From the NCBI RefSeq assembly GCF_026151205.1, contig NC_087072.1:7501-71500 (forward strand): a DNA stretch of 64,000 nucleotides. Reading direction: 5' to 3'. The notes below the pieces were generated by a model. It was not told where the DNA came from. It was given only the letters and a program-made list of their open reading frames with translations, and did no database searches. The position numbers were made by a program, and so were the translations under genes. Source of the DNA: Bolinopsis microptera (lineage: Eukaryota; Ctenophora; Tentaculata; Lobata; Bolinopsidae). Shown piece by piece: positions 1 to 64,000 of the stretch (positions are counted from its first letter, which is position 1; each line of letters begins with the position of its first letter).

Positions 1-257
1 TAACTTACCCACCGCCCCACTAAAAACGTACCAGCCGTCTAACTTACCCACCGCCCCACTAAAAACGGACCAGCCGTCTAACTTACCCACCGCCCCACTA
101 AAATACGGACCAGCCGTCTAACTTACCCACCGCCCCACTAAAAAACGGACCAGCCGTCTAACTTACCCACCGCCCCACTAAAATACGGACCAGCCGTCTA
201 ACTTACCCACCGCCCCACTAAAATACGGACCAGCCGTCTAACTTACCCACCGCCCCA
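1..257. repeat. 39-41 bp minisatellite
   Basis: About seven tandem copies of a unit starting TAACTTACCCACCGCCCCAC, varying in the length of an A-run and at single bases. The array starts at the window edge and probably continues outside it. The last copy is broken by a short insertion near 258. No coding meaning is seen. Confidence 0.95.
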
Positions 258-656
258 GGGGCGTGCGCTTTCTCCTGGGTGCCCCACTAAAAAACAAATC
301 CACAAACCTGCTCATTTGTCCGAGGTCGACAGCGTTACCGTGACTGAACAGTATCGTAAACAAAGGGTTCTTTACTGGTCGTACCATCATGCACGCAACC
401 TGGTGTTTTTCAGTAATTTTGGAGTGATCTCACTGTGTCGACAATACAAATTCTTCAGAATTATGATCTAACAAAAACGACCAATGCAATAGCCATGACC
501 AATGACCATCGTGTGTAGCAATATTATATGTAGCAAGACATCGCCAAATATATGATACATTATTCAAGTAAACGAAAAAGTGAAATGGAGTAGAAGTAAA
601 GTAAAACTGAATTGGAGTAGAATGTGAAATGACGTTAACATGGTTACAAGCTGTAC
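258..656. other. No gene recognised; probable intron of the ABHD17-like gene
   Basis: Unique AT-rich sequence. It lies downstream (in minus-strand sense) of the splice donor of the second ABHD17-like exon, so it is most simply intronic. No further exon of that gene could be recognised before the left edge. Confidence 0.5.
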
Positions 657-1212
657 CTTGTTTCCTCTGGAGCTGCGAGTAGTGAAGCAGTCGATAAAGC
701 TGAGTTCTCTGTCGTTGAACTGCCACTCTGCCCGCTCAGTGAGAACCAACTCTTGTGTCCCATCCTCCTGTGAAGATAAGATGTTATGTTGGGTTCAGAG
801 TCAGCATTTATCAATTTATCAAATATTAACTTAACCTTTTTCAACTTCGACTAGGAACTAAAAAATAAAAATACAATTAATATTTGCAGCCAAGAAGTTG
901 TAAAGACATTACCTTTGTGACAATAGTGTAGCTAGTAACCTAGTAACCAGAAGCTAGTAACCTAGTAACCAGTAGCTAGTCAAGACATTACCTTTGTGAC
1001 AATAGTGTAGCTAGTAACCTAGTAACCAGAAGCTAGTAACCTAGTAACCAGTAGCTAGTAACCTAGTAACCAGTAGCTAGTAAAGACATTACCTTTGTGA
1101 CAATAGTGTAGCTAGGTTCAGGAGGGACAAATGCAAGTTTAGCTGCTATTCTAGACGGTATGGGAGGACAACACAACAAGCAGCAGATGTCTGCGAGGCT
1201 GAACCCGTTCAT
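657..1212 (-). CDS. ABHD17: ABHD17-like serine hydrolase (depalmitoylase), first two coding exons, partial
   Basis: Exon 1 is 1212-1093 (40 codons from ATG) and exon 2 is 767-657 (37 codons). Both are phase 0, with GT donors at 1092 and 656 and an AG acceptor at 768. Exon 1 encodes the ABHD17/FAM108 N-terminus: a Cys cluster (ICCLLCCPP) followed by [19 protein letters not shown]. Exon 2 continues with LTERAEWQ and [12 protein letters not shown], as in the family before the alpha/beta-hydrolase core. In known members the Cys cluster is palmitoylated and targets the enzyme to the plasma membrane and endosomes, where it removes palmitate from proteins such as Ras and PSD-95. The catalytic Ser-Asp-His residues would lie in exons left of the window, so activity cannot be judged. 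A tandem array carries copies of the exon 1 donor. Confidence 0.85.
895..1114. repeat. Splice-donor-containing tandem array beside ABHD17 exon 1
   Basis: Three copies (near 900, 980 and 1081) of a segment holding the last bases of ABHD17 exon 1 plus its GT donor (minus strand), separated by AGCTAGTAACCTAGTAACCAG-type units. Only the 1081 copy joins the full exon; the others are duplicated exon ends lying inside the intron. Confidence 0.9.
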
Positions 1213-2469
1213 ACCACTCATAAATTCATACTTCCAACTTGCGACATAAAATCTAGAATAGAGAGTAGATGTTAAAGTTATATAAAAAACTATAGAAAGT
1301 GCTGTAAAGAATGCTGCAATTAAAATGGTCAGGGAATTCGCAGTTGTCTTTGCAGTAATTATCAATTTCGACGAATGATTTACTACAGGTGACTCAAATC
1401 GAAGTGAATCAAATGACATTGTCCATATTCTACCCTGCAAAATGTGTGAGGCATAACTCTTTAAAAGATACCGGGAAAAACCTAATGAAAGAAGCAGGGT
1501 GCTCAGATGTTTAGATAGAACACCCCTTATTCCTTGTCAATCCAAATGACTTCCGTGTTAGAACCAATATAACAGATATATAGTAATAAATTAATGTTAT
1601 TTTTATACAGCACCCAAAGGTTAAATAATTTAAATTTAACCCTTATGCTCAGCTGTAAATGATACTTAAATTAACGAGAGTGTGCATCTTTGCCTTAGAC
1701 AGAGGTGAAACAAGAAACTGTTCAGAAAACAGGCGTTAATAACTGTAAATAATATCGTGACTAAATAAGGCAGATGCACCTAACAAGTAGGGTTAGCAGG
1801 TTTTCTAACAGAGGACTTGAGGAAAGGATGATGACTGCAAGAAATCACAGTATGAAACTCATCAGCCTATCAAATATAAAAATCAGGATAATAAAAATGA
1901 AATTCCCTAAAATATTAAAAATTCTATAAAAATTCTATAGAAATTCTTTTGACTCCAAATATACAAACAATCTGAATACTCCAATACACAATAAAAATTG
2001 ATTGAAAAAGTTTACTGCAGAACAGTAACTGACGATAAAAATTATATCTGAAAATCCAATGTACAAGAAGAAAACAACAATTTCAAGAAAACAACATACA
2101 GTCATACCAAACAATCTCGGCAACATAATAGTAGAGACGGTGAAATAAAGAGTGGAAAAAAGATGCTCTAGTGATGAGGCATAACTCTTTGAAAGATACC
2201 AGGAAAAACTTAACGAAAGAAGCAGTTTCCAAGACCCAATCTTGATAAAGGTCTCCTTTATTAGAATTTTGTTTTTTTAGTAAAACAAAATGCAGCATAT
2301 GGATGAGACAACCTTACATTAAACATGTTGTGCTCAAATACTGACTGAAGTGCACAAGCAATTATTTAAAGTGTACCACCATATATACCTGAGTGCTGCT
2401 TTCGACACTGTAAAATTGTATACAATATAAAATAGTACAGTAAAATATCTACAAAATTTACATGCAAAT
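1213..2469. other. No gene recognised; 5' flank of the ABHD17-like gene with a dispersed direct repeat
   Basis: AT-rich. A roughly 55-bp segment beginning GAGGCATAACTCTTT occurs near 1450 and, diverged, near 2176 in the same orientation. The 1213-1440 part may hold the ABHD17-like 5' UTR and promoter, but no clear TATA box was identified. Confidence 0.5.
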
Positions 2470-2877
2470 CTAGGAGACCTCAAAGCTCGTCTTCTGGGGG
2501 ATGAGGTTGTAGGAAACGTCTTGCAGTTCAAGATGCTGGGCTGTTGATCTTCCTCTGATTCCCCTCAGTGCAATGAGTGTACTTCTTAACAGATCAAATC
2601 TGAATCGTGTTCTGATATGATTTTTGACTTGGCTCTTGGCTTCTTTTTTGTGGTCAGCTATCATCTCAGAGACACGATCTACAAACACACTGCAGAGCGG
2701 TCCCATACCTCCGGAGGTTGTGAAGACTAGAGGGACAAATGATCCTTTCTCTGACTGAAGTACTCTCTCTTCATACAAATCTTTCTTTTCTTTCTCGTGA
2801 TCTCTATAGATTTTATCTAGTGTATTTGGGTCACAGATAGGATGTGTGACCCTGATGTCAAAGACACTTTTGATCAT
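2470..2877 (-). mobile_element. Transposon-derived C-terminal tail domain, fragment
   Basis: Open frame of 135 codons. It has the pattern FDIRV..P, a charged EKEKKDLYEERVLQ helix, then SFVPLVFTTSGGMGP and an IRTRFRFDLLRSTLIALRG end. This tail is common at the C-terminus of retroelement ORFs in invertebrate, especially cnidarian, genomes; the FDIRV and PLVF blocks resemble a restriction-endonuclease-like fold (inference). It lies head-to-head with the LINE fragment starting about 2880, so the two are separate broken pieces. A relative lies at 6600-6786 on the same strand. Confidence 0.65.
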
Positions 2878-2889
2878 AGCAAATTATAA

Positions 2890-5079
2890 AAAATTATTCA
2901 AACAATAACTGGCGGGATTATAGCCTCAGTAAACCACTGCCATGGACTGTATGATGCCTGGGCGAAAGTCAGGAAAGTTAAGTGTAAACAAGGCGAAACT
3001 GACACAAAAGGGGGCACATGCCTGTGTTCTATCTGCTGTAATAAAAGAAACCGTTATGATGACTACAAAGAATATAGAAAGGCTCTAAAAAAGGTTCGTA
3101 AAAAGGCTGTATCTGAATATTATTCTGACAAGTTTCTTGAAACTCAGGGAAACTCCAAGAAAACCTGGGAACTTATAAATAAAATTCGTGGCAAACAGAA
3201 ACGTGATATCAGACCTATATTTACCATAGACAATGAAAAGATAACTAATCGCAGAGTTATAGCGAATGAATTCAATAAGTATTTTGTATCCCTAGCATCT
3301 AACCTTAATGCAGCCTACACAGAACTAGGAGAGATACAAATAAATCAGCTTCCAAGTTTCTGTGACCTCTTACCTAAATCGAATACAGCTAATATATATC
3401 TACATGACTGCTCACCTGAAGAGGTGGCTAAGATCATATCGGAACTTCAGAATGGCAAGGCTAGTGATATACCAGTACATATAGTAAAGGCAGTATCAGG
3501 CATAATTAGCCCACTACTATCGGTTTTGTATAACGAATGTATGCAACAGGGAGTTTTTCCAGACGACCTAAAAGTAGGTAAAATAAGTCCAATATATAAG
3601 AAAGAAAATGCTGAGCTTCTTGAAAATTACAGGCCTATCTCAACCTTAGCGATATTTGGTAAAATACTTGAGAAAATCATATTCTCCAGGCTTTACAGTT
3701 TCTTTCAGTCACAAGGATTATTATATGAAAATCAATATGGCTTCAGAAAAAATCATTCGACAAGCCATGCACTTAACTTCTCTGTCGACTACATTGAAAA
3801 ATCACTAAGAGATAAAAATCATGTACTAGGCATCTTCATTGATTTAAGTAAAGCTTTTGATACAATCTGTCATGATAAACTGCTTAAAAAACTGAATGAT
3901 TATGGAATTCGAGGGACTGCAAATAAATTAATAGCCAGTTATCTCTCTAATAGACAGCAATATGTTTCAGTACTTGGAGAAGAATCCGAAAAACTGTCTG
4001 TTATATTTGGTGTGCCTCAGGGGTCAGTATTAGGTCCCTTGCTTTTCATTATCTACATCAATGAAATATATAGAGTATCAGACCTAGGCAAGTTTATACT
4101 TTTTGCCGATGACACCAACATATTTGTTGTAGATAAATGTATAAAAACACTTTACTGCAAAGCTAACAAAATTCTTAAACTTGTTCATCAGTATATGAAG
4201 AGTAACTTGCTGCATATCAACACAAAGAAATGTTGTTATATCCACTTTAAACCGAACTGTAGAAATGAACCAGATTCAAACACCAATGAATTAGAACTGA
4301 CACTGAATAATATAATAATTAAAAAGGTAGAGGAAACTAAGTTTCTTGGAGTCATTATTGACCAAAAACTGAACTGGGATGCTCACTTAAGAGCGTTAAA
4401 TCGTAAATTGAAATGTGAGATTGGTAGACTATGTGGAATTAGACGCTGTGTACCTAAAAAACTATATAAGGACCTGTACCACACCCTTTTTGAATCACAC
4501 CTATGTTATGGAATATCTGTTTGGGGAGGTGTATCAAATAATAAACTAGAAGCCATATTTAAAACACAAAAGAAATGCATAAGAATTCTCTTTGGTGATA
4601 ATGATGCGTACTTCAATAAGTTCAAAACATGTGCCAGAGTAAGGCCTATCACTAGGGATAAGACCGGTAAAGTTATCAAGCAGATGTTAGGCAAAGATTT
4701 CTTTGAACTAGAACACAGTAAACCAATCTGTAACGAGTATAACTTCCTGACTGTCCACAATCTTCATAAGTTGCACTGTTTACTGGAAATGTTTAAAATT
4801 AATAAGTTCCAATCACCAGTCTCAATGTTCTCTTTATTCAACAGGTCACCAAGACGAGACAACTACTTCATCCCACCCACTCCATCCTCACTATTCATCT
4901 ACCAATCAACCAGTATTTGGAATCACTGCCGTAAGTCAACGAGTGAAATAGACTTCTCCACTCCTATCAGTATATTCAAGAATAATATTAAGAAAGCTTT
5001 GTTAGAACTACAATCTAAATATGACAGACAACTATGGTGCAGTTACAACTTTGATGCAAATGAATTATCATTGAAATAG
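2890..5079 (+). mobile_element. Non-LTR retrotransposon (LINE) reverse transcriptase ORF, 5'-truncated
   Basis: Uninterrupted frame of about 729 codons, open from just after a TAA at 2887. It starts within the linker before the RT, so the N-terminal APE endonuclease is absent. RT motifs in order: NGKASD, PIYKKENAELLENYRPIS, QYGFRKNHST, FIDLSKAFDTICHDKLL, GVPQGSVLGPLLF, LFADDTNIF and KFLGVIIDQKLNW. The C-terminal region ends at a TAG. The motif set fits the Jockey/CR1-L2 side of the LINEs; the exact clade is not resolved. RT catalytic aspartates are intact in FADD. No premature stop or frameshift is seen, so the copy is young, or the frame is preserved by chance. It probably cannot move on its own. 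Confidence 0.92.
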
Positions 5080-6599
5080 GTTAATTAAGTAAACTTAATC
5101 ATATGAGTAAACCACGGTGTTATTGCAAAGAACCATGACAAGGGTATCAGACCTATATTAATCTAAGAGACGAAACAAAACGAATCATCATACAACAAAT
5201 TTTAAAATCCTGCGGCACAGGATCCTGTTGTTGTTTTCCTACTCTGCCTCTCCCAAACCCCTCTCTCCTTCTCCTTTCTTCAGGTTTATTCTTCAATTTT
5301 CTAAATTAGATAGCAGATATATTTTCTTTCGAACGCGAATGTAGTAATGGCATTATACATTATTTGGTATCCTATGTATGTTGTGTTTAGTGTTTGCTAA
5401 CTAGGTATGTGCTATATATTTTGGAGAATTTTGAGACTCACGACGTCTCGTCCCATGGGTTGAGTTGTAAGCTGAGTATATGTTCAAATCGCCTTACTTC
5501 GTATGGTGAAACATCGACAGGTATGCCTTAGCCTTTGGGACGAGTGTTTGCCCACCGGGGATCCAAAAATTTGATCACCATGAACATTACTTTGACACGT
5601 GAACTTATCAAACGACTGTAATGATTCCATTAAATTTTCTTAGTACATTTAGCTAGTTTATTGTAGATACACACGATCACAGAATAGAAGAGCACAATTG
5701 GGCTCTTTGTTCTGCGGCCGAGTTTCCTCGGTGGGCCGACAGGTTTTTGTTGTGTAGTAGTGCTGGGGAAAAACACGCTTTAAATATCAATGAATGTAAA
5801 TATTGTTAATTGACATTAGTGCCACAGTTTCTGTGGTAAAAACAAATTTATGGTTAAACATTATATATCGTAGAAGGGCATGATTTACGCACATCACCAA
5901 GCATCTGGATGGATAATTAACACACAAGGATAAACTGACCTTTAAACATGACCACCAGCAATATCATATAATCATAGCTCCGAAATAAATAAATTGCTCT
6001 ACATAGAAACATCTGGCCTGATCTTATCACATTGTGGTCCCCAGGGGTTCGGTAAAGCCCTTACAGGCAACTGGGTCCTTTTACCAGCCACAATTAAACT
6101 AGTCATGCCAGTACTGTCATAAACTGTAACCAACTATTTAAAAATAAGATATCTTTTGCTAGAATTTTAAATTGTAAGCCATAGAGCAATCTTCTCAATT
6201 TTAAAATTTAAATATAACATTTTACCCTAACTATGATGTGGTGGCATTTCATACTTAACTAAAATTCAACTTTGAAAGTCAATAGATTATTAGTCACAAC
6301 AAAATTATAGTTTAAGACATCCATTTTGCATTGTGTATCCAATATTAGAATTTATGATATGTATTGATTGAATAATTGGTAATAAATTTAACTTTTGTTT
6401 TATTAAATATACACATAATTTTCACAATGACCCTATATAAAAACAACCCTTCAAAAAAATCAATATATTCCCTATCTCAAATATTGGGAGAAACATTTGA
6501 ATATTAACCTTGGCCTTGTGGCTCCAAATTCAAATCTAAACTGTTTATATCTACAAAATTCTTTCTTGCACCTCTGTCCCCCGTAGAGAAATCACTGTT
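5080..6599. other. LINE 3' flank/possible 3' UTR and unassigned AT-rich DNA
   Basis: No coding pattern seen. The first several hundred bases follow the LINE stop codon directly and may be its 3' UTR; no clear poly(A) tail or target duplication was found. The rest is AT-rich with no repeat or gene recognised. Confidence 0.4.
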
Positions 6600-6786
6600 G
6601 TTCTTAGGATTTCGAAACGCTTCCTTATGTATCCAACAGCATCTGAATACCTTTGCCCTGTGTGGTATTCCATCTTGCTAGCAAGCTTCTTTACTAGTCT
6701 TTCAGCTTCACCACCCATTCCACCAGATGTTGAGAAAACTAACGGCGTGAAGCTTCCTTTCTCTACTTCCAGAACCCTTGCATTGT
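6600..6786 (-). pseudogene. Second fragment of the retroelement tail domain
   Basis: Read on the minus strand it gives RVLEVEKGS followed by TPLVFSTSGGMGGEAERLV and YSDAVGYIRKRF. This is the same family as 2470-2877, but more of the conserved core is missing and the frame ends soon after. It lies just before LINE C-terminal debris on the opposite strand. Confidence 0.6.
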
Positions 6787-6836
6787 ATCATGGCAAATTA
6801 ACATATTGAGATTGGGATTGAGGGAATTGCCCTAAA

Positions 6837-7172
6837 ATGGCTCACCAGCTTCATCCGTGGTCGTTGTCAAAAAGAGAAAAAGTCAAGGTACAAACACTCC
6901 TGCTAAATTTTAAACTGCTCCATGGGCTAGCACCTTCATACCTGTCAAAAATTGTCAAGTACAATTCCAGTGGTGGCAGAGATGTGTCTCTTCATTGCCC
7001 TATAAACAGTCCACCCAGAGCCTTCTCTTCATCTGCTCCAAGATTATGGAACAATCTTCCTCTAGAAATCAGGAAATGTGTGAACATCATGAACTTTAAG
7101 GAAAAACTAAAATATCACCTGTTTATAGAAAGTCACCTGTTTTTAGAAAGTCATTTGATATATATTGAGTAA
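6837..7172 (+). pseudogene. LINE reverse transcriptase C-terminal fragment
   Basis: Codons up to 7170 read like the post-RT region of CR1/L2-type LINEs: HPWSLSKREKVKVQTLLLNFK, LLHGLAPSYLSKIV, APRLWNNLPLEIRK and FKEKLKYHLF. The usual family pattern is LHWLPV..RI..K, then AP.LWN.LP..IR and FK..LK..LF. There is no RT core upstream, so it is a relic. The final codons are a short duplicated ESHLFLESHL. Confidence 0.75.
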
Positions 7173-8099
7173 CTACATTACTGAGAAAAGACAATTTTTT
7201 TTTTGAGAAAAGACAATTTTTTTGAGAAAAGACAATTTTATTATTTATCACCAATTCAATACATAATCAATAAATATATATCCGAATAAATTTGATTAAA
7301 AATTAAATGATACAAGTATGCTAGCAGCTAGCGCGCTTATATTTGATAAATATTCACGCTGTTAAAATGGGTTTTACCACACCGCCACTCACATTAGCAC
7401 AGTTGGTGAACGGACCCAGGCGCTGTTAAGCTTTTTTTTACTAGAAGATCTATTAAATTTACATTCTATAGCAAGTCAATTTTACGCTTTAAATTAAATT
7501 ATTTTAGATTTTTAAGTTCTAAGGATTTTCGGGCAACATTTGAGATAATAAATTTTTTGTGTTTCACTGCTTCTGCCTACAAAATTGTAGTGTAAGTCAG
7601 AAAAAGAGGCTTTATCCCGGGACATGCCAACATGTTTTGGGTTGGCACCCAGGAGAAAAATAAAAGTAAAAGTAAACATTATGACATAACATCATCACAC
7701 ATGTCTACAACGTATCAAATCACTATATGGAAAAAATATAAAGAAAGCACCCGTTAAAACAAAGAGTTTGAACGGGTGATACTCGTAAAATATTTGTTCC
7801 ATAGGAAAACAAATTTAAGGAAAAGAAATTTAAATTTTGGTATTTATTAATAACAATCAAACCATATCATATCATAAAAATAAAGCCGTTGGTTGACTGC
7901 TTCAGTAAGGTAAATATTTTAAGCTTGAAGGTGCCCTGCGCATTTGCAGAACCTCATGCGGCGATCACATGATCACGAGGACCTGTGAGCGCGAGCGCCA
8001 AATTTAATTTTATTTATATTAATTAATAATTATAATCAATATTATATTATTATAATTAATATTATATTATTAAAATTAATATTATATTATTTCATATAT
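7173..8099. other. AT-rich DNA with small inverted-repeat elements
   Basis: Contains repeated TTTTTGAGAAAAGACAATTT units near 7190-7240, a stretch ending CCAGGAGAAAAATAAAAGTAAAAGTAAA (7645-7675) that resembles a LINE or SINE 3' end, a hairpin with CACCCGTT/AACGGGTG arms (about 7749-7779), and TATTA repeats at 8010-8099. No gene seen. Confidence 0.5.
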
Positions 8100-8806
8100 T
8101 AGGACCATCGACGAGTCCAGCTCGGCGCACGTCCTAGTAGGTTATATACTTCACTTAACCATGTGCTTTCGCGCCGCTGCGGGCGCGCTTGTTTCACAAG
8201 GCGGGCGCGCACCACTGCAAGCACAAGGGCTAGATAGAGCAAGTTATAAACCTACAAACCGAGTTGTACTCTTTGACGGTCTTGAAACAAATATTTTACG
8301 ATATTACCTGTTAAAAATTCAGCCAATCAGAGTACAGAAATTCGCACAGTTAAAGTTTACTGGGCGGCGCTCAGCCTGTCATTCCGCCGAATCTTTATTC
8401 AGTTTATGAACATAATTGATAATAGGCTGGGGTCCCCAGCTAAAGTTAAAGTTTGAAGTTGCGAACTTTTGATCGCGCGCCGAAATGAGACTTTTTCTGG
8501 AGATAACTCAAAATCTATTCACATAGCCATGTATATACGCGTAGAATATACTGAGGCGGTCGCGCACTACTGCAAGCGAGAGGGCTCTGATTAGAGCAAC
8601 AAAATCTACGTTGTCTCAAATTCCCCCGGGGAGGGGGGAGGAAACGATATTTTCACTAGAGGAACATTTTGCAAAAAACCAAAAATTTCTAGTATCTCTT
8701 TTATTTTCGAAGTTAGGCCCCAGCCAATAAGTTTTCCTTTGTATCACGTTTTGTAGGTTTATAACTTACCAGGACGCGCGCCGAGTTGGACTCGTCGACG
8801 GTCCTA
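8100..8806. mobile_element. Short non-autonomous DNA element with terminal inverted repeats
   Basis: The left end TAGGACCATCGACGAGTCCA is matched by the reverse complement of the right end (TAGGACCGTCGACGAGTCCA), and similarity continues over about 50 bp. ATATAT immediately flanks both sides (8094-8099 and 8807-8812), consistent with a target duplication, though the locus is AT-rich enough for chance. No transposase is encoded. The 248-base open frame at 8161 is not convincing as a gene. Confidence 0.65.
8356..8388 (+). repeat. Copy of a dispersed GC-rich repeat motif
   Basis: A 33-bp core TTTACTGGGCGGCGCTCAGC... ending TGTCATTCCGCC occurs here, at 9619-9651 and 10948-10980, and diverged in inverse orientation at 24084-24116. 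Some copies share longer flanks, such as TTTATGAACATAAT. It is likely a piece of a dispersed short mobile element. Confidence 0.75.
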
Positions 8807-11156
8807 ATATATGGAACAAATATTTTACGAGTATCACCCATTAAATCACGTTGTGCGCTCCTACTAAATCGCTCGCCCAAATTTTAAGAAAATTCTTGTG
8901 AAAAGGCCCTTTGGGCATGAAAGTGATCTAGATCACTTTTTGGACGCTGATTCCGAATCACCCTTGTAGCGCGATGCGTTACTGTGCCGCGCCGCGCACT
9001 CAATGAGGCTTCTCACAGCTAGATCGGCGAGATGCGCTACTGTGCCGCGCCGAGCTGCCATGAATTGACATCGTCAATTAAGAATTACCCCCATGACGTA
9101 GGGTTAAAATGCTTCCCTGGAGAGTTATGGGCAAAAAACCGTTTTGGTCACGTGACAGGCTAGTAAAATACGATTTCGATTGTTTGTGGCCCGGGTTAGG
9201 GTTAGAGTTGTGGTAATGGTTATGGTTAGCTTCGGGGTTATGGTTAGGGTTGGGATTAGGGTTTATGTAAAACCGTTTTGTACGGCTGCAAAACCATAAA
9301 AACCAAAGTCACGTGAAATTTTTGGGTGAGCGAATTAGTAAGAGCCCACGTTGTGACCCCCACGGTCGTTTCACTATCGTCCTGACGATACAGGGGGAGC
9401 CGCGCACTCGTGTGCGGCGGGTCATACAACGTATGACAAGGTAACGAAAAGGTGGTGCTCAGCCTGTCATTGGCTGCGCCATCGACCATAACTTGAATTG
9501 TTAATGTTTATAGAAATAAATGATTACGCCTGAGCTGCCGCTGGTGTCCAGGTAACCATTTTGTCGACGGATATGTTACAATCTAAATTTCTTCAAAGTA
9601 GTAGTGCGCGCCGCTTGCTTTACTGGGCGGCGCTCAGCCTGTCATTCCGCCAAATCTTTATTATATGTTTATGAACATAATAGCCTGGGGTCCCCAGGTA
9701 ACGCTTGCTTTGAGGCAAGTGATACGAAGTAGCGCGCACTGGTGACTGGGCTAGTCCATTAACAATGGACAGCCATTTTGTGGCTATTTACCGCGAAATT
9801 GTGCGCAGCAAGGTCTTGGTAAGCTATCGCTTTTCCTTTCACATTATTTAGTGCCAGTGGTACTGTACTGGTAAAATTTCTTCAAATTTTAAACCCGTCA
9901 CCAGTCATAAAAATGGCCCTATAATCCACCCCAACATGCACTGTGCGTGGTGAACTTTGTTGTTTGTAATTTAATTGTATGTACAATCATAAAACATTGA
10001 TTTTTAGTGAAATAATTTTTGGTAAACATATCTAATATTGATCATTGATTTATACAAAATATAACAACGAATATTATTAACATAATCATAATTTTTCTCA
10101 TACCATGGACTCAGCACTTATTGCCGAAGTTATACTTGCGTCCCCCCTTACAGTCAACAGTGCTGCTTGAAAAACTACAGCAGTGTTTGCAACTTAAAAA
10201 CTAAGTGAGGTTATCTTAAATCTGACAAAATTGTAACAAAATAATACCGTTAATTCATAATTGGTTTCGGCGTTTCGCAAAATTTATAGTCTATATTCGG
10301 TCTTCTACAAGCACAGAATAAGTAATAACATATACAATATATTACATATATTACACATAAAAAGCTGTGCATAATTCATAATTGATCAGAGTCTAAGTTA
10401 ATGATATGTGACCTAAGGAGTTGAGATGAAGCACTCTAGAACGGCCGAGTTATAGGATGATACTTATAGTTATTAATTATAATAACTTTACTCGCATCTT
10501 CATCGCATACAACAGCAGAGTCCACGTAAAGCCCACTTGGAGTAGTGAACATTCTCGTTGAATATGTCTGAAAAGATTAAGTTATAATACGGGAACAACT
10601 TACATTTCAAGAATACGGCCACAGTAAAACAGCTTGGGGAAAGGGAAATCGCCGAACAGTAAATCGACTATCGAGGTGTACACTGTACGGCAAATGGAGG
10701 GTATGACGCGATCTCAGTCAGATTAAAGTACTCGGGGTAGGGCTTATTGTTTATGGAACTTTATGGTTCACATTACATGGTTTCCTCTCCGCACAGTATT
10801 GGTTCTTCATTAGTGGTAACGGTTCACAGTTATGCACAAACGCTCAAGTAAGGGGGAGATGAACGAAGTAACGAGTCTAACAAGCTTTTCGAGATGAAAA
10901 ACCCAATTCTAAGCCTCTCAAAGGATCTTGTGATATCAAACAAAATATTTACTGGGCGGCGCTCAGCCTGTCATTCCGCCGAATATTTATTTATTACTGT
11001 CACCAAGATGTAATTAGATCGAACGCAGAAATTAGATCGAACAGGTTCGATCTAGGAATTAGATGGATATTTTCACAAATTTTTGGGAAATGGGTTTTAA
11101 TGTTTATTTAAATAAGAAGTTAGAGTGTTTTAGAAAACAGTGTGTGAAGAGCTTAC
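8807..11156. other. Gene-poor region with dispersed repeats
   Basis: No gene recognised. Contents: a duplicated CTACTGTGCCGCGCCG block near 8975 and 9035; degenerate telomere-like repeats at about 9190-9265; two copies of the dispersed GC-rich motif (9619-9651, 10948-10980); and repeated AACCGTTTTG...CACGTGA pieces near 9137 and 9270-9315. The part nearest 11157 lies downstream of the dynein-like exon in that gene's sense and may be its intron. Confidence 0.5.
9190..9265 (+). repeat. Degenerate interstitial telomere-like repeat
   Basis: Interrupted GGGTTAGGGTTAGAG, GGTTATGGTTAG and GGGATTAGGGTTTATG units. The metazoan telomere unit is TTAGGG; here only a few units match exactly, so this is an interstitial or chance-expanded stretch. 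Confidence 0.5.
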
Positions 11157-11307
11157 CTAAGAAGAAGAGAGGTTTGTCGTCCATAGCACGTGTAGAGTAG
11201 ACGGGGCACTGGTACAGACAGTGGGTCCTGTCCGTCTGACTCGGTCCTGCTGTCACGTGGATTACCGGGAGCTGGGTGAACTTGGACTTGGGGGCCACAT
11301 CCTGCAT
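11157..11307 (-). CDS. Single exon resembling a dynein heavy chain C-terminal region
   Basis: Minus strand, acceptor CAG at 11308-11310 and donor GTAAGC at 11156-11151. The 151-nt exon reads in one frame with no stop. It contains QLPVIHVTA followed by HCLYQCPVYSTR and DKPLFFLG. Axonemal dynein heavy chains have a (M/L)PV(I/V) stretch then LY.CP(V/I)Y.T near their C-terminus, which is the basis of the call. Neighbouring exons were not recognised: upstream ones would lie beyond 14.4 kb, downstream ones left of 11157. The intron before it is filled by the 11.3-14.4 kb array, each unit of which carries a copy of this exon's acceptor and first bases. An isolated or duplicated exon of another protein cannot be excluded. 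Confidence 0.45.
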
Positions 11308-14300
11308 CTGGGGGGACTTAATATTTAGTGTTAGTTAAGGGGGTAGTGTTAGAGGTAGTGTTAGGGGGCCACATCCTGCATCTGTGGGGACTTAATATTT
11401 AGTGTTAGTTGAGGGGTAGTGTTAGAGGTAGTGTTAGGGGGCCACATCCTGCATCTGTGGGGACTTAATATTTAGTGTTAGTTAAGGGGTAGTGTTAGAG
11501 GTAGTGTTAGGGGGCCACATCCTGCATCTGTGGGGACTTAGTATTTAGTGTTAGTTGAGGGGGCCACATCCTGCATCTGTGGGGACTTAATATTTAGTGT
11601 TAGTTGAGGGGTAGTGTTAGTTGAGGGGGCCACATCCTGCATCTGTGGGGACTTAATATTTAGTGTTAGTTGAGGGGGTAGTGTTAGGGGGCCACATCCT
11701 GCATCTGTGGGGACTTAATATTTAGTGTTAGTTGAGGGGGTAGTGTTAGAGGTAGTGTTAGGGGGCCACATCCTGCATCTGTGGGGACTTAGTATTTAGT
11801 GTTAGTTGAGGGGGCCACATCCTGCATCTGTGGGGACTTAATATTTAGTGTTAGTTGAGGGGTAGTGTTAGTTGAGGGGGCCACATCCTGCATCTGTGGG
11901 GACTTAATATTTAGTGTTAGTTGAGGGGTAGTGTTAGTTGAGGGGGCCACATCCTGCATCTGTGGGGACTTAATATTTAGTGTTAGTTGAGGGGTAGTGT
12001 TAGTTGAGGGGGCCACATCCTGCATCTGTGGGGACTTAATATTTAGTGTTAGTTGAGGGGTAGTGTTAGTTGAGGGGGCCACATCCTGCATCTGTGGGGA
12101 CTTAATATTTAGTGTTAGTTGAGGGGTAGTGTTAGTTGAGGGGGCCACATCCTGCATCTGTGGGGACTTAATATTTAGTGTTAGTTGAGGGGTAGTGTTA
12201 GTTGAGGGGGCCACATCCTGCATCTGTGGGGACTTAATATTTAGTGTTAGTTGAGGGGTAGTGTTAGTTGAGGGGGCCACATCCTGCATCTGTGGGGACT
12301 TAATATTTAGTGTTAGTTGAGGGGTAGTGTTAGAGGGGGCCACATCCTGCATCTGTGGGGACTTAATATTTAGTGTTAGTTGAGGGGTAGTGTTAGAGGG
12401 GGCCACATCCTGCATCTGTGGGGACTTAATATTTAGTGTTAGTTGAGGGGTAGTGTTAGAGGTAGTGTTAGGGGGCCACATCCTGCATCTGTGGGGACTT
12501 AATATTTAGTGTTAGTTGAGGGGTAGTGTTAGTTGAGGGGGCCACATCCTGCATCTGTGGGGACTTAATATTTAGTGTTAGTTGAGGGGTAGTGTTAGGG
12601 GGCCACATCCTGCATCTGTGGGGACTTAATATTTAGTGTTAGTTGAGGGGTAGTGTTAGAGGGGGCCACATCCTGCATCTGTGGGGACTTAATATTTAGT
12701 GTTAGTTGAGGGGTAGTGTTAGAGGTAGTGTTAGGGGGCCACATCCTGCATCTGTGGGGACTTGATATTTAGTGTTAGTTGAGGGGGTAGTGTTAGAGGG
12801 CCACATCCTGCATCTGTGGGGACTTGATATTTAGTGTTAGTTGAGGGGGTAGTGTTAGAGGTAGAATTAGGGGGCCACATCCTGCATCTGTGGGGACTTA
12901 GTATTTAGTGTTAGTTGAGGGGGTAGTGTTAGAGGTAGTGTTAGGGGGCCACATCCTGCATCTGTGGGGACTTAATATTTAGTGTTAGTTGAGGGGGTAG
13001 TGTTAGAGGTAGTGTTAGGGGGCCACATCCTGCATCTGTGGGGACTTAATATTTAGTGTTAGTTGAGGGGGCCACATCCTGCATCTGTGGGGACTTAATA
13101 TTTAGTGTTAGTTGAGGGGGTAGTGTTAGAGGTAGTGTTAGTAACTTGGACTTGGGGGCCACATCCTGCATCTGTGGGGACTTAATATTTAGTGTTAGTT
13201 GAGGGGGTAGTGTTAGAGGTAGTGTTAGGGGGCCACATCCTGCATCTGTGGGGACTTAATATTTAGTGTTAGTTGAGGGGTAGTGTTAGAGGTAGTGTTA
13301 GGGGGCCACATCCTGCATCTGTGGGGACTTAATATTTAGTGTTAGTTGAGGGGGTAGTGTTAGAGGTAGTGTTAGGGGGCCACATCCTGCATCTGTGGGG
13401 ACTTAATATTTAGTGTTAGTTGAGGGGTAGTGTTAGAGGTAGTGTTAGGGGGCCACATCCTGCATCTGTGGGGACTTAATATTTAGTGTTAGTTGCGGGG
13501 GTAGTGTTAGAGGTAGTGTTAGGGGGCCACATCCTGCATCTGTGGGGACTTAATATTTAGTGTTAGTTGAGGGGGTAGTGTTAGAGGTAGTGTTAGTTGA
13601 GGGGGCCACATCCTGCATCTGTGGGGACTTAATATTTAGTGTTAGTTGAGGGGGTAGTGTTAGAGGTAGTGTTAGGGGGCCACATCCTGCATCTGTGGGG
13701 ACTTAATATTTAGTGTTAGTTGAGGGGTAGTGTTAGAGGTAGTGTTAGGGGGCCACATCCTGCATCTGTGGGGACTTAATATTTAGTGTTAGTTGAGGGG
13801 GTAGTGTTAGAGGTAGTGTTAGGGGGCCACATCCTGCATCTGTGGGGACTTAATATTTAGTGTTAGTTGAGGGGTAGTGTTAGAGGTAGTGTTAGTTGAG
13901 GGGTAGTGTTAGAGGTAGAATTAGGGGGCCACATCCTGCATCTGTGGGGACTTAATATTTAGTGTTAGTTGAGGGGTAGTGTTAGAGGTAGTGTTAGTTG
14001 AGGGGTAGTGTTAGAGGTAGAATTAGGGGGCCACATCCTGCATCTGTGGGGACTTAATATTTAGTGTTAGTTGAGGGGTAGTGTTAGAGGTAGTGTTAGT
14101 TGAGGGGTAGTGTTAGAGGTAGAATTAGGGGGCCACATCCTGCATCTGTGGGGACTTAATATTTAGTGTTAGTTGAGGGGTAGTGTTAGAGGTAGTGTTA
14201 GTTGAGGGGTAGTGTTAGAGGTAGAATTAGGGGGCCACATCCTGCATCTGTGGGGACTTAATATTTAGTGTTAGTTGAGGGGTAGTGTTAGAGGTAGTGT

Positions 14301-14440
14301 TAGTTGAGGGGTAGTGTTAGAGGTAGAATTAGGGGGCCACATCCTGCATCTGTGGGGACTTAATATTTAGTGTTAGTTGAGGGGGTAGTGTTAGAGGTAG
14401 TGTTAGTTGAGGGGGTAGTGTTAGAGGTAGAATTAGCAAT
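11290..14440. repeat. Large minisatellite made of a splice acceptor plus exon start, more than 40 copies
   Basis: Units of roughly 50-110 bp share GGGGGCCACATCCTGCATCTG followed by TGGGGACTTAATATTTAGTG and variable numbers of GGTAGTGTTAGA blocks. On the minus strand each unit reads as a pyrimidine-poor intron end, CCCCACAG, then ATGCAGGATGTGGCCCC, which are the first bases of the exon ending at 11307. Copies are highly uniform, implying recent expansion. Long open frames inside it are a by-product of periodicity. Confidence 0.97.
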
Positions 14441-15123
14441 TAACCGCTACTGTAACTTGTAGTAGTAGTAGTTACTACTACTACTTATAACTGTATTCTC
14501 TTAAACTCCTTCTCTGGAAACTGCAGGCTTATTAACCTGCAGTTCTTCTACCTTGTCTTAAAAGTGAGGAATTGTTCAAAAAGGCATTTGCTCGTGAACA
14601 CAGGGATTATTCCTGCTAGATATTTAATATCACTTTGTTCAATCACATTATCAATCATCATGATGTAATTCAAATTTATCGCCATATTTAATAAATTTAA
14701 TTTCAACGCGTTTGCATCCGTTATTCAGGCAGAAAAGAAAGTTCAAATTAGGTCACTAAAACTAAGTTATTATCATGTTATCGAGTGAAGAGTCTGTTTG
14801 ATAAATGGTTGTCTCAACAACTGCCGTAACTAATCAATAGCATATTATGGTCGATTACCACATTCTATAAATATAACAAAACATATTTGCATACATGCAA
14901 GGAAGTGTCTGTGAAATACCGAATATATGCATTTTGGGCTCGGATATCTGAGAAGACCAGTCTGATGATGTGATTACGTGATGTTAAACTAGAGGGAGTG
15001 TGTTAGTTACTGTCCAGTGGTGGTGTTTGACGTCACACTTCTCCTTTTGGTTGGTGACGACTGCCGGATTTTGTAGGCTGGGTGTAGCGGGTGAGGGAGT
15101 TGCATCACGGTGTCATGGTTTGG
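14441..15123. other. Intergenic region upstream of the VWD/Ig gene
   Basis: Contains a palindromic TAGTAGTAGTAGTTACTACTACTA stretch (about 14460-14485), a hairpin ACTGCAGG/CCTGCAGT (about 14519-14543), and AT-rich unique sequence. No exon recognised. The last few hundred bases probably hold the promoter of the downstream gene. Confidence 0.5.
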
Positions 15124-15130
15124 TATAAAT
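15124..15130 (+). promoter_or_regulatory. TATA box of the VWD/Ig gene
   Basis: TATAAAT lies about 120 bp upstream of the signal-peptide ATG at 15245, giving a predicted transcription start near 15155 and a 5' UTR of about 90 nt. It also argues against starting translation at the in-frame ATG at 15110, which would lie upstream of the transcript start. Confidence 0.55.
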
Positions 15131-15244
15131 GTTCCTCCTGCACCGTCTACCTCACATTTAACCGATCTTTTCTATCGACTTGTTTGTTTTGCACTAGTAA
15201 ACCCATCTATTTTACTGCTCGATAGTATTTCTGTGAAGTCCAAC

Positions 15245-17739
15245 ATGACTCTAAGAGTATTAGTTTTACTTCTCTCCCTCTTTGTTGCTGCCCTCTCCTA
15301 CGAATACGATGATGATCAAGAAAAAGCCTGCTCTTTCGGAGGAATGAAATACCTGTGTGAGAACTACGAGATCTGCTCTGAGTTCGGACTGATTGACGAG
15401 GACGCTAAGAATGCTCTTTGTGGAGCTTATCTCGATGAACTCAACTTTAGCCCAAGTAATGGTCCTGTCTCCACCTCTGATACTAGAGCCGAGACTGAGC
15501 GACCCACAAAGGAAGAAGAGTACCCCACTACATATGTATACACCAGTGAGAACGCTGTCACCACTGGAGACTCCTATTCGTCCCCTCAGCAGACTACTGA
15601 GGCTGATGATACCTTCACCACCTACCCTTATACTACAGAGGCAGAAGCTGAACCCACCGTAGACCCTGAAGTGGTGAAACAGCCCCCAGTCATCACCATC
15701 GCTCCAGTCAATATTACTGTTGCTCCTGGTGGAACTGGTAGATTTGATTGTGAAGCAAAGGCCGCCATGACCCCGCAGATTACCCTTACCAGGAAAGACC
15801 AGCTGTCCAGACCCAACCTGGAATCCTTCAATGCTTTTAGCAGCGGTCATGTCAGTCAGACGACCATCAACTCTATCACAATCAACAATGTGGACGAACC
15901 TAATGAAGGCTGGTACACCTGTCTTGCCTGCAACAGACAAGGCTGTGATGAAGTGGACGCCTACCTGACTGTACTGGATCTGTGCGAGGGAGTGACCTGC
16001 CCCGGGGAGAAACAGTGTGTCGGGAACTACGCTGCTGGACACGGACATACCTGTGAGTGTCCTTCATACTGTGATAGAGCGGACATGTTCGCCAGTGACT
16101 TTGTCTGCTCTAACTATTGTGAGGAACAATTCAACGAGTGCCTGATGAAGGACGATGCTTGCAGGAACGACAAGTTCGGAATTGAAGTCATGAACAAAGG
16201 AAGATGTGGCAAGATCGAGAACCCAGAGATTTTGGAAGAGGAATTCGCTCATGGAGTCTTCGAGCTGGAGGAAGGTGATGAACTGATTCTCGAATGTAAT
16301 GCTATAGGATTCCCTGAGCCTGAGATTGTGTGGTACAGACACGACGAGATTGTAGGACATGGCAACTACCTGATAAAGTCTGTCTTTGTTGCTGATGGTG
16401 GGGAGTATACTTGCGAGGCTGTGAACTGCATGACCACCAAAGTTAGTAAAATTCTAGCTGCTGTCGTAGTCAAAGAAATCCCTCCTCCTCCCCCTGCTGT
16501 TGTAACCACTATTGCACCGGTTATCACATCCACTGAACCAGCTTCCTTCGACAACATCATCGTGGAAACCCCTAGAGCTACTTGTGCGGTAAGTTCTAGC
16601 TTAAGTGTTATGATAAAAATTATAGTTTTCCAGTGTTGTCTTTTATTACATGTTTGTAAATTACGCAAAATATTAATTTTGTGTTTCCCAACGTTCAAGT
16701 CACATCTTAGTTAATTATTTCAAAGACAGTCCCATCCAAACTTTCAATCTGACATATCTCAATCCTACAGGTATACGGAGACCCTCATTTTCTGACCTAC
16801 GACAAGAACGCCTACACCTACATGGGACTGTGTGACAATGTCCTCGCTATGGACTGTGAGTCTGCACGCTGGTTCGTCTACGGAAGAATGAGGGCATGCG
16901 GAAAGACCGGGGGTTCCTGCTTGGAGTCTGTCACCGTCTTCGTTGATAATGATGTTCTTGAGCTTCAGAGAGGATGGTTGGTGAACAGAAACGGAAAGAA
17001 GCTCGTCACCAAGAACAGGAAAAATAAAGAGATCGTCGTGAAAGGAAAAAAACAAGATTTCACTTTACTATTTGACGGAGCTATGCTCACTCTCACCGCT
17101 ATCCTCGACACCAGAGCAACCGCCGTCCCTGGAACCTACGTAGAAGACAAGCTTGTTGTCCGTTGGGATGGTTTCGTCTCTGTTCAGATCCAAACTCCCA
17201 TGAACATCAGAACTTGTGGAATGTGTGGAAACAACGACGGCCGACCTGAGAACGACATGAAGAACCGACATGGCAAAATGATCGACAACGTAAACGTGTT
17301 CGGAAAGGCTTGGCAGATCGATCCCATGAGAAGATGTCCTGAAACCCAGAAAGCAAGAACATCTGAGGAGGTGTGCGGAGAGAGGTACCAGGAGGTGAAG
17401 ACGGAATGTGAGCGAGTGTTCAGCATCACCAAGTTCCAGGGTTGTATTGCAGCTGGACACGACACTGCCCAGTGGATAGACAGTTGTGTCTACGACGAGT
17501 GCGAGGGACTTATGCAGAAAGAGGAGTTGCCTCCTAAATGTGTGGTGGCTCAAGCTTACGCTACTCAGTGCGGTAACCTGTTCTGGGAAAATGGAGACCC
17601 TGCCCCAAGGATTAACAACGATATCACCAACTGGGAGATGGAAGCTGGATGTCCCGATGAAGCAAAGAGGTACCAACCCATCCTGGACACGGGATGTCCT
17701 CAACCTACTCTCGAGGAGGAACTCGCTGGAACCTTCTAA
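15245..17739 (+). CDS. Secreted Ig / Cys-rich / Ig / VWD-C8 matrix-type protein, two exons
   Basis: Exon 1 is 15245-16588 (448 codons) and exon 2 is 16771-17739 (322 codons plus TAA). The intron is GTAAGT...CTACAG, phase 0, total about 770 residues. Residues 1-19 are a signal peptide (MTLRVLVLLLSLFVAALS). A Cys-containing acidic segment and a Thr/Ser-rich stretch follow. Ig-like domain 1 is about 147-240 (FDCEA...WYTCLAC). A Cys-rich segment at about 245-325 (CEGVTCPGEKQC, CECP) resembles a follistatin-type EGF/Kazal region. Ig domain 2 is about 335-405 (LECNAIGFPEPEIVWY...YTCEA). A Pro/Thr linker leads to a VWD domain opening with VYGDPHFLTYD, with CGMCGNNDG near residue 600, and a C8-like Cys cluster to the end. 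VWD/C8 units in other proteins mediate extracellular polymerisation. The intron falls exactly at the linker/VWD boundary. I know no named protein with this order. Confidence 0.9.
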
Positions 17740-17802
17740 ATCAACTAAAACCTACGATTGATACGAACTTAATTTTTGATGAACAATTGTTTAATACCGT
17801 GA

Positions 17803-17808
17803 AATAAA
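17803..17808 (+). terminator. Polyadenylation signal of the VWD/Ig gene
   Basis: AATAAA begins 64 bp after the stop codon, in the normal position for a short metazoan 3' UTR. Confidence 0.6.
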
Positions 17809-19182
17809 ACTGCATGAAATTGTTAATCCTATTTGATAATATATAACTTTTTATAAAGCTAACACATTGTATGCTATTTTAAATGAATTGTATTTTCTGA
17901 TGATATTGCTAACGAAATTTAATTTACGAAAAAGAAGGGGTAATTTATAGTTATTTGTATTTATTTGAAGGGGATTTTGTTGTTGTGCTTTGTATAATGG
18001 TTTTTCAGAATAACACTTAATAAATTTGTTTACATTATTTCGTTTCGACCCACGTCCCACAATTTATATTTTAAATTCATCCCAAAATCAATAAAAAACA
18101 TCACAAATTGTGCTTTCAAGGTTTTCAAATGAACTGAAATAAAAACAACAGTCCTTTTTTAACTTGGTGAAATTTAATAAAGGCTTATCCAGGCTTAAAT
18201 TTAGGGTGTAATATCATAATTTTCAGCCTTTTTTTCTGAGTAACCTGCAGCGAGGACAGTTGGTATAATATATTGCCACGTTCAACATCACAATAATAAT
18301 TAATAGAAGTTTAAACACTTGAGTCAGGGAAAAAACTATAAATTCAGTTAACAACACTTATATCAGGATATAACACGTCACGAATTTAACAGCAAGCATT
18401 TCAGGCTTATTATTCAGCTTTTACTCTGTGCTAGCTGTAGTGGGTGGTCGAGTGCTAAAACTTAAACTTAAACTGCTCTAAAAGATGTGCTGACTAGTTA
18501 CCTGGTATTGTAGTATAATATTCTGAAACATTGTAACCAGTTTAACTTCGAAACAACTTTAAATTTAAAATCGAAAAATATGCTTATTACTATTAAGAAT
18601 GAAAAGAAATTAGCAATTTCATATGTAATACTACCATTCTGATGAGTTTTATATCGCAACATTTCTAAGTGGATTGGTGCACTATCGACAAAATGGTCCA
18701 AATATAAGATGAATTCTTTAAGAAATTCGATCTTGAGAAAATTGTTGTAACTTGTAGATGATGTCTGTAGTTGTGACGTCACGTAGCAGCCGGTGACGTC
18801 ACGTAGCAGCCGGTGACGTCACGTAGCAGCCGGTGACACTACGTCACGTAGCAGCCGGTTACTTTTACTCGGGAGGAGAGGATGGGTCTAAAACTACAAA
18901 AATCTGGCTAACATTTTATGTGAACCATCCCTGATACTAATAATAAGACAATCTAAAAGTGTTGCAAATTAACTGTTAGGACTATTGTAACTGTATCCTG
19001 GGCACACTGTGCTGCATCATTGTAGTGCTCACTTGTTACTATCCTATTCACTAATTCACACCGTTTATAAATGGCAACGTTTGACTAGTACGTCAATACA
19101 GCTGACCAAACATCAAAACATGTCAATTGCTTACTGCTTATTCTTTTAATTTCAATTTCATCATCGTCCATTCATCAGTCAT
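17809..19182. other. Intergenic AT-rich DNA with a CRE-like repeat
   Basis: No exon recognised. The only structured part is the TGACGTCA repeat at 18774-18860. The remainder is unique AT-rich sequence between the VWD/Ig gene and the hAT element. Confidence 0.5.
18774..18860. promoter_or_regulatory. 20-bp tandem repeat with three perfect CRE (TGACGTCA) sites
   Basis: Unit GTGACGTCACGTAGCAGCCG. Perfect TGACGTCA at 18774-18781, 18794-18801 and 18814-18821, then a degenerate copy. TGACGTCA is the palindromic binding site of CREB/ATF bZIP factors. Whether it controls a gene is unknown. Confidence 0.6.
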
Positions 19183-19190
19183 CACCATCC

Positions 19191-20021
19191 TAGAGGCGTG
19201 AGCTAGCCGGCTAAGCCGGCTTAGCCAGCCGATTGAAATTGCCGGCTTAGCCAGCCGATTGCCATCGGCTAGCCGATCGGCTAACACATTTTCAGCAGTT
19301 ATCACTTATCTCTACTTCAGGCCGGGAATATAGACGGCATGTAACAAATTATACCATGATCGACTTTAGAGATAAATTTCATAAATTTCAGAACCGTCAG
19401 ACGGATTGTCTTAAAGACGAAATTAAAGTATATGAGGCCTTGCAGTGCCCTAAAAACTTTCTGTCCAAGATGGACACTCTTAGATTTTGGAAATGTCGTA
19501 GTGATACATTGCCCCTTCTTTCAAAATTAGCATGCGCTATATTTTCGGTTCCTGCATCCGCTGCTGATGTGGAAAAAACATGGTCAGCAGCAGGGCTGAC
19601 TGTAAACAAGATGAGATCAAAGATCTCATCAGACAATTTAAAAGCCATTATGCTCATTAATCGTAACAGAGATCTTTTGTTAAGTTTTATAAGTAAATTA
19701 GAGATTGACTCTGACCAGTGAGAATTTCCTAACTTATTATTGACTAACTTATTATTATTGAAGTTATGAAATTGTATCACTTGTTACCTTCCATTTCAAG
19801 TTTTGCCCTTAAAATCGACATAAAGTATAAAGAAACATAAAGTATAAGCCAATCAATTTTAATACAAAATAGTAATATTAGCAAAATAAAAATTTTTGGT
19901 ACAATATCTGATATTAGGATCTGGTAACCCCATTCCCAGTTTTAGCCGGCTTAGCCGGCTAGCCAGCCGATTTTTTCTCTTAGCCAGCCGATTGCCGTCG
20001 GCTAGCCGGCTCACGGCTCTA
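19191..20021 (+). mobile_element. Short hAT transposon with intact ends and 8-bp target duplication
   Basis: CACCATCC flanks both sides exactly (19183-19190 and 20022-20029), the 8-bp duplication expected of hAT elements. The ends are inverted: TAGAGGCGTGAGC on the left, and TAGAGCCGTGAGC as the reverse complement of the right. Both subterminal regions hold repeated CGGCTTAGCCAGCCGATTG blocks on both strands, typical of hAT transposase binding sites. The element is 831 bp, far below an autonomous hAT, and contains only a transposase C-terminal fragment. Confidence 0.93.
19356..19721 (+). CDS. hAT transposase C-terminal dimerisation domain, stand-alone ORF
   Basis: 121 codons from ATG to TGA with no frameshift. 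It contains FWKCRSDTLPLLSKLACAIF, VPASAADVEKTWSAAG and NKMRSKISSDNLKAIMLI. This is the hAT family C-terminal dimerisation (hATC) region, whose pattern is W......PLL..LA...L..PASS...ER.FS..G and R..L....... ..L.N. The BED zinc finger and the RNase H-like catalytic DDE region are absent, so it cannot transpose anything. It could in principle dimerise with full-length transposase (inference). Confidence 0.88.
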   Translation: MIDFRDKFHKFQNRQTDCLKDEIKVYEALQCPKNFLSKMDTLRFWKCRSDTLPLLSKLACAIFSVPASAADVEKTWSAAGLTVNKMRSKISSDNLKAIMLINRNRDLLLSFISKLEIDSDQ

Positions 20022-20029
20022 CACCATCC

Positions 20030-21704
20030 TTAACTTGACCGACGAGATTAAGAAGCAGAATAGCGTTGACTATCTGCCTACCTACTGCAGCCTGCCTACC
20101 TACTGCAGCCTGCCTACCTACTGCAGAGTTCTTTCTTGATTTTGACACCACTTGGGGGATCAAATTATGGGACCTTTAAGTCTTATTATTTCTCTTCTTA
20201 CTGTTCAAAAGGCTTTAAAAAATCAATCAATCCATCGCATCAAAATCATTCCAATGGTGCGTATCTCTCTCATGGTTTTTCACGAAAAGTTATGCTAAAT
20301 TTGATCATGGTGTCATATAGATATAGTATAAATATAATAAAATTGTTAATTCTAAATTCCGACTACTCCATTGGTATTGTTGTATCTTTGACATAATTAT
20401 CTATTTTCGATATTCTATTGTTTTAAAACCAATTCATTAAACACAAATTTTCAATTTATGCCATTTATTAGAGATTAAACCAGTTTACAATATATCATTT
20501 GATATTTTAACGAATTCTAATTCAATGTGGCAGTATGGGTTGCGTGCTGTTTGCTATTGCTCACACCAAATGGCAACCTAGATAAATCAACAACTAATTA
20601 TTACTTTTTACATATGAAATTGTGGATAGAATAAGTAAGATTGAAGATAATTGTTTTTCTTGATCACGACATTTCTATCAGGATGGATTCCATCTGCTCC
20701 GCCATCTTACAATGATGCAACACATAACGAAAATAACCCAATATTTCAATCCTGAGTGACGATCAAACGCCACTTGCTATGCGGAGCAAGTTAAAGTAGC
20801 GTTGTAGTGTCCAGTATCACACCGGGTGATTAAGATAGACAAAGCTAAGTAAATTGGGGACAGGCTTGTCATAGGACTTTGAAAAACAAGCTTGCTGTCC
20901 GCTTGGAGACCACAGGTCTTTGATCCTGATTGTAAAAACTATGTTTCCAGATGAATTTGAGGATTATAGGAATAACTCAAGGTATATGGGTTTAATGGTG
21001 TGAAGAATTGATGAAGGTCCAGAAAAAAATCCCCATCAATTAGAGGCTGCTTGTGTTTTGTTCTGGCTTTCCTGGACTTATGGTTCAAAGCATTCTGTGT
21101 GCAGTCTTTTGTCCCACGTCCGGGATCATTGTCTAAAATGTCTTCCTTGCGTCTATGTGACTGGCATGCTGGGATAGGCAAATGGCAACGCCCAGTCGTC
21201 AATGTAGTTCTCAACAATAAAGATATGCATGCTAAACTCAAAACATATAGCCTCACACAAGTGAGTAATATTATCCTGCCAATAATTCGTTTAAATACTT
21301 TTAAATAAGTATTTAATCGTGGAAAAGATCGGTCCAATAAGACACACAACAATTTTTGTGTCTTTATCATCCTTAAAAACATTGTAAATGTTGTCGTTTT
21401 TCATAATAATTCCACTATTGCATAATTGGCAATAATGCAGAAAATTTTAATTTCTGGGGGACTGATGATTTTCAATCACCTTTATAACCAGAAATTCCAA
21501 ATAGAGATTTTTCCCGATCCCTGACTCAAAGTGCCGAAGCAAAAACAGTCAAGGACAAGGTGATAGCGAACGAGGTTTTTTTGTATATGGTAGCTTTGTT
21601 ACCGTCAAGCGTGCGTGCCTGCGAGCCGTACGTGCCCTATTAGTTATAACTTGGCGGAGTTTTGTCACTCTGCAAAGTTATTTTGCACAATATTCTGAAA
21701 TCTC
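20030..21704. other. Unassigned DNA
   Basis: A short tandem CCTGCCTACCTACTGCAG repeat at about 20077-20125 and otherwise no structure. The minus-strand open frame 20939-21382 has a Cys-containing stretch (IPACQSHRRKEDILDNDPG) that might be transposon-derived, but I could not place it. Confidence 0.4.
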
Positions 21705-22408
21705 TAGTAGCAGGGAGGGGTTTACCGAACTCTAGTAGCAGGGAGGGGTTTACCGAACTCTACTAGCAGGGAGGGGTTTACCGAACTCTACTAGCAGGGA
21801 GGGGTTTACCGAACTCTACTAGCAGGGAGGGGTTTACCGAACTCTAGTAGCAGGGAGGGGTTTACCGAACTCTACTAGCAGGGAGGGGTTTACCGAACTC
21901 TACTAGCAGGGAGGGGTTTACCGAACTCTAGTAGCAGGGAGGGGTTTACCGAACTCTACTAGCAGGGAGGGGTTTACCGAACTCTAGTAGCAGGGAGGGG
22001 TTTACCGAACTCTAGTAGCAGGGAGGGGTTTACCGAACTCTAGTAGCAGGGAGGGGTTTACTGAACTCTAGTAGCAGGGAGGGGTTTACTGAACTCTACT
22101 AGCAGGGAGGGGTTTACCGAACTCTACTAGCAGTGAGGGGTTTACCGAACTCTAGTAGCAGGGAGGGGTTTACTGAACTCTAGTAGCAGGGAGGGGTTTA
22201 CTGAACTCTACTAGCAGGGAGGGGTTTACCGAACTCTAGTAGCAGGGAGGGGTTTACCGAACTTGATAGCAGGGAGGGGTTTACCGAACTCTACTAGCAG
22301 GGAGGGGTTTACCGAACTCTAGTAGCAGGGAGGCGTTTACCGAACTCTAGTAGCAGGGAGGGGTTTACCGAACTCTAGTAGCAGGGAGGGGTTTACCGAA
22401 CTTGATAG
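21705..22408. repeat. 28-bp minisatellite, about 25 copies
   Basis: Unit TAGCAGGGAGGGGTTTACCG plus AACTCTAG or AACTCTAC. Two alternating variants (CTAGTAG and CTACTAG) and a rare AACTTGATAG variant mark the copies. Confidence 0.97.
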
Positions 22409-23079
22409 CTAAATGCATTTTATACTTAAGGAACGAAGTCTAATACTGCACCACCAAATATGCCGTGTTATATAATACCATTAAAATGTTCGCTGTTTCA
22501 AACTTAAACGTACCTAGACTAGAACCTTAGTTCTTTGGAATACCATTCAACCGTTTATGTAACTCAGACAAACGCATTTCTTACATTGGCCCAAAGCTAT
22601 ATAATAACTATATAACAAAAGGGTCAATATTGTAAACAAGGATACAAAATACCCGCGCCGGGTTATAAGACATATGTTACTCTCTATCTGTCTTTGACTG
22701 CGCTGTGACAGAGACTGTAAAATAATTTGAAGGTTGCAGTACTTCGACAAATATAATACAAATTGCTTCGTGAATGGTTAAATAACGACTTGGACGATCC
22801 CGCCTCCATCGAAGAAAAAAAATTAAAGAAGAATTTAAAGCTGCAACCTTTAAAGAGGTCTCTGCAGCAAATCGTTTAAAAATTCAAACTTTCTCATCGT
22901 CTGTTTACTTGAAGAGCCAATAGAAATGCGAGGTTTCTAACTTGGCCACGGAGTCAGTGATTTATATGATCTTGTAACTAAGTTACAATATCTTATAAAT
23001 CTAAACAGTTCAGTAAAACAATGCTGCTCTGTTTTTTAGCCTATAAAGGTTAAGTTTGCTTAATGAGTGGACAAAGAGA
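22409..23079. other. Unassigned DNA between minisatellites
   Basis: Unique AT-rich sequence with no exon, RNA or mobile element recognised. Confidence 0.4.
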
Positions 23080-24045
23080 GACGGGAGTAGTAACAGAGAC
23101 AGCGAGAGAGTGGTAACAGAGACAGCGAGAGAGTGGTAACAGAGACAGCGAGAGAGTGGTAACAGAGACAGCGAGAGAGTGGTAACAGAGACATCGAGAG
23201 AGTGGTAACAGAGACAGCGAGAGAGTGGTAACAGAGACAGCGAGAGAGTGGTAACAGAGACAGCGAGAGAGTGGTAACAGAGACAGCGAGAGAGTGGTAA
23301 CAGAGACAGCGAGAGAGTGGTAACAGAGACAGCGAGAGAGTGGTAACAGAGACAGCGAGAGAGTGGTAACAGAGACAGCGAGAGAGTGGTAACAGAGACA
23401 GCGAGAGAGTGGTAACAGAAACAGCGAGAGAGTGGTAACAGAGACAACGAGAGAGTGGTAACAGAGACAATGAGAGAGTGGTAACAGAGACAGCGAGAGA
23501 GTGGTAACAGAGACAGCGAGAGAGTGGTAACAGAGACAACGAGAGAGTGGTAACAGAGACAGCGAGAGAGTGGTAACAGAGACAGCGAGAGAGTGGTAAC
23601 AGAGACAGCGAGAGAGTGGTAACAGAGACAGCGAGAGAGTGGTAACAGAGACAGCGAGAGAGTGGTAACAGAGACAGCGAGAGAGTGGTAACAGAGACAG
23701 CGAGAGAGTGGTAACAGAGACAGCGAGAGAGTGGTAACAGAGACAGCGAGAGAGTGGTAACAGAGACAGCGAGAGAGTGGTAACAGAGACAACGAGAGAG
23801 TGGTAACAGAGACAGCGAGAGAGTGGTAACAGAGACAGCGAGAGAGTGGTAACAGAGTCAGCGAGAGAGTGGTAACAAAGACAGCGAGAGAGTGGTAACA
23901 GAGACAGCGAGAGAGTGGTAACAGAGACAACGAGAGAGTGGTAACAGAGACAACGAGAGAGTGGTAACAGAGACAGCGAGAGAGTGGTAACAGAGACAGC
24001 GAGAGAGTGGTAACAGAGACAGCGAGAGAGTGGTAACAGAGATTA
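23080..24045. repeat. 23-bp minisatellite, about 41 copies
   Basis: Unit GTGGTAACAGAGACAGCGAGAGA, very uniform. The period is not a multiple of three, so the long minus-strand open frames merely cycle through all three frames of the repeat and are not genes. Confidence 0.97.
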
Positions 24046-25099
24046 AGTTACCCAGGCTTAATAAACACTTTGAATGAAGATATGGCGGAGTGACAGGCTG
24101 GGCGCCATCCAGTAAAGAGTAAGCTTAAAAGTGGGAAGAGAAATTACGCTCACAGCAATGTAGGGTTCCTTTGTGATAGTCAAAACGCACTAACTAGCGC
24201 TTAATAGCGCTAGTTAGCGATGGTTATCGAATATCTGAGGCTCCACAAGCGCTGGTTAGCGCTAGCTATCGCTAAATGAGCGCTAGCTATCGTTAAATGA
24301 GCGCTAGTTAGCGCTAGCTATCGTTAAATGAGCGCTAGTAAGCGCTAGCTATCGCGTTTAGACTATCGCAAAAGAACCCAATGTAGTAATAATTATGATT
24401 GAAGAAACATAACTAGTATAGCCTTACCCTTTGTAATAAGTAGTAGTATTGTGGTGTTACCTATTGTAGTAAGTGTGCAGTCTACTTTGTAATAGTTAAC
24501 TTGTGGTCCTAAATGTTTGTACCCTGAACACGTAGCCTGGCGCCTGGCCTCATCACATGGTTACTAGTGGTAACCATTAGTTACTAGTGGTTACTAATGG
24601 TTACAGTGAACACGTAGCCTCATCACATGCCAACACATCAGAGAAATAATAATTTTATAAACTTATAAATATTACGCATTGTCACCAGACAATGGTACCA
24701 TATGGTAAAAGGCACAAACTTTAATTGTGGTCTCTCATACTTTGATAGAGCGTTAATAATATAAGTTAATATAAGAAAACATTTAAAGTTTTAGTCTAGA
24801 CTATAAACTATTTATATTATTTAAAATGTTTTCTTAACAAGTTAACATTTAGGTTGGATAAAAATCAGAGTACTATTAACTCAGACTTTTTTAAATTGGT
24901 ACCGTTTTATCTAATTTATTTATATATTTATATATATCTGACCTTATAGTTGAATAATATCCATCGCTGAAATTATATATATTGTTTGAATGACCTATCA
25001 GAACACTATTAACTCTTAAGTCGAAGTAATAAAACTAGAAGCAAAATAATAAGTAATGACGCCTGTGTTCGAATCTTGTGGAAAAGCCATAAAGAGAGT
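24046..25099. other. Short repeats and AT-rich DNA
   Basis: Includes an inverse copy of the dispersed GC-rich motif (24084-24116), a GCGCTAGCTATCG / AAATGAGCGCTAG repeat (about 24190-24355), and TTACTAGTGGTTAC repeats (about 24560-24605). No gene seen. Confidence 0.6.
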
Positions 25100-25390
25100 G
25101 GGACAGTGTCACTCCGTTCCTGAAAAAGACCAATTTTCTTCCAATAAGACAACGAATAGAGTATAAAATTACTCTAACCGTATTCAAATGTGTCAACAAT
25201 ATAGCTTCAGACTATATAACCAAATGTATTAACCTGTAACTGTTTTACGCACAGAGTAATACTAGTTCATCCTTTATGTTCCTCCTGTCTCAAAATATTG
25301 TAAGACTGAGTTTTAGTTACTGTGAACAATATTGTTTAAAAGGAGACTGAAGACTTATCTTTTTGAAAAAGTATCCAGAAGACAATATTA
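25100..25390 (+). pseudogene. Decayed LINE reverse transcriptase C-terminus
   Basis: Conceptual reading with frame changes gives FLPIRQRIEYKITLTVFKCV followed by ASDYITKCI and FKRRLKTYLFEKV. This matches the CR1/L2 post-RT pattern (LPVRQRI.YK.....K.LN..AP.YL ... FKRRLKT.LF). The same region type is at 6837-7172, but this copy is more decayed. Confidence 0.6.
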
Positions 25391-25716
25391 ACTGTTAACA
25401 CATCTGCTAAAGATTAATGACTCGCCATTGCTGCCCAAAACTTGGCAACTACAAATGAATGCTGCGAAGTGCGAATAGATAATAGATAACAGATAATAAA
25501 GTTAGCTTCCTTGAAACAGGCTGTTAGCGAAATGGCCGTTAGACTTTTTAAAAACTGAATTGTAATTTATTGGTAACTGTTCCCGCGACACATACGAGAC
25601 AGGGCAGTATTAGATTTATTAGTTTTACTCAGTGAACTATGACAAGACTTCAAGAAATGGTGCAAGACAACTTCCTCGCACCAACCGCACAATCCAGCGT
25701 GGCGAAGAGCACTGCT

Positions 25717-25806
25717 CACGTGGGTGCTGGGATCACGTGGGCGCTGGGATCACGTGGGCGCTGGGATCACGTGGGCGCTGGGATCACGTGGGCGCTGGGA
25801 TCACGG
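25717..25806. promoter_or_regulatory. 17-bp tandem repeat with five CACGTG E-boxes
   Basis: GATCACGTGGGCGCTGG repeats place CACGTG at 25717, 25734, 25751, 25768 and 25785, exactly 17 bp apart. CACGTG is the canonical E-box of bHLH factors such as USF/MYC. No adjacent gene is recognised, so function is unproven. Confidence 0.6.
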
Positions 25807-25910
25807 AGTAACTGTTCGATTGTCTAGCAGGGAACTGTCATACTTAAAGTGCATTTGAGAGATTGGAGAGATTTTAGAGGAACAAATAGATTGAATATAT
25901 TGAGCCCAGT

Positions 25911-27294
25911 TCCATTTGAGGGATTCGAGCGGGGGGGGGGGGGGGGGGGGGGTACCTTCGCGGTACTAACTGTTTTTTCGGATAATAATTAAGACACCAC
26001 CCCTTTTGCCGGCTTTTGTGGTACTAACTGTTGAGAAATCACGGTACTAACTGTGTCTTGGTATATGAAATAAGAAACGCACCCATAAATTGCTTTAAAC
26101 AGTTCATTAAACATTGGGAAATAAGCAAATATACCCACTATTTAGTAGGGGTTTTGTTTTCAATGTAGTCGAATTATATAACAAGTTACAAAAACAGGAA
26201 AAAAAATTCAAAACCCAAAAAACCCATTCCCAAAATTGAAATTTGAGGTAAAATGGGTTTTTTGGGGTTGGATACCCCCCTAAGGCAAAGATCTGGGCTT
26301 CACAGTCAACCCCAGAAGAAGCAGGAGATACCCAGCAGTTAAGATGACAGATGTCGACTTTGCTGACGATCTTGCACTGACAACAGACACCGCAGAGCAA
26401 GCGCAAGATCTTCTCCTCAGTGTGGAGCTGGCTGCCAACTCCGTTGGACTTCACCTCAACGAGAGTAAGACGAAGTACATCAGTGTCAATCTCTCTGAGT
26501 CTGACTCTACCGTCATTAAAGCAGCAAGTGGGCAGGAGATAGAGCAAGTAGATGACTTTGTCTACCTTGGAAGCAGAATAATGAGTGCGGAGAAGGACTT
26601 TGATGTTAGGAAAGCAAAGGCATGGGGGGCCTGTCATCAGTTAAAGACAACCTGGAAGTCTGGAATGCGCAGGGACTTAAAGATCCGTGTCTTTCGAGCA
26701 ACGGTTGAGCCCGTACTCCTGTACGGCTCTGAAGCTTGGACGATAAGCCAATCCATGACTAAGCGGATCAATGGATGCTACACTAGAATGCTCCGGATGG
26801 CCTTGAACATACGTTGGCCACAAATCATCAACAACAGTGATTTATACGGCAACATCCCCAAGCCATCAGCGATGATAGCCTCCAGAAGAATGAGACTGGC
26901 TGGACATGTAGCCAGGCATGACGACCTTCTGGCAAACCAACTTCTGTTCTGGGACCCTCAGCATGGATACAGGAGACCGGGGAGGCCCCACCTTACGTTT
27001 CTGGACATGCTAAAGAAGGACACCAGCCTTTCCTGTGTTGAAGAGATAAAATCTGTTATGCTTGACCGCGACGTGTGGCGAGGAATTGTAGTTGCTCGGA
27101 CCAAGAAGCCGACTTAAGTCAGTAAGTCAGTCACCCCCCTAAGTACCATGTAATATCTGTTTTTCTGGGAAATGTACCATGTACTAACTGTATTTTGGAA
27201 GAAAAAATTACCCACTCCCCCCCCCCCCCAACGTCACGTACGGTACTAAGTGTATGATCCCCCCCCCCCCCCCCCCCCCCCCCCCCCGATTTGA
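25911..27294 (+). mobile_element. LINE-containing insertion bracketed by poly-G, poly-C and 27-bp direct repeats
   Basis: A 27-bp sequence ending GAATATATTGAGCCCAGT occurs at 25884-25910 and identically at 27295-27321. Between them lie, in order, a G-run near 25931, CGGTACTAACTGT units, a LINE RT fragment, more GTACTAACTGT units, and C-runs including one of about 29 near 27260. The direct repeats look like a target duplication of the whole block. The GTACTAAC.GT units on both sides do not belong to any element I recognise. Confidence 0.55.
26344..27117 (+). CDS. LINE reverse transcriptase, C-terminal half only
   Basis: 257 codons, open further upstream to about 26300. It begins inside RT motif C (DVDFADDLAL, catalytic Asp pair intact). 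It continues with LNESKTKYIS, DDFVYLGSRIMS, LKIRVFRATVEPVLLYGSEAWT and RRMRLAGHVARHDD to the stop. The LYGSE.W and R...AGH patterns are typical of LINE C-terminal thumb and tail regions. It lacks the endonuclease and the RT fingers and palm up to motif C, so it is a 5'-truncated retrotransposition remnant. It differs from the 2890-5079 LINE family. Confidence 0.85.
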   Translation: MTDVDFADDLALTTDTAEQAQDLLLSVELAANSVGLHLNESKTKYISVNLSESDSTVIKAASGQEIEQVDDFVYLGSRIMSAEKDFDVRKAKAWGACHQLKTTWKSGMRRDLKIRVFRATVEPVLLYGSEAWTISQSMTKRINGCYTRMLRMALNIRWPQIINNSDLYGNIPKPSAMIASRRMRLAGHVARHDDLLANQLLFWDPQHGYRRPGRPHLTFLDMLKKDTSLSCVEEIKSVMLDRDVWRGIVVARTKKPT

Positions 27295-27321
27295 AAATAG
27301 ATTGAATATATTGAGCCCAGT

Positions 27322-28883
27322 CACCCTGATAGCCCGGGGAAATATAATTATTCTACCTGACTGTGAGAACCTGAGCATTACCATGACGACGCAGTAAGCA
27401 CTAGAGCAGTATAAAGTAAGCAGTAAACCAAATTAAGGCTACAATACAACTAATTATTATCTAAATTGAAAACATCTATTTCAAGGTTACTCTAGGTCAG
27501 GCCATGTAATGTCTGTTTAAAGTGCATTAACAATAATTGAAAACGAAACGCACAGTGTTTTAAAACTAAATTACAAATTGTTGCTTGTATCATTATGCCG
27601 TTATATGAAAAGTAAATAAGTTATAACGGAAAGAAACCTTCAAAGTGTGGCCTCTCTTTCATCTCTCAATGGCTCTTCAAAAATACGGAGAAAACCGTAT
27701 AACAAAACACCCTAAAATGCTTCCCTTTGAAGTTATTGTAAACAAAGTCATTTTTAATCTGCAAAGCCAAAAAATCACATTTTTTTAAAGCTGCTCTTTA
27801 CGCCGGAGACGCAAAGAGCAGTCAATGAACGTGAAATATCTGAGCAGCACTTCTCTGGTAAATCACAAGCTTTTAAATGTAGTTACAAGAGCGGGGGGGG
27901 GGGGGGGGGCACAAGAGCGATATAGTCAGATTATAATGGTCTTTCAGCAAACACTGTTCTGAACTTGAGTTGTTTAATGCTGTGCCACAACCCTACGATT
28001 TTCGGAGATAAAAATGAACTCTTGGAAAGAACTGTGGCCGTGAATGCAAGTTTAACTGCAAGTTAAACAGTTAACAATAATATTTACTGAGCTTCGCAAT
28101 CAACACAGTCTGGCTAAATGAACAATTGTCAAGTAAGTTATCAAATTAAGAAACACAAATATTAAAGGGGAGTTGACTCCCCTGAGAACACCTCGAATAT
28201 ACCGCTGCTGTACTACCATTTACCGCATGACCACTAGCGCCCCTTATATATCGTCAAATTGAAACACTAAAAGAGATTGTCAAGACATCAATATTGGAAG
28301 CTACTATTAATTAAGTTTACGACTCATTCGGCGGCCAATGTCTCATCAACATTTTCAAGTGATGAGTTTCGAACTAATTTCGAGGGGCCCTTAATTAGCT
28401 GATATTTTGTTATGAACTAACAAAACTGTAGCCGTAAATGCAAGTTTAACAGCAAGTTAAACAGTTGGTATATTATACCGTGCTTTGCATTTAACCTCCC
28501 CGAACCAACCCAAAGTAGCTTAGTGAACAATTGTCAAGTTAATTATCAAGTTTAATCTCAGGTGGCAGAAAATTAGCCTCCTCGCACGGGTCAAGATAGT
28601 GTGTTGATAAGTGTTGCTATGTGTTGCTATGTGTTGCTATGTGTTGCTATGTGTTGCTATGTGTTGCTAAGGGCAACTGTAGAAACTAGCCCGGTTGTCC
28701 TCATAGAATGCCAAAAGATTCCTCAAAATTTGGACTGCTTAATTACAAGATTGTCTCATTACTTTGAGCGACCTACGTCAAGGGAAATCATTAGTGGTGC
28801 AAAATGATCCCTCCCGCTGCCCACCCTTCCTCCCTCCCCCTCTTTTTACCGTCCTTACAATAAACTGATGCATATATTTTCAG
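27322..28883. other. Unassigned DNA upstream of the MED12-like exons
   Basis: Holds a G-run flanked by ACAAGAGCG at 27885-27893 and 27911-27919; two diverged direct copies of about 130 bp (28020-28160 and 28425-28555, sharing TGCAAGTTTAAC and TGAACAATTGTCAAGT); and a GTGTTGCTAT repeat at 28607-28668. No exon recognised; part is probably intron of the next gene. Confidence 0.5.
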
Positions 28884-31800
28884 GGAACTGCCGGACGGGA
28901 CGGACTGGTGGAGAATGTTGTCTCTGTTCGTGATCCAGCTGCTCAGATACCAGTGTTTCAGTCTCTGGTGGCTGATATACTACGTCATCCTGCCCTACCT
29001 CTACAAGTACTCCGAGTACAAGTGGCCCACCAACTGTCACGTGGCTTACCTCATGATAGCGCTCTTTACTCAGGTACTTACCTCATGATAGCGCTCTTTA
29101 CTCAGGTACTTACCTCATGATAGCGCTCTTTACTCAGGTACTTACCTCATGATAGCGCTCTTTACTCAGGTACTTACCTCATGATAGCGCTCTTTACTCA
29201 GGTACTTACCTCATGATAGCGCTCTTTACTCAGGTACTTACCTCATGATAGCGCTCTTTACTCAGGTACTTACCTCATGATAGCGCTCTTTACTCAGGTA
29301 CTTACCTCATGATAGCGCTCTTTACTCAGGTACTTACCTCATGATAGCGCTCTTTACTCAGGTACTTACCTCATGATAGCCCTCTTTACTCAGGTACTTA
29401 CCTCATGATAGTGCTCTTTACTCAGGTACTTACCTCATGATAGCGCTCTTTACTCAGGTACTTACCTCATGATAGCGCTCTTTACTCAGGTACTTACCTC
29501 ATGATAGCGCTCTTTACTCAGGTACTTACCTCATGATAGCGCTCTTTACTCAGGTACTTACCTCATGATAGCGCTCTTTACTCAGGTACTTACCTCATGA
29601 TAGCGCTCTTTACTCAGGTACTTACCTCATGATAGCGCTCTTTACTCAGGTACTTACCTCATGATAGCGCTCTTTACTCAGGTACTTACCTCATGATAGC
29701 GCTCTTTACTCAGGTACTTACCTCATGATAGCGCTCTTTACTCAGGTACTTACCTCATGATAGCGCTCTTTACTCAGGTACTTACCTCATGATAGCGCTC
29801 TTTACTCAGGTACTTACCTCATGATAGCGCTCTTTACTCAGGTACTTACCTCATGATAGCGCTCTTTACTCAGGTACTTACCTCATGATAGCGCTCTTTA
29901 CTCAGGTACTTACCTCATGATAGCGCTCTTTACTCAGGTACTTACCTCATGATAGCGCTCTTTACTCAGGTACTTACCTCATGATAGCGCTCTTTACTCA
30001 GGTACTTACCTCATGATAGCGCTCTTTACTCAGGTACTTACCTCATGATAGCGCTCTTTACTCAGGTACTTACCTCATGATAGCGCTCTTTACTCAGGTA
30101 CTTACCTCATGATAGCGCTCTTTACTCAGGTACTTACCTCATGATAGCGCTCTTTACTCAGGTACTTACCTCATGATAGCGCTCTTTACTCAGGTACTTA
30201 CCTCATGATAGCGCTCTTTACTCAGGTAATTTTTTTTTTCTTCTTTTTTTTTCTTCTTCTCATATGCAACCTACTAAAACCAATGGAGCCCTCCCCGGGG
30301 TCATTCCTCTCAGGTAATTTCTTTTGAAACTTCCATCAAATAATGCACAATTATACAACAAGGGAACCTGATTGAGATCAATGGTGACGAAGAATTTTTA
30401 GGCTGGGAAAATGCTCGGACTAATGATATCACTGACATTAATTTAATCGTTTCGCTGACATTAGCGCACAAGTTAACGGATTTACGGAATTATCTGGAAG
30501 CTGATATTCAACAACTTTTTCTATTGATATTCAAGACCAAATAGCAAAGAAAAATATTAAAAAGTCCACAAATAAAATTTGGATGCTGCATAACCAGGAG
30601 AGAGGTGACAACAATAAGAGATATAATAGAACCTTGCAAACTAATTATATCAATTATATACTAATTATATTATATATAATTAGTATATAATTGATATAAT
30701 TAGTTTGCAAGGTTCTAACATATCTCTTATTGTTGTCTTTTGATATATTATATCAAATATATACTAATTATATCAATTAAACCACTTACCACCGACCGAT
30801 TTAGAAAACCTTTATCATTTGGCTTCGTCAGAGTTTTCTCGGCACTTTACCGAAAAAAAAACCAGCCACGTAACTCTTACCGTTTTCTTGATTAGGCCGC
30901 TCGGAAATTACACGCGCACACACACACACACTCTGAGATTATTGTTTAAGATACTTTTTGCAAAAATACTTTTTGCAAAAATACCATTTTTTGTCATAAA
31001 CAACCTTATCGTGTCTGCCAAACGGGCATCACAAGTCAACTGGGTCAATAAAGAATAATAATTTATTATAATAATTTATTATAATAATAATATATTATAT
31101 TATAATATAATATATAATAATAATGATAATTTAGTTGTTCTACTCTGTGGCATCTAGATTACGAGTTACTGCTGACTTCATGCAATATTCCCAATATTCT
31201 ACTGACTAAATACTAATTACACAGACAATTTAGGTTTAGTTGACCCGTTTAAATGATAGCAAATTTTCCGGATCTTAATTTTGATTTGAAACTTTCATCA
31301 AATAATACAGAAATATGCAACATGGAAACTTAAATGAAATCATAACGACAAAGAATGTTTATGCTGCGAAAATGCTTGGAGTTGGACTGGCATTTTACTG
31401 TAATATATAGTTAATTGATAATAGTAAATAGTAATTATAACCATTAAGTTTACCATCATGCTCCAAAACCGTTTATGTTTCAGATTTCGCCAAAAAAATC
31501 AGGAAAAAAGTGTCCATCAAATTTATGTTTAAGTCTATAATACAAATCTTTACAATCCAAATATCGCCTATTCCAAATTCACTAGATAACTACATTTTAT
31601 GTTTAAGTCTATACAAATCTTTACAGTCCAGATATTATCGCCTATTCCAAATTCACTAGATAACTACATTTTCATACACTACTAGTTACCATAGTTACAC
31701 TACTAGTTACCATAGTTACACTACTAGTTACCATAGTTACACTACTAGTTACCATAGTTACACTACTAGTTACCATAGTTACGCTACTAGTTACCATAGT

Positions 31801-34800
31801 TACACTACTAGTTACCATAGTTACACTACTAGTTACCATAGTTACACTACTAGTTACCATAGTTACACTACTAGTTACCATAGTTACACTACTAGTTACC
31901 ATAGTTACACTACTAGTTACCATAGTTACACTACTAGTTACCATAGTTACACTACTAGTTACCATAGTTACACTACTAGTTACCATAGTTACACTACTAG
32001 TTACCATAGTTACACTACTAGTTACCATAGTTACACTACTAGTTACCATAGTTACACTACAAATTCACTAGACACCATATAAGTGTTGTCATGGTTACCA
32101 CTAGATAACTACATTTTCAGATTGAATACCCGGAGACGGAACACGTGGACGACTCTATCATCTCCCACTCCGCATTCCGGCACCTTGATGCGGACAGGAG
32201 GGCTCTGAAGCCGCTCCGGTTCGCTACCATGCTGAAACTACTGATCAGGAACAGCACTGTGGACCAGGAGATACCGCCCTCCCACAGTTAGTCATACGCT
32301 TCCTCAAACTCTTCAAATAGCAGTCGGTTAACCACAAAAATTAACATTTAATGACAGGGTTTTCTAGAGGGCACCCACCCCCCCCCCCCCCCCAAAATAA
32401 CGCTTGTTTCCCCTCCCCTCCCCCCAAAGTAACGCTTGTTTCCCCTCAGAGCACCTGAAATAACCCTTGTTTCCCCTCAGAGTACCTGAAATAACCCTTG
32501 TTTCCCCTCAGAGTACCTGAAATAACCCTTGTTTCCCCTCAGAACCCCCAATGCAACGCTTGTTTCCCCTCAGAGCACCTCAAATAACGCTTGTTTCCCC
32601 TCAGAGCACCTCAAATAACGCTTTTTTCCCCTCAAAACCCGCCCCCCCCCCCCCCCAAATAACGCTTGTTTCAGAGCACCTGAAGCCGATGGCAGTGTTA
32701 AAGAGGATCTGCTCCCAGACCTGGGTGCCGGAACTGTGTCTGTCCACCCCGGAGAAGTTAGTGTCTATCAACTACCTGGCAGATAAGGAGATTACACCCC
32801 ACAACGCTCAGCTCCTGCTCCATCTCATTTGTAATCCCCAATCTACTGACATGCCTTCTACTGACCCTACCGAACTTATCGGCAACATCATCAAGGTTTA
32901 TACTTTAAACTTAGTTACCTAGTAACCTAGTAACTCAGTAACCTAGTAACTCAGTAACCTAGTAACCTAGTAACCTAGTAACCTAGTAACCTAGTTACTA
33001 TGAAGAAGTAGTAACATCTCATTTGTAATCCTCAATCTACTGACATGCCTTCTACTGACCCTACCGAGCTTATCGGAAACATCATCAAGGTTTATACTTT
33101 AAACTTAGTAACCTAGTAACCTAGTAACCTAGTAACTCAGTAACCTAGTAACCTAGTTACTATGAAGAAGTAGTAACATCTCATTTGTAATCCCCAATCT
33201 ACTGACATGCCTTCTACTGACCCTACCGAGCTTATCGGAAACATCATCAAGGTTTATACTTTATAATATCTTGTTTTAGGTTTGTCATATTGTGACCTCT
33301 ACATCAAGATTCGAGAAGGTTACTGGGTCTATATATATAAAGAAGACAACCAAAATGTTTGCAACGGCCTTATTATATTATTATTAATATACAACTTATG
33401 AAGCGTTAGCAACACACGAAATTGCCAATAATTCGATATGTTTCACGATAACTCATAATATTTCAATTTGTCAATAATCGCGGTGGTTACGAGCTCGAAA
33501 AAAAGTCGACTAGCATACTAATAGTAGTGAATTACAAGGATATTTGAGTCTACATCATCTTCAATAAATTTATAATATACTTATATAATATAGGTGCGGC
33601 CAACTAAGCTAAGTAAAGTAGTAATATCCTGTATTAGCTTGGTAATATCCTGTTAAAATCGTGTAACCTGTTGTACCCCCCCCCCCCCCCGAACCTGTTG
33701 TACCCCCCCCCAACCTGTTGTACCCCCCCCCCCCCCAACCTGTTGTACCCCCCCCCCAACCTGTTGTATCCCCCCCCCAACCTGTTGTATCCCCCCCCCC
33801 AACCTGTTGTATCCCCCCCCCCCCAACCTGTTGTACCCCCCCCCCCAACCTGTTGTATCCCCCCCAACCTGTTGTATCCCCCCCCCCCAACCTGTTGTAT
33901 CCCCCCCCCAACCTGTTGTATCCCCCCCAACCTGTTGTATCCCCCCCCCCCCCCCCCCAAACCTGTAGTATCCCCCCCCCCCCCCCCCCCCCCCAACCTG
34001 TTGTACCCCCCCCCCCCCCAACCTGTTGTACCCCTCAGAATATGGACATGTGGACCATGAGGTCAGCTCACCTGAAAGTAAGGTTGATAAGAGTAAGGAG
34101 CAAGGAGAATAACGAGGGGGAGGAGGAGGAGGCGGCTACCCTCAAACTCATCACTGACGCTGTCGTCTGTACTCTGGGACATCTCCTCACCGAGGTAGGG
34201 TTTAAGGGAACAATAATAATTTTAATATAGTTGCCTGGTAACCTAGTAACCTAGTAACCCAGCAACTCTATTAACCTACTAACTCAATAACTAATTTAAA
34301 TAGTAATAATATAATCAGTAGTCAATGACTAGACATGGTTATTGCGATGAAAAGTTACATGGAATGATGGCGTCTGGGCTTGGGAGCAGCTCACACTCAT
34401 AGTACATTACATTAATGCCCTCTGAATACCATCAGGCTAGCTAAAGAAATGAATATGTTAATAGTAGTAGTATTAGTAGTAGTAGTAGTTATAATAGTAG
34501 TAGTAGTGTGTAAAATCCGGATTGGAGTATTATTTATGAGTCGTATGGTTGTAATGTATTCTGTGTAAAATGATCTTTATCCCGGTTGTTGCGACAAGTA
34601 AAAATGCTCTTATTAGGGAAAGGAGATTACTCGACGTTTCAATGTAACTACATCGTATTCATAAACTCAAATTATTTGTTATATAGTAGTGTTGAAAGTA
34701 CTACTAGTAGTAGTAGTGTCACGTGACATCTAACCTGGTTCCCTACAGATAGCACGCGGAGGGTGTAAGAACGCAACTCTCTGGCTGCTCCCCACATTCA

Positions 34801-34848
34801 TCAACAAGCTTCACGACCAGGTCAAGGAGCACCTCATCAAGTGGCTAG
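28884..34848 (+). CDS. Five internal exons of a gene tentatively resembling Mediator subunit 12
   Basis: Exons 28884-29073, 32121-32286, 32675-32895, 34039-34194 and 34749-34848 have AG acceptors, GT donors and mutually consistent phases (ending 0, 1, 0, 0, 1), about 277 residues. Exon 1 encodes hydrophobic FSLWWLIYYVILPYLYKYSE. Exon 3 encodes VLKRICSQTWVPELCLSTPE and HNAQLLLHLICNP. Exon 4 opens with NMDMWTMRSAHLKVRLI, has an acidic insert, then ITDAVVCTLGHLL. Exon 5 has NATLWLLPTFINKLHDQV. The W-T-x-R...L-x-L block, a helical segment, then LWLLP...I.KL resembles the C-terminal half of MED12, a kinase-module subunit of the nuclear Mediator complex. I am unsure of this; a different helical-repeat protein is possible. 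The 5' and 3' ends were not found. Nearly every exon edge is joined to a tandem array. Confidence 0.7.
29042..30228. repeat. 32-bp array of exon end plus splice donor, about 37 copies
   Basis: Unit CTCATGATAGCGCTCTTTACTCAG|GTACTTAC (bar marks the splice boundary). The first copy is the real 3' end of the exon at 28884-29073; all later copies lie in the intron. Each unit has a pyrimidine-rich CTCTTTACTCAG resembling an acceptor, directly followed by GTACTT resembling a donor. Copies are almost identical. The array ends in T/C-rich sequence at 30229. Confidence 0.97.
30229..31671. other. Intron with a long palindrome, a diverged duplicate and AT-rich repeats
   Basis: Includes a roughly 110-bp segment near 30310-30425 with a diverged direct copy near 31280-31390 (shared TTTGAAACTT/CATCAAATAAT and GAAAATGCT), the palindrome at 30607-30737, an ACACAC run, and TTATAATAAT repeats (31050-31125). 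No exon seen. Confidence 0.55.
30607..30737. repeat. 131-bp near-perfect palindrome
   Basis: Arms of about 62 bp beginning GACAACAATAAGAGATAT and AT-rich towards the centre, with very few mismatches. It could form a cruciform, or be a foldback/MITE-like element. No clear target duplication beyond AT-rich sequence. Confidence 0.85.
31672..32062. repeat. 21-bp minisatellite upstream of a splice acceptor, about 18 copies
   Basis: Unit CTAGTTACCATAGTTACACTA. It is bracketed by copies of CACTAGATAACTACATTTT (near 31580, 31660 and 32100), the last of which runs directly into the acceptor TTTTCAG at 32120. The 21-bp period gives a spurious open frame on the minus strand. Confidence 0.95.
32287..32674. 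repeat. Acceptor-containing array before MED12-like exon 3
   Basis: About eight units of TAACGCTTGTTTCCCCTCAG followed by AGCACCTGAA or AGTACCTGAA, separated in places by C-runs. The last, real copy is TTTCAG then AGCACCTGAAGCC. The decoy units contain the exon's first bases but run into TAA in the reading phase, so use of a decoy would truncate the protein. Confidence 0.9.
32896..33262. repeat. Two extra copies of the end of MED12-like exon 3 with its donor
   Basis: The last ~80 nt of exon 3 (from CATCTCATTTGTAATCC to ATCATCAAG|GTTTATACTTT) recur at about 33018-33105 and 33177-33262, separated by GTAACCTAGTAACC repeats and an ACTATGAAGAAGTAGTAA spacer. The copies differ from the exon at a few bases. 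They are exon fragments sitting inside the intron. Confidence 0.95.
33670..34030. repeat. Poly-C / AACCTGTTGTA array ending at a splice acceptor
   Basis: About 17 units of AACCTGTTGTAT or AACCTGTTGTAC separated by C-runs of 7 to about 20. The last unit runs straight into CCCCTCAG, the acceptor of exon 34039-34194, so the array forms an extended polypyrimidine tract. Run lengths are likely unreliable in the assembly. Pro/Cys-rich and Gly-rich open frames here are artefacts. Confidence 0.95.
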
Positions 34849-35100
34849 GTTAGTTCGTTAAAACGGGGCGTGGTCCGGACTCTAGTCCGGGACTCTAGTT
34901 CGGGACTCTAGTCCGGGACTCTAGTTCGTGACTCTAGTTCGTGACTCTAGTTCGTGACTCTAGTTCGTGACTCTAGTTCGTGACTCTAGTCCGGGGCTCT
35001 AGTTCGGGACTCTAGTCCGGGACTCTAGTTCGGGACTCTAGTCCGGGACTCTAGTTCGTGACTCTAGTCCGTGACTCTAGTCTGGGACTCTGGTCCGAAT
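34849..35100. repeat. 15-bp array after the donor of MED12-like exon 5
   Basis: Units GGGACTCTAGTTCGT/GGGACTCTAGTCCGG, about 16 copies, beginning about 25 bp downstream of the donor GTTAGT at 34849. Confidence 0.93.
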
Positions 35101-36549
35101 TATAACAGGGCGTATTACAAAATAAATGCAATAAATATTTATTGAGGTGAACTTCCGTAGAGAGCAAGTTTTCGGTTATTATTATTACTGATGTAATATC
35201 TTATATCGTATTATATATAACTGTATGTATGCGAGACGATATACATATGTATGTATATATAATTATATATATATAAATTGTGGGTGGCGTCGTCTGCTGA
35301 CAGTGCTCAATCGGCAAGCTGAGAGCTAGATACAGTTGTCACTGATGATATCATGGTTTGGTATCATGATTGAAACATTTGTCTGACTCAACCGTTCGTT
35401 TCAATTTCTATATATTATATATATAATATATCCATACCATTTTACTGACTCCACGGCATCAACTTTAACACGACTTTCCGCAAAAACCGTAAAAGATATA
35501 CAACTTAAAATAAAAAATTTGCCAAGGAATAAGAATTTTAGTGCCCAAAATTTGGACCCCCAAGTGGTGTAAAAAAAGCGAATTAAATAGGCAATAATTA
35601 TTTTAGTCTCTTGAGTCTTGACTTCATTTTAGGGTTGGACGGGTTCGTGCTAAATATAATGGTATTATTATAATAAATATAATGGTATTATTATAATAAA
35701 TATAATAGTATTATTATAATAAATATAATAGTATTATTATAATAAATATAACGGTATTTTTATAATAAATATAATGGTATTATTATAATAAATATAATAG
35801 TATTTGGTTTCTTGGTGTGTTTTGAGGGATGTTGCTCAAATTAGGAATTTCCAAATTTAATACAAGCTACGGCAACAAATATTGATATTGCAGAATCATG
35901 CAAACTCCTCTCGAGAACATTTGTTCGGTAATTAAATAATAATATTAAATATATTCAATCCGCAGAAGTGTACAGTTTATCAAAATGGCTGAGGAATGCA
36001 CAGATCTATGATCATATCATCGATATACGTTTCTTCAAACATTTCAACCTTCTTCGTCACTTTCTACGGTATGGTTCTGAAAACGATCCTTTGGGTTAGA
36101 CGGGTTCCTGCTAGTCTAATATAATACATAAAGTAATACATGATCCATAAATCTCCTAATTCTGTCTTCTGGGATCTCTCTTATGGAAATTGAAATCTGT
36201 ATATTCTCTCACATCTTGTGAAATAAAACTCTCTTTATTAGTGAAACAAAAATCAATTAATAACAACTCAAATTATGTACATAAATATGGATAGATCTTT
36301 ATTCATTCCACACAAGCCCCTATTTCTGTTCATCCTGCAGAAAAAGGGGAATCTTTAAAAATAGACTAAATTTGTCGTTCTTAATGTAAATGGAATGAAA
36401 AATGGTCTCGAAAAGTCGAAAAATTTGACTTAAGTTGTTGTAGACTAATAATTTGCGAAATTTGTTACTAACATTATGGTAACCAAAATTCGCGTGAAAA
36501 TTCCCAGTACAATATGTGTAATTAATCAAACTAAAATGATTAACAAAGA
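35101..36549. other. AT-rich DNA between two convergent genes
   Basis: AT-rich palindromic runs (35200-35275, 35405-35435), a 23-bp AATAAATATAATGGTATTATTAT repeat (about 35655-35805, seven copies), and otherwise unique sequence. Minus-strand AATAAA at 36298-36303 is a candidate polyadenylation signal for the SLC7 gene. No exon recognised. Confidence 0.55.
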
Positions 36550-39500
36550 TTATCTGACAGAACTTTCGCCTGTGTCGTCCAACTTAATCTCCTTCAAACT
36601 CAACCGTTTCTGCTTCTCCGCGGTAATCTTGGAGAAGAAGATCCCGTACCCGAAGTAGATTATGAGCCCGACAATGCAGTAGATAACCAGCTGTTTCAAG
36701 GCTACCACCTCCAGATGGAAGAGAAGCAGGAGGTTTACAAAGACTGAGAACCCCTGAACGAAGGGCTTTCCCGGGCTTTTAAAAGACAGTGTCCCGTCCT
36801 CCTCTTGTGCCTTTAAAGGAATCTTGCATCTGATGAGAGTGAGACTGACTATCATGATGATAGCAAGGACCACCTCTGAAACAATCACTGCAGTGGACTG
36901 TTCGAGGAATGCTGTGAGGAATGCCAACACGATGGTGGCCAGCAGGAAGACACACATGAAGATGATGAAGAGATGTTTTCTGGCGTGAGTCTTCTCTGCG
37001 GTCAGTGGAGTTTCCTCGGTTTCTTCCATGTCTGGGTCCGTTAGGTCGTAGGAGAGGATCATTACTGCTAACGCTGTGATCACAAACACTGTCAGGGTTC
37101 CACCAGAGATCTGGAGAGGTTTACGTTAGCAGGTTACTAGGTTACCAGGTTACTAGGTTACCAGGTTTCTAGGTTACCAGGTTACTAGGTTAGCAGGTTA
37201 CTAGGTTACCAGGTTACTAGGTTACTAGGTTACCAGGTTACTAGGTTAGCAGGTTACTAGGTTACCAGGTTAGCAGGTTACTAGGTTACCAGGTTACTAG
37301 GTTAGCAGGTTACTAGGTTGCCAGGTTACCAGGTTACTAGGTTTACGTTAGTTACAATATCTTAACATATGGTGGCAATCAATAATCAATATCCATCATG
37401 TTTATAGAAATATGGATCATGGACGGAAATATTCTATGGTCAAAAATCAAGATTACAAGTAAGATAAAATCATCTTATTATCTCATAAACAACTCTAAAG
37501 TAACCTCAAGTAAGTAACTCACCATATGACTGAGGGTATCGAACTCGTACACGATACTGGACAGCATCCCCACCACACTGCACACCACCACGTTCCACAT
37601 GGGTACCTGAGTCCTCTTGTACACGCTGTTCAGGAAGGGGAACAGTAGGCCGTCCTCCGCCACGGAGTACACTACGCGGACTACTGTAGTTACAGTGCAG
37701 AGTCCGCAGGAGAATACTGTGAAGATCAGCCCGGCTGTTACTACGTACTGCGGTAGTGTCAGTCCTGGGGGAGACAGGTTCAGTTACTATGGTTACTCTG
37801 TAATTCACATGTTGGTAGTGTCAGTCCTGGGGGAGACAGGTTCAGTTACCATGGTTACTCTGTAATTCACATGTTGGTAGTGTCAGTCCTGGGGGAGACA
37901 GGTTCTGTTACCATGGTTAATCTGTAATTCACATGTTGGTAATGTCAGTCCTGGGGGAGACAGGTTCAGTTACCATGGTTACTCTGTAATTCACATGTTG
38001 GTAGTGTCAGTCCTGGGGGAGACAGGTTCAGTTACCATGGTTAATCTGTAATTCACATGTTGGTAATGTCAGTCCTGAGGGAGACGGGTTCAGTTACCAT
38101 GGTTACTCTGTAATTCACATGTCAGTCCTGGGGGAGACAGGTTCAGTTACCATGGTTACTCTGTAATTCACATGTTGGTAATGTCAGTCCTGGGGGAGAC
38201 AGGTTCAGTTACCATGGTTAATCTGTAATTCACATGTCAGTCCTGAAGGAGACGGGTTCAGTTACCATGTTTACTCTGTAATTCACATGTCAGTCCTGAA
38301 GGAGACGGGTTCAGTTACCATGGTTACTCTGTAATTCACATGTCAGTCCTGGGGGAGACAGGTTCAGTTACCATGGTTACTCTGTAATTCACATGTTGGT
38401 AATGTCAGTCCTGAGGGAGACAGGTTCAGTTACCATGGTTACTCTGTAATTCACATGTCAGTCCTGAAGGAGACGGGTTCAGTTACCATGGTTACTCTGT
38501 AATTCACATGTCAGTCCTGGGGGAGACAGGTTCAGTTACCATGGTTACTCTGTAATTCACATGTTGGCAATGTCAGTCCTGGGGGAGACAGGTTCAGTTA
38601 CCATGGTTAATCTGTAATTCACATGTTGGTAATGTCAGTCCTGGGGGAGACAGGTTCAGTTACCATGGTTACTCTGTAATTCACATGTCAGTCCTGAGGG
38701 AGACGGGTTCAGTTACCATGGTTACTCTGTAATTCACATGTCAGTCCTGAGGGAGACGGGTTCAGTTACCATGGTTACTCTGTAATTCACATGTCAGTCC
38801 TGAGGGAGACGGGTTCAGTTACCATGGTTACTCTGTAATTCACATGTCAGTCCTGAAGGAGACGGGTTCAGTTACCATGGTTACTCTGTAATTCACATGT
38901 CAGTCCTGAGGGAGACAGGTTCAGTTACCATGGTTACTCTGTAATTCACATGTCAGTCCTGAGGGAGACAAGTTCAGTTACCATGGTAACTCTGGGGGAG
39001 ACAGGTTCAGTTACTCTGTAATTCACATGTTGGGACTGTGTTTCCAATGGAATATTTGAGTCTGCAGGTTCAAGGTTGGTGATGTATGTATAGTGTGCAA
39101 TGTGTATACTTATTACTAATATAGAGATAAGCTTACCTTTACGTTTGAGAGATCCAATAAGACCTGTGTTTCCCCCGACCTCATACCACGGTTCAATGAA
39201 AGCGATGGAGAAAGCTGTTACCACGTACAGAACCAGCACTATCAGGAAGGAGCCCATGGTAGCCCGAGGGAGATCTCGTTTAGGGTCGACGGACTCCTCC
39301 GCTAGAGTCACAACTGACTCCAGTCCCACGAATGCGAAGAAAGCAGTCCCCGCTCCCGTCATGATGCCGCTGAACCCGAACGGAGCGAACCCCGTCCTTC
39401 CGTCCGCTGGATTAACCACTCTGGAGAGGTTAGCAACGTCTCCATTCACCAGCGCCACTATGTTGAAGGTTAGCAGAGATATCGCAGAGACCCCAGCTAT

Positions 39501-40873
39501 GGCAATGTTCAGATAGGACACTGTCTTTATTCCTGCCATGTTGATAGCCATGAAGAGGAGCATGATACCAATAGCGATCAGATCTGTGTGTAGCAACCAG
39601 TCAGGAAAGTTTGAGCTCTGCCATTCTTGGACAGTCCCATTAATGAGGAACTTGTCGATGTTGTCAGACAGTCCCAGGGTTAACATTGGAGCCTGTATGA
39701 TCAGCTCCCCGATCAGGAAGAAACCGGAGATGGCAGCTGCGAGTTCTCCCATTGAGAAGTAAGTGTAAACGTAGGAGGAACCAGTGCAGGAGTACCTGGT
39801 GTTAAAATATTGTGAGGAATCATGTGACCTAGTAACCTAGTAACTTAGCAACCTAGTAACCTAGTATTTAATAACCTAGTAACTTAGTAACCTAGTAACT
39901 CAGTAACCTAGTAACCTAGTAACTATGAAGAAGTAAGTATAAACGTAGGAGGACCCAGTGCAGGAGTACCTGATGTTAAAATATTGTGAGGAATCATGTG
40001 ACCTAGTAACCTAGTAACCTGGTAACTTAGCAACCTAGTAACCTAGTATTTAGTAACCTAGTAACCTAGTAACCTAGTAACTCAGTAACCTAGTAACCTA
40101 GTAACTATTAAGAAGTAAGTATAAACGTAGGAGGACCCAGTGCAGGAGTACCTGATGTTAAAATATTGTGAGGAATCATGTGACCTGCTCGAACAGCTTT
40201 AGTCAAGTTTAAAATATATTACAGAATGGGACAGAATATAATAGATAAATATACTTTTTTTTTTTCTTTTTTTTTTTAAGAGAGGCTGGGCCTGGTTGGC
40301 CCACGAGAGGATAAATATACTGTACTAGAATATGATAAAATGTTTCGCCGATTTCATTATAATTTCAAGTTAAATGTAAGATGTGAGTTGTTGTTTCTTC
40401 AAACGCCTACCTGGCAGCAAGATCACTGTAGCATAAAACGGACAAGGCAGCAGCTAGACCGGATATCAGATAGCTGATACAGGTGGCAGGTCCTGCCATC
40501 GACTGCACAATCGCTGGGGTTATCACAAATATCCCTGCAAAATGATTTGTTGTTTTAATTAATTAATTAATTAATTAAAACAACACCTTGTTCATCTGCA
40601 GGAAACATTTTTACATTTCACGGATCAACTTTTATTTATATACATATCACTTCCTGTATAAGCGTTATTAAAGTGAGTCTGCAGTAACTAAAGTAAGTGG
40701 TAAGAACCTGTGAACCTAGTAACCTAGTTACCTGCTCCGAGCATGTGGGCAATACCCTGAACAATAAGAGGGAACAGAGTCAGACATCTCTTGAGCTCTG
40801 TCTTTCCTCCTGTGTCTAACTTCACTTGGAACAGTCTCTCTAATACACCAGGTGCTCTGAAGTTGTAACCCAT
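36550..40873 (-). CDS. SLC7-family cationic amino-acid transporter, five exons, apparently complete
   Basis: Exons on the minus strand: 40873-40732 (ATG), 40534-40411, 39795-39137, 37764-37523 and 37110-36550 (stop). They total 1,728 nt, an exact frame for 575 residues, with consistent GT-AG boundaries. N-terminus: LERLFQV, RCLTLFPLIVQG, HMLGAGIFVITPAIV (the helix 1 substrate-binding loop of APC transporters), then CYSDLAARYSCTGSSYVYTYFSMGEL. Middle: FGFSGIMTGAGTAFFAFVGLE, DPKRDLPRATMGS. Later: VVRVVYSVAEDGLLFPFLNSV. C-terminus: PGKPFVQGFSVFVNLLLL and YFGYGIFF. These are the hallmarks of CAT-type SLC7 carriers, plasma-membrane proteins that move arginine, lysine and ornithine; substrate choice here is unproven. 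The C-terminal tail is short compared with vertebrate CATs (about 620-650 residues). Three of the four introns carry tandem arrays. Confidence 0.93.
37125..37345. repeat. GTTACTAGGTTACCAG array in SLC7 intron 4
   Basis: About 14 units of AGGTTACTAGGTTACC/AGC, bracketed by GGTTTACGTTAG at both ends (37119 and 37341). The left bracket is the sequence immediately upstream (minus sense) of the acceptor of the last exon. Confidence 0.93.
37752..39015. repeat. Acceptor-containing array in SLC7 intron 3, more than 20 copies
   Basis: Units of about 52 or 62 bp: GTCAGTCCTGGGGGAGACAG, GTTCAGTTACCATGGTTACTC, TGTAATTCACATG, with or without TTGGTAAT. On the minus strand each unit contains TCTCCCCCAG|GACTGACA, the acceptor and first bases of exon 37764-37523. 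Variants with TCCTGAGG or TCCTGAAG destroy or alter the pyrimidine tract. Confidence 0.96.
39755..40195. repeat. Acceptor-containing duplications in SLC7 intron 2
   Basis: Three copies (39755, 39933 and 40113) of a segment holding the first ~40 nt of exon 39795-39137 (AAACGTAGGAGGA.CCAGTGC) plus its acceptor and about 40 nt of intron (GTTAAAATATTGTGAGGAAT), separated by GTAACCTAGTAACTTAGC repeats. Only the 39755 copy is continuous with the exon. Confidence 0.95.
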
Positions 40874-41149
40874 TCCTGATCAGAAGGATCGTTAAACCTT
40901 CATTGCAAACTCTTATATATATATAATATATATATACAATGAAAACAACGATTCTACAAACTCAGAGTTTCATGCAAATGCAATCGTCAGTGTTAGAATA
41001 ACTTACTAAATTAATAAATCCATGTTTTCCTTACAAGCTCCTTCATAAAATTAACTTAACTAAACTAAATCAAAAAACAAAATCAAACGAAACGAAACGA
41101 AAATGAAATACAAGAACAAAAACTAAAATTAAAATAAAATAAAATATTC

Positions 41150-42563
41150 CTAAAAGCATTTCTTCAGCATAAACTTGTTGGTGTGCCTACATTTACTTAT
41201 GAGTTCCCTCCTCCTATTTAATAGATTGCCATCTTTATTTAAAATAATATAAAGTTTTTCAGTAAGGCAGAGATGACAATCTTTCGTGCCCCCCTTGTAC
41301 GGATGAGCATGTTTGATTATTTTCCAAGATATTTTATATGGTGTTTGTTTATCTTTCAACTCCCATATTTTCTTAGATAGCTCCGTCTGATTTCGTAGCT
41401 TCTCGAGTTTGAAAGAGCTTGTGTGTGAACTGAAACGGGTCTTAAAAGTGTTTTCAGTAAGCCCAATATATTTGTGCTCTTTCTTTTCCTTTTCCACTGC
41501 AATAGTTGCTTCATATATCACTGCTGCTTCCAGGCATTGTCCGTTCAGTGGGCACATTTCCGGCTTTCTGCAATTGCACGTTTTCGATTTAATTGTAGGT
41601 TCTTTCTGAGCTTGGTGTCTGGTGCTCGCTAAGATGGATCCTACGTTGGGTAGGCAACTGTATGATAGCTTAATTGTGTTTCTGTTGAACATTTTGTGAA
41701 ATTGGTGTCCTCTGGGGAAGTGCTTGTCTAGTAATCGGAGGAAGCTTTTGCCTATGTTTGTTGTTACATTTGAGCTGTATGGGGGGTTGAACCATATGAT
41801 CTTCCTGGATCTCTTCCTGTTGGCTCGTGGCAAGGCGGTGCTAGTATCTGTAAACTCTAGTTGGTGGTCGTGACCGCTTTCTTTAAGTGCTGTTCCGTAA
41901 ATCCCTTTCGCTTTGTCAAACTCTTCTTTATTGCAGGAGATGTCCGATAGACGCCGGTTTATCATTTTGGGGAGCTGGTTTATGATTGTTGGTGGGTGGT
42001 TTGACTGCTTGTTGATATATAGCGGTGTGTCATTTGGCTTTCGGAAGGGGAAGTATTTCCCACTGTCAAGATTAAGTGTCACGTCTAGGAAGTCGACTTC
42101 AACGAGATTGGTTTCTATTGTGATCTTTAGTCCTTCCTCCTTGAATATAGCCGTGATCTTTTTCCGGATTCGGTCTAGTTTCGGTCCGTTAGCTTGTGGA
42201 ATGATTGCTAGGCCGTCGTCTCTGTAGAGACCGATTTGGTTCGCTGGAATATACTGCTGGAGTTGGTTGAGCATGTATAGGCCGACAAGTTCACATGTTT
42301 CGGCGCCATCGTACGATCCCATGGTGACATCAAAATTGCGGTTCTTCTTTTCCCAAACATCGCCGTTATGGAAGAGAAGCGCATTCTTGGCGTGTTTTAT
42401 AATTTCAATTTCCCTGGGGCTGAGTTCGATGGTCTGCATGGCGAACTGTATGGCTTTATCGAGCAGGTCTTCCGTTATTGAGGGGTAGAACTCAACTACG
42501 TCAAACTTCACGAACTTGGTCTTTGTTTCCTTGTTCATCCCGTGGAACCAGTTCAGGACCTCC
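41150..42563 (-). CDS. Penelope-like element RT plus GIY-YIG endonuclease, N-terminus missing
   Basis: A continuous frame reads back from 41150 to the inversion breakpoint near 42563; the first Met, at 42538, is internal. RT motifs: KFVKFDVVEFYPSI (motif A, Asp present), MGSYDGAETCELVGLY, and YRDDGLAI (motif C). VEVDFLDVTLNL and IWFNPPYS follow. A CNCRKPEMCPLNGQC Cys cluster precedes the GIY-YIG endonuclease (HKYIGLTENTFKTRFSSH, KISWKIIKHA, CLTEKLYII), with the Cys/His signature typical of PLEs. The N-terminal RT region is lost at the inversion, so the ORF is probably not active. The frame is otherwise intact. Confidence 0.92.
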
Positions 42564-42564
42564 T

Positions 42565-42897
42565 GAAGAGCACAAATATATTGGGCTTACTGAAAACACT
42601 TTTAAGACCCGTTTTAGTTCACACACAAGCTCTTTCAAACTCGAGAAGCTACGAAATCAGACGGAGCTATCTAAGAAAATATGGGAGTTGAAAGATAAAC
42701 AAACACCATATAAAATATCTTGGAAAATAATCAAACATGCTCATCCGTACAAGGGGGGTACGAAAGATTGTCATCTCTGCCTTACTGAAAAACTTTATAT
42801 TATTTTAAATAAAGATGGCAATCTATTAAATAGGAGGAGGGAACTCATAAGTAAATGTAGGCACACCAACAAGTTTATGCTGAAGAAATGCTTTTAG
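42565..42897 (+). pseudogene. Inverted duplicate of the GIY-YIG domain
   Basis: Reads HKYIGLTENTFKTRFSSH through to MLKKCF and the same stop as the minus-strand ORF, with essentially no amino-acid change. It is the plus-strand arm of the inverted PLE copy. Without RT it is a fragment. The open frame extends upstream to 42478, but those residues are antisense RT sequence. Confidence 0.9.
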
Positions 42898-43112
42898 GAA
42901 TATTTTATTTTATTTTAATTTTAGTTTTTGTTCTTGTATTTCATTTTCGTTTCGTTTCGTTTGATTTTGTTTTTTGATTTAGTTTAGTTAAGTTAATTTT
43001 ATGAAGGAGCTTGTAAGGAAAACATGGATTTATTAATTTAGTAAGTTATTCTAACACTGACGATTGCATTTGCATGAAACTCTGAGTTTGTAGAATCGTT
43101 GTTTTCATTGTA

Positions 43113-44660
43113 CAATGCTCCCCTCCCGGGTAGAGCACTCTTGAAACTGGATTTCTCCAAAAGAAACATCATAATATATATATATATATATATGTATTAT
43201 ATAACTATGTCGCAATAAATATTTGTTCATTTGTACGGAAGTTGCCGTTCAGATGATGAGGAGTTGAGGGTCATGGAGATTGTTACTAGGTTACGAGATT
43301 GTCTCGACTTTCTCGACAACAGTTAAGTAGCTTGTCAGTTTCATGTCTCTTGGTATGATATCATGCAGTATAAGAGATCAGGAAATAATCGTCGACGTAA
43401 CCAAAATTTCACAAATTCTCGTATTGCTAGATTTCAATCCTGAAAGCAAATTTCCCGAAAATTTTCCAAGGGCCCACAATCTACATGCCTTTCTGGAACC
43501 ACACTAATTTCGCAGAAGCTGCTGGCAGGCCTTTATTATATATGCTGCTGGCAGGCCTTTATATATGCATCAAAACTCGAATTGTTTGAATTATTCTCAT
43601 AAATTCTCACAAACAATTCGCCTGCCGATAGATTCATGAAAGAAAAGCGACGGTAAGAAAAATCTGGGGAATGTAAAGAGCCAAACTTTCAACGTTATTT
43701 TCACCTATGATTTTATAATAACATAAACCCGCCACGCAAAGGGTTTATATAACAGATCATCCCGCGCTAGCGGGATGATCTGATAAACACATACGAGTGC
43801 GCGCAGCGCACGAGTTTTGTGTTAATATGTAATCCCGAAGCGCCAGCTGAGGGATTACATTTATTTAGCCCTGAGCGTGAAGTGTTTATGGATTATAATT
43901 ATCTCCGGCGATTTCGACAAGGGATTTATACAACACGATTGGAAAGCAGTTCATCAATCTGAATGTCAAACCGATCTGTCATAGTGGAGCAATAGCTTGA
44001 ACGTTAGCAGGAACAAGAGCTGGAAGGAGAGCAAGCAAAACAATACTATTTTTAGGGCACGGACAAGGGTAGCTGGCTAGTCGCCAACTTCTCACGCCAC
44101 GCGTTGGAGAAATTCCAAGAATTAGCTGCTTTGGCAACGTTCACAGGAATTTGCGTGTAAAAGAAGTGGACGGTTACGATGTTTCATATCACGTGGTGCG
44201 CTTTCGTGTCACGTGGTATAGACTCGGCGTATGCTATTGGTGGCACGTGGTACGCACGTGACGCGCCCACGTGATCGCGCGTCTAACTGTTCTACTATTA
44301 TCGAGTTCTAATCAACAGTATCATTGTCGGAGAATTGAATGATAAACATCAGTTACGACTAAAAAGCGGGCCGGGTTTATACAAATTTCCGGGGCGGGAT
44401 GATATCACCTTGAGATGTTTATCTAACAGCGGGCCGGGCTGAGTGATAATATGATCCCGCGTCGAAATCCCGGAGATATTTATAATCGAGTGATACCACA
44501 ATACAACTTGAAAGACGACCCGACGCCGCAAGCTCTATCAATAGATCGAAACAAAACCAACCAGCTTGAAGATGAAATGTCAAAACTCAAAACACAGATT
44601 AATAAAGATTTTATTGTTCTGCACTAACTGGAACACAATGAGAATGAGCAGCTGGTTGCG
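43113..44660. other. Gene-free region with hairpins and an E-box cluster
   Basis: Features: AT dinucleotide run (43178-43196); direct repeat GCTGCTGGCAGGCCTTTAT (about 43518 and 43544); hairpin CAGATCATCCCGC-GCTA-GCGGGATGATCTG (43764-43793), with two further weaker hairpins up to about 43875; related GCGGGCCGGG / GCGGGATGAT words at 44365-44465; and the E-box cluster at 44190-44273. No exon recognised. Confidence 0.55.
44190..44273. promoter_or_regulatory. Cluster of five CACGTG E-boxes
   Basis: CACGTG at 44190, 44210, 44244, 44255 and 44268 within 84 bp, in non-repetitive sequence context, unlike the regularly spaced set at 25.7 kb. Such density suggests a bHLH-bound control element, but no gene start could be assigned next to it. 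Confidence 0.55.
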
Positions 44661-44667
44661 CAAGCTA

Positions 44668-44862
44668 ACAACACGCCTCACAACACGCCTAACAACACGC
44701 CTAACAACACGCCTAGCAACACGCCTAACAACACGCCTAACAACACGCCTACCAACACGCCTAGCAACACGCCTAACAACACGCCTAACAACACGCCTCA
44801 CAACACGCCTAACAACACGCCTAACAACACGCCTCACAACACGCCTAACAACACGCCTCAAA
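44668..44862. repeat. 12-bp tandem repeat
   Basis: About 16 copies of AACAACACGCCT with A/C/G variants at one position. The period, a multiple of three, gives Thr/Arg-rich or Val/Arg-rich spurious open frames on both strands. Confidence 0.95.
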
Positions 44863-44925
44863 CTACTCAAAGTTCACACAATGTAAAGATATAACAAGAG
44901 AATAAAACAAAGGGTTACGCGCCAT

Positions 44926-45309
44926 GAAGGTAGCAAGGTAGCGCTGTAAGATTGAGTGTAGCGCTTTAAGATTGAGCGTAGCGCTTTAAGATTGAGTGTA
45001 GCGCTTTAAGATTGAGTGTAGCGCTGTAAGATTGAGTGTTAAGATTGAGTGTAGCGCTTTAAGATAGATTGAGTGTAGCGCTGTAAGATTGAGTGTAGCG
45101 CATTGAGATAGATAGAGTGTTAAGATTGAGTGCTAAGATTGAGTGTAGCGCTGTAAGATAGAGTGTAGCGCATTGAGATAGATAGAGTGTTAAGATTGAG
45201 TGCTAAGATTGAGTGTAGCGCATTGAGTTTAAGATAGTGTAGGTAGCGCTTTAAGATAGATTGAGTGTAGCGCTTTAAGATTGAGTGTAGCGCTGTAAGA
45301 TTGAGTGTA
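44926..45309. repeat. 20-bp minisatellite, left of the Polinton
   Basis: Units TGTAGCGCTTTAAGATTGAG with shortened and GTAAGATTGAG variants. The same array resumes at 56710 on the other side of the Polinton, so the element inserted into it. Confidence 0.95.
45304..45309. repeat. Polinton target-site duplication, left copy
   Basis: AGTGTA immediately precedes the left terminal repeat and immediately follows the right one (56710-56715). Six bases is the standard target duplication of Polintons/Mavericks. Because AGTGTA is also part of the minisatellite unit, it could partly be pre-existing. Confidence 0.85.
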
Positions 45310-45433
45310 AGTAGATATAATATAGTAACACTACTCGTCACTTAATTGAATCAGTAACGGTCCCCGTTGTGCAGGTGCTGTGGGTATGTTGAGTACGGTC
45401 AGTGCTAAATTTTGTACAGAACCCCAGGTTTAT
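45310..45433 (+). repeat. Polinton left terminal inverted repeat
   Basis: Identical over 124 bp to the reverse complement of 56586-56709. Beyond this the two ends keep patchy similarity (for example AAGAATTGT.CAGAG..TGAT.TGTGTGTTAT), implying that an originally longer repeat has diverged. Confidence 0.96.
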
Positions 45434-45689
45434 GGGGTAACCGATCATTTATTTTGTTTAAAGAATTGTGTGTTTTAAGAATTGTTCAGAGTTTGATTTG
45501 TGTGTTATCAAAGAAAAGATATCCACTGTCTATCTCGGAAACTGCGAGTTAAATTAAACACGGTTCAAATTTACTTGTGAGACATTAAAACGATGAAATA
45601 ACTTTCATGAAATATTTTGATTCAGTAACAGAATATTGAACATCAATATCGGACTTAAAACTTGATAATTTACTACGTTATAATTTAGT
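45434..45689. other. Polinton left non-coding segment
   Basis: Subterminal sequence between the terminal repeat and the stop of the first minus-strand gene. It holds diverged remains of the inverted repeat and no gene. Confidence 0.6.
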
Positions 45690-46247
45690 TCAAGAATCAC
45701 CCTCTTCCGTTCCGAGAACTTGGGTACAATTTAGTTCTCTGCTTACATATAAATTTTTATTAGAGGATTGTACAAGTTGTTTGAATATACTAAACCCCTT
45801 TGTTTTAGATTCAAGTAAAATTCCTGCTGCAAACGTTAGAAGGAAAAAATACCAGTAATTTACATCTTCTTCTAAATTGTAAACAGGTGTGGCAGGAGAT
45901 TCGATGTCCAAAACGTTGATGATTGGAGAAACAAAAGTAAAGTGTTCAAATTTAGTATGTTGAACATCTCCATTAGATTTTTGTAGCAACATATCCAGTT
46001 CATCTACCTTGAATCCTTCCCATGAAAATATAAAAGTTTCCCTTTTTATAGTTGCGTTAAGGAATGAGAACATCTTGCCATGGTTGTGATTCAAATGTAA
46101 AAACAGGGTTTTGTTTTCACGGTAAAGGTGTGCTGTTTGGTCATTTCCCTCAAAGAAAAAGTAGTCCTGTGTGTTGTTTGAATTTACTGGAAATTCAATG
46201 ACAAAGGACAGTGCAGAAACAACACTAAATAAAAAATTGAAATTCAT
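45690..46247 (-). CDS. Type I membrane glycoprotein with a possible WIF-like ectodomain
   Basis: 185 residues. Residues 1-18 are a hydrophobic signal peptide. The ectodomain is about 19-130, with N-glycosylation sequons at N24, N45 and N64. One membrane segment lies at about 131-146 (YWYFFLLTFAAGILL), and a 40-residue tail follows. The ectodomain order (FFFEG near 30, a loop, MFSFLNATI near 60, FIFSWEG near 73-79, LLQKSNGD, SPIINVLDIESP near 107-118) parallels the beta-strand layout and the conserved Phe-x-Trp of WIF domains, the Wnt-binding module of RYK and WIF1. The similarity is weak and read by eye; an unrelated viral glycoprotein is possible. A TATA box lies 34 bp upstream. It is the last minus-strand gene, next to the left terminal repeat, a position where such elements often keep accessory host-interaction genes. 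Confidence 0.6.
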   Translation of the reverse strand: MNFNFLFSVVSALSFVIEFPVNSNNTQDYFFFEGNDQTAHLYRENKTLFLHLNHNHGKMFSFLNATIKRETFIFSWEGFKVDELDMLLQKSNGDVQHTKFEHFTFVSPIINVLDIESPATPVYNLEEDVNYWYFFLLTFAAGILLESKTKGFSIFKQLVQSSNKNLYVSRELNCTQVLGTEEGDS

Positions 46248-46280
46248 TTTTGGGAGAGTGGGAGTGCTAAGATTTCATTG

Positions 46281-46288
46281 CTTTTATA
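46281..46288 (-). promoter_or_regulatory. TATA box of the Polinton membrane-protein gene
   Basis: Minus-strand TATAAAAG, 34-41 bases before the start codon at 46247. This leaves almost no 5' UTR, as for the other Polinton genes here. Confidence 0.65.
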
Positions 46289-46297
46289 CCTTTGGTT

Positions 46298-47635
46298 TTA
46301 TGGTACGATGCCATATCGATTATACGAATCTCGAGCAAGTTTAATTGAATCCTTGATTATAGTAAACAGGTTGACAATTTCAGAGTGTTTCTCTTTAAGA
46401 ATTCTCTTGGCTGAAGCACCTGAGGCAGACTGTATTTTCTCTACCACTCTTCTTTGGTCATCGGTAACCTGCTCACGCTGAGGTTGACATATTGGCAACA
46501 CACCATAAGACAAACTAAGGAACAGATTCTGCAGGGTAGGAAGATGATTCTGCACCACGATATCCAACTGATGGTTTTTGATGAGTTTTTGAATTTCAAA
46601 AATCTCCTCCATAGTTGTACAATTAAATATTGCCTTTGATAAACTACTCAGATCTTCATCATCTTTCTGCATAGCTTTTATTTGATCATTTAATGTGCGG
46701 AGTTTTCTTTCACAATCTTCTTCATTTTCATCCAATTGTTTTGTATGATCATTTGCCATATTCTGTATGAGCTCATTGTGAGCTGCCCTCAGAGCTTGTA
46801 TCTTATCACTGCACTCGCCCTTCATCAACTCATCAAGATCAGACATTTGACGTCGATGGAAGTTTTTGATTTTCTCAATTTCGTTATAACAGTCTTTTCG
46901 ATATTCCCTCTTTGTACGCTCAAGGTTGCTTTTATGAGAAACCTGCATTCTATCAATCTTTTTCAAAAACTTAGATTTCTGTTTTTTGTGGGCTTCGAGA
47001 CAGTCCAGATATTTTTTCTTATAATCAACACTAGGTTTAATTCTAGCCTGATCTCTATCGTCATATTCATCAATAACTGTTAAACCTCCATCAGATTGCC
47101 CATCATCATCATAGCTATCAACAACGCTAAGCTGATCATCGCTTTCATCATCTGCTTTGTATTCATCAACTATTTTTAACCCGTCATCATTTTGTGGATT
47201 AATTTTTGGAGACTTTGGAGGTTCAGAATCTGTTGCCTTCTCCCCAAGATCCTTATACCTATCAACAATTTCTAGTCCGTCATCTGACTGTGAATCATAA
47301 TTCGGATATTTGCGGGGATCAGAATCTCTTGGTTTTTCTCCTGGATCTTTATACTGATCGATGTCTACTAACCCATCATCATATTGTGGATCTTTTGCCG
47401 GTGATTTTTTCTTATCACTTCCAGGTCTGTTGTAATTCCTAGATCTTTTTGGAGGCAATCTCACTGCATTTGGATCATCGGGAAGGTAAACCCTCTTTTT
47501 TGGATTGCTATTCATATCTTTATGATTGTGACTTACTAGTACTAAACTAGATTTATTGTGCTCTCTATACTTATGTTTGTATAAGGAGGCATTTGTCGGA
47601 AAAGATTTTTTGCAGTGTTCACATAAAAGAGCCAT
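46298..47635 (-). CDS. C2H2 zinc-finger / acidic-repeat / coiled-coil Polinton protein
   Basis: 445 residues. A single classical C2H2 finger lies at the N-terminus (C5, C8, H21, H26). A basic Lys/Arg/Pro stretch follows (about 45-80). Then come about five acidic repeats of the form DDGL.IVD.Y (about 88-205). A long charged coiled coil occupies about 210-345 (KKYLDCLEAHKKQKSKFLKK onward), and a helical C-terminal part covers 345-445. The zinc finger and basic patch suggest nucleic-acid binding, and the coil suggests oligomerisation; no enzymatic motif is seen. It is divergently transcribed from the integrase with only 57 bp between start codons. I do not recognise a named family. Confidence 0.85.
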   Translation of the reverse strand: MALLCEHCKKSFPTNASLYKHKYREHNKSSLVLVSHNHKDMNSNPKKRVYLPDDPNAVRLPPKRSRNYNRPGSDKKKSPAKDPQYDDGLVDIDQYKDPGEKPRDSDPRKYPNYDSQSDDGLEIVDRYKDLGEKATDSEPPKSPKINPQNDDGLKIVDEYKADDESDDQLSVVDSYDDDGQSDGGLTVIDEYDDRDQARIKPSVDYKKKYLDCLEAHKKQKSKFLKKIDRMQVSHKSNLERTKREYRKDCYNEIEKIKNFHRRQMSDLDELMKGECSDKIQALRAAHNELIQNMANDHTKQLDENEEDCERKLRTLNDQIKAMQKDDEDLSSLSKAIFNCTTMEEIFEIQKLIKNHQLDIVVQNHLPTLQNLFLSLSYGVLPICQPQREQVTDDQRRVVEKIQSASGASAKRILKEKHSEIVNLFTIIKDSIKLARDSYNRYGIVP

Positions 47636-47660
47636 GTCTAAGATATGTTTTTAGGAGCTC

Positions 47661-47668
47661 TATTTATA
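47661..47668. promoter_or_regulatory. Shared bidirectional TATA element
   Basis: TATTTATA on the plus strand reads TATAAATA on the minus strand. It lies 26 bp before the zinc-finger gene start (47635) and 25 bp before the integrase start (47693), so one near-palindromic TATA box sits almost midway and may serve both divergent genes. Confidence 0.6.
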
Positions 47669-47692
47669 CTCATCTAACAACGCTAAACTGAA

Positions 47693-48757
47693 ATGGATTT
47701 GAAGCAGCTGTATGAAAATCCTAAATTTTCAGCATCTTTTGCTGGACAAGAACGATTTTTTCGTGCATTGCAACAAGATAACCAACGCGTGAGCAGGAGA
47801 GCAGTAAACACAAAACTAAAGTCTATAGATAGTTATACCTTACACAAGCCAACCAGGAAGCCAACACTGTACAGAAGAGTTTATACCAAAAGGATAAAAT
47901 ATCTTTATCAAGCGGATCTTGTAGACCTTTCAAGTCTCCAACATGACAATGATGGATTCAAGTGGATAATAGTCATCATAGACACTTTTAGCAAGAAAGC
48001 ATGGGGTTTCAAGATGAAAAACAAGAGTGCAAACTCGATAGTTGGAGTTATGAAACCATTTTTTCGCCTACATACCCCTGAAAAGATTCAATTCGATCAA
48101 GGTTCTGAGTTTTACAATGCTGCATTTCTCAAACTGCTAAAGAAGTATAAAATTAAGCACTACAGTGTCTATAGTGAACAAAAAGCTGCAATCATTGAGC
48201 GATTTTGCAGAACTCTAAAAACTCGAATGTTTAGATATTTCACTGCTCGAGGGTCTCACAGGTGGACTGATATTTTACAGGATCTTATCGATGGTTATAA
48301 TAAAACCAAACATAGCTCCACATTATTCGCTCCAAACAATGTAAGTCTAGCTAATGAGAGGGAAGTTAGACAGAATCTTTTTCCCAGAGTTGTAAAGGAG
48401 AAAAAGCACACCAAAGCATTATTAAAAGTGGGTGACTCTGTTAGAATAACTAGAAAGAAGGGTATCTTTCAAAAAGGTTATGAAATGACATTTTCATATG
48501 AAATCTTTGAAGTAAGTGAAGTGAAAACTACATATCCTGTTACATATGGATTGAAGGACTATAAAGGCGAGGAAATTAAGGGTTCATTTTACACCAGTGA
48601 AATTCAATTGGTTGACAAATCTGATGGTATATGGCCAATAGAGAGGATTGTTAGCACTCGTAAAAGAAGCGGACAGACTGAATACCTTGTGAAATTTCTA
48701 GGATATCCTAGTGAAGCAAACAGTTGGATAGCCCAGCAAGATCTGTTCAACACATAA
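47693..48757 (+). CDS. Polinton retroviral-type integrase with chromodomain
   Basis: 354 residues. The rve catalytic core is about 70-185, with the DDE triad visible as D75 (YQADLVDL), D135 (QFDQGSEFYN) and E169 (AAIIERFCRTLK). An SH3-like DNA-binding segment lies at about 240-300 (KVGDSVRI). A C-terminal chromodomain follows at about 306-350 (WPIERIVS, EYLVKFLGYPSEANSWI). No HHCC zinc domain is evident at the N-terminus. The enzyme joins element ends to target DNA, giving the 6-bp duplication; the chromodomain may steer insertion to methylated-histone chromatin, which would fit the minisatellite target (inference). Key residues are intact. The ATPase gene begins 3 bp after its stop. Confidence 0.95.
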   Translation: MDLKQLYENPKFSASFAGQERFFRALQQDNQRVSRRAVNTKLKSIDSYTLHKPTRKPTLYRRVYTKRIKYLYQADLVDLSSLQHDNDGFKWIIVIIDTFSKKAWGFKMKNKSANSIVGVMKPFFRLHTPEKIQFDQGSEFYNAAFLKLLKKYKIKHYSVYSEQKAAIIERFCRTLKTRMFRYFTARGSHRWTDILQDLIDGYNKTKHSSTLFAPNNVSLANEREVRQNLFPRVVKEKKHTKALLKVGDSVRITRKKGIFQKGYEMTFSYEIFEVSEVKTTYPVTYGLKDYKGEEIKGSFYTSEIQLVDKSDGIWPIERIVSTRKRSGQTEYLVKFLGYPSEANSWIAQQDLFNT

Positions 48758-48760
48758 ATC

Positions 48761-49378
48761 ATGCCTGTGAAATTCCTTGCTTCTCACAACTGCATCATTT
48801 TCGGACCCTCTCGGGCAGGAAAAACCCAGTTCATGCTAGAGGTAATAAGACAAAAGCTAGTACATCCGATGCCTAAAAACATATATTACATGTATAGCAT
48901 TGAACAAGACTTTATGAAAACATGGAATGAAACTGAAGAACAAGCAATTACTTTTATTCAAGGTCTTGATTTTGATAAAATGAACACTTCAGAGCCCAGT
49001 CTCCTTGTGGTGGATGACTTGATCTTAAGCGGAGATAACAAGGAGATGGCGAACTGCTTCATCCTCGGTTCTCATCACCGATCAATCTCCACTTTCTACA
49101 TAACACAGAACTTATTTCCAAATTGTCCGATGTTCAGGATGATGAGCTCAAATGCACATTATTTTGTGCTTTTCAATAGTCAGCGTCATTTCAGACAAGT
49201 GAACACGTTGGCAAGGCAGATTTTCTGTGGAAAGGATTTAAAGAGGATAACCAATGCCTATTTAAGGAGTTCAAAGCAACCCAGAGGATTTATTGTTTTG
49301 AGTTTTGCCCCTGAACTTCCCGAAGAATTAACAGTGCTAGCAGACTGGTGGCAATGGTTTCCAAGCGTTTATCTGTGA
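48761..49378 (+). CDS. Virion genome-packaging ATPase (FtsK/HerA, A32-like)
   Basis: 205 residues. Walker A GPSRAGKT is at 15-22 and Walker B LLVVDD at 81-86. SHHRSISTFYITQNLF follows, the conserved sensor-type strand with Gln-Asn of viral packaging ATPases. Length and motif layout match Polinton and virophage ATPases. It pumps element DNA into preformed capsids. The 3' end overlaps the next gene by 25 nt. Confidence 0.93.
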   Translation: MPVKFLASHNCIIFGPSRAGKTQFMLEVIRQKLVHPMPKNIYYMYSIEQDFMKTWNETEEQAITFIQGLDFDKMNTSEPSLLVVDDLILSGDNKEMANCFILGSHHRSISTFYITQNLFPNCPMFRMMSSNAHYFVLFNSQRHFRQVNTLARQIFCGKDLKRITNAYLRSSKQPRGFIVLSFAPELPEELTVLADWWQWFPSVYL

Positions 49379-49710
49379 AACAAGCCAATTCATTGAGACA
49401 ACACCGCTACATTTTAGAAAAACTATCATCTAGTAGCAAAAAAGACAGACTCAAGATTTTACAGAATGCTCCATCTGAATTATTTAAAGTTCTCAATATG
49501 ATATTCAAACTTCTAGCTGATGAAAAGTTACACCTTTCAAGTCACCAAGACAGAAAAATTGGGAAGCATAGAAGACTTATTCGATCCACGAGTGGTCTTA
49601 AGGGTACGCATATAAAAAGGAAATTTTCTGGACAAAGTGGCGGTACACTATCATCTATTCTGTCTACAGTTTTACCGGTAATTGCTGGACTAGTTCAATC
49701 GATTCTTTAA
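49354..49710 (+). CDS. Small basic virion protein with amphipathic C-terminus
   Basis: 118 residues from the ATG at 49354. An N-terminal Arg/His-rich helix (ANSLRQHRYILEKLSSSSKK) and basic middle (HRRLIRSTSG, IKRKF) lead to a Gly-rich hinge and a hydrophobic terminal helix (LSTVLPVIAGLVQSIL). Similar small proteins accompany capsid genes in Polintons and adintoviruses. A nucleic-acid-binding or membrane-active virion role is inferred by analogy with adenoviral core proteins. TATAAAAAGG at 49611 lies within it and may drive the next gene. Confidence 0.75.
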   Translation: MVSKRLSVKQANSLRQHRYILEKLSSSSKKDRLKILQNAPSELFKVLNMIFKLLADEKLHLSSHQDRKIGKHRRLIRSTSGLKGTHIKRKFSGQSGGTLSSILSTVLPVIAGLVQSIL

Positions 49711-50067
49711 ATGTCAAGATTTATCTTGGCTCCTAGAGACGGTGTGTCAAACAATGGTGGAGATGTGTTTTTGCTCCTTCCAACAGAAGGACTCAGTGAG
49801 TCAAATAAAAGTATTGAACTACCATCGGGTCTTGTTCCACGATTAGACAATGTGCATAATGCAGAGTCAAAGAAGATTTTGGACAAACTTATGATGAAAA
49901 TTGCAAAAGCCAACATTGCACGAAACAAGAATGGGTTGGTGACGGTGGGAAGTAGAGTAATGGACGCTAAATTTGACGATTTTGTTTTAGATTGTTGCAA
50001 TGGTGAGTTTTCCAAATGTTATGAAGAAATGTATTGTTTACTTCGTAAAAATGGTATTACATTTTAA
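49711..50067 (+). CDS. Unrecognised Polinton protein, 118 residues
   Basis: Starts immediately after the previous stop codon. It contains LLPTEGLSESNKSIELPSG, a helical KKILDKLMMKIAKANIARNK, and a Cys-containing end (LDCCNGEFSKCYEEMYCLL). No signal peptide or membrane segment. The location between the core-like protein and the putative minor capsid suggests a virion or assembly role. I cannot assign a family. Confidence 0.75.
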   Translation: MSRFILAPRDGVSNNGGDVFLLLPTEGLSESNKSIELPSGLVPRLDNVHNAESKKILDKLMMKIAKANIARNKNGLVTVGSRVMDAKFDDFVLDCCNGEFSKCYEEMYCLLRKNGITF

Positions 50068-50086
50068 ACACCGAGTATCAATTGTC

Positions 50087-50094
50087 TATAAAAG
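50087..50094 (+). promoter_or_regulatory. TATA box of the putative minor capsid gene
   Basis: TATAAAAG, 32-39 bp upstream of the ATG at 50126. This spacing supports 50126 rather than the in-frame ATG at 50000, which lies inside the previous gene. Confidence 0.65.
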
Positions 50095-50125
50095 CAAAAA
50101 GATTTATCTGCATCCAACGAATAAG

Positions 50126-50950
50126 ATGGACAACATACGCAAGATTGTTATTATTGGAGGCCAAGATGGGAATCCATCACGCTTTATTTCGAAAGTTGAG
50201 CCTGTCAAACTTACCGAGGACTGTGAAATGGCATTAACTTCTTTATACCATGGTGAGGTGTACAACATTCACGATGGAAATAATAAAGTGTACTTCTATT
50301 ATGCATCTCGCGAGCTCTCTATGGAGGCATTGAAACAGAAAAAGGGGAAATCTGAGACTCTAATACCTAGTGCAATGTCTAGTACATTGACGGATTTGCA
50401 ATTACCTGAACCTTCAATGGTAATTGTTCCTGAAGGAAGCTACAGCTCAGTATTTACATTGTGTTGGGTGATTTCCAACTTGATAAAAGAAAAGGTACGA
50501 CTTGTAAAGAAGAGAGATGGAATGATTGCCACTATAGACAAGCAATATGGTATTATCAATATCGAAATCACTAATCTATACATGGTTATCGAGGGGGTAC
50601 AGAACACTCCTTGGACGCTAATGGGAGTGCATGAAGATCAATATTCAGAGAGATTTACGATAAATGATAGCGACTTTCACTGTAGCGATTTTCCTGGATT
50701 TGTTTATGCAAACATTATTGAGAATTCCTACATTAATGGTAAATTGTCCCGAAACCTGGGTATGGTACCGATTAAAACTGCACCTCAGTGGTCACTCTAT
50801 GAACCAACACACCCAAACTTTGTGCCAATCAACATAAAGCAATTTTCGACAATTTTGATTGAGCTTCGAGATATAAAAGGACAGTTCATCAAGTTCAACC
50901 CAAATTTCAAGACTGTCATTTCGCTTAGCATCCGACCTATAAAAAGGTGA
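50126..50950 (+). CDS. Putative minor capsid (penton) protein
   Basis: 274 residues from the ATG at 50126 (MDNIRKIVIIGG). Beta-rich composition: ISKVEPVKLTEDCEMALTSL, EVYNIHDGNNKVYFYY, SMVIVPEGSYSS and a C-terminal IELRDIKGQFIKFNP. Polinton minor capsid proteins are single jelly-roll proteins of similar length encoded just upstream of the major capsid, and begin with strands of this kind. Position, size and strand pattern are the basis; no unique motif is seen. Confidence 0.65.
   Translation: MDNIRKIVIIGGQDGNPSRFISKVEPVKLTEDCEMALTSLYHGEVYNIHDGNNKVYFYYASRELSMEALKQKKGKSETLIPSAMSSTLTDLQLPEPSMVIVPEGSYSSVFTLCWVISNLIKEKVRLVKKRDGMIATIDKQYGIINIEITNLYMVIEGVQNTPWTLMGVHEDQYSERFTINDSDFHCSDFPGFVYANIIENSYINGKLSRNLGMVPIKTAPQWSLYEPTHPNFVPINIKQFSTILIELRDIKGQFIKFNPNFKTVISLSIRPIKR
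50938..50945 (+). promoter_or_regulatory. TATA box of the pVI/pX-like gene
   Basis: TATAAAAA, 43-50 bp before the ATG at 50988 and overlapping the end of the preceding coding region. Confidence 0.6.
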
Positions 50951-50987
50951 TAAATCAGAGCTTGGTACTTCTACACAACTTGCAACC

Positions 50988-51353
50988 ATGGAAATTTTTA
51001 AACCAGAAACTCTAAAAAGTGGAGCATATCGCTCTGTATTCGTGCAAAAGGGTGGTGCTGTTGAAATGGATCGCTACATTTACGGAATGCAAGGTGAGGG
51101 ATTGGGAAATTGGTTCGGCGCCCTTATGAAACAAGCATTACCCTTGATAAGCAGTGGTATAAAAGGAATAGCCAAGGCTACAAAACCAATCGCTATAGCT
51201 GCTGGAAAAGAGTTAATCACTGCTGGAGCAAAACGTGGAGCAAAAGAGCTTACTGAACTTTCCAATCGTATCAATCCAACGGAAATTAAAAACACTGTTG
51301 TTCACAGACCCCATAAAAAGAGAAGAAAATCAAAGAAATGGCAAAGTTTGTAA
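50988..51353 (+). CDS. pVI/pX-like membrane-active and DNA-binding virion protein
   Basis: 121 residues. A central amphipathic stretch opens GEGLGNWFGALMKQALPLIS and continues with Ala/Gly/Lys-rich helices (KGIAKATKPIAIAAGKEL). The end is strongly basic (RPHKKRRKSKK), fitting nuclear targeting or DNA condensation. The G-L-G-x-W/F start plus LPLI pattern is widespread in proteins encoded next to Polinton/adintovirus major capsids and recalls adenovirus pVI and pX; function is inferred. It overlaps the major capsid gene by 16 nt. Confidence 0.8.
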   Translation: MEIFKPETLKSGAYRSVFVQKGGAVEMDRYIYGMQGEGLGNWFGALMKQALPLISSGIKGIAKATKPIAIAAGKELITAGAKRGAKELTELSNRINPTEIKNTVVHRPHKKRRKSKKWQSL

Positions 51354-52918
51354 ATAGTTCTGAATCTGTTTCATCTTCCTTGCTACTATGGAACGATCGT
51401 CCTACACAGGTTTCTATTGAAGAAACCTATGATTTGAAAGTATGGCCGGTTACTAATTTATTCAATGATGGACCCATTAATTTTACCCTCCCTCCTCAAC
51501 CAAAGGGTCTCCTCACAGATTTGCATATCGTTACCAAGTTAAAACTACATAAAGATGGTGAGGACTTTCCAAAACCGAATAAGAATGTTTCCATAATAAA
51601 TAATCTTGCAAACAGTCTCTGGGGTGAAGTCTCTGTAATCGTTTCTGATCGTACGGAGCTATGTCAGAGTATGAAGAACGCCTATGCCTATCAAACATTT
51701 TTCAACACTGCTCTAAATTCGGAAAAAAATCGGGAAGATTTTCTTTTCTATAATGAAGCGTTTCTAATGGATGAGGGAGTGTCTAAAAAGTCTGAAGAAG
51801 ACTTACGATTGTTTTGGAAGTGGGATGAAAGTCATAAGAGCGCATTTGATGACATGGTAATTGAAGATATGGAGGAGAACGGAGAGGATGTAATCGAGAA
51901 GAAGAAAGAAGCCTTTTGGAATGCTTCATCCCTTCCAAAAGCTTTGTTAATAGAAGCGCAAAGAAGTGTGTTAGCTACCTCGGGATTGTCTGGCGATGAA
52001 TTGGAGGTGGCTTTGGAAAATTATATATCCAGCACAGTAAATAATTGGATTCCAACTGAAGTGAACCCTGCTGCAAGCAAACGTAGTGCTCTGGTCAATC
52101 GAGGACAAAGTCTTACTCTGAATTCTAAATTCCAATGCCCCCTGCTTAATACTCTGAAATGTCTTCCGACCAATATGAAGTTACGGTTAAGTTTAACAAA
52201 AAACAAAGATGAGTTTTTGCTTCTTTGTGGTGATGATGTTCATGGCTATAGTATTGTGCTTGAAGATTGCTACATACTTGCAACATACTACAGAGTACGA
52301 GATGAAATACACAGTCTCATTGAAGAGAGACTTCAGAAAGAGCCTATCCCATATTTCATTTCAAGGCCTGAAATAATAATCAGACCTGTAGCACAGAGCA
52401 GTAAAATTATCAGAATGTCTGATGTTTTCTCTGACACTCTTCCTCCATATGCATTTTTTGCACTACAACGGAGCAGAGATTTCGATGGACGGTCAAACAC
52501 AAATCCATTTATATTCCATGGATTCAAGAAATTCCAATTTTACCGCAATGGTGTGCCATACTTTAATGATCCACTGGAGGTTGGTACTATCGATAAGCTT
52601 GGGGATCACAACTACGTCTATAAGGACTGTGGAGAATATTTTAGACAGCTTTATCGTACCATTGGAAAGGATTCTAAGGGAAATTGTCTGATTGATAGCA
52701 CAAACTTTCATCTGAACTTTATGGTTGGAATGAGTTTTGGTGCTGACAGAAGCAGCTTGACAGAGAGACATTTAAATCTCCAAGAGAAAGCATCGACCTA
52801 CCTTGAAATTGATCTGGGAATTGAGGATATACCGGAGGATCTAATTCTCATAGTATATGCAGTCTTTGACCGTCAACTTCAAATTGATGCCGATCGTATG
52901 GTCAGAATAATCGAGTAA
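51338..52918 (+). CDS. Polinton major capsid protein (double jelly-roll)
   Basis: 526 residues, typical of Polinton major capsids. Early strand WNDRPTQVSIEETYDLKVWP, then NLANSLWGEVSVIVSDRTEL, a long charged helical loop (about 140-230), FQCPLLNTLKCLPTNMKLRL, and ending IEDIPEDLILIVYAVFDRQL. The ANSLW...V.V..... and late IVYAVFDRQLQID patterns fit double jelly-roll capsids of this lineage. It is predicted to form icosahedral pseudo-hexameric capsomers. No frame damage. It is followed 71 bp later by the protease gene. Confidence 0.9.
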   Translation: MAKFVNSSESVSSSLLLWNDRPTQVSIEETYDLKVWPVTNLFNDGPINFTLPPQPKGLLTDLHIVTKLKLHKDGEDFPKPNKNVSIINNLANSLWGEVSVIVSDRTELCQSMKNAYAYQTFFNTALNSEKNREDFLFYNEAFLMDEGVSKKSEEDLRLFWKWDESHKSAFDDMVIEDMEENGEDVIEKKKEAFWNASSLPKALLIEAQRSVLATSGLSGDELEVALENYISSTVNNWIPTEVNPAASKRSALVNRGQSLTLNSKFQCPLLNTLKCLPTNMKLRLSLTKNKDEFLLLCGDDVHGYSIVLEDCYILATYYRVRDEIHSLIEERLQKEPIPYFISRPEIIIRPVAQSSKIIRMSDVFSDTLPPYAFFALQRSRDFDGRSNTNPFIFHGFKKFQFYRNGVPYFNDPLEVGTIDKLGDHNYVYKDCGEYFRQLYRTIGKDSKGNCLIDSTNFHLNFMVGMSFGADRSSLTERHLNLQEKASTYLEIDLGIEDIPEDLILIVYAVFDRQLQIDADRMVRIIE

Positions 52919-52989
52919 TAAAAGCAGCTAGAGATTCAACAGTCTATCATTTCTAGCATATACTTGTCAGTGTTGTTTCTACTTGTGAT

Positions 52990-53451
52990 ATGAAGCCTCT
53001 ATCAACACTGCAAATAAACAGAATCCTTGAAGAAAACGGTGTGACTAAAAAATATTATATCGGAACCTACCCCTCATGTATTGCTCCAAGAACCAAAAAG
53101 AAAACATACGCTTTTATTACAAATACCGATGAACACGATAAAACGGGACAGCACTGGAATGCATGGTTTGTTGAAGGAGAAAAGATCTCATTCTTTGACA
53201 GCTTTGGACGCGATTGGGAGGATGCTACCCTACCAAAACATTATAGAGACATTGTTGAATCATTTGAACAAATAACTTATAGCACAACTAGAGTACAAGG
53301 ATGGGATAGCGTTGCATGTGGCTTTTTCTGTATTCATTTTCTTTATGTCAAATCTATGGGTTTAGAGTATGAGGATTTTTTAAATGAATATACCAAAGAT
53401 TTTGAAAAAAATGATAAGATTGTGCATGCATTTTACAAATCTATTCAGTAG
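52990..53451 (+). CDS. Adenovirus-type (adenain/Ulp1-like) cysteine protease
   Basis: 153 residues. The catalytic set is visible: H55 in GQHWNAWF, D70 in ISFFDSFGRDW, Q103 in TRVQGWDSV and C110 in VACGFFCIHF. Spacing matches Polinton and adenoviral maturation proteases (fold C5/C48), which cleave capsid and core precursors. All key residues are intact. It is slightly shorter than adenain (about 200 residues). Confidence 0.95.
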   Translation: MKPLSTLQINRILEENGVTKKYYIGTYPSCIAPRTKKKTYAFITNTDEHDKTGQHWNAWFVEGEKISFFDSFGRDWEDATLPKHYRDIVESFEQITYSTTRVQGWDSVACGFFCIHFLYVKSMGLEYEDFLNEYTKDFEKNDKIVHAFYKSIQ

Positions 53452-53494
53452 AGTTGTGTTTTGATTGTTCCAGAGATTCGCATCAAATATCGAA

Positions 53495-53502
53495 TATATA
53501 AG
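53495..53502 (+). promoter_or_regulatory. TATA box of the small overlapping genes
   Basis: TATATAAG, 41-48 bp before an ATG at 53543 and 78-85 bp before the ATG at 53580. The usual spacing in this element (25-50 bp) points to 53543 as the first start used. Confidence 0.6.
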
Positions 53503-53542
53503 CAGGATAAGTGGGAAACAGGTTCATTTCTCAAGATTCATA

Positions 53543-53752
53543 ATGGACTTTGTTGCTCCTCTGTTTGTGCTGTCAATGTATGGACTCTACTCAAAAAATG
53601 GAAGCAGATGCTCGAAGTACAAAAATCAAAGTCATGACCATAAAAAGTTACATACAGGATCACAATGCCAACACCAAAAAGAACAAGCTTTGCCGATATT
53701 GTTTGCAAAAAATCAGCAAAAGACATGTTTGCCCTGGAAAATACGTTTATGA
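53543..53752 (+). CDS. Small overlapping ORF with hydrophobic N-terminus
   Basis: 69 codons beginning MDFVAPLFVLSMYGLYSKNG, in a different frame from the 53580 gene which it overlaps. The N-terminus could be a signal anchor; the rest is polar and Cys/His/Lys-rich. It has the TATA-proximal ATG, but no family is recognised and the overlap may be fortuitous. Confidence 0.35.
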   Translation: MDFVAPLFVLSMYGLYSKNGSRCSKYKNQSHDHKKLHTGSQCQHQKEQALPILFAKNQQKTCLPWKIRL

Positions 53753-53933
53753 ATTTATAATGGAATCCTTTATCAAGCGTGTTTTCTTGAACACTCAGCC
53801 ATTTTGTTACTTGGATCTGTATCAAAACTGCAAGTCAACTATTGTTCAAGAACAACTCTTTGCAGACTGTAGCAACATAGACTCAATTTTATATCAAAAT
53901 TTAGTCTATTACATTTGTGACTATGAGTTTTAA
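53580..53933 (+). CDS. Small Cys-rich Polinton protein
   Basis: 117 residues from MDSTQKMEADAR. It contains KLCRYCLQKISKRHVCPG, a C-x2-C...H-x-C arrangement suggesting one zinc site, then FIKRVFLNTQPFCYLDLYQN and an end rich in Asn/Tyr. No family recognised. The start could be 53550 (adding ten residues) or 53580. Confidence 0.65.
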   Translation: MDSTQKMEADARSTKIKVMTIKSYIQDHNANTKKNKLCRYCLQKISKRHVCPGKYVYEFIMESFIKRVFLNTQPFCYLDLYQNCKSTIVQEQLFADCSNIDSILYQNLVYYICDYEF

Positions 53934-53992
53934 AAACAGCTGAATCTGTTTATACTGCTCACTTCTTGATTAGCACTTTAGAATCTGCAGCT

Positions 53993-54403
53993 ATGAACTA
54001 TTTTCATGATGTATACTTGGGATTTCTTGCTGAGCAGATTGCTCGACAATGTGAACAAATGTCTGCTCTCAAGTGCTCAGCGTGTGAATCAAAAATAAAG
54101 AGCCCTCTATTACACATTTGTCATCAACGTGGACTTTTAGAGAAGCTGCAAATTCACTTTGAGCACGTAAGAGGACCCATGTTAACGGATATAGAAGTTT
54201 ATTACGATCAAGTGCAAGAGCTTTTACCCCACAGTGATAACCCTTTGAAAGACAAAAATAATTATGTCAATGCTGGCCGTCTGTGGTTGCAAATGTGCTC
54301 AGCAGAAATAGTATTCTACGGACGTTACATTAACGAATTCAACCATTCTTTCATAGACAGAGCTTTTAAGAAAGTGAAAAAAGATGGGGCTGCAAGAATC
54401 TGA
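53993..54403 (+). CDS. Small putative zinc-binding Polinton protein
   Basis: 136 residues from the ATG at 53993. CSACESKIKSPLLHICH gives a C-x2-C...H-x-C-H cluster. Helical segments follow, with WLQMCSAEIVFYGRYINEF and a basic end (RAFKKVKKDG). A C-x2-C...C-H arrangement also occurs in the 53580 product, so the two may be related. Role unknown. Confidence 0.7.
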   Translation: MNYFHDVYLGFLAEQIARQCEQMSALKCSACESKIKSPLLHICHQRGLLEKLQIHFEHVRGPMLTDIEVYYDQVQELLPHSDNPLKDKNNYVNAGRLWLQMCSAEIVFYGRYINEFNHSFIDRAFKKVKKDGAARI

Positions 54404-54557
54404 ACGGAACATTGGATATCGCTTCATGAATTTGCGCCGATACTTCCCCAGTCGCTCAAGACATGTTAATCCTAGTAATGAGTTCCCCGTCACATGATAA
54501 TCACATGTCATTTTCAATAAAGACTCTGCCATGAAAAGATCTCATCATTTCTGAAAG

Positions 54558-55034
54558 ATGAACTTTGAATTCGTTATCACAGCTACCGAGGGTTTCAGTA
54601 CTCAGAATGGAGGATTTATACTCAGAGAACTCACTCTCATATTTCCAAATGAGCAGGAGCAGCATTTTCAATTCAAGAATCCAGATACCATGTACCTGAA
54701 TCCAGATGAGATGAACATGGCAAAGTTTTCTCAGCGGAATTTGAATGGCTTTTCACCAACCGATAACGAAAGTTGTTGCCTCCCTACGGCGGTATATCCT
54801 AAAATACTTGAGGAGATACAGCATTGTAGAATATACTGTGCAGGAGAAATTGAACGTTGTTTCTTAGCTAGAAACCTACCAGATACTGAAGTTATTGATG
54901 TTTATTCTCTGTTTGACTTCAAGTACCCAGCACAGCTCGATAATCCGGGTTGTTTTAAATTACACCGTTACAGATATTGTTCACTTGCAAAAGCTAGATA
55001 TTTGGCTCGAAGACTTGAAGGATATAAATTATGA
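54558..55034 (+). CDS. Polinton protein of a widespread transposon-associated family
   Basis: 158 residues. Opens FEFVITATEGFSTQNGGFIL and RELTLIFPNEQEQHFQFKNP, then LNGFSPTDNESCCLPTAVYP and a C-terminal Cys/His/Arg part (CFKLHRYRYCSLAKARYLAR). The beginning (hydrophobic strand, .GF....GGFI.RELT, HF.FK.P) resembles proteins common in invertebrate transposons that look like a degenerate RNase H/exonuclease-like fold. That fold assignment is inference, and catalytic acids are not evident. It is the last gene before the right non-coding region. Confidence 0.65.
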   Translation: MNFEFVITATEGFSTQNGGFILRELTLIFPNEQEQHFQFKNPDTMYLNPDEMNMAKFSQRNLNGFSPTDNESCCLPTAVYPKILEEIQHCRIYCAGEIERCFLARNLPDTEVIDVYSLFDFKYPAQLDNPGCFKLHRYRYCSLAKARYLARRLEGYKL

Positions 55035-56585
55035 ATTAAGCGCTCATTTTTTCTTTTAACCTAACGCATGCGAGATATTACAGTTTATTTTGTGATGTAG
55101 ACTTGATAAAATACTTTTTAGCTTCATTATCAAACACTGTGTATCACTTGTTTTTTTCTCAACTTAGTATACCTCGATATTCATCAGGAAGCCTAACTCT
55201 ACAGTGAACTATAATTATCAGAGTTTTATCCTTATAGACTTTTACTCTGATAGTGAGTGAAGCTAGCACATAGCGTATAATTACAGATGGACATAGAAAA
55301 GGTATCCATTATCATAACTGTGCGTTACATAACTCATTTTAGTGGGAGTCCCCACATACATTTGACAAGTGTGGAGAGAATACTCTCCTGATTCCGTCTT
55401 TTCTTGAGAGCCAACCCCAATCTGTGATATAGCTGACTCATGGCACTGGAGATAGGCTCAGATCTCGCTAAATGAACTCTTACTATCAACTATACCACAG
55501 CAATTTTGAAATATTTTTGAGTTTTGTAAACGCAAGCTATGATGAGGGAGGGAGGGAGGGAGGAATGGGGTGAGTGGATCTCTAAGACAACAGTTCATCA
55601 TAGAATGAAGAGCTATCATTGAGATCCGGAGCTGTTAAGCCCCCATTGAGAATGATTTTACTTGGAGGAGAAGGCTCATATTTATACTAGATTCTAGTGT
55701 ACCTCACTATAAACTCGTTATAGGATAATTGACTTTTAACTGTGACGTTATTATCATAGGAAACATGTTAAAAGCCCAGCAGTGATTCTGCACGCTTTAT
55801 GATCTCATATCGCCTTAAATTCTTTAACAATAACTGGGGGGATGGTAATTTGGTTATACGTTCACTTCAGAACAGTTAATGAAATGAAGGACAGATCCTT
55901 ACCTCTTAATATTGCTTCTGTGGAACACACCCGGCTGCTCAACAAGTCAACACTCCTTCGGCGGAATATGTGGAACGAAAAGTCTAACTGATAGCATGCT
56001 GATTAGTGCACCGGCACTAGCTCACCTTACTGTAGACATATGTGATAAAATTCTTTTGTAGCTTTTACACAGTTTACAGATCGTTATAAGATAATTGACT
56101 TTCAACTATGACATTGTAATCATAGCTTATATGTTCCGGGCGTTGGTTCACGTAATTACAATAGTATGCACTGGTTGGGGTAGATCTATGATCTCATACT
56201 GCTCTATGTTCTTGGACAATACCTGATGAGACTGTAATTTGGTTATATGTTCAGTAGGAACAGTTAATGAAATAGAGCACAAATTTTTCTCATAGAATAT
56301 CGATGATCTTATATCACATCAAATTCCTGATGACAGATCTGTAGGAGTTGTAATTTAGTTATGAGCACTTCAGAACGGATGATGAAATAACGAATATAGC
56401 TCACAGTTGACATGTGGAAAAAATTTTGTATTATTTGCACAAAAGATACCGGTTGATTCTAGAATTTGTGTTATAACACACATATCATGCTCTGCACAAT
56501 TCTTAAAACCCAAATAAATTGTTCTTTATATCATAAACCTATGGAACTCTACAAAATTTAAAACTGAACGTACTCAATTTACCCA
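55035..56585. other. Polinton right non-coding region
   Basis: About 1.55 kb with stops in all frames. It has several internal repeats: TATAAGATAATTGACTTTCAAC and CTGTAATTTGGTTATA-type words recur near 55720/56085 and 55850/56230/56350, and GGAGGGAGGGAGGGAG lies near 55547. The duplicated blocks suggest local duplications, perhaps a control or replication region. There is no sign of decayed polymerase codons. Confidence 0.6.
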
Positions 56586-56709
56586 ATAAACCTGGGGTTC
56601 TGTACAAAATTTAGCACTGACCGTACTCAACATACCCACAGCACCTGCACAACGGGGACCGTTACTGATTCAATTAAGTGACGAGTAGTGTTACTATATT
56701 ATATCTACT
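56586..56709 (-). repeat. Polinton right terminal inverted repeat
   Basis: Reverse complement identical to 45310-45433 over 124 bp. It is followed directly by the AGTGTA target duplication at 56710-56715. Confidence 0.96.
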
Positions 56710-57207
56710 AGTGTAGCGCTGTAAGATTGAGTGTTAAGATTGAGTGTAAAGATTGAGTGTAGCGCATTGAGTTTAAGATAGTGTAGGTAGCGCTTTAAGA
56801 TAGATTGAGTGTAGCGCTTTAAGATTGAGTGTAGCGCTTTAAGATTGAGTGTAGCGCTTTAAGATTGAGTGTAGCGCTGTAAGATTGAGTGTAGCGCATT
56901 AGGATAGAATGTAGCGCATTGAGTTTAAGATAGTGTAGGTAGCGCTTTAAGATAGATTGAGTGTAGCGCTTTAAGATTGAGTGTAGCGCTTTAAGATTGA
57001 GTGTATCGCTGTAAGATTGAGTGCTAAGATTGAGTGTAGCGCATTAAGATAGAATGTAGCGCATTGAGTTTAAGATAGTGTAGGTAGCGCTTTAAGATAA
57101 ATTGAGTGTAGCGGTTTAAGATTGAGTGACGAGTGTAGCGCTTTAAGATTTAATGTAGCGCTTTAAGATAGAGTGTAGCGCTTTAAGATAGATTGTTAAG
57201 AGTGACG
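56710..57207. repeat. 20-bp minisatellite, right of the Polinton
   Basis: Continues the TGTAGCGCTTTAAGATTGAG array in the same orientation as the left part, including a longer GCGCATTGAGTTTAAGATAGTGTAGG variant also found on the left (near 45220). This confirms that the element interrupts one array. Confidence 0.95.
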
Positions 57208-58849
57208 TAATTCATGAAAACGACTGACATAAGCGTAATTAACGGGTCGCCTCGAGGTTTCCACAAGCACATGACTACATCAATCTTTGTTTGTTTACAA
57301 TACCCTATCTCGTATCGGTAAATGATCCAAATCAAGGGTATTCCTGTATTTATTAGCAACTACAGAGCGTGTCAAACTAGTACCACATTTAAATTATACC
57401 ACACCAAACCGGGGTTACATAAGTCCGGGTTACCGGGGTTACCGGGGTTACATAAGTCTACTGTAATATTACTGTGAAAGGTATTACAATCACATCACAT
57501 AGCCCCGCCAACCTTAAGGGCCAAAAGCATAACTAAACTAAAGTAGTAGTAGTTAATACCATGTATAGTGTATACAGTGCATAACAGTGTACTGTATAGC
57601 ACTGTGTTATAACAACAGCTACTACTACAAGTCAGAATCGGACACAGCTGCTGAGAGAGAACACAACAAGGCCACGTGATATACAGAATACAATAGATGT
57701 GGATTCTGTGGATTCTGTGGATTATACTAAGGAAATAGGACTTTAGAACACTGTAAGAAGATGACAATCAGACCTCATCAATATACAATAGATATGGATT
57801 CTGGCGGAGAAGCGTATATTTCTATAGCAAATAACAATAAAATAGCTCCTAACACGTTCACTAGCTTTTATCCGGGCCGGCCTTGTAACCATGGTTACAA
57901 TAGCCGTGCTCAATAACTGAGAATTTAACAACGAGTTTAGTTACACGTGTCCCTCTAGCTCTTGTATATCCCTCTAGTATAGTATAGTTCTTGCATAATG
58001 CATGTCCCTTTTGATCAGCCTGGCTGGCTGGCGCGGGCTTTGCGCGCGAAAAGGGAAAAGCAGCATCAAACAACGAGAGAGCTCAATAACTGAGAGAGAG
58101 CTCAATAATAATAATATAACTGAGAATTAGGAAACGAGAGAGGCAGTAATTGATTTGTATACAGATCAACACGCACCTGTTGTTAGGTTCTCGCTGTTGC
58201 CTTTTATTTATTAGCGATTAACTGCTATCTATGAGGGACCGCTAATACATAATATTATATATTGTATATAATTATAATATAATGTCCGCCTGCTGAGATG
58301 ATAAAAGTGGAATGTACTCCTCAAGTCCTCATTATGTAGCTCAACTTGTTAAAGGTTGAGGAATGAACTGTATACACTGTGTATACTGTAATAACTAATG
58401 CCGCACCGTGTTAACTACAGGTGGTGAGGCAGCTGCTGGCATTACAGCATAACAATCCTCGACAAAGTAGGCTTAACATAGGCTTAACAACATAGATAAA
58501 GTAGGCTTAACATACTTAACATAGGCTTAGTATAGGCTGTATAGTTATAACAAAGATGATTAGTCAGACCTAACAATAAGGCTGTGTCCCGATTAGTTAT
58601 ATTGGAAATGCAACTTGGAAAGTGTGGTTACTGTAGCAACCACTGTGTAGGCGCCGCAAGTTTGAAATGCAACTTGGAAAGTGTGGTTAATACTGTAGGC
58701 GCCGCAAGTTTGAAATGCAACTTGGAAAGTGTGGTTAGGTTACTGTAGGCGCCGCAAGTTTGAAATGCAAAATGAGCATTAAAACAAAGGAATAAGAATT
58801 AGTACGTATGTGATTTTTATTTCATACAAGAAAACGTACCTATGATATA
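57208..58849. other. Unassigned DNA with a short tandem duplication
   Basis: No exon recognised. Contains CGGGGTTACC repeats (57410-57460), GTGGATTCT repeats (57700-57722), GAGAGAGCTCAATAA repeats (58075-58115), and a roughly 60-bp unit with GGCGCCGCAAGTTTGAAATG at about 58600-58770 in three copies. Confidence 0.5.
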
Positions 58850-60045
58850 TTCTCCCTCAGTCCTCATCCTCCTCCTCAGTCATCCCCAAGTCCCCCTCCT
58901 CCTCCTCCTATTCAGTCCTCCTCCTCCTCCTCCTCCTTTCAGTGTACTCAGTCCTCCTCCCCTCATCTCCTCTTCCCTCTCAGTCATCCTCCTCGCCATC
59001 CTCCTCAGTCCTCCTTCTCCTGGGTCCTAATCCTCTCCTCTTCATCTCCTCCTCTTCCTCCTTCGGTCCTCAGTCCTCCTCCTCCTGGGTCCTCCTCTCA
59101 TCCTTCTCATCAAGTCCTCCTCTCCCCAGTCCTCTCCCAGTCCCCCCCTTTCCTCCTCCTATTCAGTTCCTCTCCTCCTCCTCCTCCTCAGTTCTCCTCA
59201 GTCCTCTTCTAATTTCTCCTAAGTCCTCCTCCTGAGTCCTCCTCCTCTTCCTTCTGAGTCCTCATCTGGTCCTCCTCCCTCTCAGTCATCCTCCTCTGTC
59301 AATCCTCCTTCAGCCATCCTCCCCAGCCATCCTCCTCAGCCATCCTCCTCAAGTACTCCTCAGTCCTCTCCTTCTCAGTCATCGTTCAGTCATCCTCCTC
59401 AGTCCCTCCTCAGTCCTCCTCCTCCTCTTGGGTCCTCCTCCTCCTCCTCCTCTGGGTCTCGTGGTCTTCCTGATCCTCCCCAGTCCTTCTTCTCCACCCC
59501 CCTCAGTCCTCCTCCAACTCTTTCCTCCTTAGTCCTCAGTCCTCATCATCATGTCCTCAAACAGTTTCCTCCTACACGGTCCTCCTCTCCTCCTGGGGCC
59601 TTTTCCTGGGTCCTCCTCCTGGGTCCTCCTCCTCCTGGGTCCTCCTCCTCCTGGGTCCTCCTTCTCTCCTCAGTCCTTCTCACTCCTCCTCCTCAGGTCC
59701 TTTCATCCTCTTCTCCTCTTCCTCCTTCCTCATCCCTCTCCAGTCATCCTCCTCATCCATCCTCCTCAGCCATCCTCCTCAGTCATCATCTCTCAGTCCT
59801 CCTCAGTCCTCTGAGTCTCCTCCTGGTCCTCCTCCTCCTGAGTCACCTCCAGAGTTCTCCTCCTCCTCCTCCTAGGTCCTCATTTCTGGGGTCCTCCTCC
59901 TCCTCCTCCTCCTGGGTCTTCTTCTTCTCCTCCCTCTACAGTCAATCCTCCTCAGTCATCTCCTCAGGTCATCCTCCTCAGCCATCCTCCTCAGCCAGAT
60001 CCTTCTCAGCCATCCTCCTCAGTCTCTTCAGTACTCTTCAGTCCT
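58850..60045. repeat. Pyrimidine-rich CCTCCTCAGT microsatellite
   Basis: About 1.2 kb of irregular TCCTCCTCAGTCATCC and TCCTCCTCCTGGG units. Copies differ by many small insertions and deletions. Ser/Pro-rich open frames here are compositional. Confidence 0.93.
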
Positions 60046-60049
60046 CAAA

Positions 60050-60290
60050 ATGTTTGTCGCTAATGTCACCAATGTCGCTATGTCCACCAATGTCCATCCA
60101 TGTTTCCGTCCGGGTCGCCATGTCCGTCCGAGTCCGCCAATGTCCTTCCGAGTCCGCCAATGGCGGCCGCGAGGACGCCAATGTCCGTCCGATCCGGCCA
60201 ATGGTCCGTCCGTGTCCGCAATGTCCAAAAAAACACGTAGCCGTTGTCTCATAGAATCAAAAAAGGGAGGAATAGGCGGACATAGACGGA
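60050..60290. repeat. CCAATGTCCGTCCGAGTCCG-type repeat
   Basis: About ten degenerate 15-20 bp units (AATGTCC.TCCGAGTCCGCC). The open frames on both strands are by-products. Confidence 0.85.
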
Positions 60291-60299
60291 CATGACACC

Positions 60300-61148
60300 C
60301 CCTTAAGTGTACCAACTCAAATTAATAATAGGTACTACCGTAATTTGTAGTTTGCTGAACGTAGGATAAAAACGAACATCAAAGAAGTTCGCTTTGTATA
60401 TCTACAAAGAACAGCTTAAAAAGATATAAGCCTATTAATCGTTTAATATTATTGGATATTGATTGAACAGTTTTGTTTAATAAGTGTTGTATAAATAAGT
60501 CAACAAAAAGAATATTCTTCCGCTTGTTAGTACCCCACCTTAGTGCCCTCAGTCATCAAACCACTTCACAAAGGGTTCACATCGTGTCTTGTCAGTTCTT
60601 ACAGTTTCGTTTCCCGCTGCGCAAGGGGTCTTGAATTCTGAAATAATTTGTTTTTACTATTAGTGCTTTTCGTTTGTAAATAAAAACTAGTCTCCATAGT
60701 TATAATAACGATAATAAACAGAGTGTATTAAAACTTTGGTTATCTTTGATTTTATAATTCTATTTTGCTTCTTTCAAATGAACCTCATAAAGAAATTAGG
60801 TTGTTATGTTCACCTGTGTTGAGATCTCAGGGCTGGTTACCTCGATAACTCTTTCTGGAGGGCTTCTGGAGGACTGAAGTTCGGTCGTCATACTTATTCA
60901 CTAAGGACACTCTAGCACTAGTGTGGAATTTAATTTATTAAGAGCATGTATAAGTTAGAATGCGTATCTTCATTAAGTCATTAGATGTAGTTGTTATTTC
61001 AATTAGCATTCTATAGTAATGAAACTTACCCCTATTTTATTTTCCCCCTTTAGCTTTCGTCGGTTTGATGAGATCTTTTTGCTGGCTGTATAAAATAGAA
61101 AGTGTTTAGTAAATCCTGTTGTGTGTGAATGGTGATGCTATGTGTTAT
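60300..61148. other. No gene recognised
   Basis: Unique AT-rich sequence. It lies downstream (minus sense) of the Cys-rich exons, so it could be intron or 3' flank of that gene. Confidence 0.4.
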
Positions 61149-61343
61149 TTAGATGTTTACATGTTTCAATACCTGGATGTAAACACTCGGGTTCTTTAAA
61201 TTGGAAATAAATATCCGTTCCTGAGTGCAGGTCACCTCGCTGCTCCCTTTATTGAGAGCTCTGGATTCAACGCAATTCAATTCCACCACAGTCTGAATTA
61301 CTGGGACTGTGTTGTTGTTATGATCGGTAGTTGAACCACTCAT
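61149..61343 (-). CDS. Possible exon with a single sushi-like motif
   Basis: Reads PVIQTVVELNCVESRALNKG, then SSEVTCTQER and a hydrophobic strand. The C...G....VTC spacing recalls part of a CCP/sushi module, and the neighbouring exons on the same strand are extracellular Cys-rich. Splice boundaries are uncertain. Confidence 0.3.
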   Translation of the reverse strand: MSGSTTDHNNNTVPVIQTVVELNCVESRALNKGSSEVTCTQERIFISNLKNPSVYIQVLKHVNI

Positions 61344-61439
61344 CTTTCAGTCCGTGCAGCTCATGTAGAAATATCAATTGAATCACGTGACATGATTTAA
61401 TTTGTTGTGTGATACAAGTATTTATTATAACGTTATTTT

Positions 61440-63930
61440 AACAGTTCTATCCTACCGAACACTTTCAAGCAAACCAGCACTAATATACAAAACCATTGCT
61501 TGCTCGGGGGTTCCGAGTCTCATATACTGTGTAACAATTATAGTATAAGCTTCTAAGTTATACTTACACATGGCAGTTTTGTCAGTGTTTGATGTCCATC
61601 CTGCGTCACATGGTCTCAGGCTTGTCATATCTTTGTTTTGTAGCTTCCAGTGGACACTCAAGCTGAAAAATAAGAAGTAGTTAGAACTAATGTGATATAA
61701 AATATAGAAATGTGGAATAATACAGAATGCCCTGAATTATCCCCTGGTCCATAAAATAAGAATCCTTACCACACGCAGTCCTCCCATGAGTTTTGGTTCC
61801 TGGCCAGGGTAACAAGTTGTACACAAGGCTGCTCTTCTGAACTTGATCAAATTATCAGGTATTTCTTCACACGTGTTCATTCAATATTTTGTAGCTTCCA
61901 GGTGGACATGACTCTGGAATATAATTGGAATCTTTAAAACAGAAGATCGTTGAATCACCATAATGAAAAGTTATTTTAAGTAACAAAAAATTTATATCCT
62001 CGTTATTTAAACAAGGAAGCTCGGGGACTATTTCTTTTAAAATGTAGCACAATCAAAATTGTTAATGGGGTCATAATTTGAGTATGGTATCATATTCATA
62101 ATTTAAACAATTGTACGAACATGTTTTTAACTTACACTTTCAGGCAACCTGCACTAATATACTAAACCATTGCTTGCTCGGGGGTCCGAGTTCTCAATAC
62201 TTGTATAACAATAGTATAAGATTTCTAAGTTATCTTACACAGGCAGTTTTATGTCTGTGTTTGATGTCCATCCTGTGGCACATGTGTCCAAGCCTTGTCA
62301 TATCTTTGTTCTTGTAGCTTCCAGCTGGACACTCAGCTAAAAAAACACAGATTTGAGAAGTTTTCTTGGCTCTAAAGCTTTTTCAAAGTGTTTGACTTCT
62401 AAACAAGTCCAAACTATCATATCACTAGTACAATTACTCCGGTCTGATTAACCAGATTTAAGGACCCCCATTCGTAACCTTACCCCATTCACACTTGCCG
62501 GGTTCTTGAAAGAATACTTACCACAAGCGCAATCTGAGTTTGATTCTTTGCTAATGTTACAGGTCGCAGGAAGTGTTTAAAAAAGTATGTGCGGCTATAG
62601 TTGTCACTTTTAAATTGTAATATATAATTACTTTGCCGAACTTTATTTCAACGGAATTAATGGACGCTGGATGCTCTAGCTTTTATATTAATGATCCGTT
62701 CAAATTAAAATGTGGTACAAGTCAATACTTCTTTGGGACAGTTTTCACCAAAAAGTGGTCACTACGTGTAATTATTGTCCAGGAACATGACTTACTATTT
62801 TAAAACATAACAATAGATAAGCTTCCAAGTTATCTTACCAAAGGCAGTTTTGTCTGTATTTGGTTGTTAATCCTGCGTCACATGTGTCACAGCTTGGTCA
62901 TAGCACCATTTCCGAATATTGTTCCTTCTCCACCAGCTATGAAATGTATAGCGGTACAAGTTGCTTGTTTTCTGACGATAAGGAAAATCGTTATATAAGT
63001 ACAGTTCAGTGTGATACAGACTGAAAAATAAAGAAGTAGTTAGAAAAATATGAGCTAAAAAATATAAAATGTGAATTTTACAGAATGCCTGAATTGTCCC
63101 CTGGTCCTATAATAAGAATCCTTACAACACGCAGTCCTCCTGAGTTTTTGCGTTCCTGGCCTGGGTGGTAACTAGTTGTACACAAGGGTACTCCTTCTGA
63201 ACTGATCATATTATCAGGACATTCTTCACAGTGTTAATCATCAATATTCTTGAGCTTCCAGGTGACATGACTCTGAATAAATTGGAAATCTTTTTAAACA
63301 CGCGACGTTTGAAATCACCATAGTGAAAAGTTATTTTAAGTACAATTTATATCCTCGGTCTTTTTAAACAAGTGAAGCTCGGACTATTCTTTTAAATGTA
63401 CGCACAATCATAATTGTTAAAGGGGTCATATATTGAGTAGGATCATATTCATAATTTACACAAACTGTACGAAACCAAGTTTTTAACTAACCCTTTCAGG
63501 CAACCCAGCACTAATATAACTAAACAAATTGCTTGCTCGGGGGTCCGAGTCTCAAATACTGGTGTAACAATTAGTATAAGTTACTAAGTTATCTTACCAC
63601 AGGCAGTTTTGTCAGGTTTGATGTCCATCTCTGTGTCACATGTGTCACAGCTTGTCATTTCTTTGTTCTTGTAGCTTCCAGATGGACACTCAGCTAAAAA
63701 AAAACACAGATTGAGGAAGTTTTCTTGGTCGAAGCCATTTCAAGTGTTTTGACTTCAACAAGTCCAACTTCATATCACTAGTAAATACTCCGGTTTGACT
63801 TTCACCCAGATTTAAGGCAACATCGTACCTTCCCCAATCTCACACTTGCCGGGTCTTTTGACAAGAATACTTTCCACAAGCGGCAATCTGACGTTTGATT
63901 CTTTGCTAATGTTTACAGCGTCGCAGATGT
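61440..63930 (-). CDS. Tandem exons with ephrin-receptor/GCC2-GCC3-like Cys-rich repeats, frame-disrupted
   Basis: The clearest exon is 63693-63598, with a TTTTTTAG acceptor and GTAAGA donor. It encodes ECPSGSYKNKEMTSCDTCDT and ends DKTAC, the C.PG.Y......C..C..G......C pattern of ephrin-receptor/GCC2-GCC3 repeats in secreted and surface proteins. Related exons lie near 62335-62240, 61655-61570 and 62920-62836. A second type (CPPGSYK) lies near 61910-61775 and 63270-63128, and a third near 62580-62517 and 63920-63850. The exons recur with a period of about 1,355 bp. Most copies carry one-base insertions or deletions breaking the frame (for example the 61655 copy reads VHWKLQ instead of CPPGSYK). 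Either the array is decaying or the sequence here is unpolished. Confidence 0.65.
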
Positions 63931-64000
63931 TTTAAAAAAGTATGTGCGGCTATCCTTATAGTGTGTCACTTTAATATTGTAAATATATAATTACTTTGCC

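Follow-up and report, generated by a model that had tools for sequence, protein, structure and literature searches.

Tandem arrays spanning splice junctions in several genes of the ctenophore Bolinopsis microptera resemble the mirages of amphioxus

Minisatellites whose repeat unit spans an exon-intron boundary have been described in amphioxus under the name of "mirages" (PMC3087553; PMC3902484). According to these two reports, mirages occur at both 5' and 3' boundaries, have units of 10-160 bp, vary in copy number between haplotypes, and leave regular splicing undisturbed as judged by RT-PCR. Internal tandem repeats at exon-intron boundaries are also described for human genes within segmental duplications (PMC2812944). 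Shorter repeats have been associated with introns as well: Daphnia neointrons are reported to carry direct repeats from staggered breaks (PMC4202315), and across a broad range of taxa the edges of introns are reported to carry direct repeats of 4-30 bp (PMC11782384).

We examined a window of 64,000 nucleotides from B. microptera, by which we mean the whole stretch of DNA that was analysed. The first-pass annotation had described at least seven arrays, seven of them listed, that contain a splice junction together with the exon bases next to it, and it had placed such arrays in several genes on both strands. Both observations were borne out, the former in 7/7 arrays. Its statement that no named system matches does not hold, as the amphioxus mirages are such a system (PMC3087553). 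Array calls were made by TRF, and copies were counted with a word of 10 exon and 10 intron bases unless stated otherwise, near-copies being those with at most 2 mismatches in an ungapped comparison. Junctions were assigned from protein reading frames or matches, and codon-score exon calling in other stretches of the assembly served to find candidates only. The features are as follows, with a caret marking the junction.

903-1115, minus strand: ABHD17-like exon 1 donor array, 3 copies of GTCACAAAG^GTAATGTC (TRF)
11290-14436, minus strand: dynein-like acceptor arrays, TRF periods 49-147 bp
22403-58851, plus strand: block with a second copy (allele or paralog) at C1:750677-785086 of the same assembly
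28884-29073, plus strand: MED12-like exon 1 (first within the window), by joined open frame and splice sites
29045-30228, plus strand: MED12 exon 1 donor array, TRF 32 bp x 37.0, unit of 29 exon bases and GTA
31522-32060: array near MED12-like exon 2, ending 60 bp from the junction
32121-32286, plus strand: MED12-like exon 2, joined open frame
32395-32674, plus strand: MED12 exon 3 acceptor array, TRF 31 bp x 7.7 at 32395-32634
32675-32895, plus strand: MED12-like exon 3, PDB match and joined open frame
32821-33263, plus strand: MED12 exon 3 donor array, 3 exact copies of a compound unit
33665-34034, plus strand: C-run array whose end lies 4 bp short of the MED12 exon 4 acceptor
34039-34194, plus strand: MED12-like exon 4, joined frame and PDB match
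34749-34848, plus strand: MED12-like exon 5, joined frame
34873-35097, plus strand: 13/26-bp array, starting 24 bp past the exon 5 donor (near, non-spanning)
36562-37110, minus strand: SLC7 exon 5, Pfam AA_permease_C and joined frame
37125-37343, minus strand: GTTACCAG/GTTACTAG array, with 14 bp between it and the SLC7 exon 5 acceptor (near, non-spanning)
37523-37764, minus strand: SLC7 exon 4, Pfam match and joined frame
37755-38994, minus strand: SLC7 exon 4 acceptor array, 53 bp x about 21, with 8-13 exon bases
39137-39795, minus strand: SLC7 exon 3, Pfam match and joined frame
39751-40186, minus strand: SLC7 exon 3 acceptor array, compound 182-bp unit with AACCTAGT tract, x3

Both boundary types were affected, with spanning arrays at the donors of MED12 exons 1 and 3, ABHD17 exon 1 and SLC7 exon 4, and at the acceptors of the dynein-like exon, MED12 exons 3 and 4, and SLC7 exons 3 and 4. 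Unit lengths were 31-162 bp in most cases and 180-182 bp at SLC7 exon 3. By hand count, 12/35 of the junctions inspected in this part of C1 were repeated in one or both gene copies. When the exon-proximal copies were joined, the MED12, SLC7 and ABHD17-like exons tested gave one open frame, and the surplus junction copies look harmless because only the exon-adjoining copy would be needed. The arrays make up the bulk of some introns and fill them with decoy splice sites. Four further arrays had been listed as abutting a junction; three of these lie within 4-24 bp of one (33665-34034, 37125 and 34873), while the array at 31522-32060 is counted as near only, owing to its distance.

At the MED12 exon 1 donor, 36 exact junction copies were found (word of 10+9 bases). 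The copies of the exon 3 acceptor array read, on direct inspection, ...CCCCTCAG^AGCACCTGAA and carry CCCCTCAG^AGCACCT; the exon-proximal acceptor is without CCCCT, an indel beside the junction, so that the ungapped test counts one copy. The exon 3 donor unit consists of the exon end, the donor and a AACCTAGT tract. A MED12 match to PDB chain 8tq2_C (E 3e-8) crosses the exon 3-4 junction, itself a repeated junction. In the SLC7 gene, Pfam amino-acid permease models match exons 3, 4 and 5. TRF placed 20.8 copies of the exon 4 acceptor array at 37819-38994, with the exon-proximal junction at 37764/37765, and this acceptor was present in 13 copies at up to 2 mismatches and 18 at up to 3. The exon 3 acceptor was present in 3 copies at up to 2 mismatches.

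The gene at 903-1115 is a putative ABHD17, supported only by the open frame obtained by joining exons 1 and 2. Exact copies of its exon 1 donor lie at 905, 984 and 1085 (17-base word) and are separated by an 8-bp CTAGTAAC-type tract. The junction at window position 657 was also considered as the site of this array and was rejected, being a single copy at the wrong exon edge, with the array at 905-1085. The dynein-like acceptor was found in 43 near-copies within its arrays; the majority read CCCCACAG^ATGCAGGATGTGGCCCCC and the exon-proximal copy reads CCCCCCAG^. The best match of this exon was to a 4,730-residue chain named CFAP57 in its entry (E 0.008), followed by outer-arm dynein heavy chains (E 0.076), and its identification as dynein is weak.

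We then compared the window with the second copy of the block. Array copy number differed strongly between the two, whether they are alleles or paralogs. The MED12 exon 4 acceptor is single in the window and lies in a 34-bp spanning unit repeated 83 times in the second copy; the MED12 exon 3 donor is present 3 times in the window and in 16 near-copies (15 exact) in the second copy, the SLC7 exon 4 donor once and 4 times, and the MED12 exon 1 donor in 36 exact copies and 25 near-copies. MED12 exons 1-5 and SLC7 exons 3-5 each form one open frame in both block copies, with codon differences of 17 synonymous and 1 nonsynonymous in the former and 30 and 1 in the latter (47 and 2 together).

Junction-spanning arrays also occur in a paralog of SLC7, and two contigs besides this one supply more cases. 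At the exon 5 acceptor of the SLC7 paralog there is a single duplication with a 9-base insertion, CTAACTGAT, the halves of which match nearby sequence, and this is a visible early state of array formation. The 8-bp AACCTAGT-type minisatellite is widespread, but inside introns, and apart from this tract the units of different genes look unrelated. An exon pair of L039, Mx and My, was tried as the 3' part of MED12 and rejected, as the two had no common frame; Mx had no PDB match at E<=1 in a query that ran some residues past it, and it is probably a coding exon.

Similar to the amphioxus mirages, the ctenophore units span a 5' or 3' junction, measure tens to about 160 bp, differ in copy number between gene copies, and repeat AG/GT signals within the intron. 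The Adh3 mirage of amphioxus is reportedly also unstable in length in somatic tissue. The differences are that the ctenophore arrays belong to another phylum, reach 83 copies compared with 6 and 3 in the globin cases, include compound units with the 8-bp minisatellite, carry visible breakpoint signatures, and affect the above share of inspected junctions. The human boundary repeats share with them a minisatellite expansion at the boundary that alters gene structure; however, those were linked with novel introns and retained exonic repeats, whereas the ctenophore arrays are intronic and leave the coding sequence unchanged (PMC2812944). As for the Daphnia neointrons and border repeats, the papers point to repair-born repeats near or within introns, as here, but short ones in place of long arrays spanning established junctions.

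We consider it likely, though by no means assured, that the arrays are mirages that began as ordinary small tandem duplications which included a splice junction, were tolerated, and were then amplified. A tandem duplication of about 30-180 bp would arise when a break is repaired inaccurately or the template is switched, and by chance the duplicated segment would include an exon edge and its splice site. Selection would not remove such a duplicate, since splicing would remain correct at the exon-adjacent copy and the others would leave with the intron; we infer this neutrality and the sole use of the exon-proximal site, as well as the repair pathway, from sequence. Slippage or unequal exchange would then amplify and homogenise the duplicate as in any minisatellite, so that two copies of one gene would come to differ greatly in copy number. 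The compound units would have formed by fusion of the exon edge with a neighbouring 8-bp AACCTAGT-type minisatellite, in some cases at a few matching bases.

Breakpoints were identified by visual inspection, and their matches are uncalibrated against chance; this reading covers the arrays named below and not those of dynein, the MED12 exon 3 acceptor, the SLC7 exon 4 acceptor and L039. Short matches of 8 bases were seen in ABHD17, 6 in a 2OG-oxygenase-like gene, 7 at SLC7 exon 3 and 4 at SLC7 paralog exon 1. The donors of MED12 exons 1 and 3 and SLC7 exon 4 had matches of 0-1 base, and the MED12 exon 4 acceptor had a 1-base insertion. Together these breakpoints would be read as mixed end-joining and template-switch chemistry.

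An important question is whether junctions are favoured sites for such duplications, and the claim of a link beyond chance stood only in part. Per array, spanning arrays were in about twofold excess over uniform placement (10/24 vs 4.4 expected; P 0.002), or 8/23 vs 4.0 under a strict count without the indel case and the two-copy case (P 0.017). Values were 5/13 vs 1.9 in the window only (P 0.013), 6/19 vs 2.15 for units of at most 60 bp (P 0.008), and 3/6 vs 1.6 for genes new to the analysis (P 0.17). Halving the tolerance of spanning events across all arrays gave P 0.00002, and doubling it gave P 0.057. The 14 non-spanning arrays, of which three were picked by eye (34239, 40700 and the L025 donor), lay at a mean relative distance to the junction of 0.29 vs 0.5 (P 0.003); the 11 called by TRF, without these three, lay at 0.35 (P 0.04). 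These spanning and distance tests are small and post hoc, draw largely on the window from which the idea came, and use array-free intron lengths and distances estimated by hand. They cover introns bounded on both sides and thus omit window arrays 28600, 34873 and 35651, second-copy arrays 761042, 771843 and 772842, and L039 6624, 8104, 9174 and 9849, L040 511, L043 5522, 5664, 5908, 8977 and 9638, and L045 3727, 7929, 8438 and 9813; five of these (34873, 761042, 771843, L039 6624 and L045 3727) lie within 50 bp of a junction. The L039 exon was left out of the spanning test.

Per base, the test proposed in the first-pass annotation, overlap of repeats with junctions beyond shuffled positions, gave no support, and junctions recurred less often than the surrounding intron. 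Junction 20-mers recurred in 4/18, 6/15 and 2/8 cases, compared with 59%, 67% and 75% of intron-internal ones, in a count that includes the single-copy 657 junction as the ABHD17 donor. A duplication process blind to splice sites would give this result. C-runs of at least 4 were found in 4/7 array acceptors and 0/25 others as counted from sequence (P 0.001), or 3/6 and 0/24 without the L039 exons (P 0.005), a link noticed post hoc. L025 lies outside the recurrence, spanning and C-run tests. It was noted that the twofold excess and the C-runs, both counting against a neutral reading, hint at a junction-specific bias.

These results bear on several other explanations. Junctions might be mutational hotspots, where C-rich pyrimidine tracts, which place G-runs on the opposite strand, or another feature stall replication or break and so seed duplications; the spanning excess, the closeness of non-spanning arrays and the C-run enrichment speak for this. 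However, the new genes, the doubled tolerance, the stricter sets and the lack of per-base excess weaken it, and the C-run link may result from the array process itself, with no run in 3/7 array acceptors (the MED12 exon 3 exon-proximal copy, SLC7 exon 3 and SLC7 paralog exon 5). We regard hotspots as unlikely on present counts, and the stronger form, in which boundaries, chiefly C-run acceptors, are the preferred birthplaces of minisatellites in this lineage by a continuing, junction-specific process, as a shade more doubtful. Acceptors with C-runs may be fragile, and junctions could conceivably be slightly more prone to duplication than other sites, perhaps where the pyrimidine tract is C-rich. 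In a region whose introns all consist mostly of arrays, chance juxtaposition with no bias could in principle suffice, as the recurrence of 59-75% inside introns vs 22-40% of junctions in these genes would allow, but the per-array excess and the cases on two other contigs, one of them in a stretch with sparser arrays, make it very improbable.

The first-pass annotation had suggested that the copies stem from R-loops, intron lariats, cDNA or template switching, considered here as intermediates linked to transcription, with the switching on an RNA template. Donors and acceptors of protein-coding genes on both strands are affected, and G outnumbers C in the sense strand of 3/6 donor units, clearly so in SLC7 paralog exon 1 and SLC7 exon 4. 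Lariats or spliced cDNA are nevertheless contradicted by the spanning units, since these hold exon and intron bases in continuity. An R-loop origin found no support, as C exceeds G on the sense strand in 10/13 units (7 below -0.1) and R-loops favour the opposite, although this partly reflects pyrimidine tracts, expected in most acceptor units, with donors at 3 vs 3. Arrays are equally dense where no gene was identified, for example in L034, which is array throughout, and we find this origin improbable. We give as little credence as to chance to the idea that the introns themselves were gained by tandem duplication of AGGT exon segments, or are introner-like, the array then being what is left of the original duplication. 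Tandem genomic duplication including a splice-like site is an accepted route to intron gain (PMC3443670; PMC4974935), and CAG^GT lies within several units. Here, in contrast, existing introns grow and the duplicated site does not form both intron ends: MED12 and SLC7 introns end in distinct sequences with acceptors of their own, such as ATTTTCAG^ATTG for MED12 intron 1, and no duplicated AGGT acting as both donor and acceptor was found in them. Introners form related introns in many genes and have splice sites at their termini, whereas the MED12 exon 1 unit, the sole unit searched alone (very common words skipped), matched only its two gene copies.

These findings suggest that mirages occur beyond the cephalochordates. 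Diverged gene copies with unlike arrays at matching junctions, together with one fresh duplication, provide a natural series from the first duplication to an 83-copy array. For annotation, such arrays are a hazard that can give false exons and wrong junctions. If boundaries were truly preferred, introns would lengthen and decoy sites accumulate genome-wide, far from amphioxus in the animal tree, and the junction bias, if confirmed, would let mutation lengthen introns and add splice options by simple means.

All seven arrays that the first-pass annotation had described as carrying a splice junction were found in the window. Joined at the exon-proximal copies, the array copies that touch the exon, MED12 exons 1-5 and SLC7 exons 3-5 each formed one open frame in both gene copies. 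MED12 matched a solved structure (E 3e-8) in an alignment that crosses the junction between exons 3 and 4, one of those with a repeated donor, and the predicted splice junctions thereby gain support from protein similarity. The SLC7 identity is predicted from Pfam and the dynein assignment is weak, while the ABHD17 name is presumptive, with a joined open frame in its support. Two further ORFs were noted in the window translations (2890-5079 and 41150-42586), which we take to be reverse-transcriptase-like, the second presumably with a GIY-YIG-like end. Interstitial telomere-like GGGTTA repeats lie at window 9193-9263.

The window corresponds to C1:7501-71500, and a 36-kb block of it (22403-58851) was found to have a counterpart at C1:750677-785086 on the same contig, with 95.8-100% identity over the eight exons compared. 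The codon differences between the copies were 17 synonymous and 1 nonsynonymous in MED12, and 30 synonymous and 1 nonsynonymous in SLC7. Junction copies were counted in both at no more than 2 mismatches, and the second block copy shows turnover of array states at corresponding junctions.

Junction copy numbers in the two block copies
MED12 exon 1 donor: window 36, second copy 25
MED12 exon 3 donor: window 3, second copy 16
MED12 exon 4 acceptor: window 1, second copy 83
SLC7 exon 4 donor: window 1, second copy 4
SLC7 exon 4 acceptor: window 13, second copy 6
SLC7 exon 3 acceptor: window 3, second copy 2

Tandem arrays sit at both edges of the duplicated block, and a 28-bp array at one edge spans 0.7 kb in the window (21702-22402) versus about 12 kb at the counterpart (C1 ~738.2-750.7 kb). 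Window sequence outside the block had no collinear match in C1:710-820 kb. The block copies may be alleles, paralogs or an assembly artefact. Runs of exactly 5,000 N were observed at C1:2501-7500, directly before the window, and at C1:786875-791874, close to where the second copy ends; they may be gaps or withheld sequence. A large insertion with many ORFs at window about 44930-57197 is missing from the second block copy; we take its ORFs to be integrase-, ATPase-, protease- and capsid-like, of Maverick/Polinton type.

The proposal that the link between minisatellites and junctions exceeds chance gained suggestive support per array and none per base, where junctions were not favoured. For the per-base comparison, junction-centred 20-mers with a near-copy at most 3 kb away were set against intron-internal 20-mers. 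Junction 20-mers recurred in 4/18 cases for MED12 and SLC7 in the window (5 if the indel-affected MED12 exon 3 acceptor is counted), 6/15 in the second copy, 2/8 in an SLC7 paralog, 1/4 in a stretch of probably coding exons (L039) and 1/22 on other chromosomes. The other window sites gave 1/4, comprising dynein (1/2) and two ABHD17 sites, neither of them the true array donor. Intron-internal 20-mers recurred at 59% (window MED12 and SLC7), 67% (second copy) and 75% (SLC7 paralog), and at 16% in six introns on other chromosomes.

In the per-array test, each array was counted once and its unit placed uniformly over array-free introns plus exon edges; chance alone predicts several spanning arrays because the introns are short once arrays are removed. 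A junction was spanned by 5/13 arrays in the window (1.9 expected, P 0.013), by 7/18 when arrays new in the second copy were added (2.8 expected, P 0.006), and by 3/6 in other genes (1.6 expected, P 0.17). Over all arrays the count was 10/24 (4.4 expected, P 0.002), with P becoming 0.057 if spanning events are tolerated twice as well and 0.00002 if half as well. A strict count, with the indel case non-spanning and a two-copy case dropped, gave 8/23 (4.0 expected, P 0.017). The 14 non-spanning arrays also lay closer to junctions (mean relative distance 0.29 versus 0.5 expected, P 0.003), as did the TRF-called subset of 11 (0.35, P 0.04). This roughly twofold per-array excess, post hoc and based on hand-made intron lengths, is suggestive; a duplication process that seeks out junctions is possible, though unproven.

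By hand count, 12 of the 35 junctions inspected in this part of C1 are repeated in one or more gene copies, the indel case included.

Repeated junctions per gene
MED12: 4/10
SLC7: 3/8
SLC7 paralog: 2/8
L039: 1/4
Dynein: 1/2
ABHD17: 1/3

Outside the window, the SLC7 paralog (L040) carries about 30 copies of its exon 1 donor and one duplication of its exon 5 acceptor, and an acceptor of a probably coding exon in L039 lies within an 82-bp x 42 array. The donor of a 2OG-Fe(II)-oxygenase-like gene on C12 (Pfam E 1.3e-8) is present three times. A virilizer homologue on C3 (L025, ~11.5 Mb; PDB E 2.8e-5), from a stretch chosen for its 8-bp tract and so no random sample, shows a two-copy acceptor duplication, now decayed; its 8-bp tract starts 3 bases past one donor and likewise past a further likely donor.

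Features of the virilizer homologue
L025 1474-1775
L025 2397-2435

The 8-bp minisatellite family, AACCTAGT / AGGTTACT, is present on many contigs (C1, C2, C3, C4, C7 and others).

Locations of the 8-bp minisatellite
Window 32908-33157
Window 37125-37343
Window 39827-40105
Other stretches of the assembly: L017, L018, L023-L028

Its unit holds AGGT on one strand, so that a tract resembles a series of donors. In several introns the tract begins a few bases from a donor, and compound units combine an exon edge with a AACCTAGT-type tract. Tandem arrays covered about 20% of the window, 2-100% of each of 11 ten-kb stretches in C1:710-820 kb, but 0-11% of seven gene-centred stretches elsewhere (L042-L048, of which L043 was chosen for its kinase), which marks this part of C1 as unusually rich in arrays. 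In L045, a short tandem array (9813-9895) seemingly lies within a coding exon of a gene we take to be ORC5-like; an adjacent exon matched Pfam ATPase_2 weakly (E 0.0024).

As to origin, the spanning units run from exon into intron bases, and therefore the lariat or spliced-cDNA intermediates suggested earlier cannot be the source. An R-loop origin, also suggested, is still compatible but gains no support from sense-strand GC skew, which was negative in 10/13 units and clearly so in 7 (donors 3 versus 3). Read by eye, the breakpoints had 4-8 matching bases in four cases and 0-1 in three; one base is inserted at the MED12 exon 4 acceptor, and nine bases, composed of words from the adjoining sequence, at that of SLC7 paralog exon 5. 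These mixed types fit end joining or template switching. Staggered breaks, when repaired, are known to give rise to small tandem duplications (PMC5730883). A C-run of at least 4 in the last 20 intron bases, a link spotted after the fact, occurred in 4/7 array acceptors versus 0/25 others (P 0.001), or 3/6 versus 0/24 without two L039 exons (P 0.005). C-runs are a possible fragility factor at acceptors, or could themselves have arisen through the array process.

As long as the exon-proximal site is intact, the mRNA would be unchanged and the remaining copies would stay within the intron. Read-through into the MED12 exon 1 array runs straight into stop codons, so splicing at its inner donors would be damaging or cause decay. 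Neutral tolerance together with minisatellite dynamics would suffice for the copies to persist.

The first-pass annotation knew of no named system that matches, but the arrays share structural features of the amphioxus mirages, minisatellites with an exon-intron border in the unit, as described in PMC3087553. For mirages, PMC3087553 and PMC3902484 describe the mechanism as unclear and propose a role in intron gain. Among the matches listed from the open-licence literature, there was no report of junction-spanning arrays in ctenophores. The arrays are a real and striking structure, known in kind, in a probably distant lineage, and their high local density together with a diverged copy pair makes this region useful material.
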